Virus record (IMG/VR): IMGVR_UViG_3300043395_003057
Coordinates: 1 to 42,332 of that record
DNA: 42,332 nucleotides
Strand: one strand, 5' to 3'
From: a virus
Shown: positions 1-42,332 of the stretch, piece by piece
Position numbering within the stretch: position 1 is the first letter of the stretch
Layout of the letters: every line of letters begins with the position of its first letter
Program-made: the position numbers and the translations under genes
The notes under the pieces: model-generated
Told to the model about the DNA's origin: nothing
The model's input: only the letters and a program-made list of their open reading frames with translations
Database searches by the model: none

Positions 1-1659
1 GACTTCCAGGTGAAGGGCGTTGGGCCGGATGACCGCACCAAGCTCTTCCGTTACCGCCGCGTGACGCAGGAGCGTTGGGACAAGGACAGCCGTTCTGAGG
101 CGGACGGCGATGCCCTCGTTCCGGTGTTTGCCTTTGCCCGCGCAAAGCTGGCCGAGGGAAAGATCAACGACGCCAAGTACGCGCTCTGCGGCACTCGCGA
201 CAGCGAGCTGCTGAAGATGCACTACAAGGCTTTGACCCCTGTCGCTCTTTCCGCGCTTGCGGCGGACCTCGATACGCGCGTGGCGGGTGACCTCGCCAAC
301 TACGTGCGTTCCGACAAGCCGGGGCTTGCGACAGAGAAGATGAGCGTCCTCGCGCTCTGCCAGACCCTTGAGAAGTACCGCAAGGACTTCACGGTGGACA
401 TGGAGAAGTTCCTCAACGGCTACTCTCGTCGTGGCGTAAAGCGTCTCAACGGTGAGTGGGTCGATGGGAAGTTCGTTGCCTCGCGTACGAAGCTCAAGCC
501 TGCCGATGATTTCACGAATGTGAGCATCGAAGGATTTGAGCTGAACAACACGAGCGCCACCATCAACATGAACGTCAATCGACCCGCCGAGCTTTACAAG
601 GACGGCGAGAAGGTGACGGTCGTGGCCGGCAAGAAGCTGGATATGCGGAATATCCAGTCCTACACGCTGGTTGGCGACGGCGAGATCAACGCGGACGTTC
701 TGCCGCTGAACATCAGCAACCGCAAGCTGTTTGCGGAGTTGGCGAAGGGCAACATCGTCTCGGGCGAGTACGATTACCGCAACACGTACGAGATCCCGCT
801 CAAGGATCTTCCTGCGTGTGACTTCGGCGCGTCGTTCGACCTCCCGACGAAGGAGCAGTTCAACGAGCTGATCCGCCTCGTTACGAAGCGCAACATCCTC
901 AAGGCCTGCCTTGGTGGGGCTGCGACAGTGGACGAGTGGACTGCCGAGCAGATCACGGAACTGAAGTCCTACGACCTCAGCCCGTCGCTCAATTACAATC
1001 CGAGCACGACGAACCCGTACACCGATCTCAACACCGCCATCAGTGCGGGAGAGGTCGACTCTCGTACGTCGTACAAGGTGACGATTGGCGACAACCGCAT
1101 GGTCAGCACTGCTGCGCTCTACTCGGCAAACGAGTATCTCGCGCGTCGCTTCTCCGTGAAGCCCGCGCAGGGATCGGAAGCGGAGGTCGACAAGGACGGC
1201 TTCCTCAAGAAGCCGAAGCTGAGCGAGCTGGCTGGTGCTACGGTTGACCTGAAGACGCTCTCTGCGCGTACGAAGCTCAACGCGATTGACGACCTGATGT
1301 TCCCGCTCTTTGAGGAGTTTCTTCTCAAGGGGGGCTTCGACGGCGTCGGAGTTACCAGCAACCAGGAAGCCATCGCCGATGCGCTCCAGCAGTGCGAGGA
1401 TGAGCTGGAGGCTGCGTGGGCCGCCATCCGTCCGCTCGCGTTCTACATCGGAGCTACCGGTCTTGTGCCGGACAGCTGGGATGTGGAGATCATCGACGCC
1501 GAGGCTCTCAAGGCTCGCTTTGAGGGTATCGACGTCGAGAAGAAGCAGATGGACGGCAGCTTCTTTGTGAAGGGCGATGTGGTCATCGGCGCGTTCCCCG
1601 AGGTCGCATACTTCTCTACGGAGAAGGGCGAGCAGGTAGCGCGCTCGCTGATGGAGTAG
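1..1659 (+). CDS. Unrecognised large protein, 5'-truncated
   Basis: The reading frame is already open at base 1 (codons for Asp-Phe-Gln precede a GTG at 10), so the gene most likely starts before the window and only its C-terminal ~552 residues are present. The visible part is soluble, mixed alpha/beta and fairly acidic, with no signal peptide, membrane segment or catalytic motif that I recognise. A region near residues 175-245 looks beta-rich, followed by helical segments towards the end. It ends in TAG and is followed at once by a strong intrinsic terminator, so it is the last gene of its transcript. Its coordinates as a gene are secure, its function is unknown. Codon use resembles the well-expressed phage genes nearby. 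Confidence 0.85.
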   Translation, partial: DFQVKGVGPDDRTKLFRYRRVTQERWDKDSRSEADGDALVPVFAFARAKLAEGKINDAKYALCGTRDSELLKMHYKALTPVALSALAADLDTRVAGDLANYVRSDKPGLATEKMSVLALCQTLEKYRKDFTVDMEKFLNGYSRRGVKRLNGEWVDGKFVASRTKLKPADDFTNVSIEGFELNNTSATINMNVNRPAELYKDGEKVTVVAGKKLDMRNIQSYTLVGDGEINADVLPLNISNRKLFAELAKGNIVSGEYDYRNTYEIPLKDLPACDFGASFDLPTKEQFNELIRLVTKRNILKACLGGAATVDEWTAEQITELKSYDLSPSLNYNPSTTNPYTDLNTAISAGEVDSRTSYKVTIGDNRMVSTAALYSANEYLARRFSVKPAQGSEAEVDKDGFLKKPKLSELAGATVDLKTLSARTKLNAIDDLMFPLFEEFLLKGGFDGVGVTSNQEAIADALQQCEDELEAAWAAIRPLAFYIGATGLVPDSWDVEIIDAEALKARFEGIDVEKKQMDGSFFVKGDVVIGAFPEVAYFSTEKGEQVARSLME

Positions 1660-1668
1660 GGTTAAGAT

Positions 1669-1703
1669 GATGGGCCGCCTCACGACGAGGCGGCCCATCT
1701 TTT
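1669..1703 (+). terminator. Intrinsic terminator after the truncated gene
   Basis: A perfect 13-bp GC-rich inverted repeat (1669-1681 with 1687-1699, loop ACGAC) is followed by TTTT. It separates the upstream transcript from the IF-1 cassette. Confidence 0.9.
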
Positions 1704-1714
1704 AGGACCCAGCC

Positions 1715-2017
1715 ATGCTTACTGCTCACTACCGCAAACGCCTTTCCGAGTTTGTCCGTACGTCTACCGCGTACGATCTCATCCACGAAGAACACGCCCG
1801 GATGATTGAATACCTTTGCGACGAAGTAGAGCGCCTAGGTCGCGTTGTGCAACAAAAAGAAGCACAACTTCAAGAATTAAAGTTGATGCCGCATTACGAC
1901 CTGAATATTGATCGTGCGCAACTTCAGTCCTGTTCAGGGGATAAATGGACAAACTCCTCGGTCAAATTGCAGACAGAGCCTCACGTAATGGGGCAAGTGA
2001 TCTTGAGAGGGAATTAG
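1715..2017 (+). CDS. Small coiled-coil-like protein, unknown function
   Basis: A 100-residue protein with ATG start just after the terminator. A weak purine stretch (AGGA) lies about 9 nt upstream. Residues 25-57 form a charged amphipathic helix rich in Glu, Arg and Leu, likely a coiled coil. The last ~24 residues overlap the next gene by 73 nt in another frame, which is long for this compact genome and leaves some doubt about the C-terminal end. It is the first gene of a cassette that ends with IF-1 and is bounded by terminators on both sides. I do not recognise the family. Confidence 0.6.
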   Translation: MLTAHYRKRLSEFVRTSTAYDLIHEEHARMIEYLCDEVERLGRVVQQKEAQLQELKLMPHYDLNIDRAQLQSCSGDKWTNSSVKLQTEPHVMGQVILRGN

Positions 2018-2601
2018 GCGGGGCAGTTGAGGCGATTACACGACGTATTCGCCTCGCTGACGCACTCCATCGCGAAGTCCATGATGTGCTAAATACGACG
2101 CTTCGTATGCTGCCTATGGCCCTTCAGCGTCTGCACGTGGCTGCGGGTAACTATTCGTTGAATAGAGATCGGGAGATCTGGAACCTTGGGGCACCTGACT
2201 CTGATATTGCCCACGCACACATCGAGTGCGAGTGGGCAAACGGAAAGACGGACCAGGCCTCCAAGCATTTCTACGCAGACGGTACAAGTGCCTGGATCCC
2301 CGATAGCGCGCGACAGGTGGAGGAAGAAATCCCTTATCGCACGATGAAGATTGCACGTTGGCGTTGGGCAGGTCCTGTAGTGCCCCCACCCGACGGTAGC
2401 GTTCGTATCTGGCGGTGGTGGAGTGCCCCAGGAGAACTGCGGCGTCTCTCTGACCACGGCGGAGATGAGGATTGGGTTTGTCTCGTTCCCAAGGAGATGA
2501 CGGATGACTACCTTCCGTTCATTAATTCTCTTGGCGTATGTAGGGTTAGTGAGCACAGCCTTGCTGATGGCCGTAAAGTATTCATCGGAGCACACGCGTA
2601 A
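1945..2601 (+). CDS. Unknown 218-residue protein upstream of IF-1
   Basis: The start ATG at 1945 has an AGGGG Shine-Dalgarno at good spacing, which supports this start despite the 73-nt overlap with the preceding gene. The protein has a helical N-terminal half (residues 1-65) and a Trp-rich, probably globular C-terminal half (around residues 90-215, with clusters such as RWRW and IWRWW). No catalytic signature is apparent and I do not recognise a family. Its stop codon overlaps the IF-1 start (TAATG), so the two are almost certainly translationally coupled. The association with a translation factor suggests, but does not show, a role in host takeover or translation. Confidence 0.75.
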   Translation: MDKLLGQIADRASRNGASDLERELGGAVEAITRRIRLADALHREVHDVLNTTLRMLPMALQRLHVAAGNYSLNRDREIWNLGAPDSDIAHAHIECEWANGKTDQASKHFYADGTSAWIPDSARQVEEEIPYRTMKIARWRWAGPVVPPPDGSVRIWRWWSAPGELRRLSDHGGDEDWVCLVPKEMTDDYLPFINSLGVCRVSEHSLADGRKVFIGAHA

Positions 2602-2819
2602 TGGCGACTGACGACTTAGTTGAGATGGCGGGGATTGTCACAGACGTACACCCCGGTGGCGTTTTCGAGGTAACGCTGGAGAACGAAAGAAAAATCCAAG
2701 CGTACCTGGGTGGCAAACTCCGACAGCACAAAATCCGCGTTGTCCTTGGTGACGCGGTGACAGTTGGAATTACGCCGTATGACCTGACAAAAGGTCGAAT
2801 CATGTTCCGACACAAGTGA
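2601..2819 (+). CDS. infA: Translation initiation factor IF-1
   Basis: A 72-residue, single-domain OB-fold protein that aligns without gaps over its full length to bacterial IF-1. Against the E. coli protein as I recall it, about half the positions match, including the signature TPYDLTKGRI (residues 58-67), the IR..LGD..TV core (45-55), F-x-V-x-LEN (22-28) and the FR near the C-terminus. IF-1 binds the 30S A site and works with IF-2 and IF-3 in start-site selection. A phage copy could replace or compete with host IF-1 during infection (inference). It is coupled by TAATG to the gene before it and followed by a strong terminator, so it ends a three-gene transcript. No truncation or loss of the RNA-binding basic residues is evident. 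Confidence 0.95.
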   Translation: MATDDLVEMAGIVTDVHPGGVFEVTLENERKIQAYLGGKLRQHKIRVVLGDAVTVGITPYDLTKGRIMFRHK

Positions 2820-2821
2820 CC

Positions 2822-2853
2822 GAAACGCCGCCCACAAGGCGGCGTTTCTTTTT
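2822..2853 (+). terminator. Intrinsic terminator after IF-1
   Basis: An 11-bp inverted repeat (2822-2832 with 2838-2848, loop CACAA) followed by a run of T begins within a few bases of the IF-1 stop. It closes the cassette opened by the terminator at 1669-1703. Confidence 0.9.
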
Positions 2854-2870
2854 AGGTCATAAGAAACTGC

Positions 2871-3038
2871 ATGGAACTCATACTAGAGCATGATGAGTTG
2901 CGCGCAGTTTTGATGCAGTATTGGCGCAGCACGGGAGTTGTGCTGCCGGACAACGCGAAGCTAATTATCCGCACAAACAACAAAAAGATGACGGCGCGTG
3001 CCGTAATTTCTACTGCGGAGGCAAAACGTGGAAAGTGA
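2871..3038 (+). CDS. Small unknown protein, 55 residues
   Basis: An ATG-initiated frame of 55 codons fills the gap between the IF-1 terminator and the next gene, overlapping that gene's GTG start by 11 nt, as is typical of neighbouring genes here. The peptide is basic at its C-terminal half (NNKKMTARAV, then KRGK) with a short helix at the N-terminus. The Shine-Dalgarno is weak (AGG about 14 nt upstream), which limits confidence. No family recognised. Confidence 0.5.
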   Translation: MELILEHDELRAVLMQYWRSTGVVLPDNAKLIIRTNNKKMTARAVISTAEAKRGK

Positions 3039-3510
3039 GAAGAAGTGGCGTTGGTGGGACACCAAGCCCGAGAATGATCTGGTGGAGACGGCGGCGGCAA
3101 CGGAGTACGCGCTGCTTCTCGCAGATTACGCGCGAGAATTTTTCACGCAGGCGAAACACCATCCGCCCGTGGGGTTCATCCTCAAGGACAACGGCGGCGT
3201 CATCGCCGTGCCGGACCTGGAGGACATCCCACGAGAGATGTGGAAGCCGTCGCTAATGTTCTGCTGCCTGACCAACGCAGCGGACATGTTCGTTCTCGTT
3301 GCGGAAGCCCATGTGCTCGTCACAGAGAACGACGAGACCGCAAAGAAAGTCCTGTCTGGCGCAAAGATTTCGGAGATCGAAACCTCTCGCGAAGGTGTGC
3401 TACTGGTCCTGTCCACGATCCAGGGCCGACCCATCGAGATGCTGTTCATGCCGCGCGATGGAGACAGCTTGGGCCCGGTGGAGACACCGGGCCCAGCAGC
3501 GTATCAATGA
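3028..3510 (+). CDS. Unknown 160-residue phage protein
   Basis: The GTG start at 3028 is preceded by GGAGG at ideal spacing. The protein is compact and mixed alpha/beta: an N-terminal Trp-rich segment, an alternating hydrophobic core (PPVGFILKDNGGVIAVPDL at about 46-64; ADMFVLVAEAHVLVTEND at about 85-102) and a Pro/Gly-rich tail. The pattern resembles a small alpha/beta domain that phages often encode near structural genes, but I cannot name it. The final codons contain a perfect hairpin (3471-3494). It is the last + strand gene before a convergent terminator shared with the tail-fibre operon. Confidence 0.8.
   Translation: MESEKKWRWWDTKPENDLVETAAATEYALLLADYAREFFTQAKHHPPVGFILKDNGGVIAVPDLEDIPREMWKPSLMFCCLTNAADMFVLVAEAHVLVTENDETAKKVLSGAKISEIETSREGVLLVLSTIQGRPIEMLFMPRDGDSLGPVETPGPAAYQ
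3471..3494 (+). other. Perfect 10-bp hairpin inside a CDS 3' end
   Basis: GGGCCCGGTG, loop GAGA, CACCGGGCCC. A GNRA-type tetraloop caps an all-Watson-Crick, very GC-rich stem. No T tract follows, so it is not itself an intrinsic terminator. It may act as an mRNA 3' stabiliser. Confidence 0.6.
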
Positions 3511-3514
3511 TGCT

Positions 3515-3545
3515 AAATGCCCCCGTCAAACGCGGGGCATTTATT
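3515..3545. terminator. Terminator between convergent operons
   Basis: The arms AAATGCCCC (3515-3523) and GGGGCATTT (3534-3542) form a stem whose A and T flanks allow termination in both directions. It lies exactly between the + strand gene ending at 3510 and the - strand tail-fibre gene ending at 3545. Confidence 0.75.
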
Positions 3546-4651
3546 TAGTACTGTAACAGCACGCAGTCCCCTGTCTGCGTTGGCGAGTACCCGAGGGTGT
3601 AACCGTGGATTGTGGGGCCGGATCCAAAGACTTGTTGAGATAGTCCGTCCCGAACAATCTGAATCTCCCTGAGACGCCCCGCCCAGTTATTTGAGTTGGC
3701 TACGTGAAAACCGCCAATCCGAGGAAAGGAGCCGTCGCGCGTAACTAAGTTTAGGGAGGAGGCGTTTGAATTAAATACCCTAAACAGGGATTGGACGGTT
3801 GAGGCGCCCGGATTGTATGAGAGGAAGTGCGCGTACCCAGACCCTCCGGCTTCGTGAAGAAGTAGACCAAAACCGAAGTAGTCCCGTAAGCAGGTAGCAG
3901 ACTGGACTTCGTCACCAGACGCCCCGTAGCAGTAGAGGCGGCCGTCGGTCTCGCAATCTGCGGGATTAACGGTTTCGGGATCAACCAATGCCCCGCCGTA
4001 GCCCGTCCAGGTTTTTTGCGCGGTGGCACCAGAAGTAATCTGAACCCAACAAGTTTCCTGCGTTTCGTATACACGCAGTAACATAGAAGTGTTCCACCGA
4101 GATGTGTCGGTTGTATTGGAGGTTAGGTGAATGTATCCACCAAACAGACAACCTACCCACGGATTTACATTTGACCATCCGTTGTACGTTGATACGCCCG
4201 GTATGACATTTTTAACCAAACCAATCCATAGCTGATTGGCCCCTGCCCCGTCACTGCCCCCCATAGTGGGCGCAATTTTTGGTGCCGCGCCGCCAACGTT
4301 TCCGGCGATGATAAGCCGGGTACCTTTTCCAAATGTAGTTGCGGTAAAAGGTGGCGCCCCAATAATAGCTACGGTTTTTCCGCCAGCCTGTTCACGGGTC
4401 CAGGTCCACGTGCTGCCTGTAAGTGCACTACCCGAGCCATAGTTAATTGCCGGAGAGACGTTACCGATGACCTCCTCCGCGGCAAAAGTACCAGGTGTGC
4501 GTAGCGTGCCGTCCATATACGCAGGGAATGCGCCAGCGGCGTTTGTCAGTAAGGCGTAGAGCCCGTCAAGGACTATGTTTACCTCGTTGGGAGCGCCAAC
4601 GGCTACGGTGTTTTGCACTGTTAAGCGCGCGTTAAGTGCAGGCAGGCTCAT
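3545..4651 (-). CDS. Distal tail-fibre / adhesin protein
   Basis: A 368-residue protein rich in Gly, Ser, Thr, Asn and aromatic residues, with alternating beta-strand patterns throughout and no membrane segment. It looks like a beta-structured receptor-binding or fibre-tip domain. It is the last gene of the five-gene tail-fibre operon and its ATG overlaps the stop of the upstream fibre gene (ATGA). Trp-rich stretches near residues 80-85 and 155-165 and a Cys-containing section (about 165-250) are typical of exposed phage adhesins. It lacks the N-terminal attachment module of the two genes upstream, so it may bind to one of them or act as a separate tip protein. Assignment rests on composition and context. 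Confidence 0.6.
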   Translation of the reverse strand: MSLPALNARLTVQNTVAVGAPNEVNIVLDGLYALLTNAAGAFPAYMDGTLRTPGTFAAEEVIGNVSPAINYGSGSALTGSTWTWTREQAGGKTVAIIGAPPFTATTFGKGTRLIIAGNVGGAAPKIAPTMGGSDGAGANQLWIGLVKNVIPGVSTYNGWSNVNPWVGCLFGGYIHLTSNTTDTSRWNTSMLLRVYETQETCWVQITSGATAQKTWTGYGGALVDPETVNPADCETDGRLYCYGASGDEVQSATCLRDYFGFGLLLHEAGGSGYAHFLSYNPGASTVQSLFRVFNSNASSLNLVTRDGSFPRIGGFHVANSNNWAGRLREIQIVRDGLSQQVFGSGPTIHGYTLGYSPTQTGDCVLLQY

Positions 4652-5376
4652 GTGAACGTTCCTGTTGAAATTACTACGGGAGTGTTAATAGCAGGGCTCG
4701 GCGTTCCAGGGCCCGTCAGCGTAGAAAACGCGAGGCCCAGAGCGTAGGGCGCCCAGCTGAGAAACCCGTTTTTGCTGGTAAGAACGAGGTAGCCAGAACT
4801 AGGGGCTACTGCGATGGCGGTGCCGGCGCCGTCAAAACCAGCTACTGCTGCTGAGGGGGCAGTATGCCCGCTCGCCGCCCAGCTTAGGTCTGTAAGAGAG
4901 CTGTGGGCTGGGACATCCAAATCGGACCACGCATATCCGTCGGGGGCCGTATCGTCCGCCGTTAGCACCTGACCGTTAGTTGTCGGGATGGGGATACTGG
5001 CTGCTGAAGGAGCGTCTATCCACTCTAGCCCGCTCGGCTCTGCATCGTTGGCCGAGAGTATTTGTCCATTTGTACCGGCCGAAAGAGTAACCGTGGTCCC
5101 GGCACCTGTTCCTACAAGTAAGTCTCCCAGTGCCGCAAAAGAATCAATAGGAACGCCACCTAACGCCACAAGGGCATCTGCCGCGTTCGTCTCTCCTGTG
5201 CCGCCGTCGGTGATCCCCAGCGGCAAAGTAATAGATACTCCTCCAGTTCCGAGATCAATTTCGACCCCGTCATCTGCCATGTAGTACAGCTTGCCGTCTG
5301 TCTTGGCGTAGAGCTGTATTTTGTTGGCGGCCGGAGTGTCAGGAGTATCCCGACCGGTAAAGATCACACGGCTCAT
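4648..5376 (-). CDS. Tail-fibre protein with shared N-terminal module
   Basis: A 242-residue protein beginning with the module RVIFTGRDTPDTPAANKIQL, then YAKTDGKLY and DDGVEIDLG (residues 3-43). The same arrangement is found in the 749-residue fibre immediately upstream and in many phage fibres. A GITDGGTGETNAADAL repeat (about 54-69) is the common tail-fibre collar motif GGTGxTxAxxAL. Two further short repeats end in SGLEWID and DGYAWSD (about 110-155). The C-terminal part is a short beta-rich domain. I infer a trimeric fibre anchored to the baseplate by its N-terminus. It is coupled to the downstream adhesin gene. Confidence 0.8.
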   Translation of the reverse strand: MSRVIFTGRDTPDTPAANKIQLYAKTDGKLYYMADDGVEIDLGTGGVSITLPLGITDGGTGETNAADALVALGGVPIDSFAALGDLLVGTGAGTTVTLSAGTNGQILSANDAEPSGLEWIDAPSAASIPIPTTNGQVLTADDTAPDGYAWSDLDVPAHSSLTDLSWAASGHTAPSAAVAGFDGAGTAIAVAPSSGYLVLTSKNGFLSWAPYALGLAFSTLTGPGTPSPAINTPVVISTGTFT

Positions 5377-5385
5377 TAGGTCTCC

Positions 5386-7635
5386 TTAGTATGTACCAAA
5401 AGTACCATTGCTGAGGCGATACTGAGGGGTAGCAATCGCACCGTTTCTATCTACCAATCGGGGGGCAAAGGTAGCAGAGCCGATAAACTCCTTAATATTC
5501 ACCCCTCCTCGTCCGTATCCCCAACGTGTCAGGTTAAATTTAGAGGCACCTAGCCCTCCGCTCTGACTAATGTATAACGACATTCTTGGGGTATCTGTGT
5601 CGCCAAATCCCCAGGGAGTGCCCGAGGTAATTGTTCCAAGTGTGTACGAGGTCTCAGACGTAGGCGTAACGGAGGTCTGCCCAAATCTGCTGCCGCTGTC
5701 TTCATTTCTGTTGGCTGAGTGTACCGCCCCGTAAGGCCGGCTAGTCCACACCCCGGTTGTCTCATTCACAGACAGGTTTAGAAAAATATCAAAGTAGATA
5801 CTCGTATCCTCGTTAAGAGTCGGCGTAGATTCCCCACCTTTGTACGCGTCAACAGGCGCGTAAACAATCCCAGACGCTGCTATGTACCCAGTGCTGTTAA
5901 TCAGCGCATCTTGATTTGCATTCTCGGCCAGCAACGGGGCGTCGTTCTTGCCCTTACTGAGCACAAGATACCACCTAAATTGTGGCACAGAAGTTACACC
6001 AGTGGAGGTATCAGGCCCTATAGTCGCAAGCATACGACCCGAAAAATGAAGAATTCCTGACTGGAACGGAATTCTTTCGGAAGATGTTGCCGCAATTGAC
6101 GTAAGTTCCGCCAGATACAGATACCGAAAATCAAATCCCGGGGCCATAGACAGATTTACTACCGGGGAATTCATAGCAAAAGCCTGAACAACCGCCGGAC
6201 TGTCGCCCACCAGAAGACCTCGAGAGGTCTTCATGCGGTGGTATTTGGCTGCAAGGTTTGCACCCGAGGGTGGGGCAAAGTTTGACGGCCGTAGTGGGGT
6301 AAAATCAATATACCCGCGTTCTGGTGCTCCCATAATCAAGCTAGCGTATGTACCGGCCTTAATGCCGATAGTCATATTTGTGCTTTGATTGGCCGGAGTT
6401 AAATCGGTGCCGTATGATGATAGTTCGGTTTTCGTGACAACGTCTGGCGCAGAAATCTGCAAATAATGCTGCGTGACATCTGGATCGTTTTGTCCATACG
6501 GCTTGACGACGGTCGCTGTTACATTTGCACCTGGCTTAATTCCATACGCAAATAGGCCAGTCGAAACCGACGACTGATTGCCTGCCGGGAGGTCAGCACG
6601 GTTAACAACAACAGGAAGGGTGCTGTGATACGCGTTGGTGTTTGTTACCTGCGAGTAACTACCGGCCCCAATGTCCTTCCACGTTGCGGAATTAGAGGTA
6701 GCCGCCGTGCAAACAAACTGCTTTGCGGGGGTAGGCGTTGTATTTATCCAACGAGACCCAACTGAGTAGCCCTGTGAGGTATTATTTGAGGTACCCGGGT
6801 CGGTGGTTGCGGATGTGTTGTCTTTCTTTATCCCGTCGAGTTTAGCCCCGTCGTTGCCGACATCACGACCATCTACGTTTCCAGTAACCGTAATGTTCCC
6901 ATTTACGGTTAGACCTGCCTTTGCCATTGTCAGGCCATTAGAAACAAGGCCACCGCCCTCAGGAATAGTAAGGGTGTCCGCAGAGACTGTGATACCAGAA
7001 GCCGCTAAAGTATTTGGGCCTGTGAGACGCGGCAGAGCGTTTGCGACTCCGCCTGTTACTGTTACGCGGTCAACCCACTCTAATCCAGACGGCGTAGCGG
7101 AATTTGTTACAAGCGTTTTTCCATTAGTGCCCGCAGAAAGAACTGAAACAATCCCAGGTGCGGAAGCGGAAAGAAGGGCTCCCTTGCTCGACAGGGAGGA
7201 CTTCATCACGGCGCCGGCAGCAGACACGAACTGAGTGTCATCTACCAGCGTGTACGCAGTACCGGTGCTGACGAGTACGTCGTTAGAGTTTGACCCGGTG
7301 GGATCGGGAAGTCCGGCCTCTGCGCCAGACCCGTTAGACGGAGCGGCCCACGAGACTGCCCCGCCGATCTTAGTGAGGACGTACCCATCTGACGCGGCCG
7401 CTACGTTTGTAATGGCGTTGAGTGCTGCCTGCGCCGTCGTTGCCCCCGTACCGCCCTTATCAATTGTAATTGGGTAGTCTACGGGCTCGCCACCGCCTCC
7501 GCCGCTTCCGACTTCGGACTCGGTGCCGTCCTCCTTCTTCACGTAGAGCTTGCCATCGTTCTTGGCGTAAAGAGCGACCTTCCCGGCCTCGGGAGTCGAG
7601 GAACCAGCGCGCTTTGTAAAGATTAGACGACCCAT
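5386..7635 (-). CDS. Major tail-fibre protein
   Basis: A 749-residue fibre. Order: N-terminal attachment module (RLIFTKRAG, LYAKNDGKLY, DGTESEVG; residues 3-43), a poly-Gly linker (44-49), the repeat KGGTGATTAQAALNAI (60-75), further fibre repeats ending SGLEWVD (about residue 190), a GNITVTGNVDGRDV / DGAKLDGI segment (about 245-268) common in T4-like and other long fibres, then a long beta-structured distal region to residue 749. These features indicate an extended trimeric host-recognition fibre attached to the baseplate. It is in one operon with the shorter fibre and putative adhesin downstream. No dedicated chaperone or intramolecular peptidase domain was recognised. Confidence 0.85.
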   Translation of the reverse strand: MGRLIFTKRAGSSTPEAGKVALYAKNDGKLYVKKEDGTESEVGSGGGGGEPVDYPITIDKGGTGATTAQAALNAITNVAAASDGYVLTKIGGAVSWAAPSNGSGAEAGLPDPTGSNSNDVLVSTGTAYTLVDDTQFVSAAGAVMKSSLSSKGALLSASAPGIVSVLSAGTNGKTLVTNSATPSGLEWVDRVTVTGGVANALPRLTGPNTLAASGITVSADTLTIPEGGGLVSNGLTMAKAGLTVNGNITVTGNVDGRDVGNDGAKLDGIKKDNTSATTDPGTSNNTSQGYSVGSRWINTTPTPAKQFVCTAATSNSATWKDIGAGSYSQVTNTNAYHSTLPVVVNRADLPAGNQSSVSTGLFAYGIKPGANVTATVVKPYGQNDPDVTQHYLQISAPDVVTKTELSSYGTDLTPANQSTNMTIGIKAGTYASLIMGAPERGYIDFTPLRPSNFAPPSGANLAAKYHRMKTSRGLLVGDSPAVVQAFAMNSPVVNLSMAPGFDFRYLYLAELTSIAATSSERIPFQSGILHFSGRMLATIGPDTSTGVTSVPQFRWYLVLSKGKNDAPLLAENANQDALINSTGYIAASGIVYAPVDAYKGGESTPTLNEDTSIYFDIFLNLSVNETTGVWTSRPYGAVHSANRNEDSGSRFGQTSVTPTSETSYTLGTITSGTPWGFGDTDTPRMSLYISQSGGLGASKFNLTRWGYGRGGVNIKEFIGSATFAPRLVDRNGAIATPQYRLSNGTFGTY

Positions 7636-7642
7636 GTGTTCC

Positions 7643-8206
7643 TCACAAAATGACGATGTCGCTATTTGCTAGTAATTCGATATCAATGTCTTCGGGGACC
7701 TCGTACTCTTCGTACGACAGGATGGCCTGATTCGGTCCCACGACAGTAGAGACGTCAGCGTACTTATTGTGGACGTGTACGCCCGTAGAAGCCTCACCGC
7801 TGTTTGACGCGGAGGTGACACGCCCGTACGCGTCTACGGTGATGTTGGCAGACGTGTACGACCCGGCAGGATTGGGGCTGAGAGTACCCAGCCCAATATT
7901 CGGGTCCGTGGCTGTGCCCGTGTCTACGATTGGGGCAGTGACGTTAATTGAGCGTACTGCGCCTTCCCCGCCTGCAACAAGATTCCAACGTCCGACGCCG
8001 GCGTTTGGGGTAACGACTTCCGGTAGACTCTCTGCGGTAGATGCCTGCCGGTCGTACGCGTAGATAGCGTTGGAGTCCTCTACGTAAATAAGCGTCTTGT
8101 CTGCAAACCCACCAGAGGTTTGCAGGCGCTTAAGCTCAGCCACATCCGCGACAGACGCCGCAAGACCTGTGACGGAGCCACGTCGGCGAGTTCCGTAGAG
8201 TCTCAT
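7643..8206 (-). CDS. Tail-fibre or baseplate-attached beta-rich protein
   Basis: The start is taken as the ATG at 8206 because it overlaps the upstream stop (ATGA) and has GAGGA upstream; a TTG at 8230 would extend it by 8 residues. The 187-residue product begins MRLYGTRRRG. It has a helix/strand domain (about 20-80) containing KTLIYVEDSNAIYAYD, and a fibre-type motif GSYTSANITVDAYGRVTSAS (about 127-146) known in many phage fibres. It ends with an acidic segment (EYEVPEDIDIELL). Its place between a small beta protein and the main fibre suggests a linker or short fibre. Confidence 0.7.
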   Translation of the reverse strand: MRLYGTRRRGSVTGLAASVADVAELKRLQTSGGFADKTLIYVEDSNAIYAYDRQASTAESLPEVVTPNAGVGRWNLVAGGEGAVRSINVTAPIVDTGTATDPNIGLGTLSPNPAGSYTSANITVDAYGRVTSASNSGEASTGVHVHNKYADVSTVVGPNQAILSYEEYEVPEDIDIELLANSDIVIL

Positions 8207-8607
8207 GTGGGAATGATCCTCGCTGCCCAAACGCTCATGGCAAAGGTTCCTACCGGATTTGCCAGCTGGATGTACATACGCTCTAGTCCGAGGTTCTCAA
8301 CGGTAAATACCGTGCTCTCGGTAATGCTGTACGTCGGCGACTCGCCTGCGTGCCATGTGCCAGTGATTGACGACCACCACCAAATCTGCACGTCTACAGA
8401 ATCTGCGCCGGGGGTATTAGGCGCAAAATCAAACAGGATATGCAACGCCTCAACGCCCTGCGTAACTACGCCCTCAGAAGACGCGACAGGGTCGTTAAGA
8501 TTGTCTGTGGTAGTAAATGAACCGGCCGAGGATGCAGCGTAAACTACGCGACGATCGATGGCAGTCAGGCCAGGCTTTACTGTTTCGAGATAAACGCGCT
8601 GCGCCAT
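8203..8607 (-). CDS. Small beta-rich virion protein, first gene of fibre operon
   Basis: A 134-residue protein with alternating hydrophobic strands and Trp-rich patches (VDVQIWWWSSITGTW around residues 71-85). It has no signal peptide or membrane helix and looks like a jelly-roll or Ig-like baseplate/fibre accessory domain. The Shine-Dalgarno GAGAGG precedes the ATG at good spacing. It opens the - strand fibre operon, and a divergent gene starts at 8710. The family is not recognised; the role is inferred from composition and operon position. Confidence 0.65.
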   Translation of the reverse strand: MAQRVYLETVKPGLTAIDRRVVYAASSAGSFTTTDNLNDPVASSEGVVTQGVEALHILFDFAPNTPGADSVDVQIWWWSSITGTWHAGESPTYSITESTVFTVENLGLERMYIQLANPVGTFAMSVWAARIIPT

Positions 8608-8634
8608 TGGGGATCCTCTCCGGGACAGTATAAT
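8607..8634 (+). promoter_or_regulatory. Candidate promoter in the divergent region
   Basis: A perfect -10 hexamer TATAAT at 8629-8634 lies about 75 nt before the + strand gene at 8710. The best -35 (TTGGGG, 8607-8612) is poor and overlaps the divergent gene's start codon. The complementary strand reads TGCATTATACT, which could serve as an extended -10 for the fibre operon. Which direction is active is not decidable by eye. Confidence 0.4.
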
Positions 8635-8658
8635 GCAGGCCGCACCTAAACTGAACGT

Positions 8659-8677
8659 CCTTCCGATAGACGGAAGG
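8659..8677 (+). other. Leader hairpin
   Basis: CCTTCCG and CGGAAGG form a 7-bp stem with a five-base loop, between the candidate promoter and the gene at 8710. It may stabilise the leader or act as an operator. Confidence 0.4.
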
Positions 8678-8709
8678 CGATGATAGAACAGTAAGAGGAA
8701 GAGGCGCCG

Positions 8710-9033
8710 ATGGATCCGAGTAACCTGTCTGATAGAGAGCTTTTACTCCTCATCCATACGAACCTCGGAAACCTATCTGCAAAGGTAGAAGACTTGAAGA
8801 AGGATCAGATCAAGTTGCGATCCGAGTTTCACGATGCAGAGATTAAATCTGCGCAAGCCACAGTATCAAAGCAGGCGTTTGAGACGCTGCAAACAGAAGT
8901 CTCGCGCTTATCCCTCAAGATAGCAACCACAGAGATCGAAGCACGCACAAAACTGGCGGTGCTTGGCAGTGGCGTAGGTATCGCCGCTTCGATTCTAACC
9001 ACAATTATCCTGCGACTCGTAATGCAAAAATAA
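8710..9033 (+). CDS. Coiled-coil protein with C-terminal membrane anchor (XhlA-like)
   Basis: A 107-residue protein with SD-type purines (AAGAGGAAGAGG) before its ATG. Residues 12-82 are a long heptad-patterned helix (HTNLGNLSAKVEDLKKDQ and following). Residues 83-104 are a single hydrophobic segment (LAVLGSGVGIAASILTTIIL) followed by a short basic tail. This coiled coil plus C-terminal TM layout is that of XhlA/hemolysin-type lysis accessory proteins and some phage membrane proteins. A lysis role is plausible beside a tail-fibre operon, but no endolysin or holin is adjacent. The stop is followed directly by a structured, apparently noncoding region. Confidence 0.65.
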   Translation: MDPSNLSDRELLLLIHTNLGNLSAKVEDLKKDQIKLRSEFHDAEIKSAQATVSKQAFETLQTEVSRLSLKIATTEIEARTKLAVLGSGVGIAASILTTIILRLVMQK

Positions 9034-9055
9034 GCACATGCGGGTCATAAGTTTG

Positions 9056-9250
9056 TAACGCAGGTTGTAGCGCGTTGTTACTTGGTGTGGAAAGGCGGGT
9101 AACGACAGGCTCCCTGCGGATTACGGAGAGTACAGACTCCGTAACTCGTCTACTAATCCGCTCGTAGCGCGAGGCGTGCATAAGCACGCAGACTCTCACT
9201 CCCGATGAGTCACTGGCCGGCACCCCAGGTTTTGTACTGGTGCCCTTTTT
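9056..9250 (+). ncRNA. Candidate structured noncoding RNA ending in a terminator
   Basis: This gap carries no convincing ORF but a dense series of stems. GCGGATTA (9116-9123) pairs with TAATCCGC (9154-9161) and encloses CGGAG/CTCCG. GCGTGC/GCACGC (9174-9179/9184-9189) has an ATAA loop. GACTC/GAGTC pairs at 9191-9195/9207-9211. A final GGCACC...GGTGCC hairpin (9220-9243) is followed by CTTTTT. A weaker pairing GTAAC/GTTAC lies at the 5' side (9055-9081). The end is well defined by the U tract; the 5' end is a guess. It could be a separate small RNA or the 3' UTR of the gene at 8710. I see no tRNA-like ends, so tmRNA is unlikely. Confidence 0.55.
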
Positions 9251-9261
9251 CTTAGCTAAAA

Positions 9262-9294
9262 GAATAGGCCCCGGGTGGGGCCTATTCCATTTTC
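9262..9294. terminator. Bidirectional terminator
   Basis: A perfect 11-bp stem GAATAGGCCCC (9262-9272) / GGGGCCTATTC (9277-9287) with loop GGGT. T-rich flanks occur on both strands (ATTTTCTT on +, TTTTAG on - after the stem). It serves the - strand ParB operon and backs up the + strand terminator at 9250. Confidence 0.85.
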
Positions 9295-9296
9295 TT

Positions 9297-9485
9297 CTAC
9301 TCCTCTACCGGCCTGCCGAGCGGCATGGTGAGTTCTCCAATCGGGATGAACTCCGGTTCCTTGCCGTCTTCAACAAGCACGTACGATACGACTGCCCGAC
9401 CGTCAGGAGTAAATCCCAACGCTGTTGGCCCAGCCTTCATCATGTCGTAGAGCATCTCAAACTCACGCATAGCGGCCTCTGGCAT
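9297..9485 (-). CDS. Small protein downstream of ParB
   Basis: The ATG at 9485 shares a base with the ParB stop codon (TGATG), so it is favoured over longer upstream alternatives. The product is 62 residues: a short N-terminal helix (PEAAMREFEMLYDMMKA), a beta-hairpin-like middle (RAVVSYVLVEDG) and an acidic end. No family is recognised. Translational coupling to ParB suggests a joint role or simple co-expression. The operon ends at a bidirectional terminator just beyond it. Confidence 0.65.
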   Translation of the reverse strand: MPEAAMREFEMLYDMMKAGPTALGFTPDGRAVVSYVLVEDGKEPEFIPIGELTMPLGRPVEE

Positions 9486-10309
9486 CAGAGCCGTCCCTGT
9501 GCAGCGAGATCTAGGAAGTGTCGCACCTCTTCCTCGGTCATCGTGCCCTGCACCCAACGAAGAGCGTTGCAGAAGCCGCTGCCGTAGTCCGTACCGTTGC
9601 GCTCTGCGAAGGCAAGCATCTTGTCGATGGCCTTCTTGGAGGGCTTGGGAGAGACCTCGGGCTTGTCGGCACGCTGCGCCTCTTCAAGCGTAATCTTCTC
9701 GTTGAACTTACGCGCCTTGGCGATGCGCTTACGCTGCTCGTCTTGCGTCAGGTTCTTTGCAAGTTCATAAGCCGCCGTGAACGAGAGGATCTTCTCGCGC
9801 ACCGCATCCTTCAGCTCATCGCACGCACGCTCATGGAACGTGACGCGGAAGTTCACCCACTGCGGAGAACGGTGAAGGCGCTCCGCCAACTCCGTCTGTG
9901 GAATGCCTTCCTGCGCACGATCAGCGAGCCAATTAGAAACGTCGACATCGTCAACGTCCTCGCGGTCAATGTTCTCACTGGCGTTCGCGTACTTGGCGTC
10001 GACAATAGTACCGACGTACTGGATGCAGGGAAGTCCCGCATCCATGAAGTCGGAGTCCAGATTCTTCTGGATATAAGAGATAGCGCGCAGGCGACGCTCG
10101 CCCGCAACCAGCTCAGTAAACGCCTCGCCATTCTCGTCCTCAGACTGCATGACGACAATCGGGTTCATCAAGCCGTTCTGCTGGATGTTTTCCGCCAAGT
10201 TGCGGACGCTCTCTTCGTCAAAGTAACGGCGGATGTTCTTAAACGTACGGCCAATAACAATCTCCCGAAGCGGGACTTCAATGATCTGCGAGTCGAAGTT
10301 GTTGCTCAT
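9485..10309 (-). CDS. ParB/Spo0J-family DNA-binding protein
   Basis: A 274-residue protein with the ParB N-terminal CTP-binding domain: IRRYFDEESVRNLAENIQQN (about 26-45), GLMNPIVV (46-53), the signature GERRLRAI (70-77, motif GERRxRA) and a box II-like ENIDRED (112-118). A helix-turn-helix follows (GIPQTELAERLHRSPQWVN, about 135-153). The C-terminal ~100 residues are helical. Chromosomal ParB proteins clamp and spread from parS sites. Phage ParB-like proteins also act in plasmid-like maintenance, gene regulation or as nucleases. No ParA is next to it in this window. Start: ATG at 10309 with GGACA-type purines upstream. A palindrome sits 19 nt upstream of the start and could be its own operator. 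Confidence 0.9.
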   Translation of the reverse strand: MSNNFDSQIIEVPLREIVIGRTFKNIRRYFDEESVRNLAENIQQNGLMNPIVVMQSEDENGEAFTELVAGERRLRAISYIQKNLDSDFMDAGLPCIQYVGTIVDAKYANASENIDREDVDDVDVSNWLADRAQEGIPQTELAERLHRSPQWVNFRVTFHERACDELKDAVREKILSFTAAYELAKNLTQDEQRKRIAKARKFNEKITLEEAQRADKPEVSPKPSKKAIDKMLAFAERNGTDYGSGFCNALRWVQGTMTEEEVRHFLDLAAQGRL

Positions 10310-10327
10310 GTGTCCTTGTGGCCGTGC

Positions 10328-10344
10328 CTACCTACCGTAGGTAG
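10328..10344. promoter_or_regulatory. Palindrome in the parB leader, candidate operator
   Basis: CTACCTA / TAGGTAG arms of 7 bp around a CCG centre lie between the ParB start and the upstream gene. They are too short and lack a T tract for a terminator. The position suits an autoregulatory or parS-like site. A related 15/17 match sits at 14879-14895 but lies within a coding region. Confidence 0.4.
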
Positions 10345-10377
10345 AGCAAGGCCTTGTAGCACGTTTCAATACGATTT

Positions 10378-10743
10378 TTACGTACCAAAGCCCTTCTGAA
10401 GCCAGGAAGGGTTCAGCGTTATCTCGTACCTAAACGAGGCCCAGTCATCCTTGGCCTCGATCTGCACAAAGCCTGTCACGGAGAAGTAAAACGAGACGAG
10501 GCCTTTAATGTTGTCGTGCGCCCAGCGTTCCATGGTTTGTCGCACGGAGCGTGGGAACTCGTGCGTCGTGCCGTGTCGCTTTACCCAAGAGAGGGTGCAG
10601 TCACACGCCAAAGAACAGAACAACCCCATGTTCACAAACCCCGCAGCAAAGCGAGGCGTCTTGTCTGCGTCAGGTCCCCAGTCTTCGCTGTGGCGTAACG
10701 ACGGAGTAACCGCGTCCAAGCGAATGACGTTGTCTTTATCCAC
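10378..10743 (-). CDS. Unknown protein upstream of ParB
   Basis: About 121 residues if the GTG at 10743 (8-nt overlap with the previous gene) is the start. Another GTG at 10749 and a TTG at 10791 with an upstream GAGGAAG are alternatives, the last giving 137 residues and a 56-nt overlap. The protein has a Cys-containing hydrophobic stretch (FVNMGLFCSLACDCTLSW, mid-protein) and a beta-rich C-terminal half (LVSFYFSVTGFVQIEA). It has no recognised family. It is the last of three small - strand genes that lead into parB. Confidence 0.6.
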   Translation of the reverse strand: MDKDNVIRLDAVTPSLRHSEDWGPDADKTPRFAAGFVNMGLFCSLACDCTLSWVKRHGTTHEFPRSVRQTMERWAHDNIKGLVSFYFSVTGFVQIEAKDDWASFRYEITLNPSWLQKGFGT

Positions 10744-11005
10744 CCGCACGCTCTGCCGCTTGCGCAAACTTGGCAGCAAAAAAAGACTCAACTTCTTCCT
10801 CAGACCAAGTCTGGATCAGCTCTGCTGCCAGGTCTTCGTCTGGGATCTTATCAAACAATCGGGGGTGCATGAGGGTGACACTCCCATCTTGTCGCTGAAT
10901 AAAAATTGCTGCGCCAGCGTGATGTACGCTGGTCAGCAGAATCTTACCCAGCGTCTGCAACGCCTCATCAAGTGGCTGGTCCGTGATGTCGATGACGTCT
11001 TTCAC
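10736..11005 (-). CDS. Small acidic unknown protein
   Basis: An 89-residue protein starting at GTG that overlaps the preceding stop (GTGA). N-terminal helix (QPLDEALQTLGKILL), a beta-strand pair (GAAIFIQRQDGSVTLMHP) and an acidic helix EEEVESFFAAKF near the end. It resembles a small alpha/beta regulatory or adaptor protein, but no family is recognised. The tight overlaps on both sides support it as a real gene. Confidence 0.65.
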   Translation of the reverse strand: MKDVIDITDQPLDEALQTLGKILLTSVHHAGAAIFIQRQDGSVTLMHPRLFDKIPDEDLAAELIQTWSEEEVESFFAAKFAQAAERAGG

Positions 11006-11208
11006 TGACCACCAAAGAACCGGCCCAGCAGGTTCTCAAAGAATCCCTGCGTGCGGATCAGAACGCCTCCGCGCTGGACGTAGCTTGCCGCACGCTGCTT
11101 AAGCCGCTCGCGGTCGCTATCCGTAAGGAGCCAACGCTCCTCTTGTCCGTCCTCGTTACGGACCACTACAAAGTGGTATTGGTCCGCCTTTCCTACCTTA
11201 CTGAGCAT
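11002..11208 (-). CDS. Small basic unknown protein
   Basis: A 68-residue protein whose ATG is preceded by AAGGAGG, the best Shine-Dalgarno in this operon. The sequence alternates strands and a helix (YHFVVVRNEDGQEERWLLTD, then RERLKQRAASYVQRGG) and ends with a Phe/Leu-rich amphipathic segment ENLLGRFFGG. It is the first gene of a - strand operon divergent from the MoxR/VWA operon. The 88-nt gap between them should hold both promoters, though I see no clear -10/-35 pair there. Confidence 0.7.
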   Translation of the reverse strand: MLSKVGKADQYHFVVVRNEDGQEERWLLTDSDRERLKQRAASYVQRGGVLIRTQGFFENLLGRFFGGQ

Positions 11209-11296
11209 TTCGGCCCTCCTTGAGGGTCTGCATAGCGTCCTGAAAGAAAACCCGCAAGTTTGTCAGAAGCGTTTGCGCCACCATAGGAGTTAGCGC

Positions 11297-12157
11297 ATGT
11301 CAAACGTCGAGTTCCGCCGTATTCCTACCGCCGACCTTACGCCGCAGTCTCAGAAGGACTTTGTCGACACCGGGATTCTGAAGACGTTGCACGACCTGAT
11401 GTTCGGCCCCAACCTCATCCTCAAGGGACCGAAGGGCGCTGGAAAGACGATTTCTTTTGAGCAGCTTGCCGCGCAGAACGCCATTCCCCTCCTTCGCCAA
11501 GAGTGCTGCGAGGAGACGAGCGTTCGTGACCTCCTGGGCACCTACTCCGCACAAGGCGGCGACGTGTTCTTCCAGATGGGCTCTGTGACCGCTGCAATTG
11601 ACGTGGCGAACGAAGTTGGCTGCTGCATCCTTGTGCTGGAGGAAATCAATACGCTTCCTCCGATGACGCAGAAGATCCTGAACCCCCTCTGCGACTACCG
11701 AAAGGCCGTGTCGCTTCCGAAGGCGGGTAAGGTCTTTCGCGTAGAGGAAGGCAAGCTGCTGTGGGTTGTTGGTACGATGAACCCCAACTACGCCGGCACC
11801 TACTCTCTGAACGAGGACTTCCGTTCTCGTTTCGAGTTCATCGAAGTGAATTACATGGACATGGACAAGGAGCGTGCGCTGCTTCTTTCCCAGTTCCCCA
11901 CGCCGCCCTCCGCCAAGGAGAAGCAGGATGTGGACAAGCTGATGAACATTGCCAAGGAAACGCGCTCGGAGCGTATGGGCTACGCCCTCTCGACCCGAGA
12001 CCTCGTCCAGTTCATCCGCAATATGCTGTCTCTTGACCGGGATCGCGCACTGAAGCTCCTTGAGGGTAAGTATGAGGGAGAGCACATCAGCTCTTTCCGT
12101 GCCCGCATCCAGAGCGGGTTTGGCGTCAACCTCAACACGGTGAAACTCTACGGATGA
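11297..12157 (+). CDS. MoxR-type AAA+ ATPase
   Basis: A 286-residue AAA+ protein. Walker A is GPKGAGKT (residues 44-51), Walker B is ILVLEEIN (111-118), sensor-1 asparagines fall in GTMNPNY (159-165) and candidate arginine fingers in DFRSRFEF (174-181). The C-terminal part is the helical lid. The architecture matches MoxR/CobS-type ATPases, which work as hexamers with VWA partners to remodel or insert metal into target complexes. The partner is encoded next to it: the VWA gene start overlaps the stop of this one (ATGA). Start ATG has TAGGAG upstream. In phages such pairs are known but their substrate is not established. Confidence 0.9.
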   Translation: MSNVEFRRIPTADLTPQSQKDFVDTGILKTLHDLMFGPNLILKGPKGAGKTISFEQLAAQNAIPLLRQECCEETSVRDLLGTYSAQGGDVFFQMGSVTAAIDVANEVGCCILVLEEINTLPPMTQKILNPLCDYRKAVSLPKAGKVFRVEEGKLLWVVGTMNPNYAGTYSLNEDFRSRFEFIEVNYMDMDKERALLLSQFPTPPSAKEKQDVDKLMNIAKETRSERMGYALSTRDLVQFIRNMLSLDRDRALKLLEGKYEGEHISSFRARIQSGFGVNLNTVKLYG

Positions 12158-13995
12158 GCGCACCACTATCTCAGGGAGGGAGGCCCCCTCTTCCTCTTGG
12201 GGCCATGACAGGAGATGAGGAGTACGTCACAAAGCGCTCCGAGGCGCTTGTCGAGGTGTTCTCCGATATCGTTGAGACTCCGCTGAAATTGGTGAAGGCA
12301 CCGAGCGGGGCAACGGACTGCAAGACATTTATTCGTGCGCCGTTGCACCACCCAGAGGGCTATCTGGTTGTGGAGCACGAGCTTAGCCACGTCCTCTTCA
12401 GCACGAATCTTCCGCTCATGGAAGACTGCCGCATGAAGACGGTTGAGCGCATGCTGCACCGTGCGGGCATGACAATTACGGATCCGAAGGCGGCACCAGC
12501 GCGGCACAAGCTGGAAATGTCCTTTCAGTACCTTTGGAACGTACTGGAAGACTATCGGTGTTGTGGGCTTTGGACGCAGCTCTACCCCGAGGGCGGCCGT
12601 CTTCTGAAGCAACGCTGGCACGACATCTGTGCGTTTGAGCGAGAGGAAGCGGCAGAGAAGGAGCTGTTGGAGTACTTGGGGCGTTGCGCCGCTGGCGTAG
12701 ATACTCCCAACGCGCCGGACAACTTCAAGAAGTGCAAGCCGCATATGCAGCGTGCCTTGAACCTTGTCGAAGGCGTAGACTCTGCCGCTGCGCTGGCAAT
12801 TACGCGCCGGCTCATCGACGACATTATTGATGAGCTGATGGAAGATCTGCCTCCTCCCGATCCGGGAGGCGGTCAGCAGAATTCGCAGCAGCAAGCACAG
12901 CAGAAGATTGATCAATTACTAAATGCCTGCGGTGGCATGGCAGGGGCAATTGATCCTGACGATGAGAACGGCCTTGGGTCGGGCGATATTGCCCCAGGCG
13001 ACAAGAAGCAGGAACTTACCGCTGCGCAGAGAAACGAAGTCACCCGCATCATGGCTGCGAAGGCAGACGACGATAACGGTGACGGGGTTTCCTCTTTCGC
13101 CGCGCTGATTGAAGCCGGTGCAACGCGCATGGAAGAGAAGATCGAACAGGCGCGTATGGCGATGAGCCTTCCGAAGAAGTCGGAAGATCAGAAACAAGAA
13201 GACGCCCTTACTGCCGCGACGAAGCGCGCAGGAATCCGAAGTGTTCGGGTTCAGCCGACGCGCACGTTGCCAAGTCCAACCGAAGCGGCCTACCAAGCCA
13301 AGGCGCACCTTGACCGTGTGCGTATGAAGGCACGTAGGAAACTTGCCGAGGAAGGCGACGATATTGACGTTGAGGCACTCATCGAAGCAAAGATGAACAA
13401 CGAGATGGACGAGGCGCACATCTTCGAAAAGAAGAAGATGGAGGGCGGGCTCGACCTCTTGCTGCTAGTTGACCTTTCTGGCTCCATGCACGGACATGGC
13501 GTGCAGATGGTCGAGCAGGCTCTTGCTGACGTGAACTATGCGTGTGGTGACCAGCGCGTGCGCTTAGAGCTTTGGGGATTTTCAGATGAACTCTTCATCT
13601 TCCCCAAGGTAGGAAGTCCTCGCGACGCAAAGGGCGTCTCAATGTGCGGCACCAGCATGGTGCAGGCAATTGAGGTGGCGCAGCACTGGGCGTCTAGCGC
13701 AAAGACAACACGGGCCATCGTGTTGATGACGGACGGGCTTCCTACGTCTTGCCGAGCGCACAGCTCGACAGGTAATCCAAATAAGGATCTTGCCAATCTA
13801 CTAGAAGAGATGCGGCAAGACCGTATTGTCCTGTCCGTACTAGCCATTGGATCAAAGAGTTCTCAGAAACTCTATGACGATACATTTGGAGCAGGAAATT
13901 ACGGGCTAGTTACTGGGCTACCCGATATGTTGGCGGCGTTGCCGGAAACGTGCAAGGTTCTGGTCGAGTCCCACATCATGAGGTCTTGTAGGTAA
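12154..13995 (+). CDS. CobT-like VWA protein with HExxH N-terminal domain
   Basis: A 613-residue partner of the MoxR ATPase. The N-terminal part carries VEHELSHVLF (73-82), an HExxH zinc-metallopeptidase signature, and downstream NVLEDYR (129-135), whose Glu is placed like the third zinc ligand of gluzincin-type folds. The middle is acidic, Pro/Gln-rich and low-complexity (roughly 225-300) with a basic helical stretch (about 370-425). The C-terminal VWA domain (about 430-600) has a complete MIDAS: DLSGS (about 440-444), the Thr in CGTSM (about 497-501) and MTDG (about 524-527). The set (ATPase, VWA, peptidase-like domain) suggests a remodelling machine acting on a metal-bound partner; the substrate is unknown. 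Confidence 0.88.
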   Translation: MSAPLSQGGRPPLPLGAMTGDEEYVTKRSEALVEVFSDIVETPLKLVKAPSGATDCKTFIRAPLHHPEGYLVVEHELSHVLFSTNLPLMEDCRMKTVERMLHRAGMTITDPKAAPARHKLEMSFQYLWNVLEDYRCCGLWTQLYPEGGRLLKQRWHDICAFEREEAAEKELLEYLGRCAAGVDTPNAPDNFKKCKPHMQRALNLVEGVDSAAALAITRRLIDDIIDELMEDLPPPDPGGGQQNSQQQAQQKIDQLLNACGGMAGAIDPDDENGLGSGDIAPGDKKQELTAAQRNEVTRIMAAKADDDNGDGVSSFAALIEAGATRMEEKIEQARMAMSLPKKSEDQKQEDALTAATKRAGIRSVRVQPTRTLPSPTEAAYQAKAHLDRVRMKARRKLAEEGDDIDVEALIEAKMNNEMDEAHIFEKKKMEGGLDLLLLVDLSGSMHGHGVQMVEQALADVNYACGDQRVRLELWGFSDELFIFPKVGSPRDAKGVSMCGTSMVQAIEVAQHWASSAKTTRAIVLMTDGLPTSCRAHSSTGNPNKDLANLLEEMRQDRIVLSVLAIGSKSSQKLYDDTFGAGNYGLVTGLPDMLAALPETCKVLVESHIMRSCR

Positions 13996-14394
13996 ATGAC
14001 TGAACGCGGCTACCATTCGTTTCACAAAGAGTTTGACGAGCTAGTAAAGAAGCACGACCTGACGGCGTATGCGCTGGTCCTGCTCGTAGACTCGGAAACG
14101 GATGAGGAGTCGCATACCGTCGTATTAACGAAGGTGGCGCCCGAAGAGGAGACCTGGCTGTTCATGGAACGTGTACGCCAGCTCCTCTTCGGGCTTTCCC
14201 GCACCCTGATCGAGGTAGCAGAGCAGTTTTTTGATTTAGGTCCTGAAGCAACACTCGGGATGCTGCACGGCATGATCACCGATATGTCGGACCAGAAGAC
14301 TGCCGAGGAACTGCACTCAATGCATGCAGAAGAAGACGCGGTGCTATCCCAGCTGCCGAAGCCGAGTAAAAAGGCAAAGTCTGAATGGCACTAG
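13996..14394 (+). CDS. Unknown acidic protein in the MoxR/VWA operon
   Basis: A 132-residue protein that starts immediately after the VWA stop codon. It begins with charged helices, then YALVLLVDSETDEE (about 25-38) and TVVLTKVAPEEE strands, followed by a helical half rich in Glu and Leu and a Lys-rich tail (PKPSKKAKSEWH). The compact alpha/beta look and operon position suggest a cofactor or substrate adaptor of the ATPase pair. I do not recognise a family. Confidence 0.75.
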   Translation: MTERGYHSFHKEFDELVKKHDLTAYALVLLVDSETDEESHTVVLTKVAPEEETWLFMERVRQLLFGLSRTLIEVAEQFFDLGPEATLGMLHGMITDMSDQKTAEELHSMHAEEDAVLSQLPKPSKKAKSEWH

Positions 14395-14663
14395 TGCGTT
14401 TAAAGCCCCAGCACAAAGCCTACCTAGAGCGCACCGCACGCAGACTTTCGACAAGAAAAAGCCAACGCGTCTCAGAGCAAGAAGTCCTCGACGCTTTGCT
14501 GGATTTGGCAATCGCAGACGAAGGGATGTATGACCCGGCGGACACTGCGCGGCCCTATGACCCGCTTAGGCGCGAAGTGGTGCAGGCAGAGTCTAGTACC
14601 CGCCTGTCGGATTTGGCCGGCGATGCTTTGGCAAGAAAGGTCCTAGAGCGCTGCTCTGAATAA
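14385..14663 (+). CDS. Small helical protein, possible DNA-binding
   Basis: A 92-residue protein overlapping the previous gene by 10 nt. The first 45 residues are strongly basic with a helix-turn-helix-like pattern (LERTARRLSTRKSQ, then VSEQEVLDALLDLAIA), reminiscent of ribbon-helix-helix or small HTH proteins. The rest is acidic and helical. Its 3' end overlaps by 71 nt the end of a convergent - strand gene. Last gene of the MoxR/VWA operon. The function is inferred only from basic composition. Confidence 0.65.
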   Translation: MALVRLKPQHKAYLERTARRLSTRKSQRVSEQEVLDALLDLAIADEGMYDPADTARPYDPLRREVVQAESSTRLSDLAGDALARKVLERCSE

Positions 14664-15024
14664 TAGACGGACGGCGCGGCTCTCGGATTGGCACCGATAG
14701 GCGACCCTCTGCATCGTCCTCATGGATAATATCTTTTATGGGCTCTTTAAGGTGTTTGGCTGCTGTCATGCCCATCGCACCAACGCCAAGTCCGAGTCCG
14801 CCGGCTGCCGCAGTTAGTCCTATATTAGCTACCTTGGCCTTATTTCCAGAAAAAGGCATAGCCGTTGTTGTGCCTACTCTACCGCCCGTAGGTAGGCGAG
14901 GACCGCGAGGTACCGGCGATCCCGCTGTGCGCTTTATGTGATCAGCTTCTTGCGGCATTATTTCAGCCATCTTTTCAAGCTCAGAGAAGAACGCGCGATA
15001 AATATCAGTTGTGGTATTTAGCAT
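14593..15024 (-). CDS. Putative internal virion protein with N-terminal tag
   Basis: The ATG at 15024 is chosen because it lies near the upstream stop (20-nt overlap) and puts the tag YRAFFSELEKMAE at residues 9-21. The same tag occurs in the next genes upstream and in others of the block. After it come a Pro/Arg-rich section, a glycine-zipper hydrophobic segment (ANIGLTAAAGGLGLGVGAMG, about 66-85) and a basic tail. A tagged, glycine-zipper protein fits an internal head protein, possibly ejected with DNA and membrane-interacting (inference). The C-terminal 71 nt overlap a convergent gene. It is the last gene of the long - strand virion block. Confidence 0.7.
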   Translation of the reverse strand: MLNTTTDIYRAFFSELEKMAEIMPQEADHIKRTAGSPVPRGPRLPTGGRVGTTTAMPFSGNKAKVANIGLTAAAGGLGLGVGAMGMTAAKHLKEPIKDIIHEDDAEGRLSVPIREPRRPSIIQSSALGPFLPKHRRPNPTGGY

Positions 15025-15454
15025 CGCCGCGCACCTTTGCTTCGGGAGTATTATCCACAAACTGCGTGGAGGCTCGTAGCTTCTTGCGGTCTGTTGCTAC
15101 CTGCTCATCTTTGCTCAGAGAATCCCATTTCTTTTTAGGTAGGTAGCGCGCCGTGTGTCCGGAGGAACGTTCCGCCCGCTCCGGCGTACCGGGGCGTGTC
15201 TGCCAGTCCTGCTTCGTCCACTTGACCATCTTGTTGGACGAGGCAGAAGGCTTTTTGCCCGAGTAGCCACCGCCCTCGTCCTTGTACATCTTTGTAGCCA
15301 GCTGCATGGCGCGGGCAGAGTGCTTGCCGCCCATCTTGGCCTTAGCCTTGGCCTTCATACGCTCCCACAGACCTGGGTCGGTCTTGGTCGCAGTTCCGTC
15401 TTCTGCAAGCTTCTCCAGCTCAGAGAAAAATGCGGAGTAGGTATCTGCGTTCAT
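15005..15454 (-). CDS. Tagged internal virion protein, DUF5872-like
   Basis: A 149-residue, strongly basic protein. Residues 6-18 carry the tag YSAFFSELEKLAE. The rest matches, from memory, the phage and giant-virus family DUF5872: GGYSGKKP, MVKWTKQDWQTR, ARYLPKKKWDSLSKDEQ and QFVDNTPEA in the expected order. The function of that family is not known to me. The very high Lys content suits a DNA-associated internal head protein. Start ATG overlaps the previous gene's stop (ATGA). The tag followed by a short basic body is the clearest example of the set. Confidence 0.8.
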   Translation of the reverse strand: MNADTYSAFFSELEKLAEDGTATKTDPGLWERMKAKAKAKMGGKHSARAMQLATKMYKDEGGGYSGKKPSASSNKMVKWTKQDWQTRPGTPERAERSSGHTARYLPKKKWDSLSKDEQVATDRKKLRASTQFVDNTPEAKVRGDAKYHN

Positions 15455-15663
15455 GACTTCCCCAGTTTTCCAGTGCGCTTTGTGCCATCCGCCCGTGTAA
15501 TAAGCCCACGTGCCTTTAGGCGGGCGCGGGCTGTTGCGCCGATATTCTCTCCGCGCTCGTGCCGATCAAGCATTTTAGTCGTGTGCTCGACAATGCTCTT
15601 AGGCCGACCGGCGATCTTTTCCAGTTCGGCGGCAAACGCAGAGAACAGCGCAGGCGCAAGCAT
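15451..15663 (-). CDS. Small tagged basic virion peptide
   Basis: A 70-residue protein: tag LFSAFAAELEKIAG at residues 6-19, then an entirely basic remainder (KSIVEHTTKMLDRHERGE, ARARLKARGLITRADG). It starts at an ATG overlapping the previous stop (TAATG). Removal of the N-terminal ~18 residues would leave a ~50-residue basic peptide, comparable to the small internal peptides of other large phages. The family name is not known to me. Confidence 0.75.
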   Translation of the reverse strand: MLAPALFSAFAAELEKIAGRPKSIVEHTTKMLDRHERGENIGATARARLKARGLITRADGTKRTGKLGKS

Positions 15664-17144
15664 TACTGCTGTCCCGAAGTAGGAGACTTCTTCTTTAGGA
15701 AGTGCGACACAGAAGGAGCAGCCAGCGTGCCCAGGCCCACTAGCTCAGTGGAGTGCTTAACTGCGTCGCTTTCGCCAAAGCGGTGAAGGCCCGGCATCTT
15801 AAACTTCTTGCCGATTACCGAAGCTGCGGCAGGTACGGCGAGAATCCCTAGCCCTGCCAGCTCTGCGCCGTGACCAAAATTGTCATCGGCTGCCAGTTTT
15901 GCAGCTGCGGCCCATTTCTCGTTTTCTTTACGCTCTGCAAGGACCTCAAGTAAGGAGGCTGTTTTCTCCGGGAGCCGTGAGGCAGAGCGATAATTCCCGC
16001 CCGCTACGGCCGCCCGGATGCGGGGGTGAAGGCTTTCCTGTGCATTGCGTAGCTCGGCAAAAAAATTTGGGTGTTCACGGAGAACTGCCCTAAGCGGCCT
16101 AAGCTGTAGCTGTGGATGAGCTGGTACCGGAACTGCTGCTTTCTTTTCTGAGTGCACGCGAACCTCCGTCTTCACGGGGCCGTTGTGCCCCTCTCCTGTT
16201 TTGCCCTTGGGCCAAAGAACTTTACGCGCCCAGTAATTTGGACTGAACGGATCGTCCTTCGTAAGCTGCCCACTCTTGTTCCGGATGCCGGCAGAGCGCG
16301 TCAGGTAATTCTGCTTGGCCTCGGGGCTGTAGTTATGCTGGTAGCCCTTCTGCCCGAAGTGGACGAGCTTTACCTCATCTCCCTTCTTGGCGAGCACCAT
16401 CATCTTCTTGTCTTTCTTGTCTGACGCTATGGGCTTGTTGTACCCAGGGAATGTCTTGCCGTGGTACTCGACTTCGGCACTTTTCTTAAAGTCGTCAAGT
16501 ACCTGCTTGTTTAGCTCTTCCTGCGCCTTCGAGTCTTTGTTTCTTCTCTCGCGCAGACGGGCTACAAGTTGTCTTGTTTTTTCTATACGAGCCGGATCGT
16601 GTCTCTTGCCAGTTACCGGATTTAGTCCCTGCTCCTGAAGCTTACGAAACTCCTTTAGCTGGTGGCCATACATCAAAGCCCCGCCGCCAAGTCCGCCAAG
16701 GAGTAATGGAACTCCGACACTCGGTTTTATAGGAGTAACGCCAGCGCCCGCAATTACAGGCAGCATCCCTACACCGACGGCACGGCCAAATGCTTGGTTC
16801 TTTGAAAAGTCGTCGCTGCGGGGGTCAATAAATCCTTCTCTGCGCGGTTTTGCGAGAAATTCAGGAATGACACCGGCATTTTTAGAGTGCGTAGCATGGA
16901 GAAGACGCACCATCATCTCTAGGTCTCGCTGCGTAATTGTGTCTTTTGGGCGCTTACCAATTAAAGCAAGAGACCTTGCGTGAAGCTCAGGATCAATTGC
17001 CCACTCGGCCACAAGTGCATCAGCCATGCGATGCACTTCAGCGGGCGTCAGGGATTGCTCTCTTTCTGCAATTTTAAAAAAGGTAGAGCCCACTGACTCC
17101 TCCTTTGTTTGTTGAAAACGGCGGAAGGATGCCAGTGGGCCCAT
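15663..17144 (-). CDS. Large tagged virion protein with internal DUF-like domain
   Basis: A 493-residue protein. A tag-like segment STFFKIAE lies at residues 20-27. Residues 115-160 are a Gly/Pro/hydrophobic segment resembling a paired membrane helix. Residues 225-312 form a compact basic domain (MVLAKKGDEVKLVHFGQKGY, YLTRSAGI, SPNYWARKVLWPKG) like uncharacterised phage domains I recall as DUF5754/DUF6321. Residues 390-400 contain PEKTASLLEV, another candidate cleavage site, and the C-terminus has two similar short hydrophobic repeats (GHGAELAGLGILAVPA and HSTELVGLGTLAAPS). I infer an internal or tail-associated ejected protein. It follows the tail-tube gene. Confidence 0.75.
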   Translation of the reverse strand: MGPLASFRRFQQTKEESVGSTFFKIAEREQSLTPAEVHRMADALVAEWAIDPELHARSLALIGKRPKDTITQRDLEMMVRLLHATHSKNAGVIPEFLAKPRREGFIDPRSDDFSKNQAFGRAVGVGMLPVIAGAGVTPIKPSVGVPLLLGGLGGGALMYGHQLKEFRKLQEQGLNPVTGKRHDPARIEKTRQLVARLRERRNKDSKAQEELNKQVLDDFKKSAEVEYHGKTFPGYNKPIASDKKDKKMMVLAKKGDEVKLVHFGQKGYQHNYSPEAKQNYLTRSAGIRNKSGQLTKDDPFSPNYWARKVLWPKGKTGEGHNGPVKTEVRVHSEKKAAVPVPAHPQLQLRPLRAVLREHPNFFAELRNAQESLHPRIRAAVAGGNYRSASRLPEKTASLLEVLAERKENEKWAAAAKLAADDNFGHGAELAGLGILAVPAAASVIGKKFKMPGLHRFGESDAVKHSTELVGLGTLAAPSVSHFLKKKSPTSGQQ

Positions 17145-17158
17145 AACCTGTCCTCGAA

Positions 17159-17863
17159 TTACTCGATGCCCGTAATCAGAGAGACCGCAGCAACGTTGAT
17201 TGGGACAACACGCTCGTACTGGATCGAGACGCTCTCTTGGATGACCACGCCCATCGCGTCCGTGCCAATCTGGTGGCTCGGGATGTAGCAGGACTCAAAG
17301 TAGTACGCCGCGAGAGTACTCTCGTTGCTGTCCTTCATGATCAGCATGAGGCCGATAGGCTGCGAGAAGAGATCTGACGCGAGGTTCAGATACACGTTCT
17401 CGTAGCCGGGTGGGATCATGACGTCGTGCTGGTTGTCTACTGTTGCAGACCCAATGTTGGAGAAGATTGGGTCAACAACCGTGTCGGGGATTACGTCGCT
17501 GTAGTACGCGTACAGAACACGGAGCAGCGACGGCCCGTGGTACATGACGCGCGCCAGACTGAGCTGGCCCACGGTACGACCCGGGATGAAGTAGCTACGT
17601 GAAGAACCCAGCTCGAAGAAGCGGGCTAGGTTCATGTTCTGTCCGAGCGACCACTGCTGCACCAGTCCAATCGGATACGCAATCTGGTCCTCAAAAGAAG
17701 ACCCGCTTCCGACTAGGGCCGCTGCAACGGCAGAGCCACCAACGTTGGCAAGGCGCGGCGGACCCGCAGCCAACAGCGTAAACGCTGCCGACATGAATCG
17801 GCCGTCGACCATGCCCCCCTGGACATACTGATCGTAAGGCTGCCATTGACTAAGGGTTGCCAT
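17159..17863 (-). CDS. Putative tail tube protein
   Basis: A 234-residue protein without tag or membrane segments, beta-rich with conserved-looking patches (WSLGQNMNLARFFELGSSRS; YFIPGRTVGQLSLARVMYHG). Its size and position just after the sheath gene are those of the tail tube in contractile phages. AGGTGAAAC precedes the ATG at 17863. The sequence resembles large-phage tube or structural proteins as I remember them, but I cannot point to a diagnostic motif, so a minor tail protein remains possible. Confidence 0.65.
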   Translation of the reverse strand: MATLSQWQPYDQYVQGGMVDGRFMSAAFTLLAAGPPRLANVGGSAVAAALVGSGSSFEDQIAYPIGLVQQWSLGQNMNLARFFELGSSRSYFIPGRTVGQLSLARVMYHGPSLLRVLYAYYSDVIPDTVVDPIFSNIGSATVDNQHDVMIPPGYENVYLNLASDLFSQPIGLMLIMKDSNESTLAAYYFESCYIPSHQIGTDAMGVVIQESVSIQYERVVPINVAAVSLITGIE

Positions 17864-17882
17864 GTTTCACCTACTTAATTGA

Positions 17883-18344
17883 TTAGGCTACGAACTCAAC
17901 CTGGACGGGCGGGCAGAGGACACCGTTAACGCGCAGGGCGAGCACGGCGTGCTGCTCGGCAGCGGCGACAGCAGCGAGAGAGCCGCTTGCAAGGGTCAGG
18001 GTAATTGCAGTTGCCGAAGCTCCCGCACTTACCGACATCGCCTGTGACCCGAGGGTTGCCGAGATTTCGGCTTCATCAGTCGTAAAATTAACACCCGTTA
18101 CTACGATAGTAAGATTGCCATTTGTCAGGCTGACCGTAGGCGAAGCTCCTCCGGTTGCCTGCGAAATAGCGATCTTGTAGATCGTAGGATACGCCGCGGC
18201 CGCGCGCTGCTCTAGAGCAAGGAAGGCCTCGTCCAGCAGCTTGAAGCGTGCGTCGTGCTTGCGGTGTAGGCGGGTGACGACAGACTCCACAAGCTTTGCG
18301 AAGTGCTCGGCGGTCTGAACTGCAACTGAGCGGGGAATGTACAT
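17883..18344 (-). CDS. Ig-like tail accessory protein
   Basis: The ATG at 18344 with GAGGAGA upstream and directly after the sheath stop is preferred over a longer frame. The 153-residue protein has a helical N-terminal ~55 residues (AEHFAKLVESVVTRLHRKHD, then FKLLDEAFLALEQ) and a C-terminal beta-sandwich of the IPT/TIG or Ig-like type (SPTVSLTNGNLTIVVTGVNF, GASATAITLTLASG, ALRVNGVLCPPVQVEF). It sits between sheath and tube, so it is probably a tail surface or joining protein. Alternative: a decoration protein of the sheath. Confidence 0.7.
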   Translation of the reverse strand: MYIPRSVAVQTAEHFAKLVESVVTRLHRKHDARFKLLDEAFLALEQRAAAAYPTIYKIAISQATGGASPTVSLTNGNLTIVVTGVNFTTDEAEISATLGSQAMSVSAGASATAITLTLASGSLAAVAAAEQHAVLALRVNGVLCPPVQVEFVA

Positions 18345-18355
18345 GGGAAATCTCC

Positions 18356-21300
18356 TCAGGTAACGATGGTGATCTTGATCTTGTTGCACGGATAGGCCGG
18401 CTGAACCGTGACCTCAAGGAGGACGGTGTCCGGCTCTGTCTCGCTCTGCGCGATATCGGTCAGCTTGGCTCCAGTCACAACACCGCGTGCCATCGCCGTC
18501 TGAAGCACGCCCTCATTGGCAAGCGTCAGCTGGTCGATAAAGCCGGGGGTAATGACGTACCGCCCAATGAAGATGCGGTTGGTCGAGCGTAAAACCTTGG
18601 TAAGCCAGTCAATCGCCTTCGTGATTGAAAGCTCGCGCACCTCAACTGACGTTGTCGCGGTAGAGCGGCTGTGCCGCGCCATGACGCGCCCACCGAAGTT
18701 GACCAGGACGTAGCGACCGCCGTCGGCGATGACGTCCATCTGGTTTTCGGAGAACGTGTCATCGGTGCCGTAGACCCGCCCAAGTCCCGTGACCGGAACG
18801 TTGGTGAACGGCTGCTGCGGGTTCATCTGTCCGATCATCCCGACAATTGCCGCAGAGGCGTAGAACATTGGAACGTTCTGCGTCACGCCATCAATTGAAA
18901 GATCGACAGAGTCACCAAAGAGGCAGTACATGCGCCGACTTGCGTAGGCCTCACCGATCGTAGCCTCCGCCGCTGCAATAGCGGCAAGGTCAGGACGGGT
19001 GGTACCTGTGATCACCAGCTCTACCCCACGTACGAAGAGCGTGTAGTCTGCGCCCGTAAGCTCCTCGCTGAGCGGAGTCGTCGTGAAGAACCCGTCCACA
19101 TTCTGCGCCGACGTAAAGGACGTACGCAGGGTGAGAAGGGTGTTGTTCACGTTTGACACGCTGTAACGACGAAGCTCCGTTGCGCCGCCGTTCGTCACAA
19201 GTACCTGGAGGTACAGCTGCGTGTCGTAGCTGACCGCAGGACCCGTGATACCGGCGTTGACCAGCTCATCAAGCGGGCTGTCATCGAGCATGAACTCGTT
19301 GGAGTTGCTCGTTGAGGCCCCGTCCTGTCCCGACATTACAGTGGTTGGCTGTGCGCGCGTCGAGAACGGAGGAGCCACAAAGCCGATGCGCTCACCGCGA
19401 TTTGCAGGCTCGCTCATCGCCTGAACATGCGTAGCTACCAGCCCCTGCACGTAGGTATCGTCCGTAAGCGGGGCAATGCCATAGACTTCCTTCTGCTCAA
19501 GGTAGTCCAGAGCGCGGCTCCAGCCGTCAAGCGTGCCGTACGGGGCCGCATCGTTGGCCTCGTCAACACCAAGCGCCGAGACAGAAACCGTAGCGGCGTT
19601 CTGAAGCGCAAGGTAGCAGCCGAGGGCCAGCGGGTTGGCTGTGCTGACCGGGCCGATCGCGGCAATCATGTCGTCCATGTTGCCAAAGGACAGGAGTGCC
19701 GGATCTGCCGCGCTCGACGTTACGTCAAGACGGATCCCGCGGTACTGGAGATACAGCGACGCTGACGACGATGCGATAGAGTACGGAGCACCCGTCGCCG
19801 TGTTGCGGAGAATTACGCCGCTAACGTTTGCGGAGCCGTTCTCGTCCACGTAGAAGTCGGGGTTCGGGCGTCCCGTCCCTGTTGCAACGCCATCGCCCAT
19901 TCCGCTGAGTCCCAGAAGCGCACCGGTAGCCGAGGCGGTGACTGTGACCGCCGATGCAACACCAACCAGCTGGCTGGTCAACACCATTACATCGGTGTCT
20001 ACGGATGCAACGTCGACAGCACTCCCAACCTCGCTGTTAATGTCATCAACAGCGGCAACAAGAGAGTTGGACGTAAAAGTTACCGAGTAGGTCGTGGGAA
20101 CCTCATCGAGCGTGAACTCTAGAGTTCCACCATTCAGGCCATCTACGCCGGATACGGTGCTTCCAGTAAGCCCGCTATCAGTGAGGAAGTCTCCCGACCC
20201 GTTCGCAAACATAAAGGAGACGTTGTCTCCGCCCTCAATTGAGGTGACCGTGAGGGCTGTGCTCACGGACTCGGTTGCATCGGGGCAGGAAATTGTCGCA
20301 ATCGGAATACCGCCGTCGTACAGCGTGTGCGACGCTAAGGAGTCGTCGGATCCTGAAGTTCCGTTGACCGCGTTCGCAATTGCCAGAATTACCGCACCGG
20401 CAGTAGTAAGACCGCCCAGCGTAATTCCGACAGGGCCGATCTCATGAACGCCCGTAGAGTCCTCAAGAGTGAGTGTGAACGTGTCGCCGGGCGCAGACAC
20501 GATGGGAAGCGCGACGGCGCTTCCCGTGGTCGTTGCCGCAGTGCAGTACTCTACGTCTTTACCCTCTGCTGGCGTACCAACGACGTCCGTCAGAGCGAGA
20601 ACGCTATTTGCGGTGCCGGCCGCAGAGAAGGATAGACCCTGATTTGCGCCGGTCTTAGCCGTACGGAAGACAAGGCGATTGCCGCTTGGGCTTGCCTCAA
20701 CAACCACGCCCTCGACCTCAATCGCCGCAGCAAGCAGCGTCACGGACGCGTAGCTGCCCGAGGCGAACGTGTATGTCGCTGAGGTCTCTACACCGTCCTC
20801 AACCAGAGTGTACTCAAGGGTAAGCCCGGCCATGTTGAAGGGGCCAGAGATATCCTCAGTTGACTGGATGTAGGCGCACCGCGCAGGGAGCGCGCTAGTG
20901 TTGTCACCCGTCAGCGTTGCCGCAGTGCCTTCCGGCGTGATCTCGCCGTAAACAAGACCGTCGGCGCGGAAGTACGCGTACTTCGGTGCGAGGGCTGCCG
21001 ACGAGAGGATGGTGACCTCAACCGTGTCATATACGCGGTTGGAAGGACGCCCTTCATCATCAAATGTTGACAGCGTGCTGTTCAGTCGACCGAGTTTGAA
21101 GCGGGTAGTCTCGGCCTTGATGACCTCGGTGCCGCCGTACTGAACGCCGTCTGCCCAGAACTGGTCACCGGGACGCGTCGCAGTCGCTGCCTGAAGAGGA
21201 ACAGTCGCGCTGGTGCCTGCAAACGTAATTGCGTCGGCAAGGCCAGAGTTAAACTCCCCGTCGATATTTACAAGGCCCGCATACGAAGTCCAGGAGCCGG

Positions 21301-22093
21301 TCTCCTCCGTGCCATCCTCGTAGTACGCGCCCTGAAAGAACTCCACCCAGGGGGTCGTGAGATCTCCGTCGCCGTCGTCCTGCCCACGGAAGCCAGATGC
21401 CTCGACACGGTGCTCGACCGTCTCGTCTAGCCCGCCATCGAACCAGTAATCAACAACGCCTGAACCTGCGCGAATTGTAACGCTCGACTTCGCACCAAAT
21501 ACGGTCGAGGCGATAAGAACGCGGTTCGTGTCTACGACCTCCGCTACGTCTGCACCAACCGCAGCATTAATTGCCGCTGCAATCTCTGCCGGAGTGTACG
21601 TCGTACCTGCAGTGAAGCTGACGTTGACGTCGGAAGATGTGGTCGCGGCGTTGACAATATCAAATGCAATAGAGAGATTTGTCTCGCCTACGCCGGGCGT
21701 CCAGCTCGACACGTTGTCGGTTTTAAACGCGGCGCGCGTTGCGGTATTACATGCCTTAAGGAACGCCTGTCCAAATGTTCCGTGAGACCCACGAGGAAGC
21801 TCGCGAGTCCGTCCACCGTAGCGAACAAATGCACGGATGTAGTCTTCCTCAATATTGATCTCATCGATATTCGCACGCGGGTCTGGGAACGATGCCTGCG
21901 TAATAAGCATCGCCGCCTGTGCGTAAGACTCCGAGTGGAGGGCCTCGGCATTTAGCGCGCCCTCAGTGTCGAATGCCTCAACGATCTGCCGACAAACGCC
22001 AACAACGCACGGCACGAGCGTAGGAATTACGGGGGTTGCGGCGGTCTCGGTAATGACCTGGGTGATTTCTACACCGGGACGTGTTGAGGACAT
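18356..22093 (-). CDS. Contractile tail sheath protein with large modular insertion
   Basis: A 1245-residue protein, roughly twice the usual sheath length (T4 gp18 is 659). The N-terminus has the sheath start RPGVEITQVITETAATPVIP (5-24) and VPCVVGVCRQIVEA. The C-terminal ~350 residues hold the conserved core, including the end region FIGRYVITPGFIDQLTLANE and VTVQPAYPCNKIKITIV used for inter-subunit strand exchange. In between (about 125-750) are four similar beta modules of 75-105 residues (about 139-212, 423-503, 537-640, 656-733) with patterns such as SVTFTSNSLVAAVDDINSEV. These should project outward as surface domains. It is followed by an Ig-like gene and the putative tube. Confidence 0.92.
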   Translation of the reverse strand: MSSTRPGVEITQVITETAATPVIPTLVPCVVGVCRQIVEAFDTEGALNAEALHSESYAQAAMLITQASFPDPRANIDEINIEEDYIRAFVRYGGRTRELPRGSHGTFGQAFLKACNTATRAAFKTDNVSSWTPGVGETNLSIAFDIVNAATTSSDVNVSFTAGTTYTPAEIAAAINAAVGADVAEVVDTNRVLIASTVFGAKSSVTIRAGSGVVDYWFDGGLDETVEHRVEASGFRGQDDGDGDLTTPWVEFFQGAYYEDGTEETGSWTSYAGLVNIDGEFNSGLADAITFAGTSATVPLQAATATRPGDQFWADGVQYGGTEVIKAETTRFKLGRLNSTLSTFDDEGRPSNRVYDTVEVTILSSAALAPKYAYFRADGLVYGEITPEGTAATLTGDNTSALPARCAYIQSTEDISGPFNMAGLTLEYTLVEDGVETSATYTFASGSYASVTLLAAAIEVEGVVVEASPSGNRLVFRTAKTGANQGLSFSAAGTANSVLALTDVVGTPAEGKDVEYCTAATTTGSAVALPIVSAPGDTFTLTLEDSTGVHEIGPVGITLGGLTTAGAVILAIANAVNGTSGSDDSLASHTLYDGGIPIATISCPDATESVSTALTVTSIEGGDNVSFMFANGSGDFLTDSGLTGSTVSGVDGLNGGTLEFTLDEVPTTYSVTFTSNSLVAAVDDINSEVGSAVDVASVDTDVMVLTSQLVGVASAVTVTASATGALLGLSGMGDGVATGTGRPNPDFYVDENGSANVSGVILRNTATGAPYSIASSSASLYLQYRGIRLDVTSSAADPALLSFGNMDDMIAAIGPVSTANPLALGCYLALQNAATVSVSALGVDEANDAAPYGTLDGWSRALDYLEQKEVYGIAPLTDDTYVQGLVATHVQAMSEPANRGERIGFVAPPFSTRAQPTTVMSGQDGASTSNSNEFMLDDSPLDELVNAGITGPAVSYDTQLYLQVLVTNGGATELRRYSVSNVNNTLLTLRTSFTSAQNVDGFFTTTPLSEELTGADYTLFVRGVELVITGTTRPDLAAIAAAEATIGEAYASRRMYCLFGDSVDLSIDGVTQNVPMFYASAAIVGMIGQMNPQQPFTNVPVTGLGRVYGTDDTFSENQMDVIADGGRYVLVNFGGRVMARHSRSTATTSVEVRELSITKAIDWLTKVLRSTNRIFIGRYVITPGFIDQLTLANEGVLQTAMARGVVTGAKLTDIAQSETEPDTVLLEVTVQPAYPCNKIKITIVT

Positions 22094-22100
22094 ATTTCAG

Positions 22101-22916
22101 TCACTCCTCTGGAAAGATTTTTAGGTTAGCGATTTCGAAACCTTGAACGGTAGTTCCGACCTCTGCCGGGGCCGCCGGTGTATACGGACTACGCTTATTC
22201 AGACGACGGACAGTAAGAGGACGTGCGGAGATAGACAATCTTATCTGCTCCACCGTCGTAGGGGAAGCATAAGGATAATCCACTGCACGCTCTTCCTGCA
22301 AAACCATGTCGAGAGAGCGGAACTGCGGTGACTGACGACCGGGACTTGTTTGCCAAGTCCACTGAAAAGAGAACGGGATGTTTACCTGGACCATCACTAG
22401 TCCCTTTACATCTCCGTTTACAAGGGCGCCTGGGGGTGAGGGAGAGTTTATTGAAGGACCGGGGCGGGCAATCTGATGGAACCCGCCCGGCCCCTCAAGC
22501 ACCCGCTGGTGCATGCGCGTATGGTTGGCAACCGCCTGTCCAATTCTACGTGCTACGACGTCGTTTCCCGCAACGCAATAGACCGCAAAAAACCCCGAGC
22601 AAAGATCCGTACGCTTTCTAGTGTGATCTCGGAGATCCAAAGAAAGCATGTTGTCAATTCCGATACCCTGCCACTGTGTCGGACCGAGAACTACGGTGAT
22701 TACGGGGGCCTTTTCCACTACCTGCTTTTCTAGTGGGGCTTCTGCCGTAATTATAATCTCGGTGTGCTCTAAATCAGGTTCCCAGTGAAAATGATCCTGG
22801 GGCATGAAATTGAATAGTCCCTGCAAGTACCGAACATACGTCGTCGTCATGTGGCGCTCGGGGTCTTCCCCCAAGCCCTCATCAAATTTCTTACGACGTA
22901 GTAGTACTTGGCTCAA
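22101..22916 (-). CDS. Putative tail terminator / neck protein
   Basis: A 271-residue protein beginning at TTG whose GA overlaps the previous stop (TTGA). It has no membrane segment; strands alternate with helices and Pro-rich loops (PSINSPSPPGALVNGDVKG; VNIPFSFQWTWQTSPG). It lies directly upstream of the sheath in the transcription order, the usual place of the tail terminator or a neck subunit. No decisive motif is visible, so the name is positional. Confidence 0.55.
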   Translation of the reverse strand: MSQVLLRRKKFDEGLGEDPERHMTTTYVRYLQGLFNFMPQDHFHWEPDLEHTEIIITAEAPLEKQVVEKAPVITVVLGPTQWQGIGIDNMLSLDLRDHTRKRTDLCSGFFAVYCVAGNDVVARRIGQAVANHTRMHQRVLEGPGGFHQIARPGPSINSPSPPGALVNGDVKGLVMVQVNIPFSFQWTWQTSPGRQSPQFRSLDMVLQEERAVDYPYASPTTVEQIRLSISARPLTVRRLNKRSPYTPAAPAEVGTTVQGFEIANLKIFPEE

Positions 22917-23242
22917 CGAAGCTCCAACGCACGCTGGTAGGCGTAGTGTACTACATCGACCGAAGCGGTCTTAGCCTGTTCTTTATCTATGAAGCGATCC
23001 TTGGCGTGCCCGCGTAAGATCTTTGCCGTAGCCAGTGCGGCTGTAGAGCCCGCAAGAAGCTTGCTAAGGAACTGCTTACGCGCCTCAGGTGGCATACGGC
23101 GAAGATGCTCCCCCGCTCGTGTATTTCCAAGAGCGCGCGTGATGGTTCCCGCGCTGGCATACCCTAGTAAGTGTCCAGCACCTATGATCCCTAGTGCCGT
23201 AAGTACCGGAGCGACTGGAAATTTATTCTTTTTTTCTTCCAT
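22913..23242 (-). CDS. Small glycine-zipper virion protein with KTAS site
   Basis: 109 residues from the ATG at 23242, one base after the upstream stop; a GTG at 23263 is an alternative. It has a basic N-terminus (MEEKKNKFPV), a hydrophobic Gly/Ala segment (LTALGIIGAGHLLGYASAG, about 14-32), a second hydrophobic helix (LLAGSTAALATAKIL) and, near the C-terminus, QAKTASVDVVHY with the block-wide K-x-A-S motif. Possibly a small membrane-interacting internal protein. No family recognised. Confidence 0.65.
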   Translation of the reverse strand: MEEKKNKFPVAPVLTALGIIGAGHLLGYASAGTITRALGNTRAGEHLRRMPPEARKQFLSKLLAGSTAALATAKILRGHAKDRFIDKEQAKTASVDVVHYAYQRALELR

Positions 23243-23243
23243 T

Positions 23244-24122
23244 TTAGCGGTACCCGTACGCACCTAAAACGGTGCGGATATCGGCGATGCCCGCGGCAGC
23301 GCCCGGAACTTGTGGATTTACATATTCGCGCGTAGGCCTGAGCTGCACAGATTCAGTGTTTACCTGCAAAGGAACTGCGTCCTCAACGCTGCCTTTTGTC
23401 ACACGCACAAGCGTGGGCTGTTGTCTGACGGGAATCCCAAATCGCGCAGTGTTTGCGACCGCAATAACGCGCCACCGCCGGTTTAAATGGTCTACGACAA
23501 GGTCTAAGGGTGCAATAGTCGGCGTCGGCCCGACACGCATCGTCACTGTGTTGGGTTGCAGGTGAGTATTTTGTGTCACCTGCTCCATCTGTGTCGGGGA
23601 GTCAATCTGTGCCCAACACTCCACGGGGTAATGATAGCCCCCAGAAAAGCCAATTCCCCAGCAAGTTGGGCACGCGTCGTCCGTGCATTTCATAAGTGCC
23701 CGGTCCCAACACTGAGGGCACCTCTGTCCGAAAGTGCGAATTGGGAATACCCAGACCTTTGTCCCGGCGTGCTCCCGGAGAACTATTTCCTCATTACGCA
23801 CAATTTCTAGCGCATCGAGGGGGAGATTTCCGAGTCTAGAAAAGGGTACGGTAGCTGCCTCTTTACCCGTTGTGCGCTGTACGGCTCGTATACGATAAAA
23901 CAACACCCTGTTTGCATTAAGCATGGGGATGTTGTTGTCCCGCAGGTAGAACCGATCTACCAGCGGTCCCGCTAGTGCGCTCCACGGCCCTAGCTCGGAC
24001 TCAGATCGCTCAACATAAAAGTCATACTCCTGAATATCTTCAGAAGTGTTCTCAATTTCCCAGTACACATCCTGGTACTGGAGAGAAAAAGAGATGACTT
24101 TTGTGCTGCGGAATGAAATCAC
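23244..24122 (-). CDS. Neck/connector protein with FN3-like domain and zinc knuckle
   Basis: A 292-residue protein. The N-terminal ~90 residues look like a fibronectin-III type strand set (VYWEIENTSEDIQEYDFYVE, RVLFYRIRAVQ). Residues ~134-156 hold a four-cysteine zinc-binding pattern (CPQCWDRALMKC and CPTCWGIGF), followed by beta-structured segments (QPNTVTMRVGPTPTIAPLDL). The GTG start overlaps the previous stop (GTGA). Position between capsid and sheath genes suggests a head-to-tail connector; the Zn knuckle combined with an FN3-like domain is a useful marker for homology search. Confidence 0.65.
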   Translation of the reverse strand: MISFRSTKVISFSLQYQDVYWEIENTSEDIQEYDFYVERSESELGPWSALAGPLVDRFYLRDNNIPMLNANRVLFYRIRAVQRTTGKEAATVPFSRLGNLPLDALEIVRNEEIVLREHAGTKVWVFPIRTFGQRCPQCWDRALMKCTDDACPTCWGIGFSGGYHYPVECWAQIDSPTQMEQVTQNTHLQPNTVTMRVGPTPTIAPLDLVVDHLNRRWRVIAVANTARFGIPVRQQPTLVRVTKGSVEDAVPLQVNTESVQLRPTREYVNPQVPGAAAGIADIRTVLGAYGYR

Positions 24123-24757
24123 TTTATCCCTACCCGGGTAAGGTGTCTTCCAAGTGGGGTTCCCTTAAACAGCTGCGGCCCCTCGGCGACGTAAGGAGCA
24201 AGAGACGTAAGGGCCTTTGACGTCCCCACTGCCGCAGCAATTCCAATTGGAACGCCGAACGCTGCTGCAGAGAGTGCTGTTTCTTTTGCAGAGCCGTCTG
24301 CGACTCGATTCTTAAAGGTGAGGTACCGCGCCTTCAGCCCAGAACCGACTTCTTGCCCTTCGTTGCGTTGGTGGGCTTCGTGCCGGGCCTTTTCCGCCCT
24401 AGCCTCAACCTGAAGACGACTTAGACCTCCTTCACGGGGCCGTGCGTCTGCGTACCGCTTTGCAGCGGCACCGATACCTGCGGCGGCACCCACCATTAAA
24501 GGAAGCTTGTCAGTGTACCCTGCATTTTTTGTCAGGCGCGGCTGCATGTAATCGTAAATAGAGTCAAGCATGCTGCGGGCAACGGCCAGCTTTTCCTGTA
24601 CCCACTCTGGGACTTCCTTCTGTCCTTCGAGCATCGTACGAAGCTCACCGGCTTGGCGGTGCATGTTGGACAGATTGCCCATGACCATATTCATTTGGTC
24701 TGTATTGCTGGCAGCGGCCTTAAAATGTGCCTGTATGGCTGCGCGATTATCGTACAT
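24119..24757 (-). CDS. Virion protein with helical N-terminus and glycine zipper
   Basis: A 212-residue protein. Residues ~1-75 are helical and include PEWVQEKLAVARSMLDSIYD (49-68), a motif resembling the WVQ-type segment I recall from other phage head-associated proteins. HFKAAASNTD (11-20) has a K-A-A-A-S site. The second half has two Gly/Ala hydrophobic segments (LPLMVGAAAGIGAAAKRYA; ALSAAAFGVPIGIAAAVG). Likely an internal or head-associated protein. Start ATG at 24757 is supported by close spacing to its neighbour. Confidence 0.65.
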   Translation of the reverse strand: MYDNRAAIQAHFKAAASNTDQMNMVMGNLSNMHRQAGELRTMLEGQKEVPEWVQEKLAVARSMLDSIYDYMQPRLTKNAGYTDKLPLMVGAAAGIGAAAKRYADARPREGGLSRLQVEARAEKARHEAHQRNEGQEVGSGLKARYLTFKNRVADGSAKETALSAAAFGVPIGIAAAVGTSKALTSLAPYVAEGPQLFKGTPLGRHLTRVGIK

Positions 24758-24760
24758 GGC

Positions 24761-25273
24761 TCACCAAGAGAGGTAGGTACCGTTGACAAGGAAGTACTCG
24801 CTGAGTGCCCCGCCACCATCCATGGCAAGCTCGATATTCATCGAGGACTTAATTTGTGATTTCTTCTGCTCAACACGAGAGGAGTACAGCTGGATCCAGT
24901 TCAGAAGTAGCGGAGTCTTGTCCGATACCGAAACAGAAATTCCGCCGTCTGAGAAATTTAGCTGGTTGCGTGTTTGCAGCAGCCCTACGCTCTCAAGGGT
25001 GCGCAGCACTGCTGCCTCACGCAGCCAAGACATTGACGGGAAATTAGTGATGCCTACTACGCCAATAAACGGGGGCGTAGAATTCCAATCGTCAATTGCG
25101 TCGATAATTGACCAAGCAATCATCCTGTCGCTGGTCTCTTCTCCGGAGATTAGGCGGTTTAGTTCTGGGTAGTCCCGCATAAACAACCGCACCACTGCCA
25201 CCATCTCGTTGAGACGTTTGGAGGCAGAGGGAATTGTGGTCTCACTGGAGAAGAGAAAGCGAGTCGAAGACAT
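24761..25273 (-). CDS. Putative head completion / adaptor protein
   Basis: A 170-residue soluble protein rich in helices with a conserved-looking middle: LISGEETSDRMIAWSIIDAI (about 41-60), DDWNSTPPFIG (61-71) and MSWLREAAVLRTLESVG. No tag and no K-x-A-S site. The size and the position between capsid and sheath genes are typical of head-tail connector or adaptor proteins in large myophages. The assignment is by context only. Confidence 0.6.
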   Translation of the reverse strand: MSSTRFLFSSETTIPSASKRLNEMVAVVRLFMRDYPELNRLISGEETSDRMIAWSIIDAIDDWNSTPPFIGVVGITNFPSMSWLREAAVLRTLESVGLLQTRNQLNFSDGGISVSVSDKTPLLLNWIQLYSSRVEQKKSQIKSSMNIELAMDGGGALSEYFLVNGTYLSW

Positions 25274-25726
25274 CTACACCTCTACGAAGTTTCCGTCTTC
25301 CTTCTTCCAGCGACGAAGCCAGAAGAACTTCTCAGGATCGAGGATATGCTTTCCAGAGAAGATTGCAGATAGCAGGATCTTTGCCCGGAACGCTGCGCTG
25401 GCCTTGGCGGTAATCGAAACTGCTGGGGTGACTGCCGCACATAGATCCGCCAGCTCTTCTGCGGAGAACGAGCTTAGGTGCTTCTGTGCCTCTTCCTGTG
25501 TCATCGGAATGACTGCGCGTACCGTTACAGTGCGGAGTGCGGCGGGGAGTCTCTCCCCAATCCACAGGGCCACACCATGAAGCGCAACATCCTTAGCAGA
25601 CAGCAGGGAGATATCTAGCTCAATAAACTTTCCAGGCCGGATTACCTGCTGCGCCACCACGTATGCACGAGCGGGGCTTGCAACCTCGTCACGGTTGGTG
25701 ATGTTGAAGACCCTAGTTAGCGGCAT
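25274..25726 (-). CDS. Structural protein of the neck/head region
   Basis: A 150-residue protein, beta-rich at the N-terminus (YVVAQQVIRPGKFIELDISL, about 22-41) and helical after residue 75 (QEEAQKHLSSFSAEELADLC), with a basic C-terminus (FFWLRRWKKEDG). It overlaps the previous gene by 14 nt and abuts the next. No recognised family. The context indicates a small virion or connector component. Confidence 0.6.
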   Translation of the reverse strand: MPLTRVFNITNRDEVASPARAYVVAQQVIRPGKFIELDISLLSAKDVALHGVALWIGERLPAALRTVTVRAVIPMTQEEAQKHLSSFSAEELADLCAAVTPAVSITAKASAAFRAKILLSAIFSGKHILDPEKFFWLRRWKKEDGNFVEV

Positions 25727-26351
25727 TTGCGGTCTCCTGCGCGGCTACGATCTCGTCAACGACAGTCGCCTTGTTCTTGCCGGCAGGCTTGCCACCAAGC
25801 GCAATTAGAATATCGCGCAGCTCGGTCAGCTTGGAAGCCTCAAGCTCCTCGCGTGTCCAAACCTTACCAGAGGCAACCGCCTCCTGCTCCTCGACAAGCT
25901 CCTCGGCCGCTACATCGTCAGAGGCAACAACCTCTTCCGCAGCGGGCTCGGTCACAGGCTCCTCAACCGGGGCGGCGGCCTCTTCAGGCGCAACCACCAG
26001 CACAGCCACCTCTGCGGTTGGCTCCTCTGCAACGGAAGCATGCACAATCTGCGGAGCGGGAACCGTTACAGTCACAGTCCCAAACCCAAGCTGCTGACGG
26101 ATAGCAGCAAAATCCACAGCGGGACCACCACGGCCCACAACCGTGAACTCGACATTCCCAATCGAGCACAGGCGCTCAATTTCCGCCAGCAGAGGGGCCG
26201 TAAGGTCGCTCAGAACAAGAATTCTGGTTGCAGCCGGAGGCAGTGGCTTTCCACCAACGAACGGCCGTAGCACAACCTGGCTCTCGTTCATCTTGCGAAG
26301 GGCTGCGTACTTGGGGTCGCGAACGGTATTACGTAGTAGAAAGCGAGACAC
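25713..26351 (-). CDS. Virion protein with acidic linker and C-terminal SAP-like domain
   Basis: A 212-residue protein starting at GTG. Residues 1-90 form a compact alpha/beta domain (RILVLSDLTAPLLAEIERLC; NVEFTVVGRGGPAVDF). Residues ~95-165 are a low-complexity Glu/Pro/Ala linker. Residues ~167-205 read WTREELEASKLTELRDILIA and GGKPAGKNKATVVDEI, the helix-extended-helix pattern of SAP/HeH nucleic-acid-binding domains. This combination suggests a head protein touching DNA at the interior or portal vicinity (inference). It follows the capsid gene, separated by an attenuator-like hairpin. Confidence 0.7.
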   Translation of the reverse strand: MSRFLLRNTVRDPKYAALRKMNESQVVLRPFVGGKPLPPAATRILVLSDLTAPLLAEIERLCSIGNVEFTVVGRGGPAVDFAAIRQQLGFGTVTVTVPAPQIVHASVAEEPTAEVAVLVVAPEEAAAPVEEPVTEPAAEEVVASDDVAAEELVEEQEAVASGKVWTREELEASKLTELRDILIALGGKPAGKNKATVVDEIVAAQETANAAN

Positions 26352-26369
26352 TGTATCCTCCGTTAGTAA

Positions 26370-26405
26370 AATGCCCCGGCCCCGAAGACCGGGAACCGGG
26401 GCATT
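26370..26405 (-). terminator. Hairpin terminator/attenuator downstream of capsid gene
   Basis: On the - strand AATGCCCCGG (26405-26396) pairs with CCGGGGCATT (26379-26370), with an inner CCCGG/CCGGG-like extension and a short TTT tail. It lies 18 nt after the capsid stop and would lower read-through into the connector genes, a common arrangement for a highly expressed capsid gene. Confidence 0.7.
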
Positions 26406-26423
26406 GTATCCCTATTCGGGAGA

Positions 26424-27581
26424 TCAGAACACGACAACGCGCGGGAAGGTGAGACCATCCGCAACCTTGTTGTTCTGCTGGCCGAGGTTCTCGACCGCAA
26501 CAGGCTGGGCCGCCTCGTAGCCCGAATCCGTCGCATCCGTGACGACTGAGCCGGAGTACAGCTCAAGCTTCACGACAGCGGCGACGTTTCCGATGCCCAT
26601 GCCGACGTCCATCCACGCCTGCCAGTGAATGCGGTTCACAATCTTGTCGATGTAGAACTTCACATCATTGAGCGTGTAGTTACGACCGAAGAACTCCGGC
26701 GCCGTGAAGACGTAAACGTTACCCTCGCGGAGGATATCGTTCTTGATCGTCTTGATGATGCGGAGGCCGACAGCCTTGTTGTAGGACCAGCCCTCAACAG
26801 CGGTCTCGCCCGTGAGCTGAGAACCGAGGTCCTCAAGCGTCCACTGGTCGAAGTCGTCCGCGTCAGACTCGGTGATGAGCATGACGGCGGGGCGCAGACG
26901 ACCGGCGCGGATCACGTTGCCCGACGAGTCAAGGATCTGGCGCTTGAGGAGCTTCTTGATGTTGACGATGTCCGGACGCTGAATCGCGCGGACAACGAAA
27001 TCATCAGAAGTGGCCGCGAGGGCGAGGCTGCCCTTGAGCTTGGACACGCCAACAACCGAGCCGGCGTTAACGCCAGAGGTGTTGAACGCAGCCGCACCGC
27101 CGTTGCCCTCAGACTGCATGCCCTCAACACACGCCTCAACGTGGATGAGGAACTCGCGGTCCTTGACCTCGACCATGTCCTTGAGCGAGTTCTCCTCGAT
27201 GATGCGCGTGATGGGCATCTCGTAGGCCATCAGCTCCTGCTCAACAATCTCGAACTTCTCAGACGAGATAGTGAAGAAGCCGATCGCGTAACGCTTTCCG
27301 TTCACGTACGTCGCCGAAGGAAGGCCGCGGAAGTTGAGCGGCATGGCCTTGGAGCCCGGCTCAATGTCCACAATCTTCACGAGCGTGTCGTGCTCGGTGG
27401 AGCGCTGCAGATCGCCACGAACAACGCGCTCGTTCGGGATGATCATGTCCGTGAAGGAGGCCTCACGGAGACGGTCCTTGATGTAGGTAAGAGAAGCGGC
27501 AGCCGTCTTCGACTGGCCCTCGCGCGTATCAAGCCGCTCAATGAAGCCGGCGTTGATTAGCTCAGCGGAATAGGTTTCCAT
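26424..27581 (-). CDS. Major capsid protein (HK97-fold type)
   Basis: A 385-residue protein. The N-terminus (about 1-30) is a likely propeptide ending in GQSKTAAASL, which contains the block-wide K-T-A-A motif. There follow LREASFTDMIIPNERVVRGD (38-57), a long helix-rich segment (MAYEMPITRIIEENSLKDMV), and C-terminal beta patterns (REGNVYVFTAPEFFGRNYTL; VAAVVKLELYSGSVV). Size, composition, the central place in the head operon, the adjacent attenuator and the optimised codons all fit the major capsid protein. Removal of about 26-29 residues by the prohead protease would be expected in this fold. The sequence resembles T4/large-phage MCPs in layout rather than in a single signature. Confidence 0.85.
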   Translation of the reverse strand: METYSAELINAGFIERLDTREGQSKTAAASLTYIKDRLREASFTDMIIPNERVVRGDLQRSTEHDTLVKIVDIEPGSKAMPLNFRGLPSATYVNGKRYAIGFFTISSEKFEIVEQELMAYEMPITRIIEENSLKDMVEVKDREFLIHVEACVEGMQSEGNGGAAAFNTSGVNAGSVVGVSKLKGSLALAATSDDFVVRAIQRPDIVNIKKLLKRQILDSSGNVIRAGRLRPAVMLITESDADDFDQWTLEDLGSQLTGETAVEGWSYNKAVGLRIIKTIKNDILREGNVYVFTAPEFFGRNYTLNDVKFYIDKIVNRIHWQAWMDVGMGIGNVAAVVKLELYSGSVVTDATDSGYEAAQPVAVENLGQQNNKVADGLTFPRVVVF

Positions 27582-27612
27582 TGGTAACCTCAGCGTACAA
27601 AAGGGTTAAAGA

Positions 27613-28152
27613 TTAGAGGATGCCTTCGGGGCAGTAGTGAACGGCGATGTCCGACGATCCGAAGACGCGGGTGACACGGCCAATCACAAATCCGCCGGCC
27701 GTGGCCTTGCCGAGCACGCGACGAACGACGCCCCAGGCTCCGGAAGGACCGTCGTAGTCGAACACGGCTACGGCGGCACCAACGTCGCTCGCCGAGAACT
27801 CGTCGACGCAAAGCTTGGTGCGGAACTCAAAGCCCGACGGACCCTGAATAATGTGCGCCCGACGGGTGAGCTGTACGTCATACCGACCGCGCTCGTTGAA
27901 GTAAAGGAACGCGGGCACAACGCCCTGCCCGTCCTTCGTTCCCGAAGATGCCATTAAGCCGTTGCCGCCGCGAGTAAGCTTGTCGGCGCCGGTGCGCTCA
28001 AGCCACTCACCCTCGACTAGCGGACGCTCGCTGTCGGGGTTGAACGGATTGACGTCATCCGGCTCGCCGGTGGTGCCCGTGGCGTAAGAAAGGTCGCGGA
28101 CATACAGGCTGCTGTACCCCGGGACGATAATGCTCACATACTGACCAGCCAT
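27613..28152 (-). CDS. Putative capsid decoration / head stabilisation protein
   Basis: A 179-residue, Gly-rich and beta-rich protein (SIIVPGYSSLYVRDLSYATG, VAVFDYDGPSGAWGVVRRVL) with no tag. It is encoded immediately upstream of the capsid gene with a strong Shine-Dalgarno (AGGAG). Such genes beside the MCP usually encode decoration or stabilising proteins. Alternative: a connector subunit. Confidence 0.6.
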   Translation of the reverse strand: MAGQYVSIIVPGYSSLYVRDLSYATGTTGEPDDVNPFNPDSERPLVEGEWLERTGADKLTRGGNGLMASSGTKDGQGVVPAFLYFNERGRYDVQLTRRAHIIQGPSGFEFRTKLCVDEFSASDVGAAVAVFDYDGPSGAWGVVRRVLGKATAGGFVIGRVTRVFGSSDIAVHYCPEGIL

Positions 28153-28182
28153 GGTAGGCTCCTATGCTTTACAGGTTGGGAA

Positions 28183-28557
28183 TTAATCTGCCCCGAGGCA
28201 GAGTTCGGTGAGAGGATCAACTGCACCGCGCCCAGGGGCGTCGGCTACCTTCGCAAACCGCACCTCTCCGCCAGCCGCCATGCCAACGGCCTGACGAATG
28301 AGGGATAGATCCGAGTACTGCGAAATGTGCGCAACCTTTTCCTCAAAGGACATTTCAGCGTTCAGGCCCTTGGACTCCATCTCATGAGCAAGCTCACGAA
28401 CGGAATCCTCATGCTGACGCTGCTCAAGGTGAGCGCGAAGCTGCGCGTTCTCGTCCGCAAGGGACGCAACCTTCTCTGCCAGAGAGCGCAGCATTTGCGC
28501 GCCTCGCGCAGATACGATTGCGGCCTGTGCAGACCCAATCTTAATTGTATTTGACAT
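28183..28557 (-). CDS. Coiled-coil head protein, scaffold-like
   Basis: A 124-residue protein with a heptad-like helix (about 20-60: MLRSLAEKVASLADENAQLR and on) and a second helical module (ELAHEMESKGLNAEMSFEEK; LSLIRQAVGMA) seen, in my recollection, in several phage structural proteins. Sites EKVASLAD and AKVADAPG match the block's K-x-A motif. The ATG overlaps the previous stop (TAATG). It precedes the decoration and capsid genes, so a scaffold or core role is reasonable. Confidence 0.65.
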   Translation of the reverse strand: MSNTIKIGSAQAAIVSARGAQMLRSLAEKVASLADENAQLRAHLEQRQHEDSVRELAHEMESKGLNAEMSFEEKVAHISQYSDLSLIRQAVGMAAGGEVRFAKVADAPGRGAVDPLTELCLGAD

Positions 28558-29171
28558 TAGGAATCTCCGTGAGGCGGATTCGGGGAAATTGAGCCAGTTG
28601 CTGTTTCAGTAGTTTCGCGCCTTTTCAGTAACTCTGCAAGGCGTTGTCTACGGAATCGGTCACTTTTGAAATCTGCACTCTCTGTTACAGCAGATTGTTC
28701 CGTTGTAACAGGTTGTTTTACAGCACCGCCGCCAGCGGCGGGGGCATTTGCTGCTTTACGGTGATTGTGCGCTTCGGCTTTTCTACGAGAATACTCGTGT
28801 CCAAGAGCCCCACCAATAGATGCCCCAACAACTCTACCAGGGAGACCATGTCGGACGTGCCCAAAGCCCGCTCCAGCGGCGGAACCTAGTAAAGCGGCGC
28901 GACCATGCCCATGTTCGGACAAAAGACTCGCAGATACCGGGCCTACGGAGCTGGACACCCCAGGTAGTGTTGCCCCAAGGCCGCCTGCTGCCGCAATTCT
29001 AAGAGATCTGCGGCTTAGTAACCCAGGCTTGTCGTCGTCTTTTTGGTGTAGCGGTGCGTACTCTCCGCGCATGCCTTCATAAACCCCGACAGACGCGGCC
29101 TTAACGACCTCACCTAGTGAGCCCGACATGGCCGCTTCCGAAAGCACAAGCAGATCGCTTAGAGTGCGCAA
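28557..29171 (-). CDS. Glycine-zipper virion protein with N-terminal KAAS site
   Basis: A 204-residue protein that begins at a TTG with AAGGAT Shine-Dalgarno 8 nt upstream, overlapping the previous stop; an ATG 14 codons in is the alternative. EVVKAASVGVYEG (21-33) has the K-A-A-S motif. Residues 58-130 are Gly/Ala-rich with His and Arg (LRIAAAGGLGATLPGVSSSV; GSAAGAGFGHVRHGLPGRVV; ASIGGALGHEYSRRKAEA), like the glycine-zipper proteins that insert in membranes. The C-terminal ~70 residues are low-complexity and polar. A candidate ejected or core protein. Confidence 0.65.
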   Translation of the reverse strand: MRTLSDLLVLSEAAMSGSLGEVVKAASVGVYEGMRGEYAPLHQKDDDKPGLLSRRSLRIAAAGGLGATLPGVSSSVGPVSASLLSEHGHGRAALLGSAAGAGFGHVRHGLPGRVVGASIGGALGHEYSRRKAEAHNHRKAANAPAAGGGAVKQPVTTEQSAVTESADFKSDRFRRQRLAELLKRRETTETATGSISPNPPHGDS

Positions 29172-29176
29172 CGCCG

Positions 29177-29374
29177 TTATCCTTGCGAAAGTTCGCGCAT
29201 ACGACGCTCGCGCGCCCCATGCTTCATGTCTGTAAGTTTCTTACGCGCGTACAGCGTCCCAGCAGCCACACCGCCTACTCCTAACGCCCCAAGAGCGACA
29301 TTACGGCCGCACTTAGTTTTTAGAAAGTCACCGATGTGTCCTGCACCACGTTGCACATGGTCTTGGAAATTCAT
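29177..29374 (-). CDS. Small duplicate of the adjacent core protein's C-terminal module
   Basis: A 65-residue protein whose residues 8-65 match the last ~58 residues of the neighbouring 386-residue protein at 53 of 58 positions. The module is amphipathic plus glycine zipper: GDFLKTKCGRNVALGALGVG, then TLYARKKL and RERRMRELSQG. It starts at ATG shortly after the upstream stop. The duplicated module therefore exists both fused and free. A free short membrane-zipper peptide could partner its parent in the virion (inference). Confidence 0.75.
   Translation of the reverse strand: MNFQDHVQRGAGHIGDFLKTKCGRNVALGALGVGGVAAGTLYARKKLTDMKHGARERRMRELSQG
29180..29353 (-). repeat. Copy A of a duplicated 58-codon module
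   Basis: Encodes residues 8-65 of the small protein. It differs from copy B at five residues (I/V, C/G, T/K, H/Q, A/S) with many silent differences, indicating an older, selected duplication. Confidence 0.85.
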
Positions 29375-29377
29375 AGC

Positions 29378-30538
29378 TCAGTACCCCTGTGAGAGTTCGC
29401 GCATACGGCGCTCACGAGAGCCCTGCTTCATGTCCTTAAGCTTCTTGCGGGCGTAGAGAGTGCCGGCAGCCACACCACCGACACCAAGGGCCCCAAGAGC
29501 GACATTACGTCCTCCCTTAGTCTTCAGGAAATCACCTACGTGACCTGCTCCGCGCTGTGCGTAGCCAGTTGCGGCATCAATGTTCTTTTGCGCTAGCTCA
29601 GACTTGATAGGGGTTGAAAATGCTCCTGGGGCAGCGTCGGCGGCCTCCTTCTGGAGACGGGCGGCCAGCTGAACAACAGAGGCCTTCTTCTCGGCCTTCT
29701 CATCCTTCTTGGCCTCTTCCTTCTCCTCTTCCTTCTTTGCAGCGGCCATCGCCTTTGCTACTTGTGCAGGAGAAGCGGCGACCTTCATCCCACCCTTAGC
29801 CGCAGCTAGGGGGAAGGTACCGGCGGCAGACTCCATGCTCTGTGCGGTGTCGCCTGAGTGTGCAAAAATCTCGCTTAGGCGGCTACGCGACGGCGCGTGC
29901 AGCTCGCGGCGCTTGGCAGCAACAATTCTCTCGCTAGAGGAAAGCGGGCCCTGTGCGTGGCCGCCCTCCTGGCCCTTCGGATGCGCGGGCGGGGGCTGCG
30001 TAGAGTCCATCTGGCGAGGGGATGCTGCGCCGGACTCGGCAGCAATCTTGGCCATCCGCGCGCCCATCAGCATGTCGTATAGGCTTGCAGCCTTAGTCGG
30101 ACTGGCAGAGGGGGTCTGCTCAAGCGCATTACGAGACATTGCGCCATCCGGCGCGGTTGTCTGCTTAGGTGAGTCACCAGAAACAAGGCCTTGGGGTGCC
30201 AGCTTCGCCTTGCCTGTCTGCGGGGCGACTTTCTGTGTTCCTGACGTCATTGTCTCGGTGACGAGGGGCTGTGCTACTGCCTTCTTCTTGTCGGCCTCTG
30301 CCGCTGTCTTGAAGAAGTCACGCACCATTTCAACGCGCGCAGCACCCATGGCTGTACCGTCATCGGCGGTTGCCATGGCTAGATACTCAAGGGCATTGGC
30401 AAGCTTCTCAGCCTCAGCCAGCACATCACCACCTGCAATCGGAGCAGAGGCAAGCTTGTCAGTGGCATGAGGATGCCCGGAAGCAACTTTCATACGGGCA
30501 CGAGCAATTGCGTCATCGATCAGGCTTTGGTAGGACAT
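29378..30538 (-). CDS. Core/scaffold-like virion protein with many K-x-A sites
   Basis: A 386-residue protein. Sites of the block-wide motif occur at KVAS (17-20), KLAS (28-31), KTAA (77-80, in FFKTAAEAD), KVAP (103), KLAP (112), KAAS (149-152), KIAA (164), KVAA (252) and KKAS (284). Residues ~263-285 are a highly charged Lys/Glu coiled stretch. Residues 328-385 are a glycine-zipper module duplicated as a separate gene. A disordered, site-rich protein of this kind resembles a prohead core protein that a maturation protease cuts into peptides (inference). ATG start at 30538 follows an 83-nt gap after the upstream gene. Confidence 0.75.
   Translation of the reverse strand: MSYQSLIDDAIARARMKVASGHPHATDKLASAPIAGGDVLAEAEKLANALEYLAMATADDGTAMGAARVEMVRDFFKTAAEADKKKAVAQPLVTETMTSGTQKVAPQTGKAKLAPQGLVSGDSPKQTTAPDGAMSRNALEQTPSASPTKAASLYDMLMGARMAKIAAESGAASPRQMDSTQPPPAHPKGQEGGHAQGPLSSSERIVAAKRRELHAPSRSRLSEIFAHSGDTAQSMESAAGTFPLAAAKGGMKVAASPAQVAKAMAAAKKEEEKEEAKKDEKAEKKASVVQLAARLQKEAADAAPGAFSTPIKSELAQKNIDAATGYAQRGAGHVGDFLKTKGGRNVALGALGVGGVAAGTLYARKKLKDMKQGSRERRMRELSQGY
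29384..29557 (-). repeat. Copy B of a duplicated 58-codon module
   Basis: Encodes residues 328-385 of the 386-residue core protein, upstream of copy A in the transcript. Same orientation, about 30 bp between copies. Confidence 0.85.
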
Positions 30539-30621
30539 TTTGGCCTCTGAGGAATATCTGTTTAGTTAGTTAGGAAGCAGCCACTCAAGTATAGGTAACT
30601 CTTCCCTCGGAAGGAATAGGT

Positions 30622-31116
30622 TTACGTACCGGGGACGCTAGTAGATGAGTGCGTCGGACCCGCCACGCTGCCAAATGAAGGCGTTGCTGTCTGAATAGCC
30701 GGTGTGGCTTTTGCAGTCCCGGTTCCGGGTATAGGCCCCTTGGAGTGGGTGCCATGTGCGGATGCGCGGCCAGTGCCGCCAGCTACGCCCTTGAGAGCAT
30801 TACCCGCGGGCCTAGCCGCGCCGGGCAAAGACATGACTTTTGCCGACGTTTTAAATGCAGAGGCACCTACCTGACCAATTTTCTCTATTTCATCAAAGAA
30901 CGCAGACCATACCTGTGCTTCTGCGGTCTTTTGGTACTCGGAAGGGCTACGGTACTTCGTCTTGGCCGTACGACGACCCTCAGAAGTACCGTAGCCCTGT
31001 GGAGTTTTGCCTAAGGCGTGTGCCTGCTGGGTTGCAATCGCAAAAGCCTCTCCTTTGTCCATTTCTGGATTCTTTTGGAGAAGACGCTCAGCGCGATTAT
31101 GGATCCAAGCAGGCAC
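30622..31116 (-). CDS. Tagged virion protein with a KYRSPSEYQKTAE motif
   Basis: A 164-residue protein starting at GTG. Residues 8-47 contain a helical pattern (RLLQKNPEMDKGEAFAIATQ, then GYGTSEGRR) of a type found at the start of several phage virion proteins. Next come KYRSPSEYQKTAE (54-66) and the tag VWSAFFDEIEKIGQ (69-82), here internal rather than terminal. The C-terminal half is Gly/Pro/Thr-rich and probably disordered. Two candidate cleavage sites next to each other (KTAE, EKIG) make it a good test case for the processing hypothesis. Confidence 0.7.
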   Translation of the reverse strand: MPAWIHNRAERLLQKNPEMDKGEAFAIATQQAHALGKTPQGYGTSEGRRTAKTKYRSPSEYQKTAEAQVWSAFFDEIEKIGQVGASAFKTSAKVMSLPGAARPAGNALKGVAGGTGRASAHGTHSKGPIPGTGTAKATPAIQTATPSFGSVAGPTHSSTSVPGT

Positions 31117-31124
31117 TATTTACC

Positions 31125-31931
31125 TCAGACGTCGTAGCCATTCGCGCGGAGGAGGTCGAGGGCCGCCGCGTCAACCGCCTCGTCGAACGTCGGCTCTTGG
31201 AGAGCCTCAAGGATCTCCATGGCGCGCTGCTCAACGACGGTGTCGAAGGCCGACTCCTTCTTCATTGCCTTGTGCGCAAGGTAGCCCGCACCACCCACCG
31301 CGCCCGCGGTGAGGCCGGCCTTGCCGACGCCACGACCAAGCTGCTTGTACGCATGGGAGCGATGACCCGCGGTCTCCGCTAGCAGCGCGGGGTTCTTACG
31401 CAGCGCCTCAGGAAGGTTCTTCTCTCCCTTGTTGATGGCGCGGAGGCTCTTAACGGCGTCGCGGATGTCACGGTAGCCAGTGACGTTCCCGACACTCTTT
31501 GCACCTGAGCGGGCCTTGCTCTTGCCCTTCTCGTACATGTCCTTTGCCTCTTCCTTGAGGTCGCTGCCAAGACCACGCATGCCCTGGCCCATGGAGCGCA
31601 GGCGGCCCGGGGTCTCGTCCTTTGCGATCTTGTCCATCTCGTCGGCGTAAACGCGGGCCATGTAACGGCCGATGTACTCGGCCTCAGCGAGCTTGGCAGA
31701 CGCCTCCTTGACGGCGGCCTCGGCAAGCAGATCCTCGGCAGAAGCGGACTTCTCAGCCTCCTCCCCGCCGTTGGCCCAGAACTCGTAAAGCTCCTCGGCC
31801 TGGTCCTCGGTCAGCTCCGAGAGATCGATGCCCTCGGCAGCGGCTGCCTCGGCGAAAAGACGTGCAGATGCGGCCTTCTCCAGGTCTTCCTGGGTGACGC
31901 CGGCCTCAACTAGTGAATCGAAGATTGACAT
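31125..31931 (-). CDS. Tagged core protein with three KxAS sites
   Basis: ATG at 31931 with AGGAG upstream is preferred over a longer frame. The 268-residue protein opens MSIFDSLVEAGVTQEDLEKA and carries KAAS (19-22), KSAS (61-64), KEAS (75-78), then YIGRYMARVYADEMDKIAKD (86-105), a form of the F-x-x-E-x-x-K-I-A tag. There is a Gly-rich basic stretch (GAKSVGNVTGYRDIRDAVKS) and near the end a hydrophobic GKAGLTAGAVGGAGYLAHKA. EAAAAEGIDLSEL and ELYEFW (26-52) form a helical module I have seen in other phage structural proteins. A prohead core or internal protein is inferred. Confidence 0.7.
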   Translation of the reverse strand: MSIFDSLVEAGVTQEDLEKAASARLFAEAAAAEGIDLSELTEDQAEELYEFWANGGEEAEKSASAEDLLAEAAVKEASAKLAEAEYIGRYMARVYADEMDKIAKDETPGRLRSMGQGMRGLGSDLKEEAKDMYEKGKSKARSGAKSVGNVTGYRDIRDAVKSLRAINKGEKNLPEALRKNPALLAETAGHRSHAYKQLGRGVGKAGLTAGAVGGAGYLAHKAMKKESAFDTVVEQRAMEILEALQEPTFDEAVDAAALDLLRANGYDV

Positions 31932-31993
31932 GATGGAATTACTCCTGTTGGGATTGTTTGGCCTCATCGGGGTTCTCCCCCTCAGCCGAGGTT

Positions 31994-33853
31994 TTAACCT
32001 ACTGGAATATTCTGCCAGTAGGCAAGGTGGAAAAGAAGTGAAGAAAGTTCTGCTGATGCGTCTGCTAACTTGACCTCTTGTCCGAGGTCAAAGATATCCG
32101 ATGCTTCTGGTAGTTGTAAATGCCGCAAAGACGGCCGAGAAAAAAGTAATCCGCCGCGGTAATCATTATACGCGTGAGAAATCTTATCTAGCACTGGATC
32201 AGAGTGCTCAAACGCATCGCTGCGCTGGGCAGGCAGTACGCGTGTAATACGAATTCGTACCGCCGCCGGCGCAAAAGATCGTTGCGCTAGTAGATTACCA
32301 AGTACTTGCCGCAAAATATCCATCGTTAAAGAACTTGGCCGAGGTTCTGTCGAGAACTCAGGCATCTGTTCCATATCTATTGGAGAACGACGAAACACAA
32401 TTCCACCGCCTCGGTAGCCCTCAGCGGCGTCTGGATTTTGCCGACAGAGTGCCATGTACTGAAACTCTTCGGGGCGAAGAACAATTCCCAGGTGTGCTAG
32501 TCCACGAAGTGACTCATCTGGGCGATCTGCTAGGTCGCGCAGAAGTGGAGTCGTAAGCTGCGGCATACGCGACTCGTGATCGCGCAGAATAGAAATCTGC
32601 GACGCGGAGGGCGCAGGGATGTTCTTAAGCATCTCTGCCCATTTACTGAGGGCGGCAGTCTTGGTCTCCGCACCAAAACCCTCTACGCCGTCAATCCGCG
32701 ACTTAAGGTATGAAAAATGGTCAAGCGGCTGCCCATAAGTGGACTGGAAGTTCTCATCAACTTCCTTTGCCACATCCCCAGCACCCTTAGAGCGGGCCTT
32801 TCGTGCATATGCCACCGCAGCAGCGCGCTCAATTTTATTGGACTGCGGGATGCCATCAAGGATCTGCGTCAGCCGATCTTCTACCTTGGTGCCTTCTCCG
32901 CGCTCAACAATCTTCCGCATTGCTTCGCGCATTGTGCTTACGTCTTCTTGCTGCTGTGTGGGCACAATAGACGCAACTTTGACGCCGGCAGGCTGAAACG
33001 GGTAGATTTTTTGTGAGTACTTATTTGGCCCGCGTACCCGGTCGTTAACCAAGGACATGACCTTGGCAGACCGCTCTGCGCCAACAAATACAAAAGAGTC
33101 GTCAAAGAAGCGGGGATGGTGGTTGTATACCCCGCACTTCCTTCCGTCTGGCAGGATCTTGTTCATACCAAACAACGGATCCTGATTATTTACGTGCTTA
33201 CAGTATTCAGCAGGATTGCGTGCTTTGTTGCCGCAAATAGAGCACTCATCAAACGGGACTTTTGCACCCATCGATGAGTCTGGAAATTCTCCGTGCTCAA
33301 TCCGCTCATAAATGTCGAGGGCATTTAGGCTCTCGCACATGTCGCGAACAAGCTCGGAAACCAAAACCACGCGGTGCATTCTATGGTCGTAGAATGCACC
33401 TAAAATAAAGCCGTACGCTTTAGCGGGGTCTTTATTGATATGGTGACGGAATCGGTGTGCGTTGTAAAAAGTAGGGTATCCCCACGCCTGATCACCCCAG
33501 CCGGGCACGCCCTCTGTCGTATTTGCGGCACGACGACGCGCGTCAATATCCCAAACCGGAATTTTGTCCCAGCCGGGTGGGGTATGAAGAAGACCGCGCT
33601 CCGTGAACCAGTCACCGCGCAGATTGAAGCCAACAAACTCACCTGCCCCAATTGCGGAGTTTACTAGGTAGAGCCGCCCTGGCTGCGGGGCCAGGGACTC
33701 CACCAACTCGCGAACCTGCGGGAGGTGTTCGTGGGATGCCGTCTTAGAAAGGTCTCCTGTTTCTGACAAACCGTAGCCCGTACCCGGCTCAATACGATGA
33801 ATGAGCGGGCGACCTTCACCGTTGGTACCGCGGAATAGGGAGACCTTTTCCAA
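31994..33853 (-). CDS. Putative prohead maturation protease / core protein
   Basis: A 619-residue protein starting at TTG with TAGGAG upstream. Residues 37-40 are KTAS, suggesting self-cleavage near the N-terminus. Residues ~61-200 look like a phage prohead protease domain: FYNAHRFRHHINKDPAKAYG (129-148) supplies a candidate catalytic His133 and FPDSSMGAKVPF (190-201) a candidate Ser (193/194). A zinc-knuckle-like CSICGNKARNPAEYCKH (204-220) follows. KVAS (292-295) and KTAA (about 396) may separate the protease from a long helical C-terminal region. The fold is inferred from the H...SxG layout, as in HK97/gp21-type proteases; other roles are possible. No other protease candidate is visible in the head operon. 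Confidence 0.6.
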   Translation of the reverse strand: MEKVSLFRGTNGEGRPLIHRIEPGTGYGLSETGDLSKTASHEHLPQVRELVESLAPQPGRLYLVNSAIGAGEFVGFNLRGDWFTERGLLHTPPGWDKIPVWDIDARRRAANTTEGVPGWGDQAWGYPTFYNAHRFRHHINKDPAKAYGFILGAFYDHRMHRVVLVSELVRDMCESLNALDIYERIEHGEFPDSSMGAKVPFDECSICGNKARNPAEYCKHVNNQDPLFGMNKILPDGRKCGVYNHHPRFFDDSFVFVGAERSAKVMSLVNDRVRGPNKYSQKIYPFQPAGVKVASIVPTQQQEDVSTMREAMRKIVERGEGTKVEDRLTQILDGIPQSNKIERAAAVAYARKARSKGAGDVAKEVDENFQSTYGQPLDHFSYLKSRIDGVEGFGAETKTAALSKWAEMLKNIPAPSASQISILRDHESRMPQLTTPLLRDLADRPDESLRGLAHLGIVLRPEEFQYMALCRQNPDAAEGYRGGGIVFRRSPIDMEQMPEFSTEPRPSSLTMDILRQVLGNLLAQRSFAPAAVRIRITRVLPAQRSDAFEHSDPVLDKISHAYNDYRGGLLFSRPSLRHLQLPEASDIFDLGQEVKLADASAELSSLLFHLAYWQNIPVG

Positions 33854-33864
33854 GACTGCGTCTC

Positions 33865-34968
33865 CTACTTCTTCTTGCGCGTCGTCATGGGTAGGCTGGT
33901 GCGCACGCCAAAAGCGGCAGTAGTCGTCGGGCTACGCATCAACCGAGCAATATCACTGCCGGTCCTACGTTCCATGTTGTCTGCGCGAGCCTCCGCCGCA
34001 TTGAGCTTGTTCTGCATCTCTTGAAGCTTCTGCGTAAGCTCGCCCATTCCCTGTGCGTGCTGTGCCGCCAGATTGGCACTCGCGGCGTCTCTATTTTCTT
34101 TTCGGATCTCTGTATTCGTCTTCTCTTCGCCCTTGTGCGTCTCAAGCAGGCGAGAACGCTCGTACTTAAGAGTTTCCATGTCGTGCATGTTCTTGCGGGC
34201 ACGCTGATCGCGCATGTACTCAGAGCCCGCCTGCACACCTGCACGGTTCGCGTCAAGCAGAACATCGCGTACGGCATCACGACGCTTCCCAAGCTCTCCC
34301 GTAAGAGACGTCAGCGTACGTGCGGTCTCTAGCTCGACGGTGGGCAGCGAGTGCGGGTCACTCGGGTTTCTACGCTCAAACTGACGCACTAAATACGTGC
34401 TTGCCGTAAGCGGATCCTTCGCAACCTCGGGGCTAAGGCGGCGGAGCGACTGGTAGACTAAACGAACCTGTTCTTTCGGGTAGTTAGAGAGTTCCGGGCG
34501 TACCTTTAGGGTTGCCTGCAGATCCTTCTCAAAGGTCATGGAGTCGTACGCGGACTGAATTCCGTGAGACATACCCATGACAGCTAATCCGCCGACCGCA
34601 GACGCCGCTGCGGTACCCATCCCAACACGAAACGCGTCGCCAAACGAGGCATTCTTCTGGAGGTATGCGCTAAATGCCTCTAGTTGCCCCACCTCAGTTT
34701 CGTCTAAGTGGCCCTGCGCACGCGCGACGTAAACTTCGTCAAGGATCTGTCTGTGCATAGGAGAGTTCTCCGCGGAAGCAAATTTAAATTGATTAGGGCC
34801 TAGGTCGGCTACGGTCCCCAAAGGCCCCACTTGTTTCTTTACTAAGGCTGCCTGAAAGTGAGGGCGCATGCCTTTTCTAAAACCGGAGGCTGCAAATGGT
34901 AAGCCAGCGTCAATACCGGCCCCAACAGTAGTCCCTACGGCCAGCGGTAACAGAATATTAGGAGGCAA
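33865..34968 (-). CDS. Head-associated protein with coiled coil
   Basis: A 367-residue protein starting at TTG (11-nt overlap with the gene before it). It begins with a hydrophobic, Gly-rich segment (ILLPLAVGTTVGAGIDAGLP, 5-24), then QFKFASAENS (61-70, one K-x-A-S site). A second hydrophobic segment lies around GTAAASAVGGLAVMGMSHG (about 117-135). Next comes a helical module LRRLSPEVAKDPLTASTYLV (about 173-192) that resembles phage structural proteins, and a long charged coiled coil (about 235-335). The C-terminus is basic. Likely a membrane-interacting internal or core protein. Confidence 0.65.
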   Translation of the reverse strand: MPPNILLPLAVGTTVGAGIDAGLPFAASGFRKGMRPHFQAALVKKQVGPLGTVADLGPNQFKFASAENSPMHRQILDEVYVARAQGHLDETEVGQLEAFSAYLQKNASFGDAFRVGMGTAAASAVGGLAVMGMSHGIQSAYDSMTFEKDLQATLKVRPELSNYPKEQVRLVYQSLRRLSPEVAKDPLTASTYLVRQFERRNPSDPHSLPTVELETARTLTSLTGELGKRRDAVRDVLLDANRAGVQAGSEYMRDQRARKNMHDMETLKYERSRLLETHKGEEKTNTEIRKENRDAASANLAAQHAQGMGELTQKLQEMQNKLNAAEARADNMERRTGSDIARLMRSPTTTAAFGVRTSLPMTTRKKK

Positions 34969-35869
34969 GGCCGTCTCTTATCTTGAGGGCTGCTGTGCGG
35001 ATATCCGCCCGAAGCTCATCAAGTGCAATAGAAAGGCTTAGTACGTCTTCTTGTGCGGAAGCCACTTTTGCAAAATGCCGCGCCAGCGGGTGCTGCAAGT
35101 TGGGCGCGGCAACACTTGCGGTCTTCTCACGGGTGCGCACATCAAACCCGTGGGACTGTAACGTCTCTGCAAGCTCGCACACAATGTCGTGCGCAATCTT
35201 TGTAGATACGTTGTTTGCTTCTGCGGTGTGGTAGCAAAGTCCAAGAACATCGTCTACCGCTGCCCCGTCCTTGCAGGACTGCACTGCCTGTGCAAACAGA
35301 TGAGCAGACGCGGTTTTTGCCGCCTGATCCGCAGAGTCTCTGTCTAGCGCCACTTTTGTGGCTGCATCACGAAGAGACTGGTAGATACGCGATACATCCC
35401 CTAGAGGATTGTGCCAGCGGTCGTGGCTTGCGACTTTTGCCACATCGGCAGACAGGACAGTCGCAAGGTACGGATTTACTGGCTGGTACTTTTCACGGGC
35501 GGGAGTACCCGCCACCGCACTTGCCGCCTTAAGGAATTCTACGGGCTGGAGCATGCGCCGGCCTTCCGGTGCGGATGCCTTTTTCTCGACGGCCATAGCG
35601 TTAAGCTCCTTTGCGCACTGTACAGCATCGGGCGGATCGAAAGAAATATACCGATCCATGCTTCCGCGCTTTTGATGAAACGAACGCTCGAATGCTTCGT
35701 GGTAGGTCATCTCGCAAATACGCCTAACATGCTCTTCCGTTAGGGGCAGGCGACTGGCGGACGCCTGTTTAACAACGGCAGATGTAAGGTTCGTGCCGGC
35801 CGCAAGGAAATCCCCTGCGGCCTGCCGCGCAATACTCATTAGATTATCGGCCGTGATTACAGTAGGCAT
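34958..35869 (-). CDS. Prohead core-like protein with seven KxAS sites
   Basis: A 303-residue protein that opens the long - strand virion block. It contains seven copies of K-x-A-S: 34 (KQAS), 96 (KKAS), 114 (KAAS), 145 (KVAS), 185 (KTAS), 249 (KTAS) and 268 (KVAS), spaced by 18-64 residues. Between them are helical segments, including LTEEHVRRICEMTYHEAFER (43-62). No membrane segment. The regular distribution strongly resembles a scaffold that is shredded by the maturation protease. The family is unrecognised. Confidence 0.75.
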   Translation of the reverse strand: MPTVITADNLMSIARQAAGDFLAAGTNLTSAVVKQASASRLPLTEEHVRRICEMTYHEAFERSFHQKRGSMDRYISFDPPDAVQCAKELNAMAVEKKASAPEGRRMLQPVEFLKAASAVAGTPAREKYQPVNPYLATVLSADVAKVASHDRWHNPLGDVSRIYQSLRDAATKVALDRDSADQAAKTASAHLFAQAVQSCKDGAAVDDVLGLCYHTAEANNVSTKIAHDIVCELAETLQSHGFDVRTREKTASVAAPNLQHPLARHFAKVASAQEDVLSLSIALDELRADIRTAALKIRDGLAS

Positions 35870-35926
35870 GCGTCTTAAACCCGTATCAAGGTTACCAGCA
35901 TTTTGCAGAGCGGAGAAGAAGAAAGG

Positions 35927-36622
35927 ATGTCCACGGACTTACTGACTTACGCAGAGGCGGGTCGCCACATCGGACTAACAGAGCGATCTATCCGAAACTA
36001 CATACGCCGGGGATTCTTGTCCTCAAAGACTAAGCCAGGTTGCCGCACCAAGTATGTATCAGCCGCTGAGGTAGAAGAACTACGCGCACTAAGAAGCGAA
36101 CAAGAAGGCAGGCCAGTTTCTCGGCAGGAAATTCTTTTATTATCTGCCAAGATAGCAAAACTAGAATACGCGGTACAGACGCTTCTTACGCTGCTCGATG
36201 CAAAGACGGTTCCTTTGGGTATTTCAGCGGAGTACGGAAAGCAACTATACCAGACCGCCGTAGAACAACTACGCAGAACGGGCTGGACACTAGAAGAGCT
36301 TGAGCCGTGGGTTGAGGTGTTCCTGCGGATCGATGAGAATGACTTTGCCGTGTTGCGCGAGTGCGCGAATACACGGACACCCTGGGTTCCATTTATACGT
36401 CTTTGTGTTGCCATGACCGATAGTGTCGTAGCAGACCCGGCCTACGCTACATCTTTGGCTCTACAAAATACACACAGACAATTAGCGGAGGCACGTAGGC
36501 GTATGCGCGCAGCGGCTATTATTTTTGAGGGGCAGCAGGGGACGCCCCTTTCTCTTCTGTCGGACACGCCTAGCGTGTCCGTCGTAGATGCGCTGGATTC
36601 CGTTTTAGGAATAAAAAAATAA
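35927..36622 (+). CDS. HTH (MerR/excisionase-type) DNA-binding regulator
   Basis: ATG at 35927 is preferred over an upstream TTG; purine-rich AGCGGAGAAGAAG lies before it. The 231-residue protein has an N-terminal winged-helix pattern: LLTYAEAGRHIGLTERSIRN (5-24), YIRRGFLSSKTKPGCRTKYV (25-44), matching the HTH_17/MerR N-terminal form. This is followed by a helical region (about 50-110) and an all-alpha C-terminal domain with no motif I recognise. It is transcribed divergently from the virion block whose first gene starts 58 nt away, so it is a candidate regulator of late genes (inference). The coding end contains a perfect 9-bp hairpin. Confidence 0.75.
   Translation: MSTDLLTYAEAGRHIGLTERSIRNYIRRGFLSSKTKPGCRTKYVSAAEVEELRALRSEQEGRPVSRQEILLLSAKIAKLEYAVQTLLTLLDAKTVPLGISAEYGKQLYQTAVEQLRRTGWTLEELEPWVEVFLRIDENDFAVLRECANTRTPWVPFIRLCVAMTDSVVADPAYATSLALQNTHRQLAEARRRMRAAAIIFEGQQGTPLSLLSDTPSVSVVDALDSVLGIKK
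36561..36581 (+). other. Perfect 9-bp hairpin inside a CDS 3' end
   Basis: CGGACACGC, loop CTA, GCGTGTCCG, in the last part of the HTH gene. No T tract follows. Similar in placement to the hairpin at 3471-3494. Confidence 0.55.
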
Positions 36623-36691
36623 AACAATTTACTGCCATAATTATTTGTGACTGCAAACGTAGCAGCCACATAACCCATGGGAGTAGATCAA

Positions 36692-37021
36692 ATGGCCATT
36701 GCAGCCAAGACTGATGCCGTTGCACCTGACATTGCCGAGCTGGGCGCCGAGCTGTCCCGCACCAACAATCGCCTTCAGGCCATGGAGGCCGCGTTGGCGG
36801 GCTTCGCAAATGACCGGAATGCCATCGCGGCAGCCGCAGACGGCTGGATCACGAAGCGCGACGTCATGTTCGCCGGTGGCGGTGCCGTCGCGGGCGGCGG
36901 CGTTGCCTACCTCGGCAGCACTCAGGGCTGGTGGGAACTCAACCCGCTCAACGTCGGCATCGGCGTTGTCGGCGGCGCAGGCATCGGCTTTGCGGCCGGC
37001 CGCCTTCTCCAGCGCGAGTAG
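36692..37021 (+). CDS. Glycine-zipper membrane protein
   Basis: ATG at 36692 is chosen because GGGAG lies 8 nt before it; the earlier ATG at 36677 overlaps this Shine-Dalgarno. The 109-residue protein has an acidic/Ala-rich helical N-terminus (residues 1-50), then two Gly-rich hydrophobic segments, MFAGGGAVAGGGVAYLG and NVGIGVVGGAGIGFAAGRLL, joined by a Trp-containing loop: a helical hairpin typical of small membrane or virion proteins. A holin-like or ejected role is possible. Strong terminator downstream. Confidence 0.7.
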   Translation: MAIAAKTDAVAPDIAELGAELSRTNNRLQAMEAALAGFANDRNAIAAAADGWITKRDVMFAGGGAVAGGGVAYLGSTQGWWELNPLNVGIGVVGGAGIGFAAGRLLQRE

Positions 37022-37039
37022 GTAGCAGGTTTTGAAGGC

Positions 37040-37076
37040 GGCAGGCCCACATCGGGAGATGTGGGTTTGCCTTTTT
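37040..37076 (+). terminator. Intrinsic terminator
   Basis: GGCAGGCCCACATC (37040-37053) pairs with GATGTGGGTTTGCC (37058-37071), with G-T wobble, then TTTTT. It ends the two-gene + strand transcript and lies just beyond the end of the convergent TerL gene. Confidence 0.88.
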
Positions 37077-37082
37077 AGCTGT

Positions 37083-38840
37083 TTAATCCATAGATAGTCG
37101 ATCTACGGCTGCACTGGGCACAAACACGTCTTCCCGCGGAAAATCAAGCATCGAAGCAAGAAAGCAGAAAAGTATAGAGTGAAAGGAGTCGTCCGTTGTG
37201 TTCGGGGACTTCTTGTACTCTGTCATTCTTGTGCGCTCGTTGTACTCAGAAAAGATTGCGAGACAGTCGCTACCAAATGGGGATGAAAAATCATTCCATT
37301 TCGGAAACTTAAAGACCGTCTTTCGCTTTATTGCCGCGAACAACGAACTCATGACCTCTGACTTGTGGATAAGGTACCGCCCGAGATTACCGTCGTACTT
37401 CATGTAGATGGACGGGGCAGAGTACTGGTACCGCATGATGCGCCCCGACCCGAACTTCTTCAGAAGCTCGCCGTTAGGCCAGAAGCCTCCGCCGTAGTCT
37501 ACGCCTACGCGTGCAACGTTGAATCCCTCAATAATCTTAACAATTTTCTTTAGCTGCTCGCCTGGCTCGCTTTCTGCGCCAGTAAAACGGTGCATGAAGA
37601 AAATCTGAAAGCGCCCATCTAGATACGCACCGAGAGACACGACTGTATAAGAATTTGTAGAGTCCTGTCCCCAGTCAATTCCCATGTAGATACGCGAAGA
37701 GCCTAGACGCTGTCGGATCTTAGCAACGGACTCAGGATCAAGAGACACGTTAGGGTCGCAGTTATCTAGCAGATCCTGCTTTGTTAGCGGACGCTGGCCC
37801 GAGTCAAAGCTGCGACCCAGAACCTCGTTGTAGAATTTAGCGCGAGGATACTGGTTGTACTTTGCCAAGAGGTCGCGCCACGGCAGCCACGGAACCATCA
37901 GCTGTGGAATTCTAAAACCTTCAAAAGCGTCAAACTTAGGATCGGGATTTCCCGTACGAACCCACTGCGCCGCAGGGTGGTTGGGAATAATCTGTTCCCC
38001 GCATTTATCGCAGACGAGGCTGTTTGCCCCAATGTTGTCCTCTCCCAAGATATTCCAGTGCCATGACCCTGGATTTGTGGGAGTTCCGTGTCGCTCACAG
38101 GGTACCGCCCACTCATTCTGCGTAGAGTAGTTACTCCAGTAGAATTCAATAGGATTGTCTAGCGATTTGGGGGTACCTGAGTAGGAAAACCACTTGAAAG
38201 GGGAGTGCGAGGCACACTCCTCGATAACGGACACGTTCTCGAGCAGGATGTCCTGAAACTCGTCAATGAAGATTGCGTCCGTCGGAATACCACGAACACG
38301 GTCTGCGCTTAGAAACGCGTATCGCAGAATGATTTGGCTACGATTGAGGGCCTTTTTCTCATACACGTTGTCGGTAAGCATCCCAGGAAACCACGCTTTT
38401 AGCACAGGCGATGTTTCCATTGGCTCTTTTAGTCGGTCTTTCGAGAACACTTTTGTCTGCGTACTTGACGGAGAGACGTAAAGAACCTTGAAGTGCGGAA
38501 TTAGGCAGCTGTACGTTAACGACAGGTTCCCAAGCATGGTCGATTTCTCAACCTGCCGTGCGCAAACAAGTAAGCGCCTTTTACTTGGGGTATCGTAGAT
38601 CTTCCGAAGGTAAGGGCGTTCGGCAAAGTCAAACGCCTCTAGTTTTCTTGTATGCGGGTCTGGCATCAAGATGGCTTGCTCAACAAACTGACTAGGCGAC
38701 AGCGAGAAAGAGGTACCGATCTCCTCCTCAAATGCAGCGGTCTCCCAGTCATCAATCTCGCGGACAGGTGGCTCGTAGTCCCACGCGTTGTGGGTTTCGT
38801 CGTCCATTTCTGCGAAAAAATCTCTATGCGATGTGGTCAT
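37083..38840 (-). CDS. terL: Terminase large subunit
   Basis: A 585-residue TerL. The ATPase domain has a variant Walker A ARQVEKST (94-101), where the usual Gly before Lys is Glu, a Walker B IFIDE (190-194) and the coupling motif SYSGTP. A four-ligand zinc-ribbon-like pair (CERH and CDKCGEQI) sits around residues 250-280. The RNase H-fold nuclease domain supplies MGIDWGQD (Asp about 389), VGVDYGGG (Asp about 448) and DDSFH (Asp about 550), all three metal ligands. It packages the genome through the portal. TerS is not recognised next to it. The N-terminus has RDFFAEMDDE, similar to the virion tag but without the K-h-A end. Confidence 0.93.
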   Translation of the reverse strand: MTTSHRDFFAEMDDETHNAWDYEPPVREIDDWETAAFEEEIGTSFSLSPSQFVEQAILMPDPHTRKLEAFDFAERPYLRKIYDTPSKRRLLVCARQVEKSTMLGNLSLTYSCLIPHFKVLYVSPSSTQTKVFSKDRLKEPMETSPVLKAWFPGMLTDNVYEKKALNRSQIILRYAFLSADRVRGIPTDAIFIDEFQDILLENVSVIEECASHSPFKWFSYSGTPKSLDNPIEFYWSNYSTQNEWAVPCERHGTPTNPGSWHWNILGEDNIGANSLVCDKCGEQIIPNHPAAQWVRTGNPDPKFDAFEGFRIPQLMVPWLPWRDLLAKYNQYPRAKFYNEVLGRSFDSGQRPLTKQDLLDNCDPNVSLDPESVAKIRQRLGSSRIYMGIDWGQDSTNSYTVVSLGAYLDGRFQIFFMHRFTGAESEPGEQLKKIVKIIEGFNVARVGVDYGGGFWPNGELLKKFGSGRIMRYQYSAPSIYMKYDGNLGRYLIHKSEVMSSLFAAIKRKTVFKFPKWNDFSSPFGSDCLAIFSEYNERTRMTEYKKSPNTTDDSFHSILFCFLASMLDFPREDVFVPSAAVDRLSMD

Positions 38841-38891
38841 AAGTAAATGCTATCCGCGTTTGGGTAGTATTTCCACCACACAGGAGGCCAC

Positions 38892-39566
38892 ATGGCCAAT
38901 TTGGCAGTGCTCGCCGGAAGGGAGATCCGGGAGAGCAGGGAAGGTGTTCGTAACGGCATTCGGTACGAACATGCTTGGATGATCATTGACCGCTTGCTTG
39001 TGCCGGGCAAGCAGGGTTTCGACAACGTCACCGAAAGCAGCGGGGCGCTTCGTAGCGTTCCAAAGCTGCTTTTGGCGCTGGAAGAGGCAGCGACGGCGCG
39101 GCCAATTGGCGCCGTCATCGAAACCGGGTACACCATGCCCGGAAAGCTCTACGTCCCCCAGTTTGGGGAGGCTTTCTCCGGACTGGTCCACGGGCACGTA
39201 GCACTGTTCAGGACTGAGAAGGACAAGTCGAACGATCGTCCGCCCGAGATTGTTCGCTTCCTTACAGTCAGCAACCCCGCCACGGGAAAGCTGACGCACA
39301 TCCGCGTCACGCCCAAGGAGGGGGACAACCGGTTCCCTACGGCTCCTGACGAAATTCAGAGCATGGTACGGGCAGCCTACCTGCAGACCGTAGCGGAATT
39401 TCCGCTCTGGCAGGAAGTGACAGTGGGCCCCAAGGGCCCGAACTTCATGGGGATCACCCATGTAGGCCAGACCCGAGAGGGACCAAACATCCCGGAAAAG
39501 GCATCTTCGGGCCTGACGGCCCGGATGTTGGCGGATAGTCTCTTTGGGATGTTCGACAACGGATAG
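38892..39566 (+). CDS. Unknown 224-residue protein divergent from TerL
   Basis: The ATG has a strong CAGGAGG Shine-Dalgarno. The protein is globular mixed alpha/beta with conserved-looking segments (GIRYEHAWMIIDRLLVPGKQ; PEIVRFLTVSNPATGKLTHI; KGPNFMGITHVGQTREGPN). No catalytic motif is evident. It starts a three-gene + strand operon with a small protein and RNase HII, so a DNA or RNA metabolism role is possible but unproven. The long opposite-strand frame here is rejected as a shadow. Confidence 0.8.
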   Translation: MANLAVLAGREIRESREGVRNGIRYEHAWMIIDRLLVPGKQGFDNVTESSGALRSVPKLLLALEEAATARPIGAVIETGYTMPGKLYVPQFGEAFSGLVHGHVALFRTEKDKSNDRPPEIVRFLTVSNPATGKLTHIRVTPKEGDNRFPTAPDEIQSMVRAAYLQTVAEFPLWQEVTVGPKGPNFMGITHVGQTREGPNIPEKASSGLTARMLADSLFGMFDNG

Positions 39567-39569
39567 TAA

Positions 39570-39905
39570 ATGCTGAAGAGTCTCACCTGGGTCAAATCAT
39601 TCGCAGAAAGCACTAACCGCGCTTTGCTAGAAGGATTGCTCGGGTGGGACTTACAGCCGGATGACGCGGACCCCCTCAAATGGGGTCTGCTTATCCGCTT
39701 CAAGCAACCGATCAAGGCGGAGGAGGCTCGCGTTGTGCGCGACCTCCTCCGCCAATGGGCCGAGGTTAACAACGCCTCGTATCGAAAATCAAAATGGCAG
39801 GGTTTTGATTTTACGGCCCTAATCTACGTAAAAGGACTGGGACCAGTCATGGATAACAATCCTTTTGTGGAGGGAGAACGTGAACACATACTGCGGACTC
39901 GATGA
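39570..39905 (+). CDS. Unknown small protein between a phage gene and RNase HII
   Basis: A 111-residue protein starting 3 nt after the previous stop. It has a Trp-containing N-terminal half (SLTWVKSFAESTNRALLEGL), mixed helices and a basic middle (YRKSKWQGFDFTALIYVKG). Its end overlaps the RNase HII start by 26 nt. Family unrecognised. The tight packing supports it as a real gene. Confidence 0.7.
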   Translation: MLKSLTWVKSFAESTNRALLEGLLGWDLQPDDADPLKWGLLIRFKQPIKAEEARVVRDLLRQWAEVNNASYRKSKWQGFDFTALIYVKGLGPVMDNNPFVEGEREHILRTR

Positions 39906-40476
39906 GGTCGGGACCGGCTGCCTTGCCGGGCCTATTATTGCCGTTGCCGTTCAGATGGACATGGTTCTAGACGCGTGGCCTATGCCCGAGGTCAAGGACT
40001 CCAAGAAAACGACAGCAGCGCAGCGCGCACGAAACGTAGAGAGCATCCTGCGTTTCATCCACGACCAAGGCGGTGTAGTAGGCGTGGGCGAGTCAACCGT
40101 AGAAGAAATCAATCAGCTGGGGCACATGCCCGCCTTGCAGCTTGCGTACAAGCGCGCCGTGCGAGAAGCCACACTATTTCAACGCCCAAAATTGCTAATT
40201 GTTGACGGTGATTTTGGCGTTGATGGATACCCAGGGCCGCAACGCATCATGCCAAAGGCCGACGCAAACAACTTTTTATGCGCGGCGGCATCGATCATTG
40301 CAAAGGTCTACCGAGATCTAGATATGGACACACTTGCAACGCAGTACCCCGCGTACAAGTGGGAAAGCAATAGAGGCTACGGCACTAAGGAACACGTAGA
40401 AGCCCTACACGCGTATGGATTGTCCCCCCTTCACAGAGAGAAGGCAGCCCATACTGCCCTACGAAAGGTAGCCTAG
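39880..40476 (+). CDS. rnhB: Ribonuclease HII
   Basis: Start taken as the GTG at 39880 (GGAGGGAG upstream), giving 198 residues, the usual family length. Signatures: CGLDEVGTGCLAGPIIAVAV (5-24; catalytic Asp8, Glu9), KDSKK, LIVDGDFG (Asp109), AAASIIAKVYRD (Asp146), YPAYKWESNRGYGTKEH and SPLHR. It cleaves the RNA of RNA/DNA hybrids and ribonucleotide junctions; a role in phage replication or RNA-primer removal is likely. The family's GRG loop, which reads the RNA-DNA junction, is GTG here, i.e. Arg to Thr. The stop overlaps the convergent gene by 4 nt. Confidence 0.94.
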   Translation: MNTYCGLDEVGTGCLAGPIIAVAVQMDMVLDAWPMPEVKDSKKTTAAQRARNVESILRFIHDQGGVVGVGESTVEEINQLGHMPALQLAYKRAVREATLFQRPKLLIVDGDFGVDGYPGPQRIMPKADANNFLCAAASIIAKVYRDLDMDTLATQYPAYKWESNRGYGTKEHVEALHAYGLSPLHREKAAHTALRKVA

Positions 40477-40646
40477 GCAGGCTGTGCGATAGGCACCTTT
40501 GCGGGCGACACCGCAGCCGTAGAAGCTTTTGGTGCTTGCGTAGCTGCGACGTTGAACGTCGGCTTAGTAGAAGGGGGTAGCGGCGACATCGCCGCTACCT
40601 TTTTTAGCTCATCGCCAAAAGCGCGAAGAACTGCCACTGAAATCAC
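40473..40646 (-). CDS. Small tagged virion-type protein
   Basis: A 57-residue protein read from GTG at 40646, which overlaps the previous stop (GTGA) and has GGAG upstream; a GTG at 40661 is the alternative. The tag LRAFGDELKKVAAM (7-20) matches the virion family tag. The remainder is Pro/Ala/Thr/Val-rich and probably disordered (PLPPSTKPTFNVAATQ). Its coding region encloses the + strand terminator of RNase HII. It follows a beta-rich virion gene. Confidence 0.65.
   Translation of the reverse strand: MISVAVLRAFGDELKKVAAMSPLPPSTKPTFNVAATQAPKASTAAVSPAKVPIAQPA
40577..40605 (+). terminator. Terminator of the RNase HII operon, inside an antisense CDS
   Basis: GTAGCGGCGA (40577-40586) pairs with TCGCCGCTAC (40589-40598), a near-perfect 10-bp stem, followed by CTTTTTT. 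It is oriented for + strand transcripts and lies within the - strand gene at 40473-40646. Confidence 0.8.
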
Positions 40647-41461
40647 AGGATGCGCTCCCACGTGAGCAGCACCTCAAGGTTGTTAGTGCCGGTATTGGGT
40701 ACAAGCTCAATCCAGCGACTATCGCGCGTAGTAAGATCGAGGGTATTTGAAATTGACATTAGAAGATTTGCGGCACCAACGCCATTTGTCAGCGTAATGG
40801 TCCCAACGGCTGACGGAGGATGCGCCTTTGCGGAGTCGCAATAAATAGCCCAGCCAACCGTTGCTGCGGTGCCCGAAAGTAGCTTTAGCGACAGGTTGCT
40901 TAGGCGCGCGCGCACAGGGACATTGTCCGTGTCGGGCATTAGCGAGTACGTATACGTCGCATTTACAGCACCCGTAGGAATTTTTCCAAAGGGCCACTTC
41001 ACTGTGAAATTGCCGGTAGCGTAGTCAATTACGCCAACCTGATTTCCAGTCTCTGCATTGACCAAGAATCCAAACCCATCGTCCTTAACAGTAAACCCGA
41101 CACCACCCGGATCAGAGATTGAGAACGAGTCTGGGATCACGTAGGTGTACGAGACCGTTCCACCGAGGGAGCCAGTAGACTGGTCGGGGGTGCCCGCGGC
41201 CTCAGAAGGCACCGCAACGCGGAGAGAACATACTCGGACAGTGGCCCCACCAGTGCCCACGCCCGTAGCCAGTCCGTACGCTGTTCCCGCAGGACCATCG
41301 GTCGTGTCAATAATGTCACGCCCCATTCCGTCTTCGTAGAACACCGTCCAGAAGTTCGAGGCGTTCATCCATAGAACGTAGACATCCGCAATGTCGAGAC
41401 CCTGCGCGTTCATCCAGCGCGTCATCTCGATTTCGGTGCGGAAAGAGGTAGAGCGGATCAT
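40643..41461 (-). CDS. Beta-rich virion/tail structural protein
   Basis: A 272-residue protein. The N-terminal ~50 residues are mixed, with Trp pairs (MTRWMNAQGLDIADVYVLWM). From about residue 60 the sequence is alternating beta strand with Gly/Asp turns (LGGTVSYTYVIPDSFSISD; VGVIDYATGNFTVKWPFG), like a fibre, baseplate or decoration domain. No tag. First Met just after the upstream stop. The precise role is not decidable. Confidence 0.65.
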   Translation of the reverse strand: MIRSTSFRTEIEMTRWMNAQGLDIADVYVLWMNASNFWTVFYEDGMGRDIIDTTDGPAGTAYGLATGVGTGGATVRVCSLRVAVPSEAAGTPDQSTGSLGGTVSYTYVIPDSFSISDPGGVGFTVKDDGFGFLVNAETGNQVGVIDYATGNFTVKWPFGKIPTGAVNATYTYSLMPDTDNVPVRARLSNLSLKLLSGTAATVGWAIYCDSAKAHPPSAVGTITLTNGVGAANLLMSISNTLDLTTRDSRWIELVPNTGTNNLEVLLTWERIL

Positions 41462-41464
41462 GGG

Positions 41465-41851
41465 TTACTCCTTGATCTCCGGCGAATTTAGGACTTCGTC
41501 AAGGAGATTGAGAAAAGCGGTCGTGACGTAGTCTACACGAACAGTGGGACGCGCGAGAATACCCTTTGCGAGAAGGGCATAGCTATTCAGTTCGGCAACG
41601 TGGTCGAGCTTGAAGTCGGTTGTCCCGCCAAAGTGTCCCTCTACAGTTTCGGCAAGAAGAGCCGGAAAGAACTTTGGGAAACGCGGCATGAAGAACTGAA
41701 AGATGATGTCATCTCCCTGCCGGACAATCTGAGCGTTAATCCTCTTGCCCTTGAACTCTGCGCGCTCGGGCGTGTGGATCGCAATCTCAGGCATAGCCTT
41801 GATGGCGCGGTTGAACTGCTCCAACATCTTTACTGTCTGTGCGTCGACCAT
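41465..41851 (-). CDS. Unknown 128-residue virion-block protein
   Basis: The ATG at 41851 overlaps the upstream stop (TGATG). Helical N-terminus (VKMLEQFNRAIKAMPEIAIH) and a strand-rich middle (RINAQIVRQGDDIIFQFFMP), then a helical, hydrophobic C-terminus. No tag or K-x-A-S site. It is part of a four-gene - strand operon. No family recognised. Confidence 0.65.
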   Translation of the reverse strand: MVDAQTVKMLEQFNRAIKAMPEIAIHTPERAEFKGKRINAQIVRQGDDIIFQFFMPRFPKFFPALLAETVEGHFGGTTDFKLDHVAELNSYALLAKGILARPTVRVDYVTTAFLNLLDEVLNSPEIKE

Positions 41852-42303
41852 CACTTCTCCCGTGAGATTTGAACTTCAGTACGAGACCGAGAACTAATTG
41901 ATCCCTGCGGGGCTAGTTGGGTAATTGCAGGGGGTTTAGTCGTATCGGTAATAACCTTGAATTTCTCAAACCGCTTCAAGGTGTCCTGAAGTGCCTGGTC
42001 GCTGGAAGAAATGCGCTCATCAAGGCGGGCAAGGCTTCGTGTTAGGGCGGAAAGCATCGCTACCTTCTTGTCAGAAACCGGCAGGGTCTTTACCTCACGG
42101 AACGTGAAGTAGAGTTCCTGTTGCAGCTCGGCAAGAATCTTTTTGTTGTCTAGCTCGATGGAGATCCCTGCCTTGTATTTGGCAAGGTCTGGGCCACCAA
42201 GCAGGGAAGACTTTAGCGGAGACTTACGTCCCTGAGTCCGCAGTGAGCCGTCGTCAGGGTCTGCGTCGGCGCGGAAATACTCCGCCCAGTCCGCAAGACC
42301 CAT
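41851..42303 (-). CDS. Coiled-coil virion-block protein
   Basis: A 150-residue protein, ATG at 42303. Residues 50-115 are a long amphipathic helix pattern (KKILAELQQELYFTFREVK; ALTRSLARLDERISSSDQAL). A basic/Pro-rich stretch precedes it and a polar tail follows. It could be a scaffold or tail accessory protein; it is not recognised. Its real start could only be checked against the sequence beyond the window's end, but the ATG has a purine patch (GGAA) upstream. Confidence 0.65.
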   Translation of the reverse strand: MGLADWAEYFRADADPDDGSLRTQGRKSPLKSSLLGGPDLAKYKAGISIELDNKKILAELQQELYFTFREVKTLPVSDKKVAMLSALTRSLARLDERISSSDQALQDTLKRFEKFKVITDTTKPPAITQLAPQGSISSRSRTEVQISREK

Positions 42304-42332
42304 GATTTCCGTGTTCCAAAAGTAGTGGCGGT
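42304..42332. other. Window end, no gene assigned
   Basis: The last 29 bases hold only the ribosome-binding purines for the - strand gene that starts at 42303. No complete feature can be called. Confidence 0.5.

Follow-up and report, generated by a model that had tools for sequence, protein, structure and literature searches.

An uncultured phage and many of its relatives appear to label head-interior proteins with a short tag ending in lysine-x-alanine, probably cut by their own head protease

Introduction

Phage T4 ejects internal head proteins into its host, and in the capsid-targeting sequence of this phage the residues responsible for targeting (4 and 7) lie apart from those required for processing (8 and 10) (PMC9026906). 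The prohead proteases of SPN3US (gp245) and phiKZ recognise a P3-x-P1 pair, favour serine at P1' and cleave themselves, while several ejected head proteins of these phages bear pro-peptides (PMC10052503, PMC5694885). A further group comprises phage G gp19 and the proteases of cluster C mycobacteriophages (PHROG 18299/2774), for which a common N-terminal tag has not been described. Our literature search found no published cleavage data for phage Arash, phage G or cluster C phages, and the deposited sequence of the phage G capsid structure (PDB 6wkk) starts at Met1 and is uninformative on processing.

Here, we analysed a viral DNA stretch of 42,332 nucleotides (IMG/VR record IMGVR_UViG_3300043395_003057, positions 1 to 42,332), referred to as the window. 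The first-pass annotation of this stretch proposed that the phage employs its own recognition sequence to sort proteins into the prohead and to trim them. Our results support this proposal through invariant sites in capsid protein and protease, a control with the T4 motif, a tag that ends after its alanine and the co-occurrence of tag and protease. That the sites are cut and that cargo is sorted are both inferred, since our literature search found no virion proteomics of a K-x-A phage. It appears that this phage, like many of its uncultured relatives, labels head-interior proteins with a short tag ending in lysine-x-alanine, which is probably read and cut by the phage's own head protease, cleavage being inferred. 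Such a loading system would resemble that of T4 while using another recognition code and serving a far wider range of cargo.

The locus shares with the T4 system a short N-terminal tag that is conserved between proteins unrelated in the rest of their sequence (the internal location of the carriers is inferred), a similar site at the N-terminus of the major capsid protein, at many positions of the scaffold and in the protease, and distinct targeting and processing parts. It differs from T4 in that K-x-A replaces the T4-type motif (L/I)-x-E, that its protease has no detectable sequence relation to gp21, and that K-x-A tags can form internal linkers and occur also on large enzymes, not just on small proteins. 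The proposed system would resemble SPN3US and phiKZ in P3-x-P1 recognition, serine at P1' and self-cleavage. These phages cleave after the glutamate of A-x-E or S-x-E, which the enriched pair K-x-A does not match, and their pro-peptides mostly exceed 100 residues, whereas the common tag found here is compact. The catalytic domain is homologous to those of phage G gp19 and the cluster C proteases, with histidine and serine conserved, but the phage G capsid protein has R-V-A where that of the window has K-x-A.

Results and discussion

A recurrent site, E-(L/M/F)-E-K-x-A followed by serine or alanine, is present at the capsid N-terminus, in the protease, in scaffold-like proteins and in the N-terminal tags of small proteins. 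It is limited to the head module and the tagged proteins, is conserved and co-occurs with one protease family. A tag, F-x-x-E-L-x-K-I-A, and the motif K-x-A-(S/A) had previously been listed as two separate features, which we had to revise: since the consensus around K-x-A in head modules is E-(L/M/F)-E-K-x-A-S-A, identical to that of the tag, the two were rejected as independent signals and form a single motif. The tag is a K-x-A site with an extended N-terminal half.

The likely explanation, in our view, is a system for capsid targeting and maturation that resembles that of T4 but has its own cleavage code, K-x-A cut after the alanine; both cleavage and targeting are inferred. A serine protease encoded at 31994-33853 (H138/S194) would recognise lysine at P3 and alanine at P1 and cut after the alanine. 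It would release itself from its own pro-segment, trim the capsid protein after residue 27, cleave the scaffold at many sites and take the tag off the cargo. The N-terminal half of the tag (I-x-x-A-F-x-D-E-L) may dock cargo on the scaffold core by mimicking a scaffold helix (ILGRHMARAYADEMDKIA in relatives); cargo would then co-assemble into the prohead, be freed by the cut and probably be injected together with the DNA.

The six reported tag sequences were all located in their genes, which lie on the minus strand like every other feature of the window given below with coordinates; residue shuffles predict only about 0.02 strict tags for the window. Three neighbouring genes encode tagged cargo candidates with the putative cut site at the end of the tag and orthologs in the related genome G001. 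These are 14593-15024 (AFFSELEKMA at 14965-14994, MLNTTTDIYRAFFSELEKMA; ortholog at 5001-5396), 15005-15454 (AFFSELEKLA at 15404-15433, MNADTYSAFFSELEKLA; PHROG 14910 domain) and 15451-15663 (AFAAELEKIA at 15610-15639, MLAPALFSAFAAELEKIA). For the first of them, the ATG at 15024 is the probable start, which makes its tag N-terminal, as in the G001 counterpart (MLSTMTDIYTAFFSELEKLA). A fourth small candidate (40473-40661; 88% identity to its counterpart in L001) carries AFGDELKKVA at residues 14-23 (40593-40622), with the putative cut after its final alanine. The tag is internal in two further proteins, namely AFFDEIEKIG at residues 72-81 between two domains of the 30622-31116 product, which also has KTA at residue 63, and VYADEMDKIA near residue 106 of the scaffold-like 31125 protein. 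The related strings FFKIAE and FFKTAAE were found as described, the former at the N-terminus of a 493-residue protein (15663-17144) with more K-x-A sites and a domain matching phrog_220, the latter in the 29378 gene. Other internal matches to the tag pattern, in a portal-like family (RLQRAFVSELEKIAVVHL) and in another family that reads SIDQSGSVSDGMLVAFYAELEKLA, were set aside as unrelated.

Searching IMG/VR with a DNA pattern of the tag returned at least 120 stretches, compared to 33 for a reversed-order control. The matches lie chiefly at the N-termini of unrelated proteins, such as helicases, an acetyltransferase and many small proteins; this cargo is heterogeneous and scattered over the genome. 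In a set of 70 tags, a median of 10 residues separates the start from A-F, and information, which reaches up to 2 bits at free positions upstream, drops to about 0.1 directly behind the alanine, exactly where conservation ends. The protease was present in 28 of 34 tag contigs but in only one of 24 controls (p = 2e-9), and in all 19 tag contigs longer than 80 kb. A tblastn search with a 20-residue consensus found no isolated phage with the tag, a search for the tag string in published papers found none, and evidence on hosts consists only of MAG bins of mixed origin.

These tags also bear on a reading that we consider unlikely, though it keeps a small chance: the head protease would cut the sites, and the tag would have no targeting role, being merely an efficient pro-segment of proteins whose sorting relies on another mechanism. 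K-x-A in capsid protein and protease indeed requires no targeting, and strict tags are essentially absent from Salmonella phage Arash and Vibrio phage D69, although both have the K-x-A sites. This reading does not account for the upstream half I-x-x-A-F-x-D-E-L, which is conserved far beyond the K-x-A core and recurs on proteins that have nothing else in common and whose genes are spread across the genome.

The major capsid protein (26424-27581; PHROG 2522, major head protein) matches HK97 and other HK97-fold capsids in Foldseek (E down to 6e-8). Its KTAA at residues 25-28 was found as reported, and K25 and A27 of K25-T-A27 (27501-27509) are invariant across two sets of 16 and 22 homologs (38-94% identity) and fall in a low-confidence stretch of the model (24-39). 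The protease candidate (619 residues) matches PHROG 18299 'head maturation protease' with an E-value of 9.8e-6 (2.6e-19 to 2e-6 among relatives, the lowest for the phage G gp19 homolog), and H138 and S194 are invariant in 12 of 12 homologs. The KTAS at residues 37-40 was likewise found; K37 and A39 of its pro-site (33737-33745) are invariant in the same 12 homologs, an alignment that reaches phage G gp19 at 28% identity, and 100% conserved in a set of 22. Several homologs have a second conserved K-x-A at the end of the catalytic domain. The AlphaFold model of the protease is of low confidence (mean pLDDT 67, pTM 0.39) and predicts a catalytic domain at about 45-255, then a linker of low confidence and, at the C-terminus, a helical domain; sites 292 and 398 fall in low-confidence linkers. 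Sequence searches of the PDB with capsid protein and protease gave no relative. As a Foldseek search of the model against the PDB gave no match and hhalign against one T4 gp21 sequence reached only E 0.62, the identity of the protease rests on the PHROG profile, the conserved histidine and serine and the gene position. The gene lies alongside those of the scaffold-like 29378 and 31125 proteins and the capsid protein, an order kept in relatives.

The scaffold- or core-like protein encoded at 31125-31967 has K-x-A at 31, 73 and 87 in addition to the internal tag (31623-31652), whose ILGRHMARAYADEMDKIA-type helix is conserved in relatives. Its family holds 100 K-x-A-(S/A) sites (15.8 expected). 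Relatives have one to four repeats that each retain a site, LFEK(T/Q)A, and the scaffold itself bears both sites and tag. A second, Ala-rich core-like protein (29378-30538) has eight sites (1.8 expected; family 75 vs 22). The seven sites reported for the 303-residue protein (34958-35869; family 123 vs 11.4) are all present, and five of them are conserved at 0.76-1.0, compared to 0.25 for its other lysines. Further sites occur in head-module proteins at 28183-28557 (K29, conserved 0.94; family 50 vs 3.4), 28557-29171 (K24-A-A, then serine) and 33865-34968 (two sites, K105 conserved 0.59). For most of the carriers the status as virion protein is inferred from gene position.

We see only a slim chance that the motif acts in docking alone, as a helix that binds scaffold or protease and recruits its carrier to the prohead uncut. 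Such a role would suit a tag that reads as an amphipathic helix and is internal in the scaffold-like proteins, and in T4 targeting residues are separate from processing residues (PMC9026906). It leaves unexplained, however, why the capsid N-arm and the protease pro-segment hold an invariant site, why the scaffold holds so many copies and why the conserved stretch ends precisely with the alanine.

An excess of K-x-A-(S/A) was borne out by shuffling, with 34 sites in the 25 ORFs of 14593-35869 compared to 8.9 expected (0 of 400 shuffles reached 34). The remaining 25 ORFs of the window have one (4.5 expected), and the motif is missing from TerL, ParB, MoxR, sheath and tail fibres, where it had been described as absent or rare; in family totals, terminase, sheath and other tail families are at or below expectation. 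Comparison with non-virion proteins of the same genome could have refuted the idea by showing equal motif frequency, and the idea passed this check, for the window as well as for most of the relatives. The carriers are rich in alanine and lysine, but a composition artefact, in which Lys/Ala/Glu-rich helical scaffold proteins yield K-x-A by chance or helix periodicity, deserves almost no credence and was rejected, as the excess survives shuffling within 14-residue blocks (34 vs 10.0), the controls K-x-x-A, KA, R-x-A-(S/A) and E-x-A-(S/A) stay at the expected level and the sites are conserved far above other lysines.

With slightly better than even confidence, we further suggest a widespread and undescribed capsid-loading code, in which a portable tag on dozens of unrelated effectors copies a scaffold helix and is removed by the K-x-A protease. 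Its users would be large environmental phages of many kinds. The 17-residue tag (M-x(n)-I-x-x-A-F-x-D-E-L-E-K-I-A) would be cut after its final alanine, and the effectors would include helicases, DarB-like antirestriction proteins, acetyltransferases and small membrane-like proteins. If true, the tag would allow the injected proteins of a phage to be read from its sequence alone, flagging a mostly unannotated repertoire across a large group of uncultured phages and giving a testable list of first-infection effectors. It would also represent a new prohead-protease specificity, with cleavage after K-x-A instead of glutamate, and the tag could serve as a portable packaging signal for loading proteins of choice into phage heads.

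In most relatives, including Arash, D69 and Bacillus phage G, the K-x-A-(S/A) excess clusters around the protease gene, and 9 of 11 other genomes show it against local shuffles (0 of 200 reaching the observed count). Enrichment is weak in the head modules of two genomes (G006 and G009). Protease homologs are also present in cluster C mycobacteriophages and Yoloswag-type phages, where the excess is weak or lacking: it is weak in Myrna, absent in Skog and was not found in Yoloswag, BcepSauron, PpuM-Illi-2 and Rctr197k, whose homologs are distant. Several points count against the preferred T4-like explanation, namely the lack of experimental evidence for a cut, the weak or missing excess beside some protease homologs and in G006 and G009, the near absence of strict tags from Arash and D69, the unconfirmed fold, the missing profile link to T4 gp21 and the possibility of an uncut docking motif. 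An unbiased scan that ranks all spaced residue pairs in head modules, with T4 as method control, would offer a general readout of prohead-protease specificities without experimental data. For SPN3US it placed the true A-x-E only 23rd and is thus incomplete as a test; for T4 the top two pairs were L-x-E and I-x-E, the known gp21 motif. K-x-A ranks first or second in the head modules studied here, tops all pairs when these are pooled (713 vs 425) but not in the remaining proteins, and is the top pair individually for Arash, D69 and phage G.

Results and discussion

According to the first-pass annotation, some fifteen virion proteins share a K-x-A-(S/A) motif and a tag that would sort them into the prohead for trimming; all sequences it quoted stand in the window, a viral record of 42,332 bases, at the places it gave. 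K-x-A-(S/A), the candidate cleavage site, occurs 34 times in the 25 ORFs of 14593-35869 versus 8.9 expected from within-protein shuffles, and once versus 4.5 in the remaining 25 ORFs, which bears out the proposed enrichment in structural over other proteins. The excess survives shuffling inside 14-residue blocks, which preserves local composition (34 versus 10.0), and control motifs (reversed, shifted, R-based) stayed at expectation. The strict tag, F-x-x-E-(L/I/M)-x-K-(I/L/M/V)-(A/G), which ends in this site, was seen six times (about 0.02 expected).

We also ranked every residue pair at spacings 1-4 without prior choice of motif. K-x-A came first in pooled head modules (713 versus 425), but not elsewhere in the same genomes; it led the scans of Salmonella phage Arash, Vibrio phage D69 and Bacillus phage G and was second to K-x-x-S in the window. 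As positive control, T4 (gp67, 68, 21, 22 and part of 23) was put through the scan, and L-x-E and I-x-E, the motif at which gp21 is known to cleave, took the first two places among 504 pairs. For SPN3US, the true protease motif A-x-E (PMC10052503) reached only rank 23, and the scan is therefore a good but imperfect reader. Such ranking might be usable for reading unknown prohead-protease specificities (loci L310, L315).

The candidate protease (31994-33853, minus strand, 619 aa) matches PHROG 18299 'head maturation protease' (E 9.8e-6). Neither predicted structure nor structure search confirmed its fold, and profile comparison gave no link to T4 gp21. H138, N140, G188, S194, K37 and A39 are kept in 12 homologs of 53% to 28% identity (lowest in phage G gp19). 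The capsid protein (26424-27581, minus strand) matches a PHROG major head protein family, and its model resembles HK97-fold structures; its site K25-x-A27 and protease site K37-x-A39 are kept in 22 of 22 homologs (38-94% identity). In several relatives, intein-like insertions split the protease gene directly after the catalytic S-M-G (L036:4241-6931, L019:2666-5806; records G018, G020, G023, G044), and the active site is likely an intein hot spot.

Summed over families, observed and expected sites were 123 and 11.4 for the 303-aa protein (34958-35869), 100 and 15.8 for scaffold-like 31125, 75 and 22.4 for scaffold-like 29378, 66 and 9.8 for the protease, and 50 and 3.4 for the small head-module protein 28183. 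The clearly identified sheath (18356) and TerL (37083) gave 3 and 8.2, and 0 and 2.6; the remaining tail and regulator families lay close to expectation. The 31125 family carries an LFEK(T/Q)A-containing unit in one to four copies, one site per copy, and its members retain a ILGRHMARAYADEMDKIA-type helix, an internal version of the tag. Homologs such as L012:5536-6969 and L017:4630-6144 grow or shrink by LFEKTAAAEGIDLDD...ELYNHYVENVLPEQ repeat units, each with a K-x-A site. The 65-aa ORF 29177-29374 (minus strand) nearly copies the last ~60 residues of adjoining 29378-30538 (minus strand), a partial tandem duplication. At 11297-13995 (plus strand), a clearly identified MoxR-like ATPase and, after it, a protein reading like a vWA/CobT-type partner adjoin the structural genes.

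Relatives of the capsid protein turned up at 34 loci of IMG/VR; Arash and Vibrio phages D69, D148 and D181 have relatives of both capsid and protease. When 11 whole genomes or contigs were divided into bins, K-x-A-(S/A) was most in excess in those around the protease (Arash 23 versus 4.9, D69 26 versus 5.4), and nine exceeded all 200 local shuffles, G009 and G006 being weaker. The distant phage G had 22 versus 6.2 in the 37.7 kb examined. The code seems bounded in range: it is weak or absent in cluster C mycobacteriophages and was not seen in Yoloswag-type phages with distant protease homologs.

Over 12 genomes, 32 strict tags were counted (about 3 expected), mostly within the first 45 residues; the closest relative, G001, has eight N-terminal tags in scattered places, among them those on its orthologs of 14593, 15005, 15451 and 40473. 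Searched for at the DNA level, A-F-x-x-E-L-E-K-(ILVM)-A hit at least 120 IMG/VR stretches (reverse-order control, 33). Among the matches listed, 70 of 102 deduplicated ORF matches lay at most 60 residues from the ORF start (control, 9 of 23), and two ordinary protein families make up much of the remainder. Aligned on the lysine, 70 tags among the matches listed carry up to 2 bits at pattern-free upstream positions (D at P7, I at P14) and, beginning just after the alanine, about 0.1 bit at each position; this abrupt end is the pattern to be expected of a removable tag. Four genes within 3 kb of one phage (L172:617-3367, also L228) begin MNF(Q/E)(E/Q)AFFDELEK(I/L/V)A, sharing a nearly identical MNFQEAFFDELEKIA tag with wholly different sequences beyond. 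Of the contigs picked by the N-terminal tag alone, 28 of 34 encoded this protease family versus 1 of 24 controls (p 2e-9), rising to 26 of 29 versus 1 of 10 above 50 kb and 19 of 19 versus 1 of 5 above 80 kb, all among the matches listed; none of three contigs of at least 60 kb with non-N-terminal matches had it.

We regard as established that the motif exists, how it is distributed and conserved, that it has a sharp boundary and that it is linked to one protease family. By inference, the protease would cut after the alanine of K-x-A, the capsid protein would lose about 27 residues and the scaffold would be chopped, and the N-terminal half of the tag may imitate a helix of the scaffold itself and in this way dock cargo onto it. 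A precedent exists in T4, where the residues of the capsid-targeting sequence that serve targeting lie in the N-terminal half, those that serve processing are 8 and 10, and gp21 cleaves the sequence off (PMC9026906). The likeness lies in the way of working. We do not class the K-x-A system as T4-type, since it has another motif and its protease has not been shown to be homologous to that of T4.

Most tagged proteins had no profile match; the others matched SNF2/DEAD-type helicases, GNAT acetyltransferases, a glyoxalase-fold protein, a KptA-like profile, a DarB-like antirestriction profile, and the PHROG 14910 domain of window gene 15005. P1 DarB is an antirestriction protein packaged in the head, which makes the DarB-like match of one cargo notable, as a lead rather than a test. 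N-terminal tags also stand on helicases, SNF2-type where resolved (L175:766-2928, L186:75-1571, L242:13974-14660), which suggests that helicases are packaged in the head and injected.
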